Assembly (NCBI GenBank): GCA_017506865.1
Contig: JAFCMP010000007.1
Location: 62,001 to 126,000, forward strand
Reading direction: 5' to 3'
Origin: Tribonema minus
Lineage: Eukaryota; Sar; Xanthophyceae; Tribonematales; Tribonemataceae
DNA length: 64,000 nt
The notes under the pieces are model-generated. The model did no database searches, had not been told where the DNA came from, and was given only the letters and a program-made list of their open reading frames with translations. Within the stretch, counting starts at the first letter, position 1; each line of letters opens with the position of its first letter. The position numbers were made by a program, and so were the translations under genes. Positions 1 to 64,000 of the stretch are shown piece by piece.

Positions 1-1250
1 TACTCCGCTCACATGTAATCGCGGGTGGCTTGCCGCTCCGTGGTGAGAACGCCACGAAAGGTGATACCTTCACCATATGCCTGGCGCGTTTGCCGCCTCA
101 TCGCATCACAGCTGTCTCCAATCTGTAATCATACTGCTCTCCAAATGAATGATCAAAGGTCGTCAGTTTCATCGAATGAAACTGGCACTTTTTTATTCTT
201 CGTCCATGTCCATCCATCCTCCTTGGGGTCAGCACAGTAATGCGTCCAAAAAGATTCGACTTACTACTTACTGTATCATATTAGAAGTAGAAGGGTGGTA
301 GGCTTTGCAGAAATGGTGTCGCCGCCGCTGCTGAGCTTCGAGCTTACTAGGCTCCACTGAGCAGGCTATGCGTCGCTCCCGAACCCCATATTTGGGCCAG
401 CCTGGCGTCCGAACGCTCCTGGGAAAGTCTTTGTTGGCCTTCATGTACAGTCACCAGTGTGTGCTTATTCATGAGCAATCAGCGACAGTTTACATTAACA
501 GCTAAGTGCAATCATGACACAACAGCATCGCTGGCTGCAGGGACAGATGGCATGACTACATTAAATTGTAAACAAACAAGCCTGAGAACTTCGAAGCTGC
601 ACCCAAGGAGACTTTATTTGGCAAATCCCCCTTGTGTGTGAGCAGGCAACCAGACGTTAACTCAGGAAAACGTCATGAATGCTTGAATGCAACAATGAAA
701 CAGTGGAAATGGCATGCATGCGCAGAGTTTACATCACACACAGCATGGCAACACCGCTGAAACATCCGTTCCGCATACATTGTCCCAGCAACGCTGCGCG
801 CACTTTCTCTCCTGCACATCCCCATCTAGTTGACGACCGCTGCTCCAATCACAGTAAACAGGTGAAAGGAGTGGACCGCCACACTGCAGCTTGCACGTAT
901 GCCTGTGGCTGCCCCAAAACCTCGACACACAATGAACCAATGGCGGGCAGCCACTAAACCAGGCATAATTCGATGGAAGCTGCAGCACGTGCTTGTGTGA
1001 GGGAAACTGTTACAGCAGCAGCAGCAGCAGCAGCAGCACAGCCTTGGGCAGGCCCAGCCAAGCAGACAGCCCGCACTAGCTGCACAGTCAAAGCGGCAGC
1101 AGTGCAGCTAAAGCTGGTGCTCTGCACACAGACAGGTGCAACTGCATGCCATGCCGCAGGCAATTGGCACGCAGCTCTGCTCAGCGAGGCAGTGATGAAC
1201 AAACATTCAGCTCAGCACTGCTCAGCTGCAGGGGTGTGTGGCAGCGATCA
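1..1250. other. Intergenic, no supported gene
   Basis: I see no open frame with family resemblance or convincing splice structure on either strand. A short CAG/GCA run occurs near 1012-1040. The right end is the 3' flank of the carrier gene. Confidence 0.6.
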
Positions 1251-4200
1251 TCAGCGACGCGCCGGCCCGTTGAACTGCTCCTCAAAGAACTTCCAGAACA
1301 CGCTGAACATGAGCCCCTGCATGCCGTTGGCGATCAGCTTGGTCTTGAGCCCTCTGCCAAAGAGGCCCAAGACGCCGTCGCTGGCAATGACGTTCTTGGC
1401 CGCCTGCGCACAGCAGCGCAGCGACAAGTGGTAATGTCAGCGGCATGGTGCAGGTCACTAATCGAACAGCATAAACTGTGATCTGTGCCCTGTGACAGCG
1501 CAGTCCTTGCAGTACTTGCGCATAAACGTGCATAGTTGAGAGGCTGCATGCAGCTCTACCAAAAGAAACACAAACAGCATGCATCCACGCCGTATCGCAC
1601 ATTGACTGAGAATCATCACAACACCTCAGCTGCCTGCCTGAGGCAATGAGACGATGTGACTGCTTGGCAAGCTTCATGCTACAAAAGAGCTGCTCATCTG
1701 GCCAGCCAACACTAACATTCGTATCTGCTTACAGCAAAGTTCCATGCCTGACAGCAGCTGCGAAAATACTGACAGCAAGCTGCAGGCACGATGCGCCGTA
1801 CAACTTTGCCCTACATCTTACCATTTACTTCAAGATCATACTTTTATATACATACATCATGCATATATTCAAGCAACATGAACAAGCATTGCACTCCCCT
1901 CAAATGCAGTTGCCCGACATCTGCAAGGCTGTTCCTAGCAAGTTGTGAGGGGCTGGAAACGGCTAGCATAGAAATTGGTGATGGCCTAGGGTTAGCTTGT
2001 CAGTTATAGCGTTAGGGTAAGTGGCAATTGATCAAGGGTTAGGGTTAGGGTTAGTTCCTTGAGGCGCCCCCACCTGCAAGTATGTCACCGGCTCCGTGGA
2101 CGACTGCTTGTAAACCTTGATCACGCGGATGCTGTTGGAGCACGTATCAGACACCAGCGACGAGGCGAAACCGATCACCGCGTTGCGCGCCAGTTTTCTG
2201 AGCGTTGCTGTCTCCTTGGGGATGCGCTCCTGCAGGTAGTTGTACGTGAAGAACCAGGGGTAGTGCCTGAGAAAAGAAGCACCATAGTGGAGAAGGTCAG
2301 GGGGGTGAGAGAAGCAGGGCAGGGGGCATGTGAAATGTAGAGAAGGTCAGGGGTTGAGCAGGATCAGGTTCACTCTGAGACGGTGTCTCAATGATGGATT
2401 GCGTTTTGCGTCATTATGGTGCAGAAGAATGCAGAGTGCGGTCGGCCTGCTGCCATGCTGCTTGCAGGGATAAACTTTTCAGCCTACTGTGGTACGACTC
2501 AAATCAGTCGGTGAGTCAGCGGCCACAGAATTGCAGGATACGGGCAATATCACACTAGGTAGTGACCAGCCCGCATAGCCTTCGCATTATCGATCACAAG
2601 CATGGCATTCCAGTCGGAGCTCAAGGCAAACATGGCCGCAATCCGGCAACAGAGACTGTCGTCATGACCAGCCATTTCACGATGGTCCTTGCATCACAAT
2701 AGTCACACCACCACGAGGGCTTGAAAGAGCCCAATGTAATCTACTTACCCCACAAAAGTGGCGGCACTGGCAGCGATGGCACCGTGGTAGAGCACAGAGG
2801 GGCCATTGGCCTTGAACTTCTTCTTCAGTGCCGGAAAACCGTTCTTGCCCTCCACCTGTTCTCAAAAACGACAGCAGAATGAGGCGACTGAGTACCTGTT
2901 GCTTCATGCAGCCAGGGAATGCGGCACTTACTGTCTCTTACTTCTACACACTGCTAGCATCTGCAAGGCTATGGCATCATGACAATGGTGATGATGATGA
3001 TCAGCAGCAGGTAGGTAGGTAGCGCCACTGCCGTGCCAGCCCCGAGTCAGCAGCGAGTCAGCAGTATGATAGTTCTACTTCGATTGAAGTTGAGCCTGCT
3101 GGCGCATCGCTCAGAGCGTCTTCGAGTAGAGCATTACTGGCTTGCATGAGTTAGGGGTAGCCCTAAACCCTAACCCTAACCCTAACCCGAAACCCTAACC
3201 CTGAGCAGCTTGTCCTCTTTACATCTAGACCTACAAGCACGACGGTGGTGCTGCCATATGTAGCAGCACCAAGTATTCATACCATGCGCACATACCAAGT
3301 ATTTGAGAGTAACCAAAGATGACATAGGCGGTACTCGTGGCATCAGCGAAGCTGCCAAATCTTACAGTGGGCGAGTGATGGCAGGCCACGTTTGCAGCAG
3401 ATACATGGCTGGCAATGTAGTTGTGTGTACCAGTTGCATCCCAAGAAACGGGGTTGAGGGTGATCATAAGTGTCTCCACGCTTGTGCATCAAGCTGCCCT
3501 TCAAGCTGCCCCTCAGCGCCTCTAGTTGTGAGCAGTGCAACAGTCAGTGGGCTTGATTATTGACAAAAGGAAAGCTGCAACTGGGCTGTGGTGCTGTCGT
3601 CTATTGCACGCAACTGTGTGCTGCTATCGAACAGGTACAACAGCCTATTGCACCTCAACAGCATGTGCTCCGTCCCAAAGTTGCAACCTATATTGAAAGG
3701 AAGTGCATCACAGCATGCCATGACAGCCTTACACCAGCAAACGCCTCAGGGGACGCTACAACAACTACTTCAACAGGTCAGTTGATGTACATACCTGCAT
3801 GATGGTCTTGGTGGTGTCTATAGGCATCAGAACAATCCTGCAACATGGGCAGCGGTCAGGGAGATTGTGCACTGGGTCAACACTGGTATTCAGAATAACG
3901 CCAACAGCCACAGGCTGCAGCTGGCAGCCTTGGATTGTAGTGCCAATCACGCATGAGCTGCCTTGAACATAGAAGGTTGAAGTTAGAACTGACATTCATT
4001 AGGGTGGAATGCATGGTGTGTAAGTACTTCTTCCCACTCAAACACTGGGCATCATTGTTTTGTCGTACTCTGTGTCAGTGAGTCAGCAGGGGGGCCTACT
4101 GACGTAGATGAACAAGGCACCTAGTTCTGGAGCACATTGTGGCCAGTTTTGTACAGCCTGCACACTAGCTGGGCACGAGTGTTTCAACATGTGATCATCT

Positions 4201-7200
4201 GTTCATTGTGTCATGGTGGTTTTGTGAGCCAGACATCATTGTTGCTGGCAAAGTTATGAACCATACATTGCAAAACGTGTACCTCATATTCGAAAACAGT
4301 CATTATCCTGCTACTCGCTGCAGTACGTAGCAGTACATTTCATGAGTAAATGTTGCCCTTCCCAGTCCAGGGACTCACAGAGAGCAAGCTCTATACATAA
4401 GTGAGCATCAGTGAGCATTGTACCGTACTGCAATCTAGAGCCCACTGCCTTCTAGATGAGTACCACGATACAGCTCAGACCACTAATCAACTTCAGAGCT
4501 CTCAAGTGGATGCTTCCACCGGCACTTGAAGTACACACACACTTGTGCATGTACTTCAAGTGCAAGGTGCTGCTCTCTATGACAGTGTTTATGAACACTC
4601 GGAATGCGAGAATAACTGTACTACTTCTTAGCCTAACGTCTTAAGCACAGCATCCATGGCTGGTAAGGAAACACTCGTTTCTTGAGAAACATTACCGCAA
4701 GAAGATATGGAACAGAACAATGTTTTGGCCTTCAAGGAGGAGTTTGTGCATTGCATAACACCACTGCGTCAGGCCACCTGCCAATGACAGCTCGCTTGAC
4801 CATCGCTCGTGAGGTCACCTGTCGGTACACCTGCAGTACACTTGATTGTGCCTTGCCCTAACCCTAGCCCCTAACCCTAAATAAAGCAGCACCTGCTGAC
4901 GCGCACAACGTTGGCGTCCCGGCTAGCTGAGGGTTAGGGTTAGGGTCAAAGTTTCACGCTACTCTTCCACTCGCGCAATGCCAACAGCTGTTTGTCCACT
5001 TGCGCAGTGTCAACACACAACATTGCGCTCCAAGAGTCCACTCTCGGTACATTAGAGCACACTAGAGTTCAGCGTCAGTACACACACTGTTTCAAGCGTC
5101 ACCTGCCAGTGCAGCTTACAGCTCACAAGTACACTTTAGAGTACAGCCTCAGTACATGTACACCTCAACAATCCCGCACCAGCACACCTTCTTCAGTGCA
5201 ACGACAGGTCACATAGAGTTCACTCACGAGTCCAGCAGTACAGCCCTGATGCATACATACCTCCACAGAGCCGCACAGCGTCTTCAGTGCAACAACAGGT
5301 CACGCACAGTTCAGTCACGAGTACAAAACCGCCGAATACATACACTAACTCCAAAGCGCCGCAATGCCGGACGCAGCGCCTTCAGTGCAGCCGACAGGTC
5401 ATACACAGTTCACTCACGAGTGCAGCGGTACAGCCTGAACACATACATACCTCCACAGAGCCGCAGCGCCAGACACCCCCACGCCTTCTTCAGTGCAATG
5501 ACAGGTCACGCACAGTTCACTCGTGAGTACAGCCTAGCCTTGGTCACGGGTTACGCACAGTTCACTGACGAGTCCAGTACAGCCCTAATACATACATACC
5601 TCCACAGAGCCGCAGCGCCCGACGCGCACAGCGTCTTCACCCCCACCGGCAGCCCCTTCGTGCTATCCATGCTCTCCAGCAGCGCCAACACTCCAGTATT
5701 GGCTGCAGTGTCTCCGAAGCGGGACAGGGGCCCCTGCACCAGCGCCGGTACGACACCCCTGTAGAACCTGGGGATGCCTCCTTCCTTGTAGAGGTGCGTT
5801 ATGGCAGCGCGGGTGCTGGTCCCGTGGCGGTACCTGCGGGTGCACGAGTATGAGTCACGAGTCTCACACATAAGTCTGTGCCAAGAAAAAATGTGTACGC
5901 GGTGCACACGTGTGCTGGCCGCGGCATGATCAAGCTCAAAAACTTGTCAACTAGGGGATGTAGTTTAGCTAAACAAAAATCAGGTAGCACGACAAGTTGA
6001 TGGCGATTAGCTAAGTGAGCATCAAGTGATTTGTCCACTACTCATCCTAGACATGAACACATTGTAGTAAGCGCCACAAGCGTCATAATCATCACCTGAG
6101 CTCGTGCACGCTCTAAACAAGGGTTAGCGAATTGTACACTGCACAAAACCAACTCAAAAGTCTCACTCACAAGTCTGGCTCGCAAACAGCCGGCGCGTGA
6201 CAGGTACCGTTCAACACTGCAACAGACATGGGTCCAATCGTGATTGATCACTCATTTGTGATTCATTTCATGCAATGGGCTTCATTATCACCTCGATCAC
6301 CATGACTTACTAACCAGCATGGGACCTCAATGCAGGCAGGTCACCTTTGAGCTGGGCGCATATCATGGTCAGCATGCAGATGTGTGAGCGGTTCTACTGT
6401 TCATGAATGCGCATACTTTGGCTTTTAAGTATGTGACATCTACTACTATCAAAACTTGCATTATACAAAAGGGTTGATGCTAATCCTATACGAAACTTAA
6501 AACTAGACATACAGAACCACAATCAGACTCTGTCAAAAATAAGTGATCTGGTGTCCACTCGTTGTGAAACCGCACACAGTACTCACTGGTAATTCATGGC
6601 AGTGCGGAGCCACATGAGCGTGCCAACGTTCATCACCATGGCTGAAGCGCCGGCCAGACCTGAGGGCAGTCAACAGAGCAGCAGAGCAGCAGGCAGATGA
6701 GCTCGATTATGTGAGTGCGTGAGAGAATTCATCACTGTCACCAACATAAAGATCTATGAACTGGTAAGTAAAATTTCATGTATTTACCATGTACTGTGAT
6801 GCCATCACACACACTTACATCGCTCTGTAAGCAAGGTTAAGCCTGTCCATGTCCTGCAATTAGGTTACTGAAGCAGCGATGGCTGTCCTGTCAGATTCCG
6901 GTATGTTTGTCCAGTCGATGCTGCTGGTAACACGTCGACTGAATCCAAAGACAGGCGTTGAAGTAATTGCAAGATCATCAACTACAGCGCTTGTCTCCGA
7001 AGTGCAGCCAAATAACAGCAGCAGAAAGTTCGTGCCAAGCACGTGATGTGCAGCACATTTTGCACCAATCAAGAAAGGCAGGTCAAACAGGGCGTTGATT
7101 AGGACCAGTCAAGCGTGCTGGGCCCTGGGATTAATTGGCTTCACAGCGCTTCTCTCTTTGTATGCGTTTTTGACAGAACGCAAACCAAGAAAAGCGCCGT

Positions 7201-7443
7201 AAGGCAGATATAGACGTGTGACGCTGAAGAGCTGCAGAGCGCGTGTTTGACTGTATGATCCTGGAGCGCCTCCGCCGCGAACACTACAGGTGCAGCTGAG
7301 TGACAAAACATGTTCGTTCACCAGAGGTGGCGGCCTGTTTGTTTCTTTGACAAAGTGACCTTACCGCCGCCCAGTGCCTTCCGCAACGCCTTGTTGAGCA
7401 CCTCACTGGCAGAGGGCGCAGACTGCGACGATGCCGACGCCAT
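1251..7443 (-). CDS. Mitochondrial carrier family (SLC25) protein, 7 exons
   Basis: Predicted inner-membrane solute carrier of unknown substrate. Exons on the minus strand: 7443-7365, 6659-6587, 5833-5600, 3837-3795, 2855-2749, 2266-2074 and 1403-1251. Every junction is GT-AG, phases agree, and the sum is 882 bases (293 aa plus stop), a normal length for the family. Exon 3 reads 'GGIPRFYRGVVPALVQGPLS', a typical carrier repeat. The 43-base exon 4 encodes the signature PIDTTKT. Exon 5 has 'GPSVLYHGAIAAS' and exon 7 ends with 'GLFGRGLKTKLIANGMQGL'. The start is the ATG at 7443; the same frame runs further upstream but without an ATG. The protein resembles an uncharacterised SLC25 group of algae and heterokonts. 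Introns 2-5 are long and hold CCCTAA repeats. The donor edge of exon 3 is repeated in intron 3. Family certain, substrate unknown. Confidence 0.88.
2035..2054. repeat. Interstitial TTAGGG repeat in intron
   Basis: Three tandem TTAGGG units lie close to the donor of carrier exon 6. The same gene has CCCTAA arrays at 3161-3202 and about 4857-4880, and TTAGGG at about 4930-4947. Confidence 0.85.
3161..3202. repeat. Interstitial CCCTAA array in intron
   Basis: About six slightly imperfect CCCTAA units lie in carrier intron 4, in the orientation opposite to the 2035 block. Confidence 0.85.
5150..5599 (-). repeat. Tandem array of exon-3 donor-edge copies in intron 3
   Basis: The end of carrier exon 3 with its donor (5591-5615, plus-strand reading catacatacctccacagag) recurs at 5442-5470 and 5252-5280, and in decayed form near 5337-5365 and 5155-5180. 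Units also share a 'cttcagtgca...gacagg...cagttcactcacgag' stretch. Spacing is about 85-150 bases. The copies lie downstream of the exon in transcript order and keep a recognisable GTATGTATG donor in the best cases. Confidence 0.8.
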
Positions 7444-8370
7444 GCTGCAGGCGCGCCCGCGGGAGGAGAGCGCGTGCGTGTTTGGTATGAGCGCTGCACA
7501 ATGGGTACGTATCAACTCCTACAACTTCAACTCACAGCTGAAGAAGAAAGTGAAGCTGGGGAGTTGAAAAAAAAACCAAAGCGAGAAGCGTTTCTACATA
7601 GCCCCCCATAGGGGCTAAACAGGGGAAGGGGAGGGTCACGGGGAACAACTGCCCATGCTGTTGTGCATATATGGCAACATTCACAACAATATTCCCACAC
7701 TTTGTGAGCAAGGCCAATGGTCCTGTTGCTTCATGGCAATGCTGGACCCTGCAATGTCCCCAGGTCTCCCCCCACTCAGCCCGCAGGGCCAGTATGCTAG
7801 GGCGACTGAGCATGCGACGTACTCCAGATATGTTGAGTACACGCTGACCGTGCTAGGTATGCTAGATTTGTTAAGAACACGGAGCAGGCTGGGTATGTAT
7901 ACAGTTATGTGCGCGGGCTGTTCAGTGAGCACGCTGGGTATGCCAAAAAAGCATAGTCATCACAGATTTAAGAAAGCACCCCCCTCCTGAAGGAATGGGG
8001 GGCGAGCGACCCGGAAACAGACAGCCCCTTTTTGTAAGTTGCGCTTAAAGCGACCATCACCTCAACATTTGCTTGAATCTGAAACATGTGCATCACCTCA
8101 TACCACAGTGTTTTCTGTTGCATTGACATCATGTTATACGCATGCTGCAGGATTACATCTGCATTGCCATTAAGCCGTCCTGCCACGCTTAGCACATCAA
8201 CACCACCGCTCTGGCGATCAGCGCAAAAAAAACGGGGGGGGGGGGGGTTCTTTCTGTCCTAAGCCCTAGGTCCCTAAGTTAGGGTTAGTGCTTCAGGAAG
8301 TGAAGTTGTATATTATGTCCTGGACCGCATGGGCTGCGCGCACGATAAATCGGGCTTGCAATAACTAAAT
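7444..8370. other. Spacer between carrier gene and retroelement
   Basis: 5' flank of the carrier gene. No coding exon is recognised. An A-run followed by a G-run lies at about 8224-8247, and TTAGGGTTAG occurs near 8278. Confidence 0.5.
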
Positions 8371-10827
8371 CTACGGAGGGGCCGGCGGTTCGGCGCTGGC
8401 CGGCGAGGGCCGCGGCACTTGCAACAGTGCGATGCGGCGGTAAGCGCTGACGTCGCCATCAGGGGCGATGACTGCGTTCCAGTTGTCGATCACGACACGT
8501 GTGAGCGCGCGCTGTAGCGCGAGGGAGGTGCGGCGGCGCCAGAAGGCAACGCGCTGCGCGAGATTGTAGCTGCCCTGCGAGCTCTGCTCGGCGAGTGCGT
8601 GTAGCAGCGCTTGGGTGTCGCGTGACATAGCGCCGAAGTGGTCAAAGGCTGCGGAAAATAGGGTGTGTGTAGTGGGGTCCAGGGCCCCTGAGACTACGTA
8701 TGTGTCTATCTTTTCCTGCGAAGCCGATTCAAGCACGCGCTGCACATCGCGCGCGCCCCCCTGAGCCTGACGGAGGCGGGAGGGGCATGAGCTGTCACGT
8801 ATGGTGACGTCTATGCAACAAGCTACTTCAAAGCCGCCGCGCAGTTTAGTGCACCGGCCTGCTGCTACCGCGTCGGCGCTCGGCTGCACTTTAGGGACTG
8901 GAAGGCAGACCTGGTTGCTGCCAAAGACGATGTCCATGAACTTGTTGAACCCGTGGCGCGCCGCGTAGCGGCGGAAGGGGGCAAGGGTGTCCCGGTCGAG
9001 ACCGCGGAGGTGGGCCACCTGCTTGAGCAGCTGAAAGAGCGCGTCTGCGAGCAAGTTGTGTCGCGTGACGTTAAGCCCTTGTGTGCAGCGGCGCAGGTGG
9101 GCACCCGAGTCCACTGGTCTATGGCACTTGGGGCACCGCGCCGCAGCGGGGGCGGGGCGCTCCACGCCCAGGTGGCGCCGCAGCGTCTCGCGGAATTCCG
9201 GCGGGGACATGGTCTCCGCTGGGTCAGTGCTCGGCAATTGCGCCAAGAAACCCATGGCCCCCTTAGAGGCGCCGCTGCGCCACGCCGCGACTGCTTCCAA
9301 CGCATTTGCTGCTTCAAGCCGACGCAGCTGCGTGGCGGCGAGCGCTGCGTCTAGCACCCGTGATAGCGCCGCTTGACGCCGCGGCAGCACGGCGGCCGGC
9401 GGGGCCTGGGCAGAGCCTGGCTCGCGCGCCACCGCTGGCGCAGCAGCGCGGCGCGCGCCGGCGCGAGTCCGCATGCCCGGCCCCGCAGCTCCGCCTGCCC
9501 GTTGCAGCAGATCGCGCAGCGCCCGCCATGCGCCGTCGTCCTGGCGCCAGTCCTGGTACCAGACCGTGGGCAGGAGCAGTGCGAGGGCCGCTGCAGCCTC
9601 ATCGCTGCCGCTGCGCAGCTGCTGCAGGCAGGTAGCTATCTGGGTGAAGGTGAAGCCATAGCGGGCATGCTCTAGGACGCGGCTGCGTGCCGCGACTGGA
9701 AATGCCGCCAGTGCCGGCCCCATGCACTCGAGGGAACGTGCAGCAAATGCGGCACATGCACGGGGCGCCGCGCCCAGCACGCCAAAGCCACCACTCCCCA
9801 GCCGCAGATGCACGCGTACCTGCTGATGTGCTGGTAGCGTCACTGGGGCCTCGCCACCCCAGTCGGCGCCGCGTACCCATGCCACTGCCGCCGCCCACAG
9901 AGAGGGCGGCGCCGCCGCCGCCGAAACCGCCGGCGGGCCGCGGCAATCGTCACCCGCCGCCGGCGCGCGCTGGTGGGCCGGCGGCGTAAGACCCGCCGAT
10001 GGCTCCTGCGCCAGCGCGGCCACGGCCGCTAGCGTGATGGCGTCGAAGCGCCGTAGCTCCTCGTGCGTGAGGGATGGCGCTGTATTGCGCGATACATGCC
10101 CTGCGCGGGCGGGGACGGCAAGACGCAGAATGGAGAAGGCAGCCTGCACATCCTCCATCTGCACAAGCTCCGCAACCAGGCGGTCGGTGCCGGGGGCACG
10201 AAGGGTCGCCGCCACTTGCGCGCGCACGAAGCCCTCGGTGCCGACCGGCACCCCCATCAGCGTGATGCCGTCGTCACATACTGGTACGGGGACATTGGCG
10301 GCGGCAAAGACGGCGGCGGCGCGCTCGCGGGCGCCGCCTGAGGCCGGCACCAGCGCCGCGCATTTCGTGACGTTGACCTGAATGTTGAGCTCGCTCAGCG
10401 CCTGTTGTATGAAGCAGAACGCGCGGCCAACGTGGCCGAGCACCGGCGCGTCACAGCTGGGCGTCATGATGGTGAGGTCATCGAGGTAGCCCGGAAGTTG
10501 CGCGTAACGGCTTTGAAGTAGCGATGCGAACTTGAAAGCGAGACCGTCTCGAGAGCTCTGCAGGCCGCGAAGCGTGGCCGCAGGCTTGGCACTGCAATGC
10601 GATACATGCCAAGTGCCAAAACGCTGCATGCAGTCAGCGCCGCCTGTGCAGCAACACCTCGCGAGCTGGAGAGCCAGCGGCAGAATCAGCTGGCAGCTTC
10701 CTGCATGTTGCCGAGGGGTGTTGCCACCGGAGCGGCAACAGAACCCCTGCGCGCTGATTGGTGAACGGTTGTAGCGGTACGCACGTACGCATACCCGGCT
10801 CGCAAAAATCAGCACGCCCAGATGCAT
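8371..10827 (-). mobile_element. 5'-truncated non-LTR retrotransposon ORF (reverse transcriptase, zinc knuckle, endonuclease-like end)
   Basis: A single 818-codon frame. The first ~90 residues look unrelated or frame-shifted. Residues 114-117 are YLDD, the reverse transcriptase catalytic box, followed by the thumb-like region. A CCHC knuckle, CPKC...HLRRC, lies near residues 564-580. It is followed by a segment with an AD...D spacing and 'CIDVTIRD', which resembles the restriction-like endonuclease end of CRE/R2-type LINEs. The fingers and QG.PLGP-type motifs expected before YLDD are missing, so this is an incomplete element. Local GC is clearly higher than in the neighbours, suggesting recent insertion. 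Its 3' half has a degraded relative at 23.55-23.95 kb. Alternative: a domesticated RT-like gene, less likely because the N-terminus is broken. Confidence 0.75.
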
Positions 10828-11378
10828 CGGTAGTGCGGAGGCTTGCGCGCGCCACGACTTAGAAGGCTCGCGCCCTGAAGGGTCCCTCGCCTACAACAGC
10901 ATCTAAACCTTCAAGTTGAAGGCACGTTTCGGCAGCAATTTACGCATGCCACCTTTTCGATCATACGCACAGGCCCTAGGTACCTGCATGGTCGCGGGGG
11001 CATCGCAGTGGCAGCTCTGCAGTACAGCGCGCCCACATCCTTGCAACACTGCAGAAAGGAGCATGTGGTGACGCAGAGCAATGGTCTGTCCTCTGTGTGT
11101 ACTATTAATAAACCTAGACAGCATGCCACAAATGAGAGGGGCCTTTCAGTGCCATCTGCTTGCCAGTGCCAAGCTGGTTAACGTTTTTGTGACCCGCTTT
11201 AAACAAACTTGAGCCGGCGGCAGCCGCAGTGGCAGGTCAGCTGCCCCTTACCCCCCCCCCTCACCAGCAACCTAGCGGACCAACCAGCATTTAACGGCGC
11301 TAGCTAGCTAGCTAGGGTTTTAGAAACTGGGGGAAAGCGCCAGGGCCCAAACACCTAGCTGTTACCTCTCTATGTACC
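10828..11378. other. Spacer
   Basis: No gene recognised. A short (TAGC)n-like run lies near 11300-11318. Confidence 0.5.
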
Positions 11379-14300
11379 TCATGCCTGCGTCGATACAATC
11401 ACCCTGCTAACGAGGCATATGCCATCGTCCTGGTGGCTGGCCTCAATGACCAGGCACACGTGGCTAGTGAGGAAGCTGCTGTTGATGCCGGCAGCGTTGC
11501 CGCGCGGCAGCACGTCGTCGGTTACGGGCAGCACAGGCTTAAACAACACGGTGCCACACGACCAGCCGCCCCGGGGTTGCTGAGCGCTGCGAGGGAAGCG
11601 CAGGCTGCATTGCACAAAGGGGCAGCAGTGCACAGAGTGAAGTGAGAGTTGCGTAGAGTTGATACAGGTGCAGGAAGACGGCACGTGTGCTGTTTCGCAG
11701 CGAGGTCTGCCAGGCAAGCGCGGGTGCTGATCGTAGCATGGAAGCAGATTATGATGATCATGATGGTGATGAGTGGGCATCAGCAGACTATGCTTTGATG
11801 ATCACTGGACACAGTGCGACAATGTAGGAGCTGCGTGCGCACATGACTGTTACCAAAGCGTGTGCACTGCAAGTTCTCTAGAAGTGCACTAACGTGATCT
11901 CTCACGGCAGGTCTTCAGACTCTAGGTTGCTTTCTAGACAACACGGACGTTATCTGAAGTGCGGTTTGTCCAGGGGTTGAAGTTGCCTCTGTGCGCGCAC
12001 AGGACTAGTTTGGCTGACTAGCGCACAAAACAAAATCGCGCATGGCATGCGTTCAAGTGCGGAGGCTCACATGACTGCAGTTCAGCCACAGTACTGCCAC
12101 GCTGCTGCATGGTTTGAGCTACCTGTTTTTGCGGCTCCAGGGTAGACTGATTATAACAACACGGCAACATAGTTGAAGTTGCAACTGCACCTGGACTGCT
12201 GAGCATCGCTGCTGCCTCGCCGGCCCGTGAGCGCGCGGCAGTGCTGCGTGCGCACGTGCGACAGGGACACGGACAGCGCCGCCACGCCCTTGCAGTGCAC
12301 CTCGATGCTGGACACCACCACCGCCCTGCGCAGTTGCAGCAGTAGGCACTGCGTGCAGCGAAAGGAGTTGAGGTTCAGCACTGAAGAAAATGCCGCTGCA
12401 ACTTCTGTGTTGATTGTACGATTCTTTCCACACCAGTGACCCATGCGTAAGTGGCGCGCAAAGTCTACTGCGTGCAGGTAGAGAGCAAGCATAATAATGA
12501 GTACCAGAGAATCTTGGATAGAGAGACATTGTTGCTCGCAGAAGAGTCACTGCCTTTCTTGTCGCTTACACACACCCCACTGGAGCCAGCTGCAGGCGAA
12601 GGTCATCATGGGTTGGCACGAAAAGAAGTAGGGCAGCACGAACGCGCCTGCTGACGAGGCCAGGATGCGCAACCCTTGTGGTAAGGTATACACGTACGAC
12701 GGGTTCCCACTTCTCCTTTTACGGCGGAGCGACACGACAGAGGCTGATGTTACAGGTGATGCTGAGCTGGAAGGCTGCATAATGCGAGATCTTTAGTTGC
12801 AAACAGCTCCTTTGCCAAGGACAGTGTTTGGCTGGCCATAACGGCCATTGAGGCTGAGGCCACGCCCAACCCCTACAGTATGCAGGAATAGATTTGCGTT
12901 CAACTGTGCAGGGCTGGAGTAGGGTGCTTGGGGCAGCGGAACACTGCACGGTGCAACCCAGAGTGTGCGCAAGGGTCAAAGACAAACACTGCTAGGGTAT
13001 GAGTCAGGCCAATCACCTGTGGCAGAAGGCCCGTGGTGGCCCAGAAGGTGTCGGAACGGCCGTCGATGACCGTCTCTGGCGGGTGCCGCGGATCCGCACA
13101 GCTGCCCGTGGCAGCGCACACCAGCTGGTGCTGCACCTGCGTCAGCGGCAGGTGCGGTCCGGGCCAGGCGTCGCTAGCCGATGAGCGCTGCTGCTGCTGC
13201 TGCTGCTGCTGATGGGTGTGTGGCGAGCACTGAGGTTGCTGCTGCTGTTGAGAATGGGGGTGCGCCTGATCCTGCACCACAAAGAGCCAGGTTGAGGGTA
13301 GGGGGTGATTTAAGGTTAGGGTCACACGGGTTGGCGCCACATACCTTTACTAGTGACACACACTGCGGCAACAGAAGGCTGCTGCGTTGATGCAACATAT
13401 ATACACGATCAAGTGGGCCAAACGCACCTCGTGCGGAGCAAACATGTCCTCATTGCCATCGAGGACCCCGCCCCCCCCTCCCCCCCTCCTGTGCCCCCCT
13501 CTGCCCCCCCTTGTGCTCCCCTCTTCTGGGATGGCGTGCAGCATGCATGCGTGGGCAGAGCTCCTGTTGCGGCGCCGCGCACTGCCGGGCCTTTCTGCTG
13601 GAGAAATACTGCCACTTTCGCTGCAGCTGCCGAAGGCGCTGTAGCCACTGCTGCCGTTGTTGTAGCAGTGCATATTGTAGCTGCTGCCGCCACTGCCGCC
13701 GCCACCGCCGCTGCTTAGTGTTGTGTAGCAGTTTGGCAGGCAGGTGTTGCTGCTGCTGCCGCCGCCGCTATACGCGCCAACGACAGATGGTGAAGAACTC
13801 GTGTTTGCTGCTGCCACCAGCAGTTTTTGTGATCCGATGGCGGGGGCAGATGCTGCGCGTGGAAAGTTGAGATTGAGTGGTAGCGCCACAATCGGCACTC
13901 CCGCCTGTGGCAATATAGCACAGAAACTGTCGAATGAGAGGTGAATCAGATGTCAGGATGCTAGATGAACGTGGACACTGAGGCTGCACATGGCTATATG
14001 CGGTCGGGCTGGGCTGATTGGAATGGGCACCTAACCCTAACCCTATGTATGATAGCTGCCTACCTCGCGAGATAACTTGAAGAAGCGTTTGCAGCACTGA
14101 AGTGAAAGATTCTACGTGCACTCAGTAAGCTGAGGTATGCTGCTGAGGCGAGATTCATCCTGATGGTCCAGGAGGCAACACCAGCTGAGCAGTGCATAAT
14201 GAGTGAGCCCAGACTGATGGTAATGACCTGCTCTGTGCGCCAATCTTCTCATCACGCAGCGCTGTGCACATGTGGCCGTGCAAAGTCATGAATACTTTAG

Positions 14301-16269
14301 ACTACAACAATGACACCACAACAAGGGTCACTACTGACAAGGACAGTTCAATGCTTGTTCAGAGTTTTTCGAATGCCTATCATACGCAAGTGCCAGGTGA
14401 TGGCAGCATGGGCATGAGCCGATATTGCCATTCAGACAGGATGGCTCAGATCTGTTGGCAACTGCATCAGCAGCGGACTGCAGCAGCGTGCACAAGCTAC
14501 CAAAACAGCAGGGCGGAGCCATGGCGCTAACCCCAAGCCTGCTTAACCTAACCCTAACACGAACCCTAATCCAAAGCAGACGACCGCCAACCAAACAAAC
14601 TGAGAACAGCAGCTTCATATTGCAGTGTTGGTAAGATGTAGGGTTAGTGTTGGGGTAAGGGTTTAGGACAGAGATAAAGCTTGGGCTTGGGGTTAGGGCT
14701 ACGCACCGCTCTTTCACATGGTTTAGGGTTAAGGACTAGGGTAAAGATTCAGCTTGGGCTTAGGGTTAGGGTTACGCACCGCTCTTCAGGCGAATTAGGG
14801 TTAGGATTAGGGTTACGCACCGCTCTTTTGGGCGCCACGGCGTCCCAGCCGCCTTTGCTCTTGCTGTGGCCCTGGCCCTGGCCGTTGGCTGCGGTGGGGC
14901 TGTACAAGTACTCGTCGCGAGGGCTGTCCATATCGCGCACACACTGAGCACATTGTGATAATACAGGGTTAGGGTTAGGGTTAGGGTTAGTTCCATATCG
15001 CGCGCGGACTGCAGCACATTACAGGCATGACGTGCGTGCGGAGGGTGAGAGTCTGTTTAATGCAAGGGTTAGGCTGTCGTTGCATGGACTAAACGATGGG
15101 TGTAGGTTTAGAGTTCAGGTTTGGGTCTCTTGCAGAGTACATAAGAACTGAGAGGGTTAGGGTTAGGGTTAACCTAACCCTTAACCTTAGGGTTGCATCG
15201 CAGATCATGACGCTCCACACGTCACCAGTACATCCACAAGTAGCTGAGGTGCTGCTTTTCCGTTGGGCACTTTGCAAGCACAAGCTGCGAACATAACGCA
15301 CTTCTTTTACAAGAAACGACAGTTGCAGACATTGTGACAGCATCATGAACAGACCAACCAATGCAGGGCCCCCAGAGCCAGCCTTGAGCACTTGCCTGCG
15401 AGTTCCTCTGCAGCGCCAGAGGCATTGCTGCCAGCAGCTGAGCTGCTGACACGTGCATGTCGACAACACAGCAGTGCTCGCCGCTGCTGCCCGCGCTGCC
15501 CGACGACTCCGTGACGGCCTCGGTCGCGCAGCTGCTGCTGGGAGTGTCGGCCTCCGCTGAGCACTGCCGCTGCAGCGTTGTCGAGCACTGCTGTGTTGAG
15601 CACTGCTGCTGCTGCTGTAACTGCTTGCTGCTGCTGCTGGGCGTGTCGGCCTCCGCTGAGCACTGCCGCTGCGGTGGCGTCGAGCGCTGCTGTGTTGAGC
15701 ACTGCTGCTGCGGTGACTGCTGCGGCGCTGAGCCCTGCCGCTGCTGTGTTGTCGAGCACTGCTGTGCCGAGCCGCGCTGCTGCATTGAGCGCTGCTGCTG
15801 TGACTGCGGTGCGCGCTGCCCCGGCGGCGCAGTGTCGACGCCTTTGCCGGCCTGCGTTTTGCAGTTGCGGCAGCAGCGCTCAGCACCAAAACTGTGCAGA
15901 ACAGAACAGGAGGCACCAGTGTACGTAGCATGCAGCGCGCAGCACGTGTGTATGCAGCAGTGCACTTGTTTCGTCCGCCTCTGTTCGTGCGTCTGTGCGT
16001 CAGCCCAAAACCTCAGGCTTGTGATTGCACAGAGGAACCACTAGAAGACGCGGGTGGAGCATCAATTTACCATTTTCAAATATTACCATACAGCAATTTA
16101 CCATGTGCGTAAATGAATGCTTCTGTCACCGTCATGGAGCTAATTATAACTCTGACCCCTGACCCTAACCCTAAGCTGCCGCCAATCACCCACATACCTT
16201 GGACTGGTCTGGTTTCCAATCAGCTGCGTCCAGCGCCTCATGCAGTCCCCGCCAGTCATGGTCAAAAAT
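11379..16269 (-). CDS. Low-complexity protein with C-terminal IFT25-like domain, 5'-incomplete model
   Basis: Exons on the minus strand: 16269-16198, 15851-15396, 14943-14821, 13904-13428, 13271-13017, 12348-12191 and 11604-11379. All phases match, and the last exon ends in TGA. The 15396 junction uses GC (CAG/GCAAGT). The upstream exons are Gln/Ser/Ala/Gly-rich. The last three form a beta-sandwich domain: 'HPPETVIDG.SDTFWATTG' with 'LLPQ' is the hallmark of IFT25/HSPB11 and related F5/8-type domains, followed by 'VVVSSIEV' and a C-terminal strand. IFT25 works with IFT27 in intraflagellar transport, but it is normally a short protein without such an N-terminus. The true first exon is not found; weak coding-like stretches lie at 16430-16510 and 17390-17507. 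Alternatively two genes are merged, with the IFT25-like part starting in the poly-Gln exon. Confidence 0.55.
13181..13260 (-). repeat. Poly-glutamine codon run
   Basis: CAG/CAA repeats within the exon at 13017-13271 encode two glutamine tracts just upstream of the IFT25-like domain. Confidence 0.8.
14690..15012 (-). repeat. Exon-edge copies mixed with TTAGGG repeats around exon 14821-14943
   Basis: The donor edge of this exon (plus reading gggttacgcaccgctctt, about 14809-14826) is repeated at about 14769-14786 and 14692-14712. The acceptor edge (plus reading ccatatcgcgc) is repeated near 14992-15005. The copies are embedded in (TTAGGG)n, including 14965-14990. Confidence 0.75.
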
Positions 16270-19200
16270 CTGGTGAGCGCTGCCATTGTCTGTGTTGCGC
16301 ACACATAGCGGCGACAGACAGTATACAGGGTGAATCACCACCTCTGTCACTGTTAGGGTTAGGACTAGGGCTAGCCTACCTACCCTGCCTGTACCCCAGC
16401 CTCCCCCCTTTGTTGCCGATCCACCAGGTGGAATGACAGGGGGTCCTTCGTCTATCGAAAACAGTGGAAGGATAAGCTGCTGCAGCGATAGCACTGGCAG
16501 TTCAGCAGTGCCATCGGTGTTCACAATGCTGGCGAATGTGTGATGCGCGCAGCAGAGTGCTCATATCGACGCAGCCAACACTGCTGCACAGCCGCAAACC
16601 TCAGCAGTCCTGCAGACAAGACTACTACAGTACACTGCTCAGAGGCACACCAGGCCCGAGAAAACACACACAGTGTGTGCTATATGCTGCAGAACAAACA
16701 TTGCCTGGTGACCTGTGAGTAGGGTAGGCCTTGCCTGAGCGCATGACGCCAGGCCTGACACCGTGGGGTACCTCAAGAATATGCAAGTGAGCAGCAGGAC
16801 GAGACTGCTGTGCGTGCCTAGGGGCACATCAGGTGTCACCATAGAACAGAGTCTACAGTGTGTGCTATATTCAAAGAACAAACACCGCCTGGTGACAAGT
16901 GAGTAGGCCTTGCCAAACCGCATGACGCCAGGCCAAACAATGCGGGTACCCCAAGAAGCGTGATGCAATTGCTTCAATTCGAGCACTGACTGAGAGTCTC
17001 AATGGTGGCTGTGGTGGTCACCATACACTGCAGCTATATGGCCATGTACCACCATTCTGCACACTACCATAAAGGTGCGATAATGAAGCACATGCTTGAG
17101 GTGCCAAGCTCACTCTACTCCATGCCCGTAGAGTAAAACCATACTTTTGAAGCATACTGCAACATGATGCGAGGTGTTTTTACATGGCAGTCCAGTCCAG
17201 TCATAGCTGTTTCGACAAGCCGTGCTCAGCACTGAGCACTGGAATCTGCACCAGGCCAATCACAAGACAACTGCGTAGGGACTCTTGGAGTACAAAGTTT
17301 ATCTACACTATGCACAAGACGGCAAGAGCCATGCTAGCACCTCAGCAGCGGCACATGTAAGCAGCGCCAAATAAATCAATGCACCTGAGGATGAATGCAC
17401 TTGCACTTGCAGTGGTCTGGTGCGGCTGAGCCCTGCTGCTGCTGAGCTGCTGATATCAGCGCTGCTGCCTCTGCTGCTGCCCACTCCATTGATGACAACA
17501 GCGGCCGCATCCTGGAGCTACGTAGGGCAGGTAAAATGATCCAGAAAGAGGCGAGTGTTTTGATGAGTAGGCTGCATTTGACAGTGACAGGGAGGTACCG
17601 GTACACTGCTCAATGGGGCGGTGATAGTATGGTAGAGTTATACAGGAACGTGGTTGTAAGGACATGACAAAACTTCAAGGTGCACAAGTAGGCACGGCGC
17701 GAGCAGAATGTGCAGAGGGACTAGAGCATTTACACAAAACACATGCACCTGCTGCACGCTTGGCATCGCAGCAGCGCTCTAGTCAGACACCGCATTTGTC
17801 TGGTTCTGGTTCAGCATATATATAGGTCTACACACACACATACATGTGTATGTATGCGCCCACTTTGCAGTGCACGTCGAAAATGGGCCACATCACTGGC
17901 CAGTGCCGAGGAATCAGGTCCTTTGAAGCTGTGACGCGCCATTGTACATTGTCTGCAGACAATTACCTCGAATGTACTGTAGATGAAAGAAACGAGTGCC
18001 AAGCGATCCCGCAAACGCCATAATAGGGGTCTGGTTTTAGGGGCTGGGTTTGGCTCAACTAGGGTCAACATTAGGGTTGCGGTTCGGCTCAGACACCGCA
18101 TGCAGCTCACTGATGCTGCCACTATGCTCTGCATGGATCAACTCTGAGCGATCAGCTACACGCAGCGCAAGCACACATGCATGCTACACACATGCACTGG
18201 CACCAGCAAACGACAGGTTTAGTTTATTGCAGTATATGTCATCGCAAGGTGACAGCATGTAGCTGGCCGGGTGTGTACGCCAAGTCACATTGCAGTGCGC
18301 AGTGACCTTGCTTTTACTTTGAGCTCTTACTTTCAGCTTGCAAATCATGAGTCATAAGTCACAATTCATAAGTGCGCGCTGTGAAAAAGTCAAGTCACAT
18401 TGCACTACCAGTGAAGTAGCGGTGACCAGGACGACGTGAGCTAGAAAATGATCAGGATTGCTTGCACACAGAAGTCTTTTGAATACTGTGGATATGGTGG
18501 TACTGTTTGACTCGTGGCCAATGGCTGCAGCAGCGGGGCGACCACGTCATTGGTGGAAGGCACTTGCGGCTAGCCACACCTTGTCACCTAGAGCTCTGCG
18601 ATCTTTTGATTCGTTTCTATTGACTGCAGCAGGTCTCGATCGTGTTTGCCACTGTGGTATCTCTACAGGCATGATCTATGATGGCGACTGTGGACTCGGC
18701 ATTGACAGGTGGCGCTTTCATGGCACTGACAGGTGGCGGTGTCATGCTTTCGCACCATCGGTTTAGATATGGTGCTTGAAGGGTTTGTTTTGCGTGGGTT
18801 GTTGTTACGGGAGTGCCGATGAATACAATGGGCTCTGAGGCTGACAGTTTGCGCAGCCTTGCAAATTGCGAAGTGCTGTTCTGAGCCACATTAGATTTGA
18901 GCTGAGCAAAACAACCAAAACACAATCTACTTCAATATACCATCGTGTAAGATTGCTGTGTGCCGCATGATGGTTTTCCAATAATGGAAGTGCACTACCC
19001 AAATGGACCAGCAGTGCATGTGCAAACGTAAAAAAGGCAGTGATGCGTTCATCACTATCACTAGAATACACGGAAGATTAATTTCTTGAACAAGCCAAAG
19101 TTGAAGTTGCGTGCTTCATTTAATTGGGTGTGTGTTTTGAGAAGTCAACGGCATACCACTGTCGTTTTTCATAGAGCCCTCAATATCGTGCTCCGTTGTA

Positions 19201-19341
19201 GTTCACTCAACAGCCTGCAGTAGCAGTGGGCGTTCAGTCGGCTGCTTTGCGGGCGCAACAGTTGCAGGTAGGGGGCTCACCTGTCGCAGCATAGCCACAT
19301 GTGGCCCTGCTGTGCAGCCAGCCCTGCCAGGTGCTATGACT
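16270..19341. other. Long region without a firm gene
   Basis: This probably holds the 5' part and promoter of the IFT25-like gene. Two coding-like minus-strand stretches (16430-16510; 17390-17507, Ala/Gln-rich, the latter bounded by CAG and GTGCATT) could be exons, but phases do not settle this. A repeated 'gcatgacgccaggcc...caagaa' unit of about 190 bases occurs at about 16670-16790 and 16860-16960. Short TTAGGG-like stretches lie near 18060. Confidence 0.4.
16670..16962. repeat. Two-copy direct repeat, about 190-base spacing
   Basis: Both copies run 'cagtgtgtgctata', then 'acaaacaccgcctggtgac' or a close variant, then 'gagtag...cttgcc', 'gcatgacgccaggcc' and 'ggtaccccaagaa' or a close variant. 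Sequence between the matching blocks is diverged. No coding link is seen. Confidence 0.7.
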
Positions 19342-19580
19342 TCATCTTAGAGCCAGCTGCATGAAGCGCAATGTGTCGCCATTGTCCAGCTCCACCGAGA
19401 CCTTGCTAGTCGTTTGGCACTGAGCTGCGAGATCTGTCCCGAAGGCGACCACCTTACAGTGAGGTTGCCTCCAGATGTTCGGATGTCAGCCCCTGGCTGG
19501 GCAATAGGACATGACTGCCTAGTCAGCGCCTCAATATCTTTTCTCAATTGCTCTCTCTCAGTAGCGCAGCGGTTACGCAT
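19342..19580 (-). CDS. Small two-exon reading frame, possible C-terminus of a coiled-coil gene
   Basis: Exons 19580-19458 and 19419-19342 join in phase 0 across a 38-base intron (GTAAGG...CTCAG), giving 66 residues. The first exon has a short charged helix, 'REQLRKDIEALTRQ'. The second ends 'KVSVELDNGDTLRFMQL' and a TGA. The very short intron and an in-frame stop upstream of the ATG make the model tentative. It may be the tail of the coiled-coil protein whose N-terminal part is at 20584-20820. No family recognised. Confidence 0.3.
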
Positions 19581-20583
19581 GTCGCGACCTCACCGAACGC
19601 GAACCGGATCGTGCACTGAGTAGTTTACCCAACTGTAGTTGCCTACCTGCTCGGCCCACCATCACATGATTATGTCACACTGTGCTCTATACATACTTAC
19701 AGTAATACATGCGCAACCGTGCACTTATGTACACAGCGTGGATATTCAGGTAGGCTTGAACCTCGATGGAATAATAGAGCTCACAGCACTAAGTATGGCG
19801 TTTAAGACTAAGTTTCGAATATAGGTATCTACATTACCTATCCGTAGGGTTTGAAGCTCATGATTTCCGTGCAGTATTCGAAAACGTTCATGATCTGAGG
19901 CACTGCAGTCATAGCCCGATGCAGACTGAGTGATAATTGCGATAGCGTCGACAATTAATAGTATCTGCCAGATGTTCCTCTTGCATTGTGCTTCATGTGT
20001 AAGACTTGCATACGGGAACAAGGCTGTTTACACCCGGGAGGTTCATGCATGGTTCATTGAGTACAACGCTGTGCGAAGGCCATTATGATCGCCAGTCAGC
20101 GGTCTGCGTGAAGCATGATGCATCCAATGCCAGCTGGAGTACTACAGCAAAATCTGCTCATGTCAAAACAAAACAATAACGGTGATTCAGAGAGCCGATC
20201 TGGGTCGGATGGGGCAGCTTTGATAAAACTGGGCTTCCACTGATGGTGACTCACACGTACTCATCAAGCTTTATGCAAGGACAGTAAGCGAAGCATCGCA
20301 GCATTGTCTTCTGTTGTAGTCGATGCCAGTGGGTGCCCTGCTGAAGCTACGCCACGACTGCGGCTCCAATCATACACCGAGCTCGCTCCTATTGTGTCCA
20401 TAGGCGCAGCTACTTCTGACCCTTGTCAGCCAACCCGCCCTGCGAGCCGCTTGCCGTCGTCTGTGGCAGGTAAGATATCCGAGCGGATTTTCCTGCAGCT
20501 CGGCCTGTGACTCTGCAGTTTGCTGAGAGACCCTCGCCTCCACCAGCTGCAGATCATCCGTTGTCCCAAAATTTTTCTCGGCC

Positions 20584-20820
20584 TCAACAAAGTACACATG
20601 TATCATTCTCCCTGACATGCTGCGTAGTCTTTACGTCCTTCTCCCTCAGCTCCTTTGCAGCCTTTGCATAATCCTCCCTGAGGTCCTGTAAGGCCTTGAG
20701 CTGCTTTTCAAGTCCATGTATTTTACTGATCACCCAAGCTACCCCAGCTAGGATGGTACCGGCGCCAGTCATCGCGCTGCCATTTTCGCGCATGAACTCC
20801 ACCAGATTCTGCCCAAACAT
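20584..20820 (-). CDS. Membrane-anchored coiled-coil protein fragment
   Basis: From an ATG at 20820 the frame encodes a short amphipathic start (MFGQNLVEFM). A hydrophobic stretch (GAGTILAGVAWVISKI) follows, then a long Lys/Glu/Leu helix (KQLKALQDLREDYAKAAKEL), and then a stop. The neighbouring frame continues as another charged, helix-like stretch (about 20460-20600), so there is either an unrecognised splice or a frameshift near 20600. The overall plan of membrane helix plus coiled coil recalls the gene at 40.6-41.7 kb, in reverse order. No named family. Confidence 0.4.
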   Translation of the reverse strand: MFGQNLVEFMRENGSAMTGAGTILAGVAWVISKIHGLEKQLKALQDLREDYAKAAKELREKDVKTTQHVRENDTCVLC

Positions 20821-21307
20821 ATATCGACGATTGGTAGGTGACTTCGGCGATGGCGTCCCACTCGCTCCAGCCACATTGCCTAGCCTGCACGCACGACACA
20901 TGTGTATAGTATATACACGGCTTAGCCACAACAGCTTAGGCCGGCGGCACAGTGTGTCGCTACGCTCTCGAAGAAGGCAAGTGTGCAGCAGAAATAATAC
21001 GTTTGGCCGAGTCGATTAGTGCTGCTGAAGTGCTTGTGCTGCCGTGGCCTAACCAGATATTTTATTCTCACGCGGATCTGGCTTGAACTCACATATGCCG
21101 CCAGGTGGGCTGTTGCAGTAGCACATGCGGACGTAGCCTTAGCATCTGATCCGCAGCAGCACCCGCAGCGCCTCGTTGCACCGCGGCACGAAAATGAGGC
21201 GAGAATAAATTCGGGGGCCGCAAAATCGGGGGAGCGAGAAAAGTCTGCGTTGGCTATAGCTAGCTGGCCGCAGAGCTCCTGCTGTACATAGCAAGGTAGC
21301 AGAGATC
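20821..21307. other. Divergent spacer before vWA copy 1
   Basis: Likely carries the promoter of the vWA gene. I see no sequence in common with the region just upstream of vWA copy 2. Confidence 0.5.
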
Positions 21308-22425
21308 ATGAAGCTGCCTCCCACCGCTCCTCCCAGCACTCTGTTCGTCAATGCTGCAGGCAGCGACGTGCCCAAGGAGTATGCCCTTCCTGCACGAGCT
21401 AACCCAGACCTGATTGTCAGCATGGCCGAGACACCGAAGGAGAAGATGGACCTGCAGCGGGAAGCTTTAGTTCGGCAGTACGTTCTGATCGTGGACAGGT
21501 CTGGCTCTATGTCCAATCCGGACGGAAGTGGCAAGACTCGGTGGGACTCTGCGGGAGCTGCTGTAGAAAAGATGGTTGACACTATTTTCCACTACGACGT
21601 CGACCACACGGTCCCATTATACGGTGAGTAGGCGCGTTTTTGTGATGGGCGGCGCTTCTGTCCAAAAATCATGCTGATGCTCAGACTACATGTCATGTCA
21701 AAGGTCCTATTGTGTGGTACTCAGACTACATGACTGTCAAGCCCTATTGTGTGTGACTTTTTTGCAGCATTGATGCACAACTCAGCACACAGCAGATGAC
21801 ACCAGCTGCATGGCACACAAGCAACATGGTCGATGTCGCACCATGCCGTCATCAAGAGTCAATGCTCTCAAGGCTCTGCGCGCTTTGGGCACAGTGTGTC
21901 ACCGAGCACTGACGTGCTGTGTCGTGGCCTCTGTTCTGCTCTTTGCTGCTTCCTCTGCTGCTGCGCTGCATTATCGCAGTTTTTGACTCTGAGGTGATAT
22001 TTGTGGGCGAGCTGACCAGCCCAGCGCAGGTCAAGCAGGTGTTCAGGGAGTTTGGGCCGCGGGGGTCAACGGGCTTGGACAAAGCTCTGCATGAAGCACT
22101 GAGTACCTATGCAGGCACAAAGCGTCCCAACTACGAGGTTGTTCCAGGGACTACATTCATTGTGCTTCTTGACGGAGGCGCTGATGACGAGGAGGCGGTG
22201 CTGCGGACAATCAGGTACTTCGCTGACCCCGCCAACAGGTTCATCGCCAACCACACCCAAATAGCCATTTCATTCGTGCAGATAGGCGATGACCCCAATG
22301 CGGAGAGGTTCCTCAAGCGACTCGATGACACCGTTGAGCCGGACATCTGCGACACCAAGAAAGATGACATCCTCTACCAAGCTGGCGGGATTGACAGACT
22401 GCTGTTTGACGCCATATTTGACTGA
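21308..22425 (+). CDS. von Willebrand factor A domain protein, copy 1 (one intron)
   Basis: Exons 21308-21623 and 21980-22425 make 762 bases (253 aa plus stop). The single intron, 21624-21979, is GT-AG and 356 bases. The protein is essentially one vWA fold with a complete MIDAS metal site: D63-R-S65-G-S67, then the Thr in 'RGSTGLDKAL' and the Asp in 'LLDGGADDEE'. No signal peptide or membrane segment, so probably cytosolic. vWA domains bind protein ligands through a divalent cation; the partner cannot be read from the sequence. It is 18 residues different from copy 2 by my hand count. Confidence 0.85.
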
Positions 22426-23539
22426 GAAGTTGGCACTCAGCTGTAGCTGTAGCTGGAGCTTCAGCTGTAGCTATCAACTGTCAGCTGTAGCATTTACGTC
22501 TGCCCATCTTCTGTCTTGGGGCGACGTATGTTGATATACCAGGTCATTTCAACAGGCTGTGAGCCATGACTGCAATTGGTTACAGTTCAGTGCCCAAAGT
22601 GGCGCAGAGTTCACCCTCAGTTCACCATGATGTAGCATGATAGCCCGTTTGCCCTGGATTTACACATCTGCTCAGTGCTCGGCTTAAGTGCATGATTGTT
22701 GGGTACAAGCTAACCCTCCTGTATGGTGACATCAGTGGCTGTGCTAGTTGCACCAAGTGCCTCCATGACGCAAATAGGAACTCAGTGTTCCTCGAAACAT
22801 TCTCCTCATGCTGTTGTTGCTGGTTCTTAGCGTGTGCACTTGTGTTGCCGCGTGTTGATTTGGCATTGATGTGGCGTCAGCATTGCTGCAGCGGTTGTGT
22901 CAGCTGCACCGCAGCTACAACGGTCAGGTTTGGCTAACTTATTGAATGTGCCAGCAATGATCGGGTCAGAACTGTGGTTACTTCACAGCTTGAAATGCAT
23001 CTGCAGTTCTGATCTTCAAAGAGACAGCATCGGGCGCACGATGTGTTTCAGTAGTGTGGTGTCGACTGCAGTGCTCAACAGCTGTGCATACAGGCTCACA
23101 CTCGTGCTTCCTCAACTGTTGAGCGTCCTCTAGTGCAGTGTGACATTACATATGGGCCGTGCATGCTGTCAGCTCATTGTGGAAGCGCATCAATACTTTG
23201 CCCATGTTCACAGCGCACACACCATGGTGCGCAGACATGCTGGTTCGGTTGCCTCTCAATTGGCCACACACTGGAGCCAGTCGCTAGGGCTGAGCTGTGC
23301 CTTGTCGTTTCCTGTCATGGCGACGTATGATGCTCAACAGCAGCGCACACTTTTATGCCTGATGCGTACATATGAAGTATGTTTCCAGCGCTTGATTGCA
23401 CATATGTCACGCCAGCAGACACCGTCCTGCCCAAATGATGGCAAAGTTGTGCAGATGCACTGCAACACCCCCCGCTGGCATCACGACAGACGCTGCCATA
23501 TGGTTTGAAGCTTGCAACAGGACGGTTGTTCTGCCAGAG
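22426..23539. other. Spacer between vWA copies
   Basis: Holds the 3' UTR of copy 1, including a short run of 'cagctgtagct' repeats (22438-22490) and a block (about 22487-22560) that recurs after copy 2. No gene recognised. Confidence 0.5.
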
Positions 23540-23544
23540 CTATG

Positions 23545-23943
23545 TACATGAATATGTAGTGCCGTGGCCTGACCGCGCTGACTGGATCCTCCTGGATGCA
23601 TGCGCGCTAAGAAGGGGAGGGGCAAGGGTGTCCCGTTCAAGACCGCGGAGGTGGGCCGCCTGCTTGAGCAGCTGATAGAGCACGTCCGCAAGCAAGTTGT
23701 GCCATGTGACATTGCCCATGTATGCAGTGGCGCAGGTGCGCACCTGATACCATTGGCCTATGGCACTTGGGGCACCACGCGGCAGCCGTAGCGGGGGCGG
23801 GGCCGCGACGCTCCATGCCCAGCTCGCGCGGCAGCATCTTGTGGAAATCTGACGGTGACACAGTCTCCACAGGGTTAGTGCTTGGCAATTGCACAAAAAA
23901 CCATGCCCCAGCATCAGTGCGTGACGGCGAGCACTGCATTTAA
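23545..23943 (-). mobile_element. Degraded fragment of the same non-LTR retroelement
   Basis: Nucleotide and protein similarity to the 8.9-9.3 kb part of the first element is obvious: the zinc knuckle CPKCHRP...HLRHC, 'LPSTNPVETVSP', and a shared stretch around 'caagaccgcggaggtgggcc'. The frame is broken, so it is a dead piece of about 0.4 kb. It sits about 200 bases upstream of the intronless vWA copy. Confidence 0.8.
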
Positions 23944-24152
23944 GTTGGCACCCGCAGCAGCGCCAGCATACACGGCGTTCACCACAATTTATTCTTTTTC
24001 AAAAGGTTTAAACCCCTAAGGAAAGGGGCGGGGCACGCGCCCGGATAGTTCTCGGAATGTTCTGGGGCGGGGCCCTACTGGTAGGGAAGTTGTGTGTACT
24101 TTGTGAACAATCCTCCTACACAAAGCGCACAGAGCTTACAGCACAGCGGACC

Positions 24153-24914
24153 ATGAAGCTGCCTCCCACCGCTCCTCCCAGCACCATGTTCGTGAATGCG
24201 CAGGGCAGCGATGTGCCCAAGGAGTATGCCCTCCCTGCCAGATCGAATCCAGACTTGATCGTCACCATGGCCGAGACACCCAAGGAGAAGATGGACCTCC
24301 AGAAGGAGGCTCTAGTTCGGCAGTACGTTCTGATTGTGGACAGGTCTGGCTCTATGTCCAACCCGGACGGAAGTGGCAGGACTCGGTGGGACTCTGCAGG
24401 AGCTGCTATAGAGAAGATGGTGGACACGATCTTCCAGTACGACGTTGATCACCAGGTCCCGCTCTACCTCTTCGACTCTGAGGTGATATTTGTGGGCGAG
24501 CTGACCAGCCCAGCGCAGGTACGGCAGATTTTTAAGGAGTTTAAGCCGCGAGGATCGACCGGATTGGACAAGGCACTGCATGAAGCACTCAGTACGTACG
24601 CAGGCACAAAGCGTCCCAACTACGAGGTTGTTCCAGGGACTACGTTCATTGTGCTTCTTGACGGAGGCGCTGATGACGAGGAAGCGGTGCTGCGGACAAT
24701 CAAGTACTTCGCTGACCCCGCCAACAGGTTCATTGCCAACCACACCCAAATAGCTATTTCATTTGTGCAAATAGGCGATGACCCTAATGCAGAGAGGTTT
24801 CTCAAGAGGCTCGATGACACCTCTGATCCGGACATCTGCGACACCAAGAAGGACGACATACTTTACCAAGCTGGCGGGCTCGATAGGCTGCTGTTTGACG
24901 CCATATTCGACTGA
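24153..24914 (+). CDS. von Willebrand factor A domain protein, copy 2 (intronless)
   Basis: A continuous 253-residue frame, the same length as copy 1 and with the same MIDAS residues (D63, S65, S67, Thr of 'RGSTGLDKAL', Asp of 'LLDGG'). The intron of copy 1 is missing exactly at its junction (…PLY/LFDSEV). Similarity to copy 1 continues into the 3' UTR but not upstream of the ATG. This fits a retrocopy made from spliced mRNA, or precise intron loss after duplication. Because the frame is intact it is probably functional. Confidence 0.88.
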   Translation: MKLPPTAPPSTMFVNAQGSDVPKEYALPARSNPDLIVTMAETPKEKMDLQKEALVRQYVLIVDRSGSMSNPDGSGRTRWDSAGAAIEKMVDTIFQYDVDHQVPLYLFDSEVIFVGELTSPAQVRQIFKEFKPRGSTGLDKALHEALSTYAGTKRPNYEVVPGTTFIVLLDGGADDEEAVLRTIKYFADPANRFIANHTQIAISFVQIGDDPNAERFLKRLDDTSDPDICDTKKDDILYQAGGLDRLLFDAIFD

Positions 24915-25704
24915 GCGGTAGCATTTACGACGGCTCAAATCCGTCTTGGGGCAATGTAGGAGCATATGCATATGTGCCCCTTCATTTCGCCAGGTTCTGC
25001 ACCATGACATGCTGGCAACAGTCCGGTTCTCAGAGATGAGCATGCGTAGATTGATGTATAGCACCGATTCTAATGCGTGTACCATATTTCATGCTGGGTA
25101 GCCAGTCGGTGCATTGAAGATCGCCAGTCAGTTGCATTCGCCATGCTGTATCACGCCAGTCAGTCCGCCATGGAGTATCACATGAGCGGAGTTTATGCTA
25201 TTGCTAGCAATGCATACAACGAGCTACACCATTTGTGTTTCTGTTGAAGTACATGACCCTAGCACTCAAGCGGTCATGGTCTCTCTTGTGACGTTCTGCT
25301 TCCCCGGGTGGCTTGCGTCTGGTGTGGATGCATCTGCAGACTGCTCAATTGTCTTTCTATGACTTGGGCACATCTCGTATGCGTCATGAGAGGTGTTGCT
25401 GGCTGGTAAGTGTTGACTGCGATGGGATGCTGGTAGTGCCTCAGACACAGTGACAACGTGCATGCGAGCTATGGTTGATGTGCATTTCCAGAGCTCATCA
25501 AGTCAATGTGCACATGCGTTGCCATTGCAAAGTGTCAGTCGACACCAGTTTCAACGCATGTGCACAGTGCCAGAAGCCATCCTCGTTGTCACACACAATC
25601 TATTGACACAGCACAACACTTCCACAGTCCACACTGTCAGCGACCATGTACTGTGTAATATGTCTATCCCAAGGCTGTACATGCAATTGGCGGCAGGCCC
25701 TGCG
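24915..25704. other. Spacer
   Basis: 3' UTR of vWA copy 2, then unassigned sequence up to the convergent stop of the PI synthase gene. No further gene seen. Confidence 0.5.
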
Positions 25705-28115
25705 CTATGCCTTTGCTTTCCTGGCAACGTCCACTTCTGCCATGCTGTAAGCAGCAGCGCACAGCTGTGCGATGTTGACCGCTTGCTTGCACACACACGC
25801 CGGCAGACACCCATAGAAGGTCAACTGCCACAGGTGAACTTCAACTCCCCCCACCGTGATGAATGCATCCTTGTTGAACGCCAGCATGTACAAGCAGATG
25901 TAGAAGAACTCGGTGAAGACGCAGCAGTACCCAAAGAAGGGGTAGCAGCTGTAGAACAGGCGTATGAGCCAGTTGCGCCCTTGCAGCGTGCCCGCCGCCT
26001 TGTGGTGCCCCTTCGTCGCCACGCTGCGTGAAGTGCATGAACGTAGGCGTGCAGAACAATGTGCATGTGAGGTGTTGCACGAAGCAAAACTTCATCATTG
26101 AGGTACCATACTCATGTTGCAAACGTTAACAATCTTAGACGCAAAGGTGTAGCATTGACATGGTTTGAATACCGCAGTAGTAGTAGGACGCAGCAGTCAC
26201 CCAGCATCCAGCAGCAATGGCAATAAAGCTTGAAGGACAGAAGGGGCGACGAGAATCATGCCAAAGACAGGGGGTGCAACAGTTGATTGGCCATGCATCT
26301 GTCCAAGCAGACAACTTCAACTATGAGTTTGAGGCAACATGGCTGGCGAAAGCTGTGTACATGGGCAAAGCAGCAGTATGATGACGGTAGGTGTGCAGGG
26401 TCAGTCACAAGTCTTACTGTTCTGTTAGTGTCTTGTATGATTCATCAAGTCACACGGGCTGAGGTCAGAGGGGCACAAGGGAATCAGGGCAACTTCAACA
26501 GCCTTGGCGCCACTGACTGTAGGTTGGGGGCAACCACGCTTCTGATAAGACTGGCAAAAAGCCAGTGAGACCGCAACGCAACCCTTGCATGCTATCACTG
26601 GACAAATGTCGAGCCATGCACTGCGCCAACGCTCAGCAACGCCCGTCCAGTGTGATGATGATCAACCGCGATACGGTGACGCTTGAGGCCCTCGCTCACC
26701 TCGCGACGTGTATCCAGTGGCTGAAAATGTCCAGGAACATGAGGCACATGAAGTGGAACGCGTAGGCAGGGTACAGCCCCGCCAGCACAAACAGCATGCC
26801 CGCTGTGGAGCACCTGTCCGTCACCATGTCCAGCGTAGCTCCAAAGGACGACGCTGCAGTGGCATGAATGGGAGACAACAGCAGGGCGGCGTGTTCAGTG
26901 ACATGCATCAACTGCATAATAAAGCGCAGTTGATCGGGCAGTACGTATGCGCATGTGAATCAGATCAGCTATGTACGATCCATTCATCTATTCATTAATA
27001 CTAGGGTGTGACTGTTCATGTCCGTGACTGTCCGTCACCATGTCCAGCGTAGCTCCAAAGGACAAGGCTGCAGTGGCATATGTGGGGGATAAGAGCAGGG
27101 CAGGTTCAGTGACGTGCGGCGCCTGTCTGATGAGCGTTGCGGGGGTAGGTAGGTATTGTATATACCTGTACGTACTCTGGCGCTACGGCATTGGATACTG
27201 AGCTTCATGTGCTGGCCAGCAGGCCGTATATGCGGACTACAATACCACAAATCTCATGCTGACTCACAAAGTTCACAAATGTACAGGTTGTTGATGGGCT
27301 TGCACGCACTCAGCTCCAGTTCCGTGACTGGCCGCAAAACGCAGACAGCTGAAAGCTGATTGTAACTTTATAATGCTGCTACGTGAGTCTTTCAAGGAAA
27401 AATAAGGGAAAGAAGATGCAGCTACCGCTTCAGCACCTCGTTTTTTTTTGTCGCCAAGTGCTTCCTTGCGCGAACATGGTATACGTTGACATTATTGAGA
27501 TGAAAGCTGCTCTCTCGCGCAGCACTTTTGTGCTGCCGAGGAGTGTTGTTTGTTGTAACCTGCAATGCTCGCGATCTGTGATGCTCGTGAGATGTGGATT
27601 TGGCAGTGAGCCGGCAGCAGCGAGCACTAGCCTTAAATCTTGTGAGAGGCACTGGTGCCTTGGCTTCGACCGGGAATTTCCCAGTGGGTGTGGTAACACT
27701 GCTGCTTGAAGCATACAGACACAATGTCAGCCCAAGAAGAAGCTAGCACAACGCTACTGTGCATTTGAGCAGCTTGCTTGATGTCCTTGCCTGCCAGCGA
27801 AGTTTGAAACCATCATCCTTCAACAGTACGTGCTACTTTGATCCAATCGGATTGAGAGAGGAGAAAGCGAACACAGTCTTGCTTCTTGACTACGCAAGCT
27901 CTATTGGAATATTACGCCGGCCACTCACACTGATTGAAGCGCCTAGCCACGGCTCCATCGACCACATCGCCAGCGAACGCCAGCACGTAGAAGCAGACGC
28001 TGAGCTTCCAGTTGGTACCCGCAACGTAGTAGCTCGCAAGGACTGCTGCTATGCGAGAGTAGCCGATCAGGTTAGGATAGTACAGGAACACTGCATAGGG
28101 GCTCTCCGACGCCAT
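25705..28115 (-). CDS. PIS1: Phosphatidylinositol synthase (CDP-diacylglycerol-inositol 3-phosphatidyltransferase)
   Basis: Makes phosphatidylinositol from CDP-diacylglycerol and myo-inositol in ER-type membranes. Exons 28115-27929, 26853-26700 and 26023-25705 sum to 660 bases (219 aa plus stop), typical for eukaryotic PI synthases. The CDP-alcohol phosphotransferase motif is complete across the first junction: D53-G54-x2-A57-R58-x8-G67-x3-D71-x3-D75. 'FLYYPNLIGYSR' at the N-terminus and 'FGATLDMVTDRCST' are family hallmarks, and several hydrophobic helices follow. The ATG at 28115 is the first in frame. Introns 1 (1,075 bases) and 2 (676 bases) are non-coding. Intron 1 carries a copy of the exon 2 start at about 27029-27118. 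Confidence 0.93.
27029..27118 (-). repeat. Copy of the PI synthase exon 2 start and its acceptor
   Basis: About 90 bases closely match 26814-26905, covering the intron end, the acceptor and the first ~13 codons of exon 2. The exon-like part is followed by unrelated sequence, so it cannot replace exon 2 as a whole. Confidence 0.85.
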
Positions 28116-29006
28116 GATTGTCACCTAACTTTACAAAGTCCACAACTTCAACTGTTAAGTAGCACTTCAACTTGCACTTCGAGGTTGGTGAAAGGATTGA
28201 AGTTGTTTGTTCGAATTTCGAAGCAGTTTTGGGTGTTTCATTGATCCAACAGATGAAGAAGAAGAAAGTAGTATTGTAGTCTCTGCGTCGAAAGCACACA
28301 GCTAGTGTGTGCAATCCCCCCCATCCCGCCCACTTACACAGGCGTGTTGCCTTGAAGACATCCAATGTATTATTGTCCGCAATGTGCATCATGCGGAGAC
28401 AAAATAATGCCATCGATGCATTAGCACGAGGCGCGCGATCTCAGCAGACTGCGCGCAAGGAACTTGTGTCTGACTTCAAGTTCCTCATTCTGAGCCCCCC
28501 ATCCGGGGGCCCATTACAGTGTGATTTGAAGTTTGACATCTCGCGCAATGCGGGGGCAGCAAAGAGCACACACATGCTGGTGATGGCGGGTGAAGGCCAT
28601 ATATATTCACATGCAACACGCACACCTACTGTTGTGTGATGGAATGATGGGCGCATCAACTGACCGTGGCAAACACTCAAGCCATTGGCAATCACAAATA
28701 AGCTCACACCCAAAGCAGTTGACGACAACCCTCGGCTGTCGCTGGCTTCACACTCCCTCTAGAACTTCCGTCGTCATCGAAGCAGCGCGGCGGCTACGTA
28801 AAGTTGAAGTTGGCAGCGGCAATCAACATCAACTATTACAAGCCTCAGCCGCCGCTGCTCGTGCAGCAGCAGCGCCAGAGCTTGCACGCTGCCACAAGGG
28901 CGCTATCGGCACCGCAATCTCGCATTTGTAGTGGCAGGAGAGGGGGGGACCCAGAGCAGCACGTGTGAGCACTGCTGGGGGCATTTGAAAACGGCACATT
29001 CTCGCA
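28116..29006. other. Spacer between PI synthase and MAP kinase
   Basis: Promoter side of the PI synthase gene and 3' flank of the kinase gene. No gene supported. Confidence 0.5.
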
Positions 29007-33183
<4,177 letters not shown>

Positions 33184-33847
33184 GGCGCCCTATGGCCGTC
33201 GTCGGCGTGCCTGCGGAGGTGTTGAGACATATGTGAGGCCCCATGGCTGCAGCTGCAGCTTTGCAGATGAGACAGCGCTGCTCTGGTATGTTTGAATGCG
33301 TGACTCTCTTTAAAGAAGGTACAGCCTACATTCAGGTTGCTCTAGGTGGTGACTTGTGCAGTTGCAAAGCTCCACAAAGGCTTCAGACGATGAATGCATT
33401 GTATATTGAAGCCACTGCGATCATCAAAGCACACTTGCACTCACCAATGCGTGTATGCTGCTAGCCGCCGAGAATGTTGCCTCCTTTGTCCGCACCACTT
33501 GCTGACCTGTGCTACGGGTGCTCTCCTGCGCCTGCTGCCTCCCCGCGGTTGCTTCCACCACCTGCCAGCTCCCACTCAGGTATACAGCCCCCCCATGCGA
33601 CAAATGCGTGTACTGCCTCAAAGACTTGCCTCAGAGCAGGCGTTACTACAGGGTTTAAAAAGTGACGGTTGGAGGTGTGTAAACACTCGCCTTCAAATCT
33701 CTTGCAAACAAGTGTGTGGAGGTAGCGACGAGTGTGATGCAGTAGCGATTAGCGCAGTGAGCTCAAGAGTCTAGAAGCACTACACGAAGACGGCTGCAGC
33801 TCTGTTGGCGCTGTTGGCGTCCAGTCTAGGCTTTTTGAATCGCACCC
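33184..33847. promoter_or_regulatory. Shared divergent promoter region (inferred)
   Basis: 664 bases separate the start codons of the MAP kinase (-) and the sterol reductase (+). No TATA or other specific element is convincing; the assignment rests on position only. Confidence 0.4.
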
Positions 33848-36800
33848 ATGGTTTCCACTAGGCGGTCTGCTTTGACGGGCGGGGACAAAGCAGCAGCGGC
33901 GTCTGCCTCAAGCACAGATAATGCTGCAACTTCTCATGCCAAACCCAAAGAGGCAGCCAGGAGAGGTGGGGCGAGGAGCCGCCGCAGCACTGCCAAAAAT
34001 GATGAGCAAGAGGATGAAGCCGCTGCGCAAGAGCCAACCGCAGCAGAGGCCGCCAACAGTGGTGGCGCGGCCGTGACGGCTGCATCTGGTGAACATCAGG
34101 TACAGACCACGACACATGCAGTGTGGCATCATCACCTGGGTACATAATCTGCTTACACGGCAGCATCAGTCGTGTGCGTGCGAGTTGTATGTAGCCTCGT
34201 CGTGTGGCCATTGTCTACACACGTTCCCCATGTTCTTTGCTGATGCATTGCAGGCTGCAGTAGGCACTGACGGTCCTGTTCAGAAGGAGACAACGCAGCC
34301 AGAGGGCGGAGGCAACGATGGACCTGGGATGGCTGCACAGACCCCCTCTAAGAAAGACAGCAAGGGGAAGAAGAAAACCCCCGCAAAGAAGGCGCCACCG
34401 ACAACTGCGTCCAAACCAGCCACGCGGTCCACGACAGCGGCGGCCGCGGCCACTGCCCCTGCAGCCGCAGCAGAGCCCCCCAAGTTTCACTATGAGTTTA
34501 TGGGCCCATGGGGGCCGGCGTTCATCATGCTGTCGCTGCCCGTGGTTGTGGTGGGGCTGTGCTATGCGTGCAATGCAGACTTCTGCCTGGACAACGACAC
34601 CATTGCGGCGTTGGCGGAGGCGGCTGAGGCGGGCGATGTACAGGTAACGGCCATGAACGTGTGAGGCAGGGCAGTATGACAAGAACAATGATTTCAGCAA
34701 GGCTACGCAACATGCAGTTCAGCAGTAGCAAGTGCAGTTTCTTTTGCTACCGTTGAATCCTCATGTCTGTTCGCAAAGAGCGGCTCCGCGTTCAGGCTCC
34801 TTCAGCAGTAAATGGGAGCTCTCCGTATCGAGGACACGTGCATCTCTTGCTCAGTTGACGTCGTGATGCCAAACTGTTGTGCCACACTGACAGATGCTCA
34901 CAGTGCACGCAACAGATGCTGCAGCATGTAGTCATCTGCTGCATGGCCCGAGTGTTAGGATGTCGTTGGTGCAGATCTGAGTAGAAGCCCGTGGTGTAGT
35001 GTACCCCTTGTGTCTGGTCCGCAGCAGTTGACAATTAACCCTAACCCTAACCCTAAGGCTGGGGTCAGACTGAAAGCATGAGTTGCATTCATGGAGCGTT
35101 GCGTGGTTTCATTTTTTGCTTCAGCAGATGCTGCACAAATGTGTAGCTAGATCTGCAGTTGATATGTGTGAGCCATGCACACTGTGTCGAGCTACTTGCA
35201 TCCCCTGGTTCCTTTGCCACGTCTTGAAGACAGATTTGCACGGACGCACTGCTGCTGCCAGGGGGCGATTGCACTCACTTACTCGCACTCACTTACTCAT
35301 ACTCTTGCGCTCAGGGCATGGGGTCAGCTATTCAAGTCAACTCACATTCCACACTTTCATCAGTTACTGGCGGCCCTTGTGCTCTTGTGCATTCAAACGC
35401 TGAGCACTGCTCTTGTTGAACTCCTGAGCACTGGTGAGCAGGAGGCAAACTTCAACTTCACGCTTGCGGGAGCAGGCGCGCTGGTCTCCGCTGCTGCCAC
35501 GGAGTTCATTCGGCTGCTGACACCGGAAGCAGCGCTCATCCTGGCGGGCTGGATGCTGCTGCAGGTCAGTAGTACGCAAGGTCGAAGAAGAAGTACTTCA
35601 ACTTCAACAAGATGAAGTGGCAGATGCCCAAGTGGGCATGACACACCGGAGACAGTGCCCATACTGTAGGGTAGTTTATTGATGCTAAAGTGAAACCTTA
35701 GCAACGCAGGCAGAGCTCATGGTAGCATTGCAGGAGTTCATTGTGAGCTCAACAATACTGGTTCTGAACCAGTGTCCATGTTGTCGGTAATTGTGAGGGG
35801 AGCGACCATAAGGCACCTTCTAAAAGCCATACGTGCAGTCCAGGTGTGCTCTCAGAGAGCACATGGCCCTAACCCTAAGCCTGATCCACATCGGTTGCCG
35901 CATCACATGCCTACTGCATGACCAATGATTTGTAGACAACCAGGCGCTTAGTGTACACCGAGCAACGCGCCAAATCAATGGGCCTTGATGCCGCGATGCG
36001 CTTCATGTCGCATCGGCTGTTACAGGTGGCCCTGGAACGGCTGCTGATCAATCAAGATTGAGGTTTTGTTACACAAAAGTGCGCCGTCATGGCGTTGGGG
36101 TTAAAGAGAGCTCATGCGGCCTATTCAGAACAAAACTTCAAGTGTGCAGCGATCCACAGTCACATCCAGTGAGCAACGCGTCAAGCGGTACTTGATGATG
36201 CCATCATGATGCGCTGATGTTGCATGTGCTGTTACAGGTGGCCCTGGAACGGCTGCTCCCCGCTACCATCGCCCTTGGCACGCCTGTTGCCAAAGCCGGC
36301 AATGCGCGCCTGCCCTACCGTATCAACGCCCACCTGGCATTCTGGGTGACGCTGCTAATCATGGGGCATGCGTGCCCCGTCATCAACGAGGGCCGCTTAC
36401 AGAGTGAGTTGCTGCTGAGTGAGTGAGTCTGAGTGAGTGAGTCACTGACATTCTGGGTTACGCTGCTCATCATGGGACATGCGTGCCCCGTCATCAGCGA
36501 GGGCCGCTTGCAGAGTGAGTGGCTTTTTATTGGTCTTGAGCTGCAATAGGTGTTGATTGGCAGGTATGTAGTGATAAATGGGGTATGTAGGTATGGACAT
36601 GTAGATGACAGCGCTCAGCATGAGGGAGAGAGTCGCTGCCTGCTGCCTCCCTTGAGCTGCGGTGTATATAGACAGGTATGTAGGTGTTGATGCCTGGGGT
36701 AGGTACGGGCATGCGGATGACAGTGCTCAGCATCAGGGGTGGACACTTGCGGTAGGTATAGGTATGCAGATGACAGTGCTCAGCATCAGGGGTGGGCACA

Positions 36801-39470
36801 TGCAGTGGGCGCATACATGAAGTTTTGTAGCAGTAACTGGCATTGACACTGTGATGACACTGCCACTTGTGATGCTGCAAGGCGTGGCGTGTGCAAGTGC
36901 CATGGCGGTGCTCAGCAAACTGATGCTGTAGAGCGCCGGCGCCGGTGGTGGCGCAGCATGCCAGCCATGTTCGGAATGATGTTCCTTTACGAGGTTATCT
37001 GAAACCCTGCGGCTCACTCTGTGTCATGACTCATTACACAATTGACCATCCATGATATGCCACTTGATCCCAGAACAACGCACACTGTGCTGTCCAAACT
37101 TCACGTTCTAATCAACACAGAATACAGTGTCTTGATCGTGATTTCTCTTCTTTCCCACAAATGCTCATCTCCGTTGCTGCAGGTCTCGGCGCCTTCGACC
37201 TCACCGTCCTCTACACCCGCTACGCGGAACTGGCGGCGTGTTCCTGCCTCTTCAGCGTGTTCCTCAGCATCGTTCTCTATCTCGCCGCGCTGCGCCCCGG
37301 AACGGTCATCGCGGACCCCGGTTCCTCCGGCAACCCCATCTACGACCTCTTCATGGGGCGCGAGCTCAACCCACGCATCTTCAACTTTGACTTGAAGTAC
37401 TTCTGCGAGCTCAGGCCGGGGCTCATCGGCTGGGCCATGTTGAACATTGGCTGCGCGGCTCAGCAGTACGAGCACACCGGCGGCGTTTCGCCGGGCATGC
37501 TGGTGGTGGTTTTCGGGCAGGGTATGTATGTATGGGACGCGGTGTACTACGAGTCCTCCATACTCACCACCATGGACATCACGAGCGACGGCTTTGGGTT
37601 CATGCTGGCGTTTGGGGATCTCGCGTGGGTGCCCTTCATCTACTCTTTCCAGGTACATGAGCCTCTGGCAATGAGGGTTAGGGTTACAGTTAGGGTTAGA
37701 AGTATATATTTGTGTCTTGAATTTGTTGCCATGCGGGCATAGCATACATACATGCCCCGTGTGGTGCGCTGTTTGGCCATGGCGCTGTCGTCAGGGACAA
37801 GAGTAGGGCTAGGGTTTGCTCTCAGGGTTAGGGTGAAGGCTCGAGAAACCAGACAGTGCTCATGAGCCATGGGAAAGGAGCATCAGATACAGCGATGTCA
37901 AGTTGCCGTCGCCGCTCTTACTGGCGTACAACGTTTGTACAGCGACACAGCCTACTGGTTTGGACACGACCGTAATGTATACGTTCCACCAGCACTGGTC
38001 GGATGCCATGCGCTTGCTTCATGACCTCACTACTCAACCACGAATCACCCTTGTTGAATTTGTCAAACGAGCATGCGTTCTCTCACACACTCTTGCACTA
38101 CCGCCCTGTTCACCAGGCTCGCTACTTGGTGGACCATGATCCAGAGCTGCCCTGGTGGAGCTACCTCCTTCTGCTTGTCCTGCACTGCCTGGGCTACGCC
38201 ATGTTTAGACTGGCCAACAAGCAGAAGGATGCCTTCAGGAAGAACCCAAAGGCCCCTGAGGTGGCCCACCTCAAGTTCATGCAGACGCAGCGCGGCACCA
38301 AACTACTGGTCAGCGGGTGGTGGGGCATGGCACGCAAGGTAACAACTAGGGCTAGCGTTGGGTTTGCCTGACAACTAGGGTCAGGATTAAGGTTAAGTTA
38401 CTGTTGTTGTTTTTTACGTCGAAAATTGCATGGTAAGCAAGGTGACAACTAGGGTCAGGTAACAGTTAGGTCGGCCTACCCTGCACCAAACCCTATGTAA
38501 CGTTAGACATCATGCAAGGTAGCAACTAGGGTTAGATCTGATCAGCCCAAATCTAACACGAAACCCTAACGTCGACCTTCGAGAGTGGGTCAAGGTATTG
38601 ACTGACACTAAGTTCAAAGGGTCGGGCATGGAAATGGTCTAGGTGTCAAGGCCCAAGACAGGACGGCTGTCCTGTTTGTATGTACTTTCAGTCTCATTGA
38701 GTGTAACGTGATATGCAGGAACCCATTCTGCAATTGTCCTCAACAGCTGGGCTCCACAAACCAGCAGTCCCTGAGTCCTGAGCACAGCTGTGTAGCTGTG
38801 GAGAGTGGAAGGCGGCAGCAAAGGTGACATTGTGACAGGCTGCTGATCGGCACACAGGCAACAGGATGTGGCACGACAATGGTTAGCGTTTGGGTGAGAG
38901 TTACATAGGGACAGGCACTCGAAAGCACACATACTCTCAGAGCAAACCTGGCCTGGGGGCACCGCTTCAGGGAGCTGAAGGCACTTTAACCTCTCTACTC
39001 TGACGTGCCGCATGTCGTCAGTTCAGCGTCTAGCTGGATGTGCTGTGATGTTTTAGTTGTTTCCAATCATGTCGGCCCGTGCACGCATTGATGGTGCAGG
39101 TCTTTCGTGTCCCAGCCCCATACGTCAGTGCTCTTTGCTTTTTTACTCACTCACTCAACCAGCTTACAATGCTGCCTGACCACAGCCACACCAACACAAC
39201 CACCGCCAAATCACCACAATTCACATGTGCAACCCTTCCGTGCCCGCTGTCAAACAGATAAACTACACGGGGGACTGGCTCATGGGCCTCTCGTGGTGCC
39301 TCTGCTGCGGCTTCGACTCGCCTCTGCCCTACTTCTACGTCGCCTACTTTGGCGTGCTGCTGGTGCACCGTGCGTTTCGTGACGATCACGCATGCGCGGC
39401 CAAGTATGGGGAGGACTGGAAGGCGTACAAGGCAAAGGTGCCCTACATGTTCATACCCAAGGTGATATGA
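33848..39470 (+). CDS. ERG24: Sterol C14-reductase with lamin-B-receptor-like basic N-terminal tail, 7 exons
   Basis: Reduces the sterol delta-14 double bond with NADPH in the ER/nuclear envelope. Exons 33848-34099, 34254-34643, 35442-35564, 36238-36403, 37183-37652, 38117-38338 and 39258-39470 keep frame and give 611 aa. Residues from about 160 on are the multi-helix reductase: 'FHYEFMGPWGPAF', 'LPYRINAHLAFWVT', 'NPRIFNFDLKYFCELRPGL' and 'WDAVYYESSILTTMDIT'. The ERG4/ERG24 signature 'LLVSGWWGMARKINYTGDW' spans exons 6-7. The first ~160 residues are Ala/Lys-rich, with blocks such as 'KKDSKGKKKTPAKKAPP', resembling the nucleoplasmic tail of lamin B receptor but without a Tudor domain I can see. 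The exon 3 acceptor (AG at 35440-35441) is the least certain boundary. A delta-7 reductase is the main alternative. Confidence 0.9.
35036..35056. repeat. Interstitial CCCTAA repeat
   Basis: Three CCCTAA units in intron 2 of the sterol reductase gene. Related short blocks lie in its introns 3 (35870), 5 (37672-37697) and 6 (about 38345-38395 and 38440-38570, as diverged 'gacaactagggtcagg' repeats). Confidence 0.8.
36018..36050 (+). repeat. Copy of the sterol reductase exon 4 acceptor edge
   Basis: 'ctgttacaggtggccctgga' and the following 11 bases match the exon 4 start at 36229-36258, about 210 bases upstream of the real exon, and then diverge. Confidence 0.9.
36448..36522 (+). repeat. Copy of the sterol reductase exon 4 donor edge
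   Basis: The last ~65 bases of exon 4 plus its GTGAGT donor (36338-36409) are repeated almost exactly 110 bases downstream, separated by a GAGT-rich linker. Confidence 0.92.
36585..36800 (+). repeat. Minisatellite in intron 4
   Basis: Three to four imperfect units of about 60-110 bases carry 'gatgacagtgctcagcat' with 'ggggt' and 'ggtatg.aggtat' motifs. Non-coding. Confidence 0.7.
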
Positions 39471-40637
39471 GGCTGCCGGCGGCTTGAAGTAGAGACTGCG
39501 CCGCAAGGGTGCGTCAACTTCAACACTAGAGCTGCTGCGGTTCATGCACGCTTTGAACAGCGCACAGGCGCGCTTGCGAGCGCAGCATGATGTGCGCATG
39601 TGCAAGCTGACACGATAAGTGAACACGGCATTTGCGCGTGCGCAGCGCTGTGAGTGCAATGAGAGCGGCCAGCTGAAACGCGCTCTTGTGGAGTGTCACA
39701 TCCAGCGCATGTTCAACTTTGCACTTCTGGGCAGTTTCTGCCGCTTCAACAATACCCAGCTGTGCTGTGCCAGTGACGTCTGACGCTGCATGCGACTGTG
39801 GGCTCTCTTGTTGGCTTCTGGACTTGTGGTGACCCATAACCAGGTGCCACGCTGTTGGTGCCGCTTTTGATCATGTGCCAATAAATGACTTTTTTTCACT
39901 TCAATTCAGACTACATGACGTGCACTTGCACAAGCAACGGTTGTGTGTTTGGTTGTGTGATGTGACTGCATGTTGGTGCTGAAGTGCATGCCTGGCAAAG
40001 TGAGCTGCTTGGGGTTGTGTCAGGAGCGAGTGTTGCACAGCTCGCATTGTTGTTGAAGTGAATGCCGGGCATGGTGATTTTCGTGAAACTGTGATGCTTT
40101 TGAGCTTCAGCTTGCTTGTGTCTTTAAATAAAGAGCGTGTGCGTGGCACAGCTCGCATTGTGCGTTGGCGCTTGTCATGGTACTTTCATGTATGAATACA
40201 TATGCCTGCGCCTCATTTGCTATTGAGCTGTGCAACCAAGCTGTCAATTTCAGTAGCATGTTGTCAAAAGGGTGTGCCATCGCTGCCATAGCTATTTCAA
40301 CAACTGTCCAGACCCAAAACATGTGCCTCATAGTGCCTTGACAGCGCAACATTAAAATGTGATTGTAGCCCTGGGCCCTCTCAGGCCCCCTTCCCTCTTG
40401 CTAGCATTTATGTATACAGCTTCTAGAGGGGACTTCTGAGAATAACAAGGCTCAAAGCTGTGGTTCAGATGGCTTAGGAGGGGGCTGAGAGAGCTACTTG
40501 CACACATGTGTGCTTCTATATGTATATTCAGCAATGCTGACTTTGAACTTGAGGTTGACGTTGAAGTTTGCGTCCGAAAAAAAAAATCATGTGTTGTCGC
40601 CCACACCCATAGAGGGCAGGGAGGAACTCGACAGACG
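39471..40637. other. Spacer
   Basis: 3' UTR of the sterol reductase gene and promoter of the next gene. AATAAA-like motifs occur near 39879 and 40125. No gene recognised. Confidence 0.5.
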
Positions 40638-41692
40638 ATGCGTCAGCATGATGCAACACTCGAGCGCCTCCAACCGCGCGCCTCCGAATCAGCCTCCTCA
40701 GCCTGTGCCCTGTCAAAGATCGCAGTCGTCGTGATTGTGCTCCAGAGTTCCTTCACACCGGTCTGGACTCTGGCGGTTCCTGGTAAGCGACCAGCTGCCT
40801 GGCAGCGTCTGACGCTTTGATTATACCCTACGACAGCGGGACTCCTAAAATATGGTGCGTCTGATATGGTGCGATAGGAGTTGCTTGCAACTTTCACAAA
40901 AGGCACGGGAATGTCGGCGTGCATGGCTGCAACGTCTATATATGTACGCTAAGTGAATGGGGTACTGTATTTCACATATACGTTTAACGATAGCTCGTGA
41001 CCCAGCTAACTGTTCCGACTCGTTCCAATTGTAATTGTAGACTTCACTCGGGGGCACACACACAGACATTTCAGCGCCACACCTACGTCAAGGCGGGGTG
41101 GCAAGAACCTGCGAAGCATTGCGCACACTGTTTAGGTGATGTACATATCTCACACTGGCAGGCCCATCCCATGCACAAGTTGGATGGAATATCTCTGCGT
41201 GATCTTTCCATTCAGCAAATTTCAACAAATGCATTGCACCTGCTTCTGTGTTAACCACTGTAATGTGAACACAGTTGTGTTCCTCTCACTGCACAACGCT
41301 TCTACTTGTTTACTCTCGTTGTGCACCCCACAGAAGCGCCTGCATCGTCGCCAGCCCTCCTGTCACGGGGCATGAAACTCCCCCTTCCATCAGACACGCA
41401 GTCTGCACTGGATGCAATGAACAAGAACACCAACACGACCCTGAGGCAGGAGGTTGAAGCTCTGAGGGAGGATATGGCAGCCATGCAACAGCATGTCGGG
41501 CACATGCAGGGGCAGCTGGCTGACTTGAAGCAAGGCATGCACGATGTGAAGACTGACACGGAAAGCCTCCGCCCGCTGGCACTGGATGTTGCATATGTGA
41601 AAGGCCTCGTGATGTCGTGCACTGTTATGGTTGCGCTCATTCTCCTGGCGATGGTGGTCGTGGTGCTGATTGAGATCATGGAAAGCTACTAG
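40638..41692 (+). CDS. Small coiled-coil protein with hydrophobic ends
   Basis: Exons 40638-40782 and 41334-41692 join in phase 1 (GTAAGC...CCCACAG), giving 167 residues. Near the N-terminus is a hydrophobic stretch (KIAVVVIVLQSS) that could be a signal anchor. The middle is a heptad-like helix (TLRQEVEALREDMAAMQQHV, then 'LADLKQGMHDVKTDTESL'). The C-terminus is a strong membrane helix (VMVALILLAMVVVVLIEIM). The layout suggests a tail-anchored coiled-coil protein. I recognise no family. The first exon is less certain than the second. Confidence 0.6.
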
Positions 41693-43295
41693 AGGCGTTT
41701 GTGCATACACGGCAGTGCTCTGGTGCCCGATGTGAATACCCAGCGTTTACATACATTGTGAATTGAATGAATTATGATACGGTGAGCATACATACCTACG
41801 CCAGTGCTCCCTTTGCCTGCGCCCGTTGTTGTTCAGTCAACTGGTACGACATTTTTAACACTGTGTTGTTGCCTCATGTGACCTGTGTGACACTGACACC
41901 TGTTTGGAAGTTGCATCTTACGCTCAATTTGAAGATGCATAGACAGCAATGGCTCACCACTCTTGCCGGCACAGAGGCCGCACCTGCTGGAAAGCAGTCA
42001 GCACCATAATGGCATTATATGTCAGTGTCTGGTTTTGATGTGTGCCCACATGTGTACGGGTCTGTACGTCACATTGTCAACAGCGAACGGTATGCTTGCG
42101 AGCAGTAAGCAAAGTTTGTAGAAGTACTTCTGAAGAACGTGTCAGTTTATATTGCTACAACTGGTGCACTCTCAAGAACTCCTTGCTTGCGATTGGGGCA
42201 CCAGAAAAGCCTACGTGATCAGCATGGCACCACTGCAGGGTCCGTCCTTTGTGTTGTCATCATCATGATAATGTCCTTTGTGTTGACATCACGAGGGCTA
42301 ATAGGGGACCAGCCTCCATTCATGTCACTCCTGGCGTGTGGAGCTTTGTCTGCCACGGTGCCTGACGCAACATTAGGTACGCGCCAGCAGCAGTGAATGG
42401 CTGACACTTGCTGAACGACAGGTGAGCTGAGCAGCCTTCGTGAACGCAAGTCAGTGCTCAACTTTGCAGGATGTAACGAAAATCCAGTAGGTTACATCGA
42501 CCGACGAAACAGACACTTTCTTGCTCTGCAGTCGTCGCTGATAAATCAGGCACTCAGGCAGATGTCAGCAGTATGGACAAAATGAGAATGGCCTTCTTGA
42601 CGGTAGAGGTAGGATGAAGGAAGCAAAGCAGCTGTTGTAGGTAAAGCAAGCAGACAAAGTGCTGACTCACATGTCGCCTGTCCTCTTGCACAGCTCTTTG
42701 CACACAATGCCACAGCATGCACACTGAAGAACAAAGCGGAAGGCAGCAACTGGAACAAATGACAATATTGAAGAAATCTGCACAGTGTGCCATTTACCAT
42801 TACAAATGTAGAGCAGCCATGGCTGTCACCTTGAACCTCTACTACAGTAACTGCTGCCCTGTGCCTGTACACTCTGCTGCTGGGGAGCAAAATGCGTGCT
42901 GCCGAGTCCCTTCATGAATTTCACATGTACCTGCACTGCCAAACCAGCGCGTATGAACTATCACTACTCATGCCAGCTGCAGAAAACTCTTGCATGACAG
43001 CAGAGCCACTTGCTTCAGGCTGCGCTGGCACCCTGTTCACACTATACCGCTACTGTATGCCTCAAAATGGGCCCCTGACATATGGTGTAGAGGCGCAATG
43101 GCTCAGCATTATGGCTGACTGCAAGACTGTGACCAGGGATGCTGGTCTGCTCTGTCTCTTCTGTCTTCACCCCATACTCAATGAAATCGGTCTGCGCTGG
43201 CGTGCACTATGGCTCTGCCACACGCTGCCTCAACTTTGAAAGCGCAATCAGCAGCAGGGAGCCACCACGGCGACTGACATTCCGCCAAGAAACAT
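41693..43295. other. Spacer between convergent genes
   Basis: 3' flanks of the coiled-coil gene (+) and the RING gene (-). No exon convincingly supported on either strand. Confidence 0.5.
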
Positions 43296-46200
43296 TCACT
43301 GCGAGAGTGCGCTGGCTGCCTGCCACCGCTGCTGCAGGTGCTGCTGACTGGCTGCACCGCAATCGAGCAGCAGCGCTCCCCCTGCCGCCTCCGCCCACCG
43401 CTGCTGCAGCTCCGCCTTGCTCACCCCTCCCACATCCGCTCCGCACTCAGCGGCGTACGCGTGCCAGCGCGCCTCAAGCTGCGCGCAGTTGGCAACGCCG
43501 ACGCTGTCATCGTCCCCCGTTGAGCGCTGCCACTGCTGCGCCAGCTCCGCCGCATCCGAGTCTCCAATATCGTCACGGCTGGCCGTGGCCAGGGCCGTCC
43601 AGCGCTGCTGCAGTTCGCCGCTGCCGGCAGCGCCTACGCTGCTGCTGTCACACGCTGCTGCCTCATGCCACCGCCGCTTAAGGTCGACTGTGCGCTGAGC
43701 GCCGACATCAGCGACGCCCGGCTTGCGCAGCGCCTCGCGCCAGCGCCGCTGCAGCGCGCCGCTGCGGGCACCGCCCACGCACTCCTCCGCCGCCGCAGCT
43801 GCACGCCACCGCTGCTGCAGGCCGGCGCCATCTGTGGCCCCCACATCTGCGCTAGCAGCGGCAGCTGCGGCCTGCCAGCGGCGCCTGAGCGCTGCTGCGC
43901 TGCAAGCGCCAACGGTGTCATCCGCCGTCGCCTCGCGCCACCGCTGCTGCAGATCCGCGACACGGGCGCTGCCGACGTCTACTGCGCGCGCCGCTGCTGC
44001 GCCATTGCTCAGCCAGCGCCGCTGCAGCGCACCCATACCTTCCGCTGCTACGTTGTCGCTGGCGGCGGTTGCGCTTTCAGCAGCAGCGGCGGCGTTCCAG
44101 CGGCGGCACAGCTCCGACCCGGTGGCAGCGCCAACGCTGCTCTGACAGCACTGCCGCAGCCATTCCGCATCCTGTTCCTCCGCTTCAGCAGCACCGCCGG
44201 CCGTGGCTGCGCAGCTGACGGTTTGCCAGCGGCGCTTGAGCGTGGCGCTGTCGCTGCCGCTGATGCTGCTGTCGCCCGTGATGCTCTGCCACCGCTGCCG
44301 CAGGCTGCTAGTGCCCTCTGCACCGGCGTCCGCACTGACGGCAGCAGCAGCGGCGGCAGCAGCGGCAGCGGAGCCACGGCGCCACCGGCTCGCCAGGTCG
44401 GCACGGCTGGATGCGCCGACGCTCGTATCGGCGGCGGCGGCGGCGCGCTGCTGCCACCAGCGCGCACGCAGCGCGGCGCTCGCGAGGCCGCCCAAATCAG
44501 CGGCCGGCGCCGCCAGCGCCATGAGCGCCGCGTAGCGCGCCGCCAGGCTTGCGCTGGAGCATGCGCCCACGTCGTTGGAGGCGGCGGCGATCGTGGTTGA
44601 GCGCTGCTGCTGCTGCGGCCAGCGTGCGCGCAGCGCGGCGGAGGGCAGGGCGCCCGTGTCCACGCTCGGCGCCGCCAGTCGCTGCATCGCCTGGTATCGC
44701 GTCTTGACAACAGGCGCTGGCGCTGCGCCGGCATCTTCGGCGATGCCGCGGGAGAAGGCGCCGCGCTGCTGCTGTTGCTGCTGCTGCTGCCAGCGCGTAG
44801 CCAGGTCTGCCGCGGACAGCGCGCCAACGTCTGCGCTGAGCGCTGCCAGCTGCGCCGCCGCTACGTACCTGGCGCTGAGCTCTGCTGCGGAGGCGGCGCC
44901 CACGTCGCTGCCGCCGCCGTCGAGAGAGGCGGCGGCAGCGGCGGCGGCGGCCTCGCCCTCCGCCGCCGCCAGCAGCACCTCCTCCGCGTCGAACGAGCCG
45001 CGGCGGCTGCAGACGCCGCTGCTGCTGCGGCTCTTGCGCGAGCAGCAGCTGTCCTTCTCCTCGTCAGCGCTCAGCAGCGCCGCCGCCGCGCCCGCCGCCG
45101 CTGCGCGCCCGCCGTGCCACAGCGCTCCGCGACTGCTGCCGCTGCCGTGCCGCCGCAGGACGACGCCGCCGCCGCACGACTCTGCGCGCGCGCGGTTCTG
45201 CTGCCGCGGCAGCGGCGGCGGCGGCGGCAGCGGCGACAGCGACAGCGTCTGGGAGAGGGGGAGGCTCTGGAGGCGGCGCGCCAGGTTGGCCATGCGGCGC
45301 TGGTCAAACTGCTGCCGCAGCTCGTCTGGGTGCAGTATCTGATGGGAAGGGGGAGCAGGGGAAGGGGGGGGGGGGGGGGGGGGGTCAGCGCTACACGGTG
45401 CAGCACAAGTCGATCATCACAGCTAGAATCAGCAGTCAAGGCTGTGGTAGCTGATGGTGTCCGCAATATGGACTGCAGCGAATGCGGTCAATCCAACGCG
45501 TTTCTTTGGGTGCAGATGCAGCACGCACGGCACACTCACAACATGGTTATGCAGTACTGCCTCTCAGATGGGCCAGCAGCTAAAAACATGCATCAAGCGG
45601 GGCCACGACCATCACCTGCTCTCGTCGGCATAGGGCACATGTGGTGAAGTTGCATGCCGCGCTGGCCGCGAGGCAGCTCCTGCAGAATGCGTGGCCGCAC
45701 TGCAGCTGAATGCTGTTGGTGACAGTGTCCAGGCAGATGGGGCAGGAGCTGGGGGCAGTGTTGAGGCGCAGGCGGAAGTGCTTGCAGAACCACGTCATGA
45801 AGTAGCTGCGAAGAGGGGCAGGGGCGAGTGGCAAGGAGCGGTGGTGGTGGTGGTCATGAGCTTAATTGAACACTCTTGAGCTGAGAAGGGCACGTGCAAC
45901 CTCTGCTAGCAGATCAGGTACGCTCACCACGAGACATGAGCAACAATGATGATGCAAACGTCATGCTGCAATCATATTGGTGTGATGCGCGCTGCTCTTG
46001 ATTGTACTCGAGTCAAAGCACAGACACAGGCTAGCGGTGTTTGTGAAGATGAAAGATGCCGAAGATGCGAATCCTTGCACGCAGGCAGTAGGGACATGAC
46101 CAAGTGCTGCTACATGTATATGAGTGCGACTGAGCTGCAATGACGGCGGTCAATCAGAAGGTCACAGTTTAACGTGTGTGGGTGCAACGGATAACCTGCA

Positions 46201-47025
46201 TCGGCGGGCCACTTATTTTATGTGCCCCTGTCGACGGCTTAGGTCCCTTGCATGATGCACGCAGGTGCTTTCATCGGGCATGCTACATCACGTCAAACGC
46301 AGCATACGGCACGCAGCGATGCATTCGAAAGGCTGCCAGGCTGAGGGCCTTGTCCCAGCAATTGCAACTCCGCTCGTTATATGTAGGCGATTCACTCGAA
46401 CCAGCATAAATTGAATCCCCGAGGGAAAAACCTTCCTCTGAGTGTATAGTGCAGCACCTGGCATTACTGAAAAAGCTCATCTACCACAAAGATTCAAGTC
46501 TTATGTGAGTATCACAAAGACCATCGCTAAACCAGCTGCGCGAGAGCTGTGTGCGGCAACATTCAAGGCCTTGTTGACTGAACGGCGACTTTTGAATGAG
46601 CGAGCCGGGTTCCGTTTGACGCGATGTGGACAACGGGACAGCACAGTCACGCTGCGTCTGACGACGTGACACATAAACCAACACGGAGGCTACCGCTTAC
46701 ATCCTCTCCAGCGTGTGCGTAAGTTGCAGTCAGAAACTCCTTGAACTTTGGACTCGACTGGGGCCACCAGCTAATCACCAGCAACCGGGCTTACAAGATG
46801 GCCTGCGGCAGAGCGATCAGCACAGGGCTAAACACCAGTGACGGCGGCTACTCACGAGGTCTCATCGTTGAGCCTGGCCACGATGAAATTGTCCAGCGCC
46901 CCCTCCCCCTTCGGCATGTCAGCTCCTGCTCCATGCCTGGCATACAGGGTGGCAGGGTCCATCGCCAGCCGCGATGTCCCTGTCACCGCCCGGGTATCAT
47001 CCATGAAAATCACCTCGCTCGCCAT
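43296..47025 (-). CDS. RING-finger protein with about 20 tandem '..VGA....L..RW' repeats
   Basis: Probable E3 ubiquitin ligase. Exons 47025-46856, 45805-45616 and 45338-43296 agree in phase and give 800 residues. A C3HC4 RING lies at about 78-118: CPIC, then C-G-H at 'LQCGHAFCRSC', then CALC. 'ILHPDELRQQF' follows. After a Pro/Arg/Gly-rich link, residues from about 250 to the end are some twenty repeats of 25-35 aa. Each is centred on a pattern like 'DVGA.S.A.L..RW', with variants such as SADVGALSAADLATRW and DDTVGACSAAALRRRW, separated by Ala/Gln-rich spacers. The repeats are probably helical hairpins, but I recognise no named repeat. GC is high and Ala-rich frames appear on the other strand. 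The real first exon may extend upstream: the frame is open to 47091 without an ATG, and that edge is repeated upstream. Confidence 0.75.
45361..45387 (-). repeat. Poly-C (plus-strand poly-G) tract upstream of an exon
   Basis: A run of about 20 G on the plus strand, interrupted once near its left end, lies 25-50 bases before the acceptor of RING exon 3. It reads as a C-homopolymer pyrimidine tract in the transcript. Confidence 0.8.
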
Positions 47026-47059
47026 GGCAGCTTCCTCACTGCGGTCGTGTGAGCCTGCT

Positions 47060-47590
47060 TCCTTCCAACCAAAGTCAACGGCAGTGCGCAAGCCCTAACC
47101 CTCTTTACATACGAGGTGAGTTGGAAAGCGCAGTGAATACATTTACCGCAAGACCCGCAGCTTGCAGTTTTGCCACAGCAATACTACAGTGACCGTCATA
47201 CGTACAACGCATGTGTGTGGCGATGCGCATTGAGACACTTTCAAGGTGTTCACAAAGACCCATGTAGATTCTGGTTGCAAATTGGACATAAACTCTCTGG
47301 GATTTTCCAACCAAATGTCAAATCACGGCAGTGCGCAAACCCAACCTACTTACCACATGATGATCTAAAAACTGGTTAAGATAGAGAGTGCAGTGATCAA
47401 AGATTCATCCACTGCAAGGCCGCGCATGATTCGCCACGCAAATACTGCAATGACCACTGTATGTACAACACATATGATTGGCAAAGCGCTGAGACACTGT
47501 CAAGGTGTTCACAAAGACAAGTGCAGATTCTGGCTGCAAGCTGGACATCAACCATCTGGGACTTTTTGCGCTTTGAGCGAGAAACAATGA
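47060..47590. repeat. Diverged tandem repeat upstream of the RING gene
   Basis: Two ~230-base units (about 47110-47345 and 47375-47580) share 'gttcacaaagac', 'gattctgg.tgcaa..tggaca', 'tctggga' and 'cgcaaatactgca' or close variants. The first ends with 'ttccaaccaaa...cggcagtgcgcaa', a copy of the RING exon 1 upstream edge at 47061-47090. Confidence 0.75.
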
Positions 47591-47865
47591 CAAGTACAAT
47601 GCATGATCTGCCTGCACAGCCAACAGTTGTAGTTGGTGCACATGTGCAGAGCAGAGGTGTAGATGGGCTGCGAACTGCGCTGTCATGTTGTCAAAGCCTC
47701 CGAGTCTGAGTCAAACAGGTCTGCCAGGGCAGGCAGGTAGCTGACGGCAGATATACACAAAATGGCACATGCCATGTCACAACATGAATGCAAAGCCTAA
47801 TGTGTGTACCATTCACAGCGCAAGATGTAGATGCATCAAGACGTAATCCGTGAGGGTGTACACTG

Positions 47866-49224
47866 TCATCGTTTTGCTGGCGCGCCGCTGCTTTGCTGAG
47901 TGCTGCGCAGCATTTTCGCGGCTTGTTCGACGCGCGCCAGCACACCATCGGCCTCTCTCCTCATCTTGCTCATGAACACCGTGCCGATGCAGCAGAGCCC
48001 CACAAAGACGACAGGCAGCGGAAACGCGTGCAGCCGCACCACGCTGCCTTTTGTCAGCGACGCTGCTGCCACCAGCCTGACATACAGCAGTATCTCATAC
48101 GCCCCCAGTAGCAGAACCAGCGCTAGCCGCCGATCCAGGCCAGGCCACGGCGAATACGCCCAGTAAGCAGCAGCGATGGAGGCGGCTATGCCTGCCAGAT
48201 TGGATTTAAGCGCAAATTGGTGTGCTGCGGGACCGCCCTGTAGTGCCGGCGCTGCGAGGGTGGAGTCCGTGTGGCACATGTACGCTCTGTACGCGCACGC
48301 GAGCGCTATGCCCAGGGACATGCGCTGCATGCACCAGCACCAGCTGCTGAAGATCTCCTGCAGGGGGGCAATGGGTGCGAGCGAGGGCATTGAGTGTCCA
48401 TGTGTGCCAACGCAGATGTGGCTCTTGCGACAAGGCCTCCAGTAGCTTAGGCGGCGCAGTGAGCTCACATGTGACACTCATGCTGAGGCCCTACGCTGCA
48501 CCGCATCCAATGAGCTAGGGCATGGAATGGCGGTGGACAGGCAGTCTGCATGCTACAAGAGTGCGAAATCGCCTCAATGTTGATTGCAGGCATCCTTACG
48601 GTTCATGCCTGACATGGTATACAGTGCTTGATGGCTTCGCATCAAGCACTGTATACCATGTCAGGCATGCTGAGTTGTGTGTAAGCTCAACTCAAATCTG
48701 CTGAAAATGCAGAGCCCACATCAGACTGTGCGCAGTTGTGAAGCCGGCTCAGTTGTGAAGCAACTGGTCAGCTTATGGCTGCCCGGCCGACGCAGCCGAA
48801 GCCGCGGCACGGCAAGCACACTTGCCATGTGATGACTTGGAATTAGCCCCAACTATACTGAGACCCATGTAAGATGAGTCTCAATTCGTATCGAGTAGTG
48901 TGTCAAGGCGCTGTTTTCGTGATAGCGCCACGGTAATGTCAAGCAGCCACCGCCGAGGTGTATGGCACGATCGGGAATGAGGATGTCACAGTCAAATCTA
49001 GAGAAATCACAAGCACAAACACAACGACCTGCACCAACGGGTGATTGAGAAATGCGGTGTTGATTGGATTCTGCGCTGAGAAATCGCTGCGAACGCAAAA
49101 CATGCATGCTATTGGCACAAGCCAGAACGACAACATGATAGTTGGTTTATGTAGGTACCTTGCTTTTCTCCTGAGCTGCTGCAGCTCTTGTCAACAGCTC
49201 CTTCACCTCCTCGCTAGTAGGCAT
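47866..49224 (-). CDS. Small multi-pass membrane protein, unknown family, 3 exons
   Basis: Exons 49224-49159, 49070-49029 and 48357-47866, all in phase 0, give 199 residues. The start is MPTSEEVKELLTRA, a charged helix. Exon 2 is only 42 bases. Exon 3 has hydrophobic segments at 'LGIALACAYRAYMC', 'LAGIAASIAAAYWAY', 'LALVLLLGAYEILLYVRLV' and 'PLPVVFVGLCCIGTVFM', followed by a charged C-terminal helix (SKMRREADGVLARVEQAAKM). The tiny exon 2 is supported by phase only. If it is wrong, the gene may start at an internal ATG (48330). Intron 2 carries a perfect 66-base hairpin. No family recognised. Confidence 0.5.
48604..48669. repeat. Perfect inverted repeat, 30-base arms, 6-base loop
   Basis: Left arm 48604-48633, loop gcttcg, right arm 48640-48669. 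All 30 pairs match. It lies in intron 2 of the membrane-protein gene. Confidence 0.97.
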
Positions 49225-49962
49225 TTTCGCGCCCCTACAGGTGCACCCGCCGCTCAGTCGCTGCACCAACTTTTTCTTTTTTTGTCAATTCAACTTCAAG
49301 TGCGATCTTCAAGGTTTGATCTCTATAGTCCACGCGAACCAAAGTTCAGGGAGCCTCATCACGGGATCGGATAATCATCGCGGCTTTGCGGACGCAGCAG
49401 CGATTGCCGACATACGCTGGTGAGTGTGCAGCAGCAAACGTGATCACATGGACGGCATGCGGTGATCGTTCATTTCAAAATACATGAGTTCAAACCAACC
49501 ATTTACGCAAATGCCTTGCTTTCAATAAAGCCATAGGGTACCAAGCGCTTGGCTCTGCATTCAAGCTAGCCACTTGTATGCACACACCTCCAGGGACATC
49601 ATTGGTCAAGTGGCAGTTCTGCGCTTTGGCGCCTTTCTTCCCGCAGTTGCGATAGTTGCGATCCAGTTGCTGCTTGCGATTATGTTGATAACCCAGTCAA
49701 CTTAGATGGTCCACGTATAACTGCTCTTAAAGGTTCAAGCCCAAAAAAATCAACACAGTCGCCAGCGCCACCGCCGTGGATCGATTTTGGCGTGAAAAGC
49801 ACCTACCGCGCAGTGCAGTGCTACAACAACGGTGCCAATGCGACATCCGCCCGCTTCCTGCACTCCTTGTTGCATCCACTTGCTACAGGTTGCCTGACCG
49901 CGAAGCTCATCACTGCACAAATAGGACTTTCCGGCATTACGGGCTGGTGGTGCTGACGTAAA
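49225..49962. promoter_or_regulatory. Divergent spacer, inferred promoter region
   Basis: Separates the starts of the membrane-protein gene (-) and the histone chaperone gene (+). No specific element identified. Confidence 0.35.
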
Positions 49963-52900
49963 ATGACGGAGGTGTCGGAGGCAGCTCTGCTCAAGGAGTT
50001 GCGGGTCTTTGTGCCAACCATGAGTGACGCCGATACATTGAGAAACGTGAGCATGATGCACGCATTGTGCACCCAACATGTGTGCACACACTGTCAGTTT
50101 GCGTCATGAATGGAGTAGTCTAGTGATCTTCCTTTAGCATACTGAGGGCATCGAAACACACACACTGATGGAAACCTGGCAGCTGGTGGAACGCCCAGCA
50201 CGTGAGCAAGAACTGACGCTTGTACGTATGTTCAATTGGCATTTATGCATCCCGACCGATACCGTGCATGTAACAGCAACCTACCATGTCTACCCTGCGT
50301 GCAACAACAACCTGCGAATCATAGGCTGTAACCATGTCCATGCGCGACACTCGTGCCTGCGTGCAGTTGAAGGTGAAGTTGTACGCCGCCCTGCACGCAG
50401 CAGCAACAACCTACTTATATACAATGCTCAAAGTGCCTACGCCAAACTTGTGCCTGCGTGCAGTTGAAGGTGAAGTTGTGCGCCGCCCTGCACGTGGACA
50501 CCCTGGACGCTCACAACAAGACCATCAAGCGCCTCTACCGCCAGGTCTTTGAGGAGCTCCACGCCGAACCTGATAACGCTGAGGGCAGCGAAGGCAGTGG
50601 CCATGACGATCACCACAGCGCAGCCAGCGACAAAGAGGAGACCCCCAAAAAGCAGGTCAAGAAACGCGCGCGCCCAGCGGCAAAGGCCAGCGCAAAAGCG
50701 GGCGGCGCTAAAGCGGTCAAGGCTGAGCGCGGTGGGGGGGGCAAGGGGGGGGTGAAGGGGGGCAAGGGGGGCTCGAAGGGGAGCAAGGGGGAAGAGGAGG
50801 GAGGGGAGTACGATCAGGCGCTGGTGGCGCTGCGGGCTATGGGTAGGGCCATGGGGATGGGCCCCTCGCTGTACAAGGGACTCAAGGAGGAGAGCAAGCG
50901 AGTTCAGGTGCGCCGTGAGCAAGAATGCGGGTGCGGGGACGTTACATGACGTTGAGCGGTGCTGCGCGCAACTGTTGGTTGAGGGTTTCTCAGAACTTCA
51001 ACATCGGCGCATGCTCAGCACAAACAGTCCAGGTACTGTCGTATGACCTTGTCAAGCGCATGTGGTGGCTGAGGGACTCTGCTTAGACTGCAACTGTTGT
51101 TCAGTTGGCATGTGTCAACGTGCAATGTGAAGTACTAACTTACAGTATGCCTGCCTGCCCCACGGGTCAAACTGATTCCTTAGATGACGGGAGGTCCGGG
51201 AAGGACAAGCTAAGTAGGTAAGGGAACATTTTGCCCTAGAAGATGATCATGTCAAAACAAACGAGGAACAGCGCCTCGCAAACTTGGAATGTTTGGAAGT
51301 TTGGCGCAGGACTGAGGAGCAATGCACACTGATAGGGGGGGGGGTCCCACATGTGGTGACCACGTCAAGCAGAGTGCTGCTGACACATGCGGCAGCCGAC
51401 ACCTGCGCATTGCACAGCTGCTGCCTCTTTATAATGTCCGCACATTGTATGCAGCACATGCATAGTTGTATTCTTGAAGCTGCGATCGCGGATGCGTGTT
51501 GTGCGAATTTGCATGCGTACTGTATCTGTCACAGTGCTCATACACTGGTCAAACGTAGTTTTGGAGCATACGGTCATTATCATGGTTGCACTGAAAGGGG
51601 CACTGTATGTAGTGCAGGTCAGGCTGTTAGTCGCAGATCTGAATGCTGCAATGATGACGCGAGATCATTTTGATGATCGCAAGTGCCATTAGACTGAGTG
51701 ACAGGGGGTGTGCACCGTGACGGTGCAGGTGACCATGCTGTTTAGGAGGCTGTCATTCGCAGATTCAGCAATGATGACGTGAAAGACGCATACATGCATA
51801 CAGGTTCATTGATGATTGCAAATGTCATCATCATAAAGTGAATGACAGGGATTCACATCACTGCGGTGCAGGTGACTGCGCTATTTGGTAGGCTACTGGT
51901 CGCAGATCTGATTCAGCAATGTTGACATGAAGCACACAGATTATTGCAAGTGTGATGCTGAACTGACAGTGGTGTACAAACATCACTGCGGCGCAGGTGA
52001 CCATGCTGTTCAGGAGGTTGTTAGTCGCAGATGCAGCAGTAATGACGTGAAGCACCCATACATACATGCAAGATCATTTGATGGTTGCAAGTGTCATCAT
52101 GTTGAATGACAGGGGTGTCTATCACTGCTGTGCAGGTGACCATGCTGTTCAGGAGGCTACTGGTCGCAGATCTGAACTCAGCAATGTTTGATGTGAAGCA
52201 CATAAATGATTGCAAGTGTCATTATACTCGATGACAGGGGTGTACATACATAACTGCGGCGCAGGTGACCATGCTGTTTAGGCGGCTGAAAGACGGCGGT
52301 GCACGCTTCAAGGGGGACGTGCCAACGCAGACGGAAATTTCGCGTGCGCAGCGCGAGCGCGAGAAGCGACAAGATGTGAGAGTCTGAGTCAGCACTTGAG
52401 CCAGCCTCTGCACTGCCGTTGCATCGCGTATGCTGAGGGTCGCCTGCAATGTTATGTAGACACTGAGCTACAGGCAGTGTGCGTACACACGGCATGGCTG
52501 TATGGCGTGTATAGGTTAGGAGCAGCTAGCACGGACCTATGTCTTCCCTGTCGGTATATCGAGAGGCAGCTGATCACTTTTGTGTGTGTGCGCGGGCCTG
52601 CTTGTGGATTGCACAAGAAACATGATGCAATGCCACCCACCGTTGGGGGCATGCGTATTTCATATTGTGCATCCGGTGGGTTCTCTGTTACACCTGTGTG
52701 ATGGAATGCTCATAATGGAACTATTGTGGAGTTATGTCATTGCTGCGGACTTCATGTATGCGCGTGTGTAGCAGATGCAGCTGAATGGCCTTGACACAAG
52801 CCTCATGATGAACTTGTTCAAAGTATGTGCATACAGTGTAACATGAACATGGCAGACGGACCGCATGTGACGCTAGCCTCACTATGTATGCATGTATGTA

Positions 52901-53534
52901 TGCATGTACGCAACAGATGGATGGCATCGACACGAGCCTCATCATCGAGAGCGGCACGCGGCAGCGGCGCGGCGCGGCACGCGCCGCCGCCGCCGCCACA
53001 ACAGCAGCGCTCAGCAGCGGCAGCGACGACGACAGCGCTGCCATCGGCGGCATTGGCCTGGGCAACAGCGACGCAGACAGCAGCAGCGATGGCGAAGAGA
53101 GCGAAAGCGCCAGCGAAGCCGAAGGCGCGGCGGAGGGCAGCAGCAGCGATGACGATGCCGCTGGCGGTGGCAAGCGGCGCGGCGGCGGCGGCGCTGCTGC
53201 TGCTGCACGGCGCAAAGGCGGCGGCGGCAGCAGCGATGAAGGGGAGAGTAACGGAGAGGCGGAACAAGAAAAGAGTACGCCGGTGCGCAGCAAAAAGGGT
53301 CGCGGCGGCGCTGCTGCTGCGCGGCGCAAAGGCGGTGGCAGCGGCGGCATCGATGAAGAGGAGAGTAGTGAAGAGGCGGAACGAGAAAAGAGCACGCCGG
53401 TGCGCAGCAAAAAGGGGTCTGCTAGTGCACGCGGTGGTTCGACTCCTGGATCGAGTCCTCCTGTCGTCAAGTCGCGCAAGCTGAAGAAGCAGCGCGTGGC
53501 TGAGTCTGAGTCTGAGTCGGAAGCGGAGCTCTGA
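49963..53534 (+). CDS. HIRIP3/CHZ-like histone chaperone, 4 exons
   Basis: Probable nuclear H2A-H2B chaperone. Exons 49963-50046, 50464-50907, 52265-52375 and 52917-53534, all phase 0, give 418 residues. The N-terminus (VSEAALLKELRVFVP...LKVKLCAALHVDTLD) is a DEK-C-like helical bundle as found in HIRIP3 relatives. A Lys/Gly/acidic linker follows. The conserved core is 'ALVALRAMGRAMGMGPSLYK' with 'PTQTEISRAQREREKRQD', running into 'MDGIDTSLIIESGTRQRRG', where the CHZ motif is expected. The tail is Ser/Asp/Glu and Lys/Arg-rich low complexity ending in an acidic SESE stretch. Exons 2, 3 and 4 each have copies of their acceptor edge in the preceding intron, so choosing the last copy as the true exon is a judgement based on reading frame. 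It is convergent with the GCNA-like gene. Confidence 0.75.
50351..50398 (+). repeat. Copy of the HIRIP3-like exon 2 acceptor edge
   Basis: About 48 bases ('gtgcctgcgtgcagttgaag' onward) match the exon 2 start (50450-50497) with one or two changes, 110 bases upstream of it. Confidence 0.92.
51610..52264 (+). repeat. Five-copy array of the HIRIP3-like exon 3 acceptor edge
   Basis: Acceptor motifs CAGGTGAC (or CAGGTCAG) with the first ~20 exon bases (accatgctgttyaggaggct) occur at about 51617, 51726, 51869, 51993 and 52133, before the real one at 52262. Spacing is 109-143 bases. Each unit also carries 'gtcgcagatctga...cagcaatgatgacgtgaa' and 'gattgcaagtgtcatcat'. Confidence 0.92.
52770..52817 (+). 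repeat. Copy of the HIRIP3-like exon 4 acceptor edge
   Basis: 'cagatgcagctgaatggcct' followed by 'gacacaagcctcatgatgaa' is a diverged copy of the exon 4 start (52914-52950), 143 bases upstream of it. It is followed by a GTATGT-like donor. Confidence 0.8.
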
Positions 53535-54047
53535 TGGCTTCCACAGTGTTGTATGTACTGAATACCAGCATGTACATACCCATCTATGTCGTGAATGACT
53601 TCTGTGGCCGATGCAGACGGTGCCATGCCTTGATGGCAACATTGCAAGTGGACTACATACAACGGTGCGCGTACTTTGTCCGTGTTTTGGCTTTTGAATC
53701 GTTGGTGCTGCTTTAGTGCCTCAAAGGATCGCGTCGGTCTGTCGTACATACATGCATGCCTGGCCTGAGCATTGATGCTGCCGTCACATTGATTGCCATG
53801 ACTCATGAGCAAGCACATTGCGTTTTGCCTTGTCGCACTGATGCAATTTGCACCCATGCAGTTTGATCAACAACAACGACAACACACATGTTTGACAAGC
53901 TCAAGAGCAGTAAGTTGTCAAACATTGACATTGCCACACAACCTCATGTCAAGAAGACTGCGTATGATTGACAGACTACGAAAGTCGTTGAAAGTTCTAC
54001 TGGTGCTGCCCTCTGAGACAGCTGTATACCAATGACGCTGCAGTCAT
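53535..54047. other. Convergent spacer
   Basis: 3' UTRs of the HIRIP3-like (+) and GCNA-like (-) genes. No gene seen. Confidence 0.5.
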
Positions 54048-57000
54048 CTACGTCGTCGCCGCCGCCGCCGCCTGCTGCAGCTTGTGCCGCCGCGACAGCT
54101 CCCTCATCACCTCCCCGTGGCTAGCCCCCCCCATGCCCCCCTTGACACTCGCAAAGTGCTCCTTCACAAAGAGGCTGAACCCCGAAGGCTGACGCGCAGC
54201 GACCGGCGTACCATCTGCCTTCACCCGCTGCGTCGGCAGCAGCAGCAAGCGGCCGCTGCAAGCCCCGCAAGCCATCTTGTCAGTGTCGAGGGACTTGCTG
54301 TGGCGGCCGATGACCGTTTTGCAGCCCTGGCACTCGTAGCGGAATTTGTAGGCAATGTCGTAGCTGTGGCATGTGGTGACGGGGAGGTGGGGGTATACGC
54401 GCTGCGCACGCCGCGCCCACGCCTGGGGGGCGGGAGTTGGGAGAGGGGGCGGGGGGGCAACGGGGGGGGGGGGGGGGGGAGGGGGGTTAGGGTGTACACA
54501 TGCAGTGCATTTAACTTTGGCCCACATGTACTGCAGTGTAGTGTCCTCTTCACACAACTGTCATCAGCCCCAGATCTGTGCAGCTGCTGTGGGTTCCCAA
54601 GATGCACAAGACAGTTGAGCGCGGCGGGGGGAGAAGGGACCAGAGTGAGGGGTTTTGCAGCGCACGGTTGTGTCAGCCTAACCCCTAAACCTAACCCAAA
54701 TTCTGCACTGTACATTGGTTACACAGGCTGCAATTGCTACATGGGCAGGGAGGCGCAGAAAACATTTAAGTGGTGGATTGAGGCAAGGGTCGTTTGATTA
54801 CTGTACCAATTGTCACACGGGGCGCTGTCTTTGAATGCTGAGCAATGCTGCAGCGATGCGTGCTGTACTGGAGCACGACACACAGCACCTCAAGATGCGG
54901 AGTCTCATGCAAATGTGACTCGTCAGTTCATCATCATGCTTTAAACTGCGGCCCACGTGGTTCGACTGATTCACCAATTGATTATTGTGATGCATTGTTC
55001 TTTCAACTGCGGCCCTTGTGGTCGAAAGTTGTGATTCATCAACTCATGCGTATACCTTGAACTGCGGCCCATGCGGGGCTTGAAGTTATCAGTCCACATT
55101 TCATTATTGTGGTTCATCAATTTATGATCAAACCTTTGTGAACTGCAGCCCGTGTGGTCCATGCATCATGCTGAATATTCATGATTATGCCTTGAACTGC
55201 GGCCCATGCGGGGGCTCCACATTGTGTCCACCATGCACTTTTGTGATTTCAAAAACCATTCATGATCACACCTTTTGAGGCCCGCATGTCCCTAGAATGT
55301 TGTTGTCAATTCATGATCATACCTTGAACTGCGGCCCATGCGGGGGCTTCACGTTGTGGTCCACCATCCATGCGGCAGCGTGGCACAGCTCGTGCAGCAG
55401 CGTAGACTGCAGTCGCTCTTCGCTGTCCAGCACCTTGCAGCTAAGCTCTATGCGCGCCTCGTAGTGCCAGTCAGCTGCAGCAGCGCTCCGCGATCTGCAA
55501 CAACGTCACAGGTGAAGATGAGTAAGTTCAAAATTGAAGTAGACTGCAGGTCCAACACCTTGCAGCTCAGCTCTATGCGCGCCTCATAGTGCCAGTCAGC
55601 CGCAGCGGTGCTCCGCGATCTGCAACAGCGTCACAAGTGAAGATGAGTAAGTTCAAAATTGAAGTAGACCGCAGGCGCTCTTCGCTGTCCAACACCTCGC
55701 AGCTCAGCTCGATGCGCGCCTCGAAGTGCCAGTCAGCTGCAGCAGCGCTCCGCGATCTGCAACAGCGTCACAGGTGAAGATGAAGTAAGTTAAAAATTGA
55801 AGTTGACTGCAGCAGCGCTCCACGATCTGCCACAACAATGTCACAGGTGGAGACGAGTAAGTTCAACTTTGAAGTCCGCCGCAGCAGCGCTCCGCAATCT
55901 GCAACAGCGTCACGCTGAAAGAAGACCAAGTTCAACGTTGAAGTCACCGGCAGCAGCGCTTCGCGTTGTGCAACACAATATCACAGGTGAAGAAGGATAC
56001 ATTCAATGTTGAAGTCAGCTGCAGCAGCGCTCCTGCGATCTGCAATAGGTGAAGAAGATCAAGTTCAACATTGAGGTAACTAAACAGAATGTTGAAGTAC
56101 GCACACCTTAGATATTGAAGTACACAGCGGCTTTGGTTCTTGCGCCAGCTGCGTAAGGTTGATGCAACTGGAATGCAAGCTTTTAGATGGCGGACGTAGT
56201 GACAGTCACTTGCAGTAGCGTCATGAGCATCGTGACAGTACAGAGAAGCGCTGCTACACCGTGCGTTGCGTGATGATACTTTGAAGTACACTGACTCACT
56301 GTGTTGCACTCAAAAGGTCAGCAGTTGCTTTTCATCATGAAAGTTGTTGAAAATGTCCTGATCAGATGACCTTGATGTTCTAGAGTGATCTGCTGTGTTG
56401 TCTAATCTGTGGTGGACGTGTGGCGTTGCGGCAGAGCATCCATTATACGGCTAAGTGGCTATAGAATTATTGTAACTGTAGCTCAACAGCATCTCCAGAA
56501 TCATCTCATTCACGCCAGCACAGGCAGATGCTGTCAGGTCACTTTCTTTTTTCCGTGCTCTGCATGTCTGCAAGTGTGCAGCTGTACTACAGCCGCTGTA
56601 GGAGCCCTGAAACAGCAACACTTCTTCACATACTGTAGTTGACGAATGAAATCAGGCGTGAGCGTGTGCTTGGCTCCAATTTCATGACTTGCTACATAGA
56701 GTGAGCCATGAGTCACTCACTTGCTGCATCTGGTGATCCCCGCGGTCGACGACAGGCGCTTGCTCCAAGTCACCTGCGTCCCCCCCAGCCTGCCCCCAAA
56801 CACCTTTGCATCGAATTCGCGCAGGTACTTTTCCGTCAATGCCGCCCTCTGCCTGGCAAAAGACAGCCCCACTGACCCCCCTGCGGCAGCTGTTGCCCTG
56901 CTTGTACCCCCCTTTCGTGGGGTTTTGAAGGGGGGAGGGGAGATCACATTCTCAACAGCTGCCAGTGGGGGCCTTGTCTTGGTGGCCGTTTTTGTTTTTG

Positions 57001-59854
57001 AAACGGTTTTGGTGGCTGCAGCAGGTTTTCTGGGGGGGCTGTATGCCCTGTCGTCGTCTGAACTGATCTCGCAGGGTGTGTCGAAGGTGTTGAGCGCTGA
57101 TGCGCTGCAGTCATCATCAGACAAATCATCAGACAAAGCGTCACTGCCGTCGCCATCGTCAGAGGTCGCGATGAAGCTGTTGTGGCTAGCGCGTTCGCAG
57201 CCATCGCCTGGCAGGGAGTGCACAGCAGCGCAAGCACACGGAAAGAGAGGGTGTCACGTCCTGATAAACACCATGTACGCGTTGTCTTTTCCCAGCAGGC
57301 TGGTGGGAACGTATCATATGTTACATGTGTAGGAAGCGCTGTTGTGACCAAGCAAGTTGCCAAAAGTCAAAAGCATGCTTTGCCATGTACAAAGCCAGGT
57401 ACGTTTGCGGCATGCTGTTGGACAACGGTCTCAGACACTAAACCCGTTCCTGAACTTTATCATGACTGAATAGGGCTGGGGGCTGACCCAAAATATCTGC
57501 ACTCGTCAGTGGCTCCTACATGTAATTGATTCCAGCATGTCGTACATGTAAAGTGTAATGCGAGCAGGATGGTATCTTGCCCCTGCTTGCATCTTATGCG
57601 AACGCCATGTCACTGCTTGGCAATGATTGCCAAACATCAAGTTCACAATTGCCGCCTTCCTCAGACCATCTACTTGAAGTTGAAGTGATAGACTTGACTT
57701 GACATGGCCAAAGCAAGATATCATGACATCACTTGTTGCATGTTAAAGGAGAAGTCAACTTTCACGTATGCAAACTGTGCACCAGCTGCTTCTTCTTGTT
57801 TTCCACATTCCTGCTGCATGCACAGGTACGTGCTAATTGTCTGAAGCACTGCAGCGAAAGCACAGGTACGTGCTAATTTCGAAAACACTTCAGCGAAAGT
57901 GTTTGAGCTTTGGTTACTAAAGCAGTGCTCCGCACCTGAGTCGCCACTATCGCTGCGCAGCTCCGTCCTGTCCACCGTGAAGTCCTCAAACTCGCACTCC
58001 TCACCGCCGCCAACACCCCCTATATCCTCAGCCGCCTCCGCCTCAAACGCCCCCCTCCCCTCTCCATCTCCCCCAACATCAAGCCCCTGGTCCGGGCGGT
58101 GTCTCTGCCCCCTGGGAGCTGCGCCAACGTGCTGATCACTGTGGCTGCTGCTGCGCTTCGGATGTGCGTTGCCATATGCATCGCCGCCGCCGCTGCGGCC
58201 GCCGCCAGCAGCGCCACCGCGCATGCTGCCGCTGCCGCTGCGCCTGCTGCCGCTGCCGCTGCATGCGCTGCCGCCGTCGCTTTCGCTGTCGCTGTCAGGT
58301 ATGCGGCACTTCGAGCGCCGAGCGATGCTCGGGACGGGTTGATCATCATCATCATCGAGCACCTGGGACCCCGGTGTGCAGAGCTCTGCATTTGCGGGCA
58401 CAGTGCCTGACAGGTCAAACGCCAACTGTTCATTGCCGCAGCCGCCGCTGTTGCAGCGCGCGCGGCTATGACCATCGCTGCTGCTGTTGCTGTCGCTGTC
58501 GCTGTCCAGCACGTAGCGCTTCAACCGACGCGCAGAGGCACGAATGGCATCGCCGCCACCACCATCGGTTGCTGCTGCTGCCGCCGTGCAAGACGCTGTG
58601 GCACGCTCTGCGTCGCGCACAGTGCTGTTGAAGTTGAAGTCCGAAAGCCGTCCGCTCCCGTTGTCGTTGTGGCCATCGCTATCATCGCCGCCGCTGCCGC
58701 TGCCGCAGAATGCAGCACGCCGAGCGCAGTCGGTACCATTTGTGCTGCCTGCATCATCGCCGTCACCAGGTATGCCGCCGCTGCAGCAGGGGTGAGCACT
58801 GCTGTGGCTGTGCTGAGCGCTGCTGCCGGCTACGTCATCGTCATCAGCGTCGCTGTCAGAGCTCAGGACAAGCCGGCGGGCACGGCGAGCGCTGCTGCTC
58901 TGAGCGTTGCTGCTTTCTTTAGTGACAGCGGGCGATGCACACTGCGGCACGGCGCTGTCCAGTGTTGAAGTTGAAGCGAGGCTGAGGGCGTTGAGCGTGC
59001 TGAGCACTGACTTGACTCCTGAGTCCGAGTCTCCTGAGGCCGAGTCATTGCTGCTGAAGGACATGCGAAGGCGCGTGCGCCTGCTGCAGATTGGCACGCC
59101 TGCACACGATGGACGAAGGAAATTACGAGCACTATGAATAAACGGCTTCGCTGCCAGAGTGTTTGGGATTGGCTTTGAGCTCAGCAGTGCAGGTACGTGC
59201 TCTAACGAAGCATGATCCGCGTGTAGTAATAGCTGTGCAAGGCAAGTGGCATGCTGCTTGTCTAACCAATGACTGCACATGTGTCGCAGATCACCAGGCA
59301 AGGTGTATGATGTCTATGATTCTTGCAGAAAGCTAGCACTCTGACATTGACATTACATCTTCAACTTAGACACCAGCAAAGCATTAATGGATACACATCA
59401 GCAGAGCACGTGGGGCTCCTCGCGTTGCCACAAGAGACTCCTTACCTGCCGTCTCCGCTGGGCTGCAATCCACGTCCAGCATGTCCTCCCGCAGAGCAGA
59501 CGGCGTCAGCTCGCAATCCAGGCCACCAGCATTGAAAGGCGGTGAGAGCTGTAGACCTCCCGGTGAGCCCTTGGGCACAGTTGCCACCGACGACGGTGTG
59601 CCAGGTGACGAAGGTGGTTCTCCTGCTCTCGGTGTGAGGGCCCGCTCGCAAAACAGCTCACCAACACAGTCACCAATGTTTAGCGACCAGTCAGTTGCCT
59701 CAAAGATGGCTTCATCGTCGGCATCACCTGCCTCATCAGCCGCTCCTCGTTCGCTAAGCCTGGGCACCCTGCCCACTACCCGTGGCACGCTACCAGACTT
59801 CAGCATGGCGCTTAGGCCATACATTGCATCCACCGCCTGCAGTCGCCGCTGCAT
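54048..59854 (-). CDS. GCNA: GCNA-like SprT metalloprotease with acidic disordered region and HMG-like C-terminus
   Basis: GCNA/SPRTN-related proteases remove DNA-protein crosslinks. Exons 59854-59446, 59099-57936, 57207-56721, 55494-55323 and 54422-54048 agree in phase and give 868 residues. About 150-650 is Ser/Asp-rich with basic patches, as in GCNA. The SprT domain starts at 'LREFDAKVFGGRLGGTQVTW'. Its zinc site HELCH (in STLLHELCHAAAWMVDH) is in exon 4, followed by 'PPHGPQFKAWARRA'. Exon 5 holds the zinc ribbon (CHSYDIAYKFRYECQGC then 'ACGAC') and an HMG-box-like end (PSGFSLFVKEHFASVKGG) ending in poly-Ala. The first exon is inferred from phase and an in-frame ATG; an earlier exon is possible. 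Exon 4 is flanked on both sides by arrays of its own edges. A C-run precedes the exon 5 acceptor. Confidence 0.85.
54466..54486 (-). repeat. C-homopolymer tract before GCNA exon 5
   Basis: A long plus-strand G run (C run in the transcript) lies about 45-65 bases upstream of the exon 5 acceptor. Confidence 0.8.
54935..55322 (-). repeat. Array of SprT exon 4 donor-edge copies
   Basis: The exon 4 end (plus reading ttgaactgcggcccatgcgg, real copy about 55324-55343) recurs at about 55192, 55137, 55056, 55002 and 54942, with a fragment at 55271. The GTATGA-type donor context (accttgaactg) is kept in several. The copies are interleaved with 'ttcatgatcat' spacers. Confidence 0.9.
55495..56060 (-). 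repeat. Array of SprT exon 4 acceptor-edge copies
   Basis: The acceptor and exon start (plus reading agcgctccgcgatctgcaa, real junction at 55494/55495) recur with the motif near 55616, 55753, 55823, 55894, 55963 and 56035. The nearest two carry about 100 bases of exon; the four distant ones carry only 20-25 bases at a regular ~71-base period, with 'agttcaacnttgaagt' linkers. Confidence 0.93.
57800..57905. repeat. Two-copy 47-base direct repeat in GCNA intron
   Basis: 'cacaggtacgtgctaatt' plus 'cagcgaaag' occurs at about 57822-57861 and 57861-57899. A related 'gcaggtacgtgctctaacg' lies near 59189, in another intron of the same gene. Confidence 0.75.
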
Positions 59855-60623
59855 TTTTGCCAGCAACACAGCGGGCGCTAGATCACACTCAGACACACAC
59901 ACACTCAACTCAATAGAAAAAGGTCAACTGCCAAGTTTGAACGTGCTGGTGACTCTCCAGTGACTAAGGTTGACAGGACCCTTGGCAACTGAGATAAGGA
60001 GAAGTTTATATCGATCTTGACGAGGAGAAATTCGATCTCAACAGAGTGCACAGAGACACGCCCCGCAAAAAGCCAGTTTCAAGAAGTTCCCTGGTGGGCA
60101 ACGAGTTCACGAAGCCCATTCTCTTGAGTGCTTTCCTCAAGTGCTGTCCTGTCATGCATGCCACGCATTCACTGTCTTTCACCTCATTCTCATATGTCGT
60201 TCTGGTGACAACTTAAACCAAATGAAACTCTTGTTTGTGAACAATAAACTGTAGGCGTGGAACCCCGCGAGCCTTCTTCAGTCATGGCGCGCGCAAGTCT
60301 CCGCGCACTACTGATGCAGTCCCACAGCCCGAGAATGCCAAATCCGACCCAATGCAGCATGCATCAGCAGCCAGCACTGACGTGTTAAACTTGATATCCA
60401 GCACCTTGCTGTGATCTAGCTACTGTACTTTTTATACTGTACTTTTATTTATTCGTAAAATGTACCATCGCTTTTCAGAGCATCATCTAATGTCACAATT
60501 GCTCCTTCAAGGTACACATGCACACACATTTGCTCACCTTGCCAGTATCTGCCTTGATCCTGATTCATAAGGAACGGATTGCATCAATGCAAACAGCGCA
60601 GCGCACAGACGAGGCTCGGCATC
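59855..60623. other. Spacer, 5' side of GCNA-like gene
   Basis: No exon supported. A (CA)n stretch lies at 59890-59905. The promoter is presumed here. Confidence 0.45.
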
Positions 60624-61731
60624 TCACCAGAAACTGATTGATGGTGCAAAGCGTTTCTTGCAGTGCGGTGTTGGCCAACCGTGGGCTTGCAACCACTCTA
60701 GCACCTCTACGCGCTGCTGAAACTGCGCCGCTTCATAGACAAGTGCGTCCCAGGGGCAGCCGTTGGCGTGCGCCCACTGGAGCACCTCGAAATGTCCGCC
60801 CCGCATCGCTAAACAACACGTGGTCTCGTTCCAAGGGCAGCCGTTAGAGCGTGCCCATTGGAGTACTCCGAGATGTCCGCCCGCGGCCGCTGAAGAGCAG
60901 GCACCCTCGTCCCAGGGACAGCCGTTGGCATGCGCCCATTGAAGCATCTCGAGATGCCCCTGCTCCGCTGCCAAAGAGCATACCGTCTTGTCCCAGGGGC
61001 AGCCGATCAGGCGTAGCCACTGGAGCACCAAGAGGTGCCCGCGCAGCGCTGCTGAGGTGCACATGCTTCTGTCCAACAAGTCACAGTCGTTGCGATGTAG
61101 CCATCGCAGCACCTGGAGGTGCCCCCTTCCACCGCAAGAGTACATGTGTACAGCCCCCAAGGAACGTTGTTGTGGTGCAGCCACTGCAACACCTCAAGGT
61201 GCCCGTGCCTAGCTGCCGAATCGCACATATCTGGGCGCAAGGGAAAGTCGTTGGCCTTCAAATACTGTAGTGTGGAGAGGTGGCCGCCACCTGCTGCCAA
61301 TTTCATCACCTGAAAGCGCCTATTCGAGGAAAATTTGTAAAGCCGGGATACAGGCTAAGCAGATGAGCGAGAGCGTCCAGGCTCCCGCTGCGCCCGCAGG
61401 CGGTGAGAGCTGCTGCTGGGTCCAGACCGCTCTGCAACGCCCACCTGAGCATTTGAACATCGCCAACTGCATCGTCGGCGAGGGTGGAGGCAGTGCCGTC
61501 GCCAGCTGCGCTTACCACATCTCTGAACTGCTTGCAGGTGGTCCGAAGCATCACGCTGGGTCTCACGCATTGAAGTATGCGGTCGCAGAGGGCATGCAGG
61601 CCGAAAACAACAGCCGTTGGTTGCGCCGCCACCGGGCCTGGGCATAGCTGCTGCTGGCTCTGCATTATCCTCTGAGGTGCGATGGAGAGGGACACGCGGT
61701 ATGTGGGATAAGCCACGATCTTGTTGTGCAT
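60624..61731 (-). pseudogene. F-box-like/ankyrin-like repeat gene with two frameshifts
   Basis: The family carries 30-residue repeats of the form 'GHLEVLQWA.ANGCPWD...C..AA', probably for protein binding. The N-terminal part (from ATG 61731 or 61665) has an F-box-like stretch 'CDRILQCVRPSVMLRTTCKQ'. The frame breaks near 61310 and again at a G-run near 61125; between and after the breaks the repeats continue (for example HLEVLQWLHHNNVPW, then HLLVLQWLRLIGCPW). The last repeats run intact to a TGA at 60624. The second break sits in a homopolymer, so an assembly error is possible; the first cannot be explained by a valid short intron. Either a pseudogene or a gene with sequencing errors. Confidence 0.75.
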
Positions 61732-63543
61732 CAGAGTGGCCTTGACTTTGTCTGAACAACAGTCACATCAGACTTCTTGTAGAGGAGCAAGGTCGAGCAG
61801 ATACATATACTGTAGCGCTATGCATAACTGCTCATGTTGCTGCATTGCCCGACGCACTGCAACCACCAGCACAGCAGATAGCATCATGATGATCGACGAC
61901 ATACCTGCGCCGGAGCCCGGAGCCCTAGGCTGAAACTAAGCTTAGGCTGTTTTCTGTCACCTCCTTTCCTCCGTGTCCCGCACTACTTCAACTTTCATTG
62001 AGGAGAGTCACACCGGCAAACTTTAGAGAAATCAAATCAAAATGTGCACATGTGTGTGAGCGCGACGACGCGCGCATAGTAGCCATGATTGCCTGTCTTG
62101 CGCGCGGCGCCGGTTCCGTGGTGCCACCGGCAACGCCATATTATTGCGACTTGACTGGCAGAAGGCGGGCGGGAGGCGTGCTCTCCGCCTTCGAGCTGCA
62201 GCACCACATGGCGTTTTGTCGGCGCACGCCGCGCACCCCGGCCTTCACTACACATGAAAGATGTCTTGTCGGACGATTTCAGGGGCAGCAGGTGTCACTA
62301 AGTTACAGTTAAATGATGCGCGCTGCTGAGTTTCTTATGGCCTTGAAAGGATTGGTTTTGCGTCACACCAATGTTGTAAAGTCGCAACAGAGCGGATCCG
62401 TGCAGGGCAAGCGAGCCTCCCGCCGCACGGCTTGCTAGTCATCGCTCATGGTGCCGCAGACGCAGGTGTGATCAATCTCTAGAGACTCTGTTTCGGTCTT
62501 GTTGTGACTCTCCTCAGGGAGTTGAATTTCATAATTCAATGCAGACCTGATAATGGTGCACACATATGAGAATCTGACCATGGTGCATACATAGCTGCCA
62601 CTGTGCAGCAGCCCCAAATGTAGGCTTGCAGGTGCGTGCTAGACTGGTCCCACTGCTGCAACACTTATTGCAACTTTGCAGGGGTCAAAACGCACCCATC
62701 TCAGGCTGGTCGAATGCATTCCACGATATAATGCGACACGGTGACTGTGGTGCAAGATATGATGCGAAGGTCAGTTCAGCTAGCAGCTCAGCAAATGGTC
62801 AGCTGCATGCAGTCAGCTCCTACAGTTCATGACCACATTGCAACACAAGATGCATAGTCTTGCCAGAATGCACGACTAGACAGCAGTGCCACAGCACGCG
62901 CAAAACAGTCCGGCAAGCATCATACATATCAAAGAGCATCACCGAAAATCTTATGTGTGGGCTAGAGGTGTCATTCAACGGGGCGGACTGTCAGTGACTG
63001 GCTGCTATTTCCACACCACACTTGCTGTGCATGTGATGGGTGTCTGTGATTAGCATTGCGCTGCGTAAAAAAACGCACTCCTTCGTACCATCTGCTGGTC
63101 ATCAAACTCTCTCGGTCCTGGCACGGCGGCGGGGGGGCACACACATGGTGCACACCATGTCACTGCACAGAGTCTTGAAGTTCTGATGGCTTGCTTTGAT
63201 GTTTGACTTGCCGTCCTGCATTGCCTACCTACCGCGCAAGCGTGCCACAAGAGTGTGCACCTGCTGTGTTCACGACCATCTCTAAATTTGCCGCATGAGG
63301 AAGGTGTGTCTGGGCCAGTAAGGCTGCCCTGCTGCTCAAAGGTGCAATCGTCCAAATTTTATCTCTGCCGACCATGCGCACTGTACTGCGTCAACGTGAG
63401 ATGCCTGCGTAACGCGTAACCTGACAACGTCCACTTCGCCACAGGCGCATGCCCCTTTTCCCATTTCATCACCACAACGGCACGAGCGCAAGTCGGTGGC
63501 TAATCTCTTGTTCACTCAGATCCTCATGGTGTGTGTGTGTGCC
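61732..63543. other. Region without a recognised gene
   Basis: A 104-codon plus-strand frame at 61998-62312 has no family resemblance and is not called. The right end is the 3' flank of the helicase gene. Confidence 0.45.
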
Positions 63544-63867
63544 TCACAAGAAGTCGTCATCATCATCGCTGGAACATTCCCCAGCACCGTTCCCCGCACG
63601 TTCCTCGCCCGCGCCCCTGAAACCATCACTGAGCCGCTGAGCATCATCATCAGGCGGCGGCGCATCCGTCGTGCAAGTCGCGTGCACGAACGTGACTGCG
63701 GCGTCCGTGCCGTTGACAGCTGTTGCAGCGCTCGACAGCGGGGCATCGGGGATGTCGAGGGGCCCTGCGTAGGGCTTGCGCCACGAGGCGTGCGCGCCGC
63801 CGCCGCGCAGCAGCTTGTCGCGCGTGTCGGACGCCGAGTCTTCGCGCAGGGCGAACAGGTCGCGCAG
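63544..63867 (-). CDS. Last exon of a probable RAD54-like SNF2 helicase (partial)
   Basis: A terminal exon of 107 codons plus TGA with a C-rich acceptor (CCGCACAG) at 63868. It opens with 'LRDLFALREDSASDTRDKLL', matching the tail after the helicase core of RAD54-type recombination translocases (pattern LRDLF.L.E....DTHD). A Ser/Asp-rich end, 'SSDDDDDFL', follows. The ATPase domains would lie beyond the right edge of the window. The match is short, so other SNF2 members remain possible. Confidence 0.5.
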   Translation of the reverse strand: MRDLFALREDSASDTRDKLLRGGGAHASWRKPYAGPLDIPDAPLSSAATAVNGTDAAVTFVHATCTTDAPPPDDDAQRLSDGFRGAGEERAGNGAGECSSDDDDDFL

Positions 63868-64000
63868 CTGTGCGGCGGGGGGGGAGTGACAGGTGCGTGT
63901 TGTGAGTAGGAAAGCAACATGCGCCATTGCCAGAGTGCATGTCCACGCCTTTGACCTCTGGCAAAAAGGCGGTGGAATCACAAGAGTGGGCAAGGCGGCG
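63868..64000 (-). other. Intron of the helicase gene running off the window
   Basis: Contains the C-run pyrimidine tract of the acceptor. No second exon is visible before the edge. Confidence 0.4.

What the first reader, a model, noticed from the sequence alone, without database searches (positions are those of the whole stretch)
5150..56060. Exon edges are repeatedly copied into neighbouring introns across at least seven genes
Acceptor-edge copies always lie upstream of the exon and donor-edge copies always downstream, in the SLC25, PI synthase, MAPK, sterol reductase, IFT25-like, HIRIP3-like and GCNA-like genes. Each copy keeps the splice-site context plus 15-100 bases of exon, and copies decay with distance. 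A general local-duplication process centred on exon-intron junctions would explain the long introns and would produce arrays of decoy splice sites. I know of intron gain by tandem duplication of AGGT sites, but not of this pattern of serial edge duplication as a genome-wide feature.
Basis: partly seen in the sequence, partly recalled or inferred. Interest (0 to 1): 0.88.

Follow-up and report, generated by a model that had tools for sequence, protein, structure and literature searches.

The report
Random local duplications crossing exon edges
This alga's genome is littered with short DNA stretches copied next to themselves; when such a stretch spans an exon edge, selection keeps the exon-side copy and a decaying fake of the edge stays in the intron, most likely without any mechanism aimed at exon edges.

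Summary
The copies are real. The window is from the yellow-green alga Tribonema minus or a very close relative. Of 47 exon-intron edges tested, 10 have an intron-side copy and none an exon-side copy. SLC25, sterol reductase, HIRIP3-like and GCNA-like cases are strong, PI synthase shows by BLAST only, MAPK is weak, IFT25 is not confirmed. Short-range direct duplication is genome-wide: 247 direct against 16 inverted pairs, 11.8% of 264 kb. Centring on exon edges is not shown. In 20 pieces outside the window, edges carry copies in 4 of 164 (strict rule) to 16 of 248 (permissive rule, 16 more set aside), against 8-10% of intron interior. A null model without edge preference predicts an edge/interior ratio near 0.48, about 4-5% here, inside that bracket. 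The window itself shows an excess (7 of 48 against 10.6%). The copies decay like neutral relics: exon-part divergence is 0.61 of intron-part divergence. One-sidedness follows from selection: the exon-side copy stays the exon. I read this as ordinary local duplication, probably of break-repair type, filtered by selection.

The parts
5141..5638 (-). Donor-edge array of the SLC25-like gene: several diverged copies of the exon end at 5600 plus intron start, lying downstream (lower coordinates)
   Evidence: BLAST pairs 5428-5488/5577-5638, 5204-5275/5546-5614 and others; score 74 vs 14 inverted; weak Mito_carr match of the exon, 19.5 bits, below cut-off 22.3
26814..27117 (-). PI-synthase-like exon start (93 bp) copied upstream after a 121-bp spacer, 86% identical
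   Evidence: BLAST pair 26814-26906/27028-27117; exon 80/92, acceptor core 3/5; CDP-OH_P_transf match below cut-off
31773..31936 (-). Weak donor-side copy at MAPK exon 31937-32221, beside a 25-bp tandem repeat 31855-31907
   Evidence: Score 39 vs 17 inverted; TRF; Pkinase 121 bits
35995..36257 (+). Sterol reductase acceptor edge (exon from 36238): 51-bp copy 213 bp upstream, 90% identical
   Evidence: score 75 vs 17 inverted
36334..36524 (+). Sterol reductase donor edge (exon to 36403): 80-bp copy 111 bp downstream, 31-bp spacer, 91% identical
   Evidence: score 65 vs 21 inverted
50343..50494 (+). HIRIP3-like acceptor edge (exon from 50470): 55-bp copy 97 bp upstream, 93% identical, 42-bp spacer
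   Evidence: score 90 vs 21 inverted
51621..52288 (+). HIRIP3-like acceptor array before exon 52265-52375, unit about 268 bp with sub-copies
   Evidence: TRF; BLAST pairs; score 78 vs 18 inverted
55039..55370 (-). GCNA-like donor edge copies (exon 55323-55494), two diverged copies downstream
   Evidence: score 73 vs 19 inverted
55402..56080 (-). GCNA-like acceptor array, six copies examined; the ab initio gene finder calls two copies exons
   Evidence: TRF; score 110 vs 20 inverted
57820..57899 (.). Contrast: 40-bp tandem duplication inside an intron, touching no exon edge
   Evidence: TRF

Best explanation
Short (about 50-300 bp) direct local duplications arise all over this genome. Those within exons, or that lengthen the mRNA, are removed by selection. 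Those in introns, and those across a single exon-intron edge, are tolerated, because the copy next to the exon can go on serving as the splice site. The other copy then lies in the intron as a non-functional decoy and drifts. Repeated events build arrays. The edge is not a target: it stays recognisable because one half of the pair is held constant by selection. Shown: direct excess genome-wide, one-sidedness, neutral-looking decay, and an edge rate outside the window that needs no preference. Inferred: the molecular cause, most likely duplication during repair of staggered breaks, sometimes with filler DNA between the copies.
For: Direct 247 vs inverted 16 local pairs, 11.8% of 264 kb; 40-mers with a copy within 800 bp: 12.3% direct, 1.5% inverted. 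In 106 introns the rate rises from exon interior (2-3%) through the edge (4-6%) to deep intron (7-11%) with no marked peak at the edge. Random pieces: edges 4 of 164 vs interior 8.0%. Null simulation without edge preference gives edge/interior 0.48; pooled 11 of 212 observed vs 9.2-9.6 expected from base-weighted interiors. In 26 of 27 copies (one dropped for lack of intron part) the exon part is 12.9% and the intron part 21.1% diverged, ratio 0.61, close to the roughly 0.63 that I expect if the exon is constrained and the decoy neutral; 65 synonymous, 82 nonsynonymous differences; splice core 88% identical. Of 28 isolated two-copy events 21 have a spacer over 15 bp and 6 are adjacent.
Against: In the window edges exceed interiors (7 of 48 vs 10.6%; P 0.013-0.015 against the null). 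With the per-intron mean as interior (5.8% pooled) the pooled 11 of 212 exceeds 5.9 expected, P 0.04. The strict independent set misses more than half of the edge hits that hand-picking finds in the window (3 vs 7 of 48); the permissive set gives 16 of 248, above the 11.8 that 0.48 times its 9.9% interior predicts. In a small carrier set exon interiors (5.9%) exceed intron interiors (2.5%), unlike the main set. The simulation's settings are assumptions; a lower-rate version gave 0.5 down to 0.06. Copies in one array are not independent.
Confidence: 0.7

Rival explanations
1. One reading: a duplication process centred on exon-intron junctions, for instance through transcription- or splicing-linked breaks, adds edge copies serially.
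For: Window: 7 of 48 edges vs 10.6% interior, per-intron difference +0.079 (0.025 to 0.139). All 8 of the 24 hand-picked window introns with interior copies at score 44 carry an edge copy, PI synthase counted by BLAST, though an edge copy itself makes interior copies, and two other window introns have copies without edge contact (21624-21979, 57208-57935). Permissive count outside: 16 of 248, some artefacts.
Against: Strict count outside: 4 of 164 vs 8.0% interior; 11 of 20 repeat-bearing introns have no edge contact; intron bases 30 bp inside the edge are not enriched in either set (4.2% and 3.3%). The window is where the idea arose.
Confidence: 0.17
2. The copies are functional alternative exon edges kept by selection.
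For: Some copies have an identical splice core and open frames; the gene finder accepts two GCNA copies as exons.
Against: 82 of 147 codon differences are nonsynonymous, and splice cores are no better kept (88%) than exon parts (87%).
Confidence: 0.05
3. Assembly artefacts or unmerged haplotypes.
For: Some contigs elsewhere look allelic, by matching kinase hits.
Against: Copies are on average 13-21% diverged with a coding-aware pattern; a search with 2.5 kb around the GCNA array finds only its own place (that search skips very common words).
Confidence: 0.02
4. Mobile introner-like elements inserted near splice sites.
For: Repeated sequence in introns of several genes.
Against: The GCNA array matches only itself; edge copies derive from their own exon. 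Other arrays were not searched genome-wide.
Confidence: 0.03

Closest known systems
Tandem duplication across an intron-exon boundary in a potato RdRp gene (PMC4974935, abstract and section list seen)
   Same: A local duplication spans an intron-exon boundary and copies the acceptor with part of the exon
   Different: There a new intron arose; here the copies stay inside an existing intron
[quoted passage not shown]
   Same: Local duplication copies splice signals
   Different: The duplicated segment is exonic and makes a new intron; here segments are intronic or edge-spanning and lengthen an intron
Small tandem duplications from repair of staggered breaks, CST / Pol alpha-primase (PMC8355091, passages seen; Vaughn and Bennetzen 2014 seen only as its citation)
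   Same: Direct orientation, short range, some with additional mutations
   Different: Shown in mouse and human cells; untested in this alga; duplications there are mostly shorter

Membership tests
Random local duplication plus purifying selection | Direct orientation strongly preferred over inverted at short range | tested here: met
   247 vs 16 pairs under 3 kb
Random local duplication plus purifying selection | No excess at exon edges over what intron interiors predict | tested here: inconclusive
   Outside the window 4 of 164 (strict) to 16 of 248 (permissive) bracket the prediction; window 7 of 48 exceeds it
Random local duplication plus purifying selection | Intronic copies evolve neutrally | tested here: met
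   Exon/intron divergence ratio 0.61; 65 syn, 82 nonsyn in 26 copies; expected values are my arithmetic
Strictly adjacent tandem duplication (replication slippage) | Copies abut without spacer | tested here: not met
   21 of 28 isolated events spaced by more than 15 bp; the other 192 of 220 pairs lie in overlapping arrays and were not judged
Intron gain by AGGT tandem duplication | A new intron bounded by duplicated exonic AGGT | not tested
   Copies lie inside predicted introns; no relative's gene structure was compared and no AGGT test was run
Introners | Same element in introns of unrelated genes | tested here: inconclusive
   One array searched: only its own place matches
Break-repair (staggered DSB) tandem duplication | Dependence on end-joining or fill-in enzymes | not testable with these tools
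   Needs mutants

The most novel reading that the evidence does not exclude
Local duplication in this alga has a real preference for exon-intron junctions, perhaps regional or limited to some genes, strong in this window and only partly visible with the gene models used elsewhere, for example through breaks at sites of co-transcriptional splicing or R-loops.
Probability: 0.15. Interest if true: 0.75.

Novelty: new member of a known kind. Interest (0 to 1): 0.33.

Why it matters
It shows how an ordinary mutation type plus selection can mimic a process aimed at splice junctions, and offers simple yardsticks: an exon/intron divergence ratio near 0.6 and an edge/interior ratio near 0.5. A genome with over a tenth of its sequence in recognisable short-range direct copies would be a good place to study duplication by repair and intron lengthening. 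Gene finders can be misled by the decoys: the one built here called two GCNA copies exons.

Tried and rejected
A first profile with unfiltered ab initio genes showed about 16% coverage at edges against roughly 7-12% nearby in the intron, rising to 22% far from acceptors. It looked like support, but many of the 36 listed edges were array copies called exons, so I dropped that set. A repeat-masked gene set gave 7 of 214 edges against 8-11% intron interior; it is biased against edges and not used. The strict set (106 introns) turned out to undercount edges, so I added a permissive set; in it, the window gives 12 of 83 (4 of the 12 on mis-called GCNA exons), the random pieces 16 of 248, with 2 and 16 set aside. 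A set of carrier loci gave 12 introns, 1 of 24 edges hit at centre and 3 of 24 within 8 bp, intron interior 2.5%, exon interior 5.9%; a first pass on them used one strand only and is not used; 1 of 15 loci (L043) was left out as overlapping. A first null simulation had too low an event rate. Rfam gave 0 matches, ARAGORN 0 genes. Scripts 15 and 40 ended in errors. Eight paper searches listed no paper that I recognised as describing serial exon-edge duplication as a genome feature; some lists were capped (20 of 34, 15 of 16, 12 of 15, 8 of 13) and the library is partial. By eye, homology searches show similar cases elsewhere: a Ras-like gene on C77 with two downstream copies of its exon end, one on C446 with two upstream fragments, a kinesin on C246 with one downstream copy. 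I did not count these systematically and could not fetch the first two.
Full report
WHAT THE WINDOW IS. The window is G000:C7:62001-126000 of a 158-Mb, 554-contig assembly. Its predicted sterol reductase is 98% identical, over 54% of the query, to a protein named Tribonema minus; the next hit is Heterococcus at 56%. So it is a yellow-green alga, T. minus or very close. I trained a small gene finder on the window and fetched pieces. It learned a donor close to MAG|GTGMGT and an acceptor close to TGCAG, and returned recognisable genes.

IS IT SPECIAL TO THE WINDOW. No. In 20 pieces of 10 kb, spaced at 100 kb on two other contigs, plus the window (264 kb) there are 247 direct and 16 inverted pairs within 3 kb, covering 11.8% of bases; by piece the coverage runs from 0 to 70%. 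A more sensitive 40-mer scan finds direct copies within 800 bp at 12.3% of positions, inverted at 1.5%.

IS IT CENTRED ON EXON EDGES. A naive profile suggested so, but much of that signal came from array copies called exons. Requiring exons to be supported by non-repeat sequence leaves 106 introns: 10 of 212 edges have a copy at the edge itself (inverted control 2 of 212), with a rise from 2-3% inside exons to 10-11% more than 200 bp into introns and no marked peak at the edge. Separating the discovery window (24 hand-picked introns) from the rest: window edges 7 of 48 (14.6%) against 10.6% interior; random pieces 4 of 164 (2.4%) against 8.0%; 30 bp inside the intron 4.2% and 3.3% (threshold 36). 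Averaged per intron, the interiors are 6.6% and 5.5%, which makes the window excess larger and the random deficit smaller. With one-sided 60-mers at 44 the figures are 14.9% of 47 against 8.0% in the window, and 3.7% of 164 against 4.6% outside, random exon interiors 1.5%.

HOW FAR THE INDEPENDENT TEST CAN BE TRUSTED. On a recheck I ran the strict gene-finder set on the window itself: it gives 3 of 48 where the hand-picked introns give 7 of 48. The strict set therefore undercounts edge hits. A permissive rule (any exon scoring 8 or more in a gene scoring 50 or more; edges whose copy lies in another predicted exon set aside) gives 16 of 248 outside the window, 16 set aside, interior 9.9% (5.9% per intron); several of the 16 sit in arrays or simple repeats and are probably artefacts. 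In the window the same rule gives 12 of 83, interior 7.0%. The true outside rate thus lies between about 2.4% and 6.5%.

WHAT A NULL MODEL PREDICTS. If duplications fall anywhere, are rejected when they lie in an exon or reach two exons, and decay neutrally, interiors gain two visible copies per event and the edge only one, while exon constraint makes edge pairs last longer. The simulated edge/interior ratio is 0.48 with the constraint effect, 0.42 without; if only 60% of edge-spanning events are tolerated it is 0.31. With base-weighted interiors, as in the simulation, pooled data give 11 of 212 against 9.2 expected at 0.48 (P 0.32) and 6.7 at 0.35 (P 0.08). The window alone gives 7 against 2.4 (P 0.013); the random pieces 4 against 6.3. 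With per-intron interiors the pooled expectation falls to 5.9 (P 0.04). For the permissive outside set 0.48 x 9.9% x 248 is 11.8 against 16 seen. So outside the window no edge preference is needed, and a modest one is not excluded.

DO THE COPIES DO ANYTHING. I aligned 27 copies at 12 edges; 26 at 11 edges have both parts (8 edges in the window, 3 outside; not independent within arrays). The exon part is 12.9% and the intron part 21.1% diverged, ratio 0.61. If the exon is constrained except at about a quarter of sites and the decoy is free, I expect about 0.63. Differences are 65 synonymous and 82 nonsynonymous, near the roughly 40% synonymous expected by the same reasoning. Splice-site cores are 88% identical, like the exon parts. 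The decoys look like neutral relics.

HOW THE DUPLICATIONS ARISE. Of 220 pairs within 1.5 kb, 28 are isolated two-copy events: 6 adjacent, 21 separated by more than 15 bp, 1 overlapping; of the 16 with 85% identity or more, 12 are spaced. In 14 spaced events with 82% or more, the flanking sequence stays within the 95th percentile of background similarity on both sides in 12. This is not simple slippage. It fits duplication during repair of staggered breaks with filler DNA, or duplication followed by indels. PMC8355091 (passages seen) describes small tandem duplications from fill-in at staggered breaks and cites a rice study that I did not read. A potato gene in which a tandem duplication crosses an intron-exon boundary is a direct precedent (PMC4974935, abstract seen).

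VERDICT. Observation partly confirmed. A general local-duplication process is supported; its centring on junctions is not shown, and the one-sidedness is what selection must leave behind.

Noticed in passing
window 21308-22425 and 24149-24914: Two neighbouring vWA genes, 88-90% identical in the aligned coding stretches: the first has a 356-bp intron, the second lacks it exactly; 200-bp flanks show no clear similarity. A fragment resembling the retroelement frame at 8374-10890 (by eye) lies just upstream of the intronless copy, suggesting a retrocopy or precise intron loss.
   Followed up: partly
window 8374-10890 (-): 839-aa open frame that looks by eye like part of a LINE-like retroelement (484 aa of it have no Pfam match), with a related fragment at 23543-23998.
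   Followed up: partly
window 3161-3202 and 14965-14990: Short interstitial telomere-like repeats (CCCTAA / AGGGTT units).
   Followed up: no
L001, L002, L006-L008, L019: Similar kinases in single open frames on several contigs, and a frame in L019 that resembles a viral capsid protein (recalled, untested), may mark endogenous giant-virus-like stretches in this assembly.
   Followed up: no
L003 (contig C40): 75% GC with a kinase in one open frame: possibly a contaminant contig.
   Followed up: no
G000 contigs C144/C223/C278 and C90/C179: Identical or near-identical kinase matches on different contigs: allelic or duplicated stretches that could serve for copy-number comparison.
   Followed up: no
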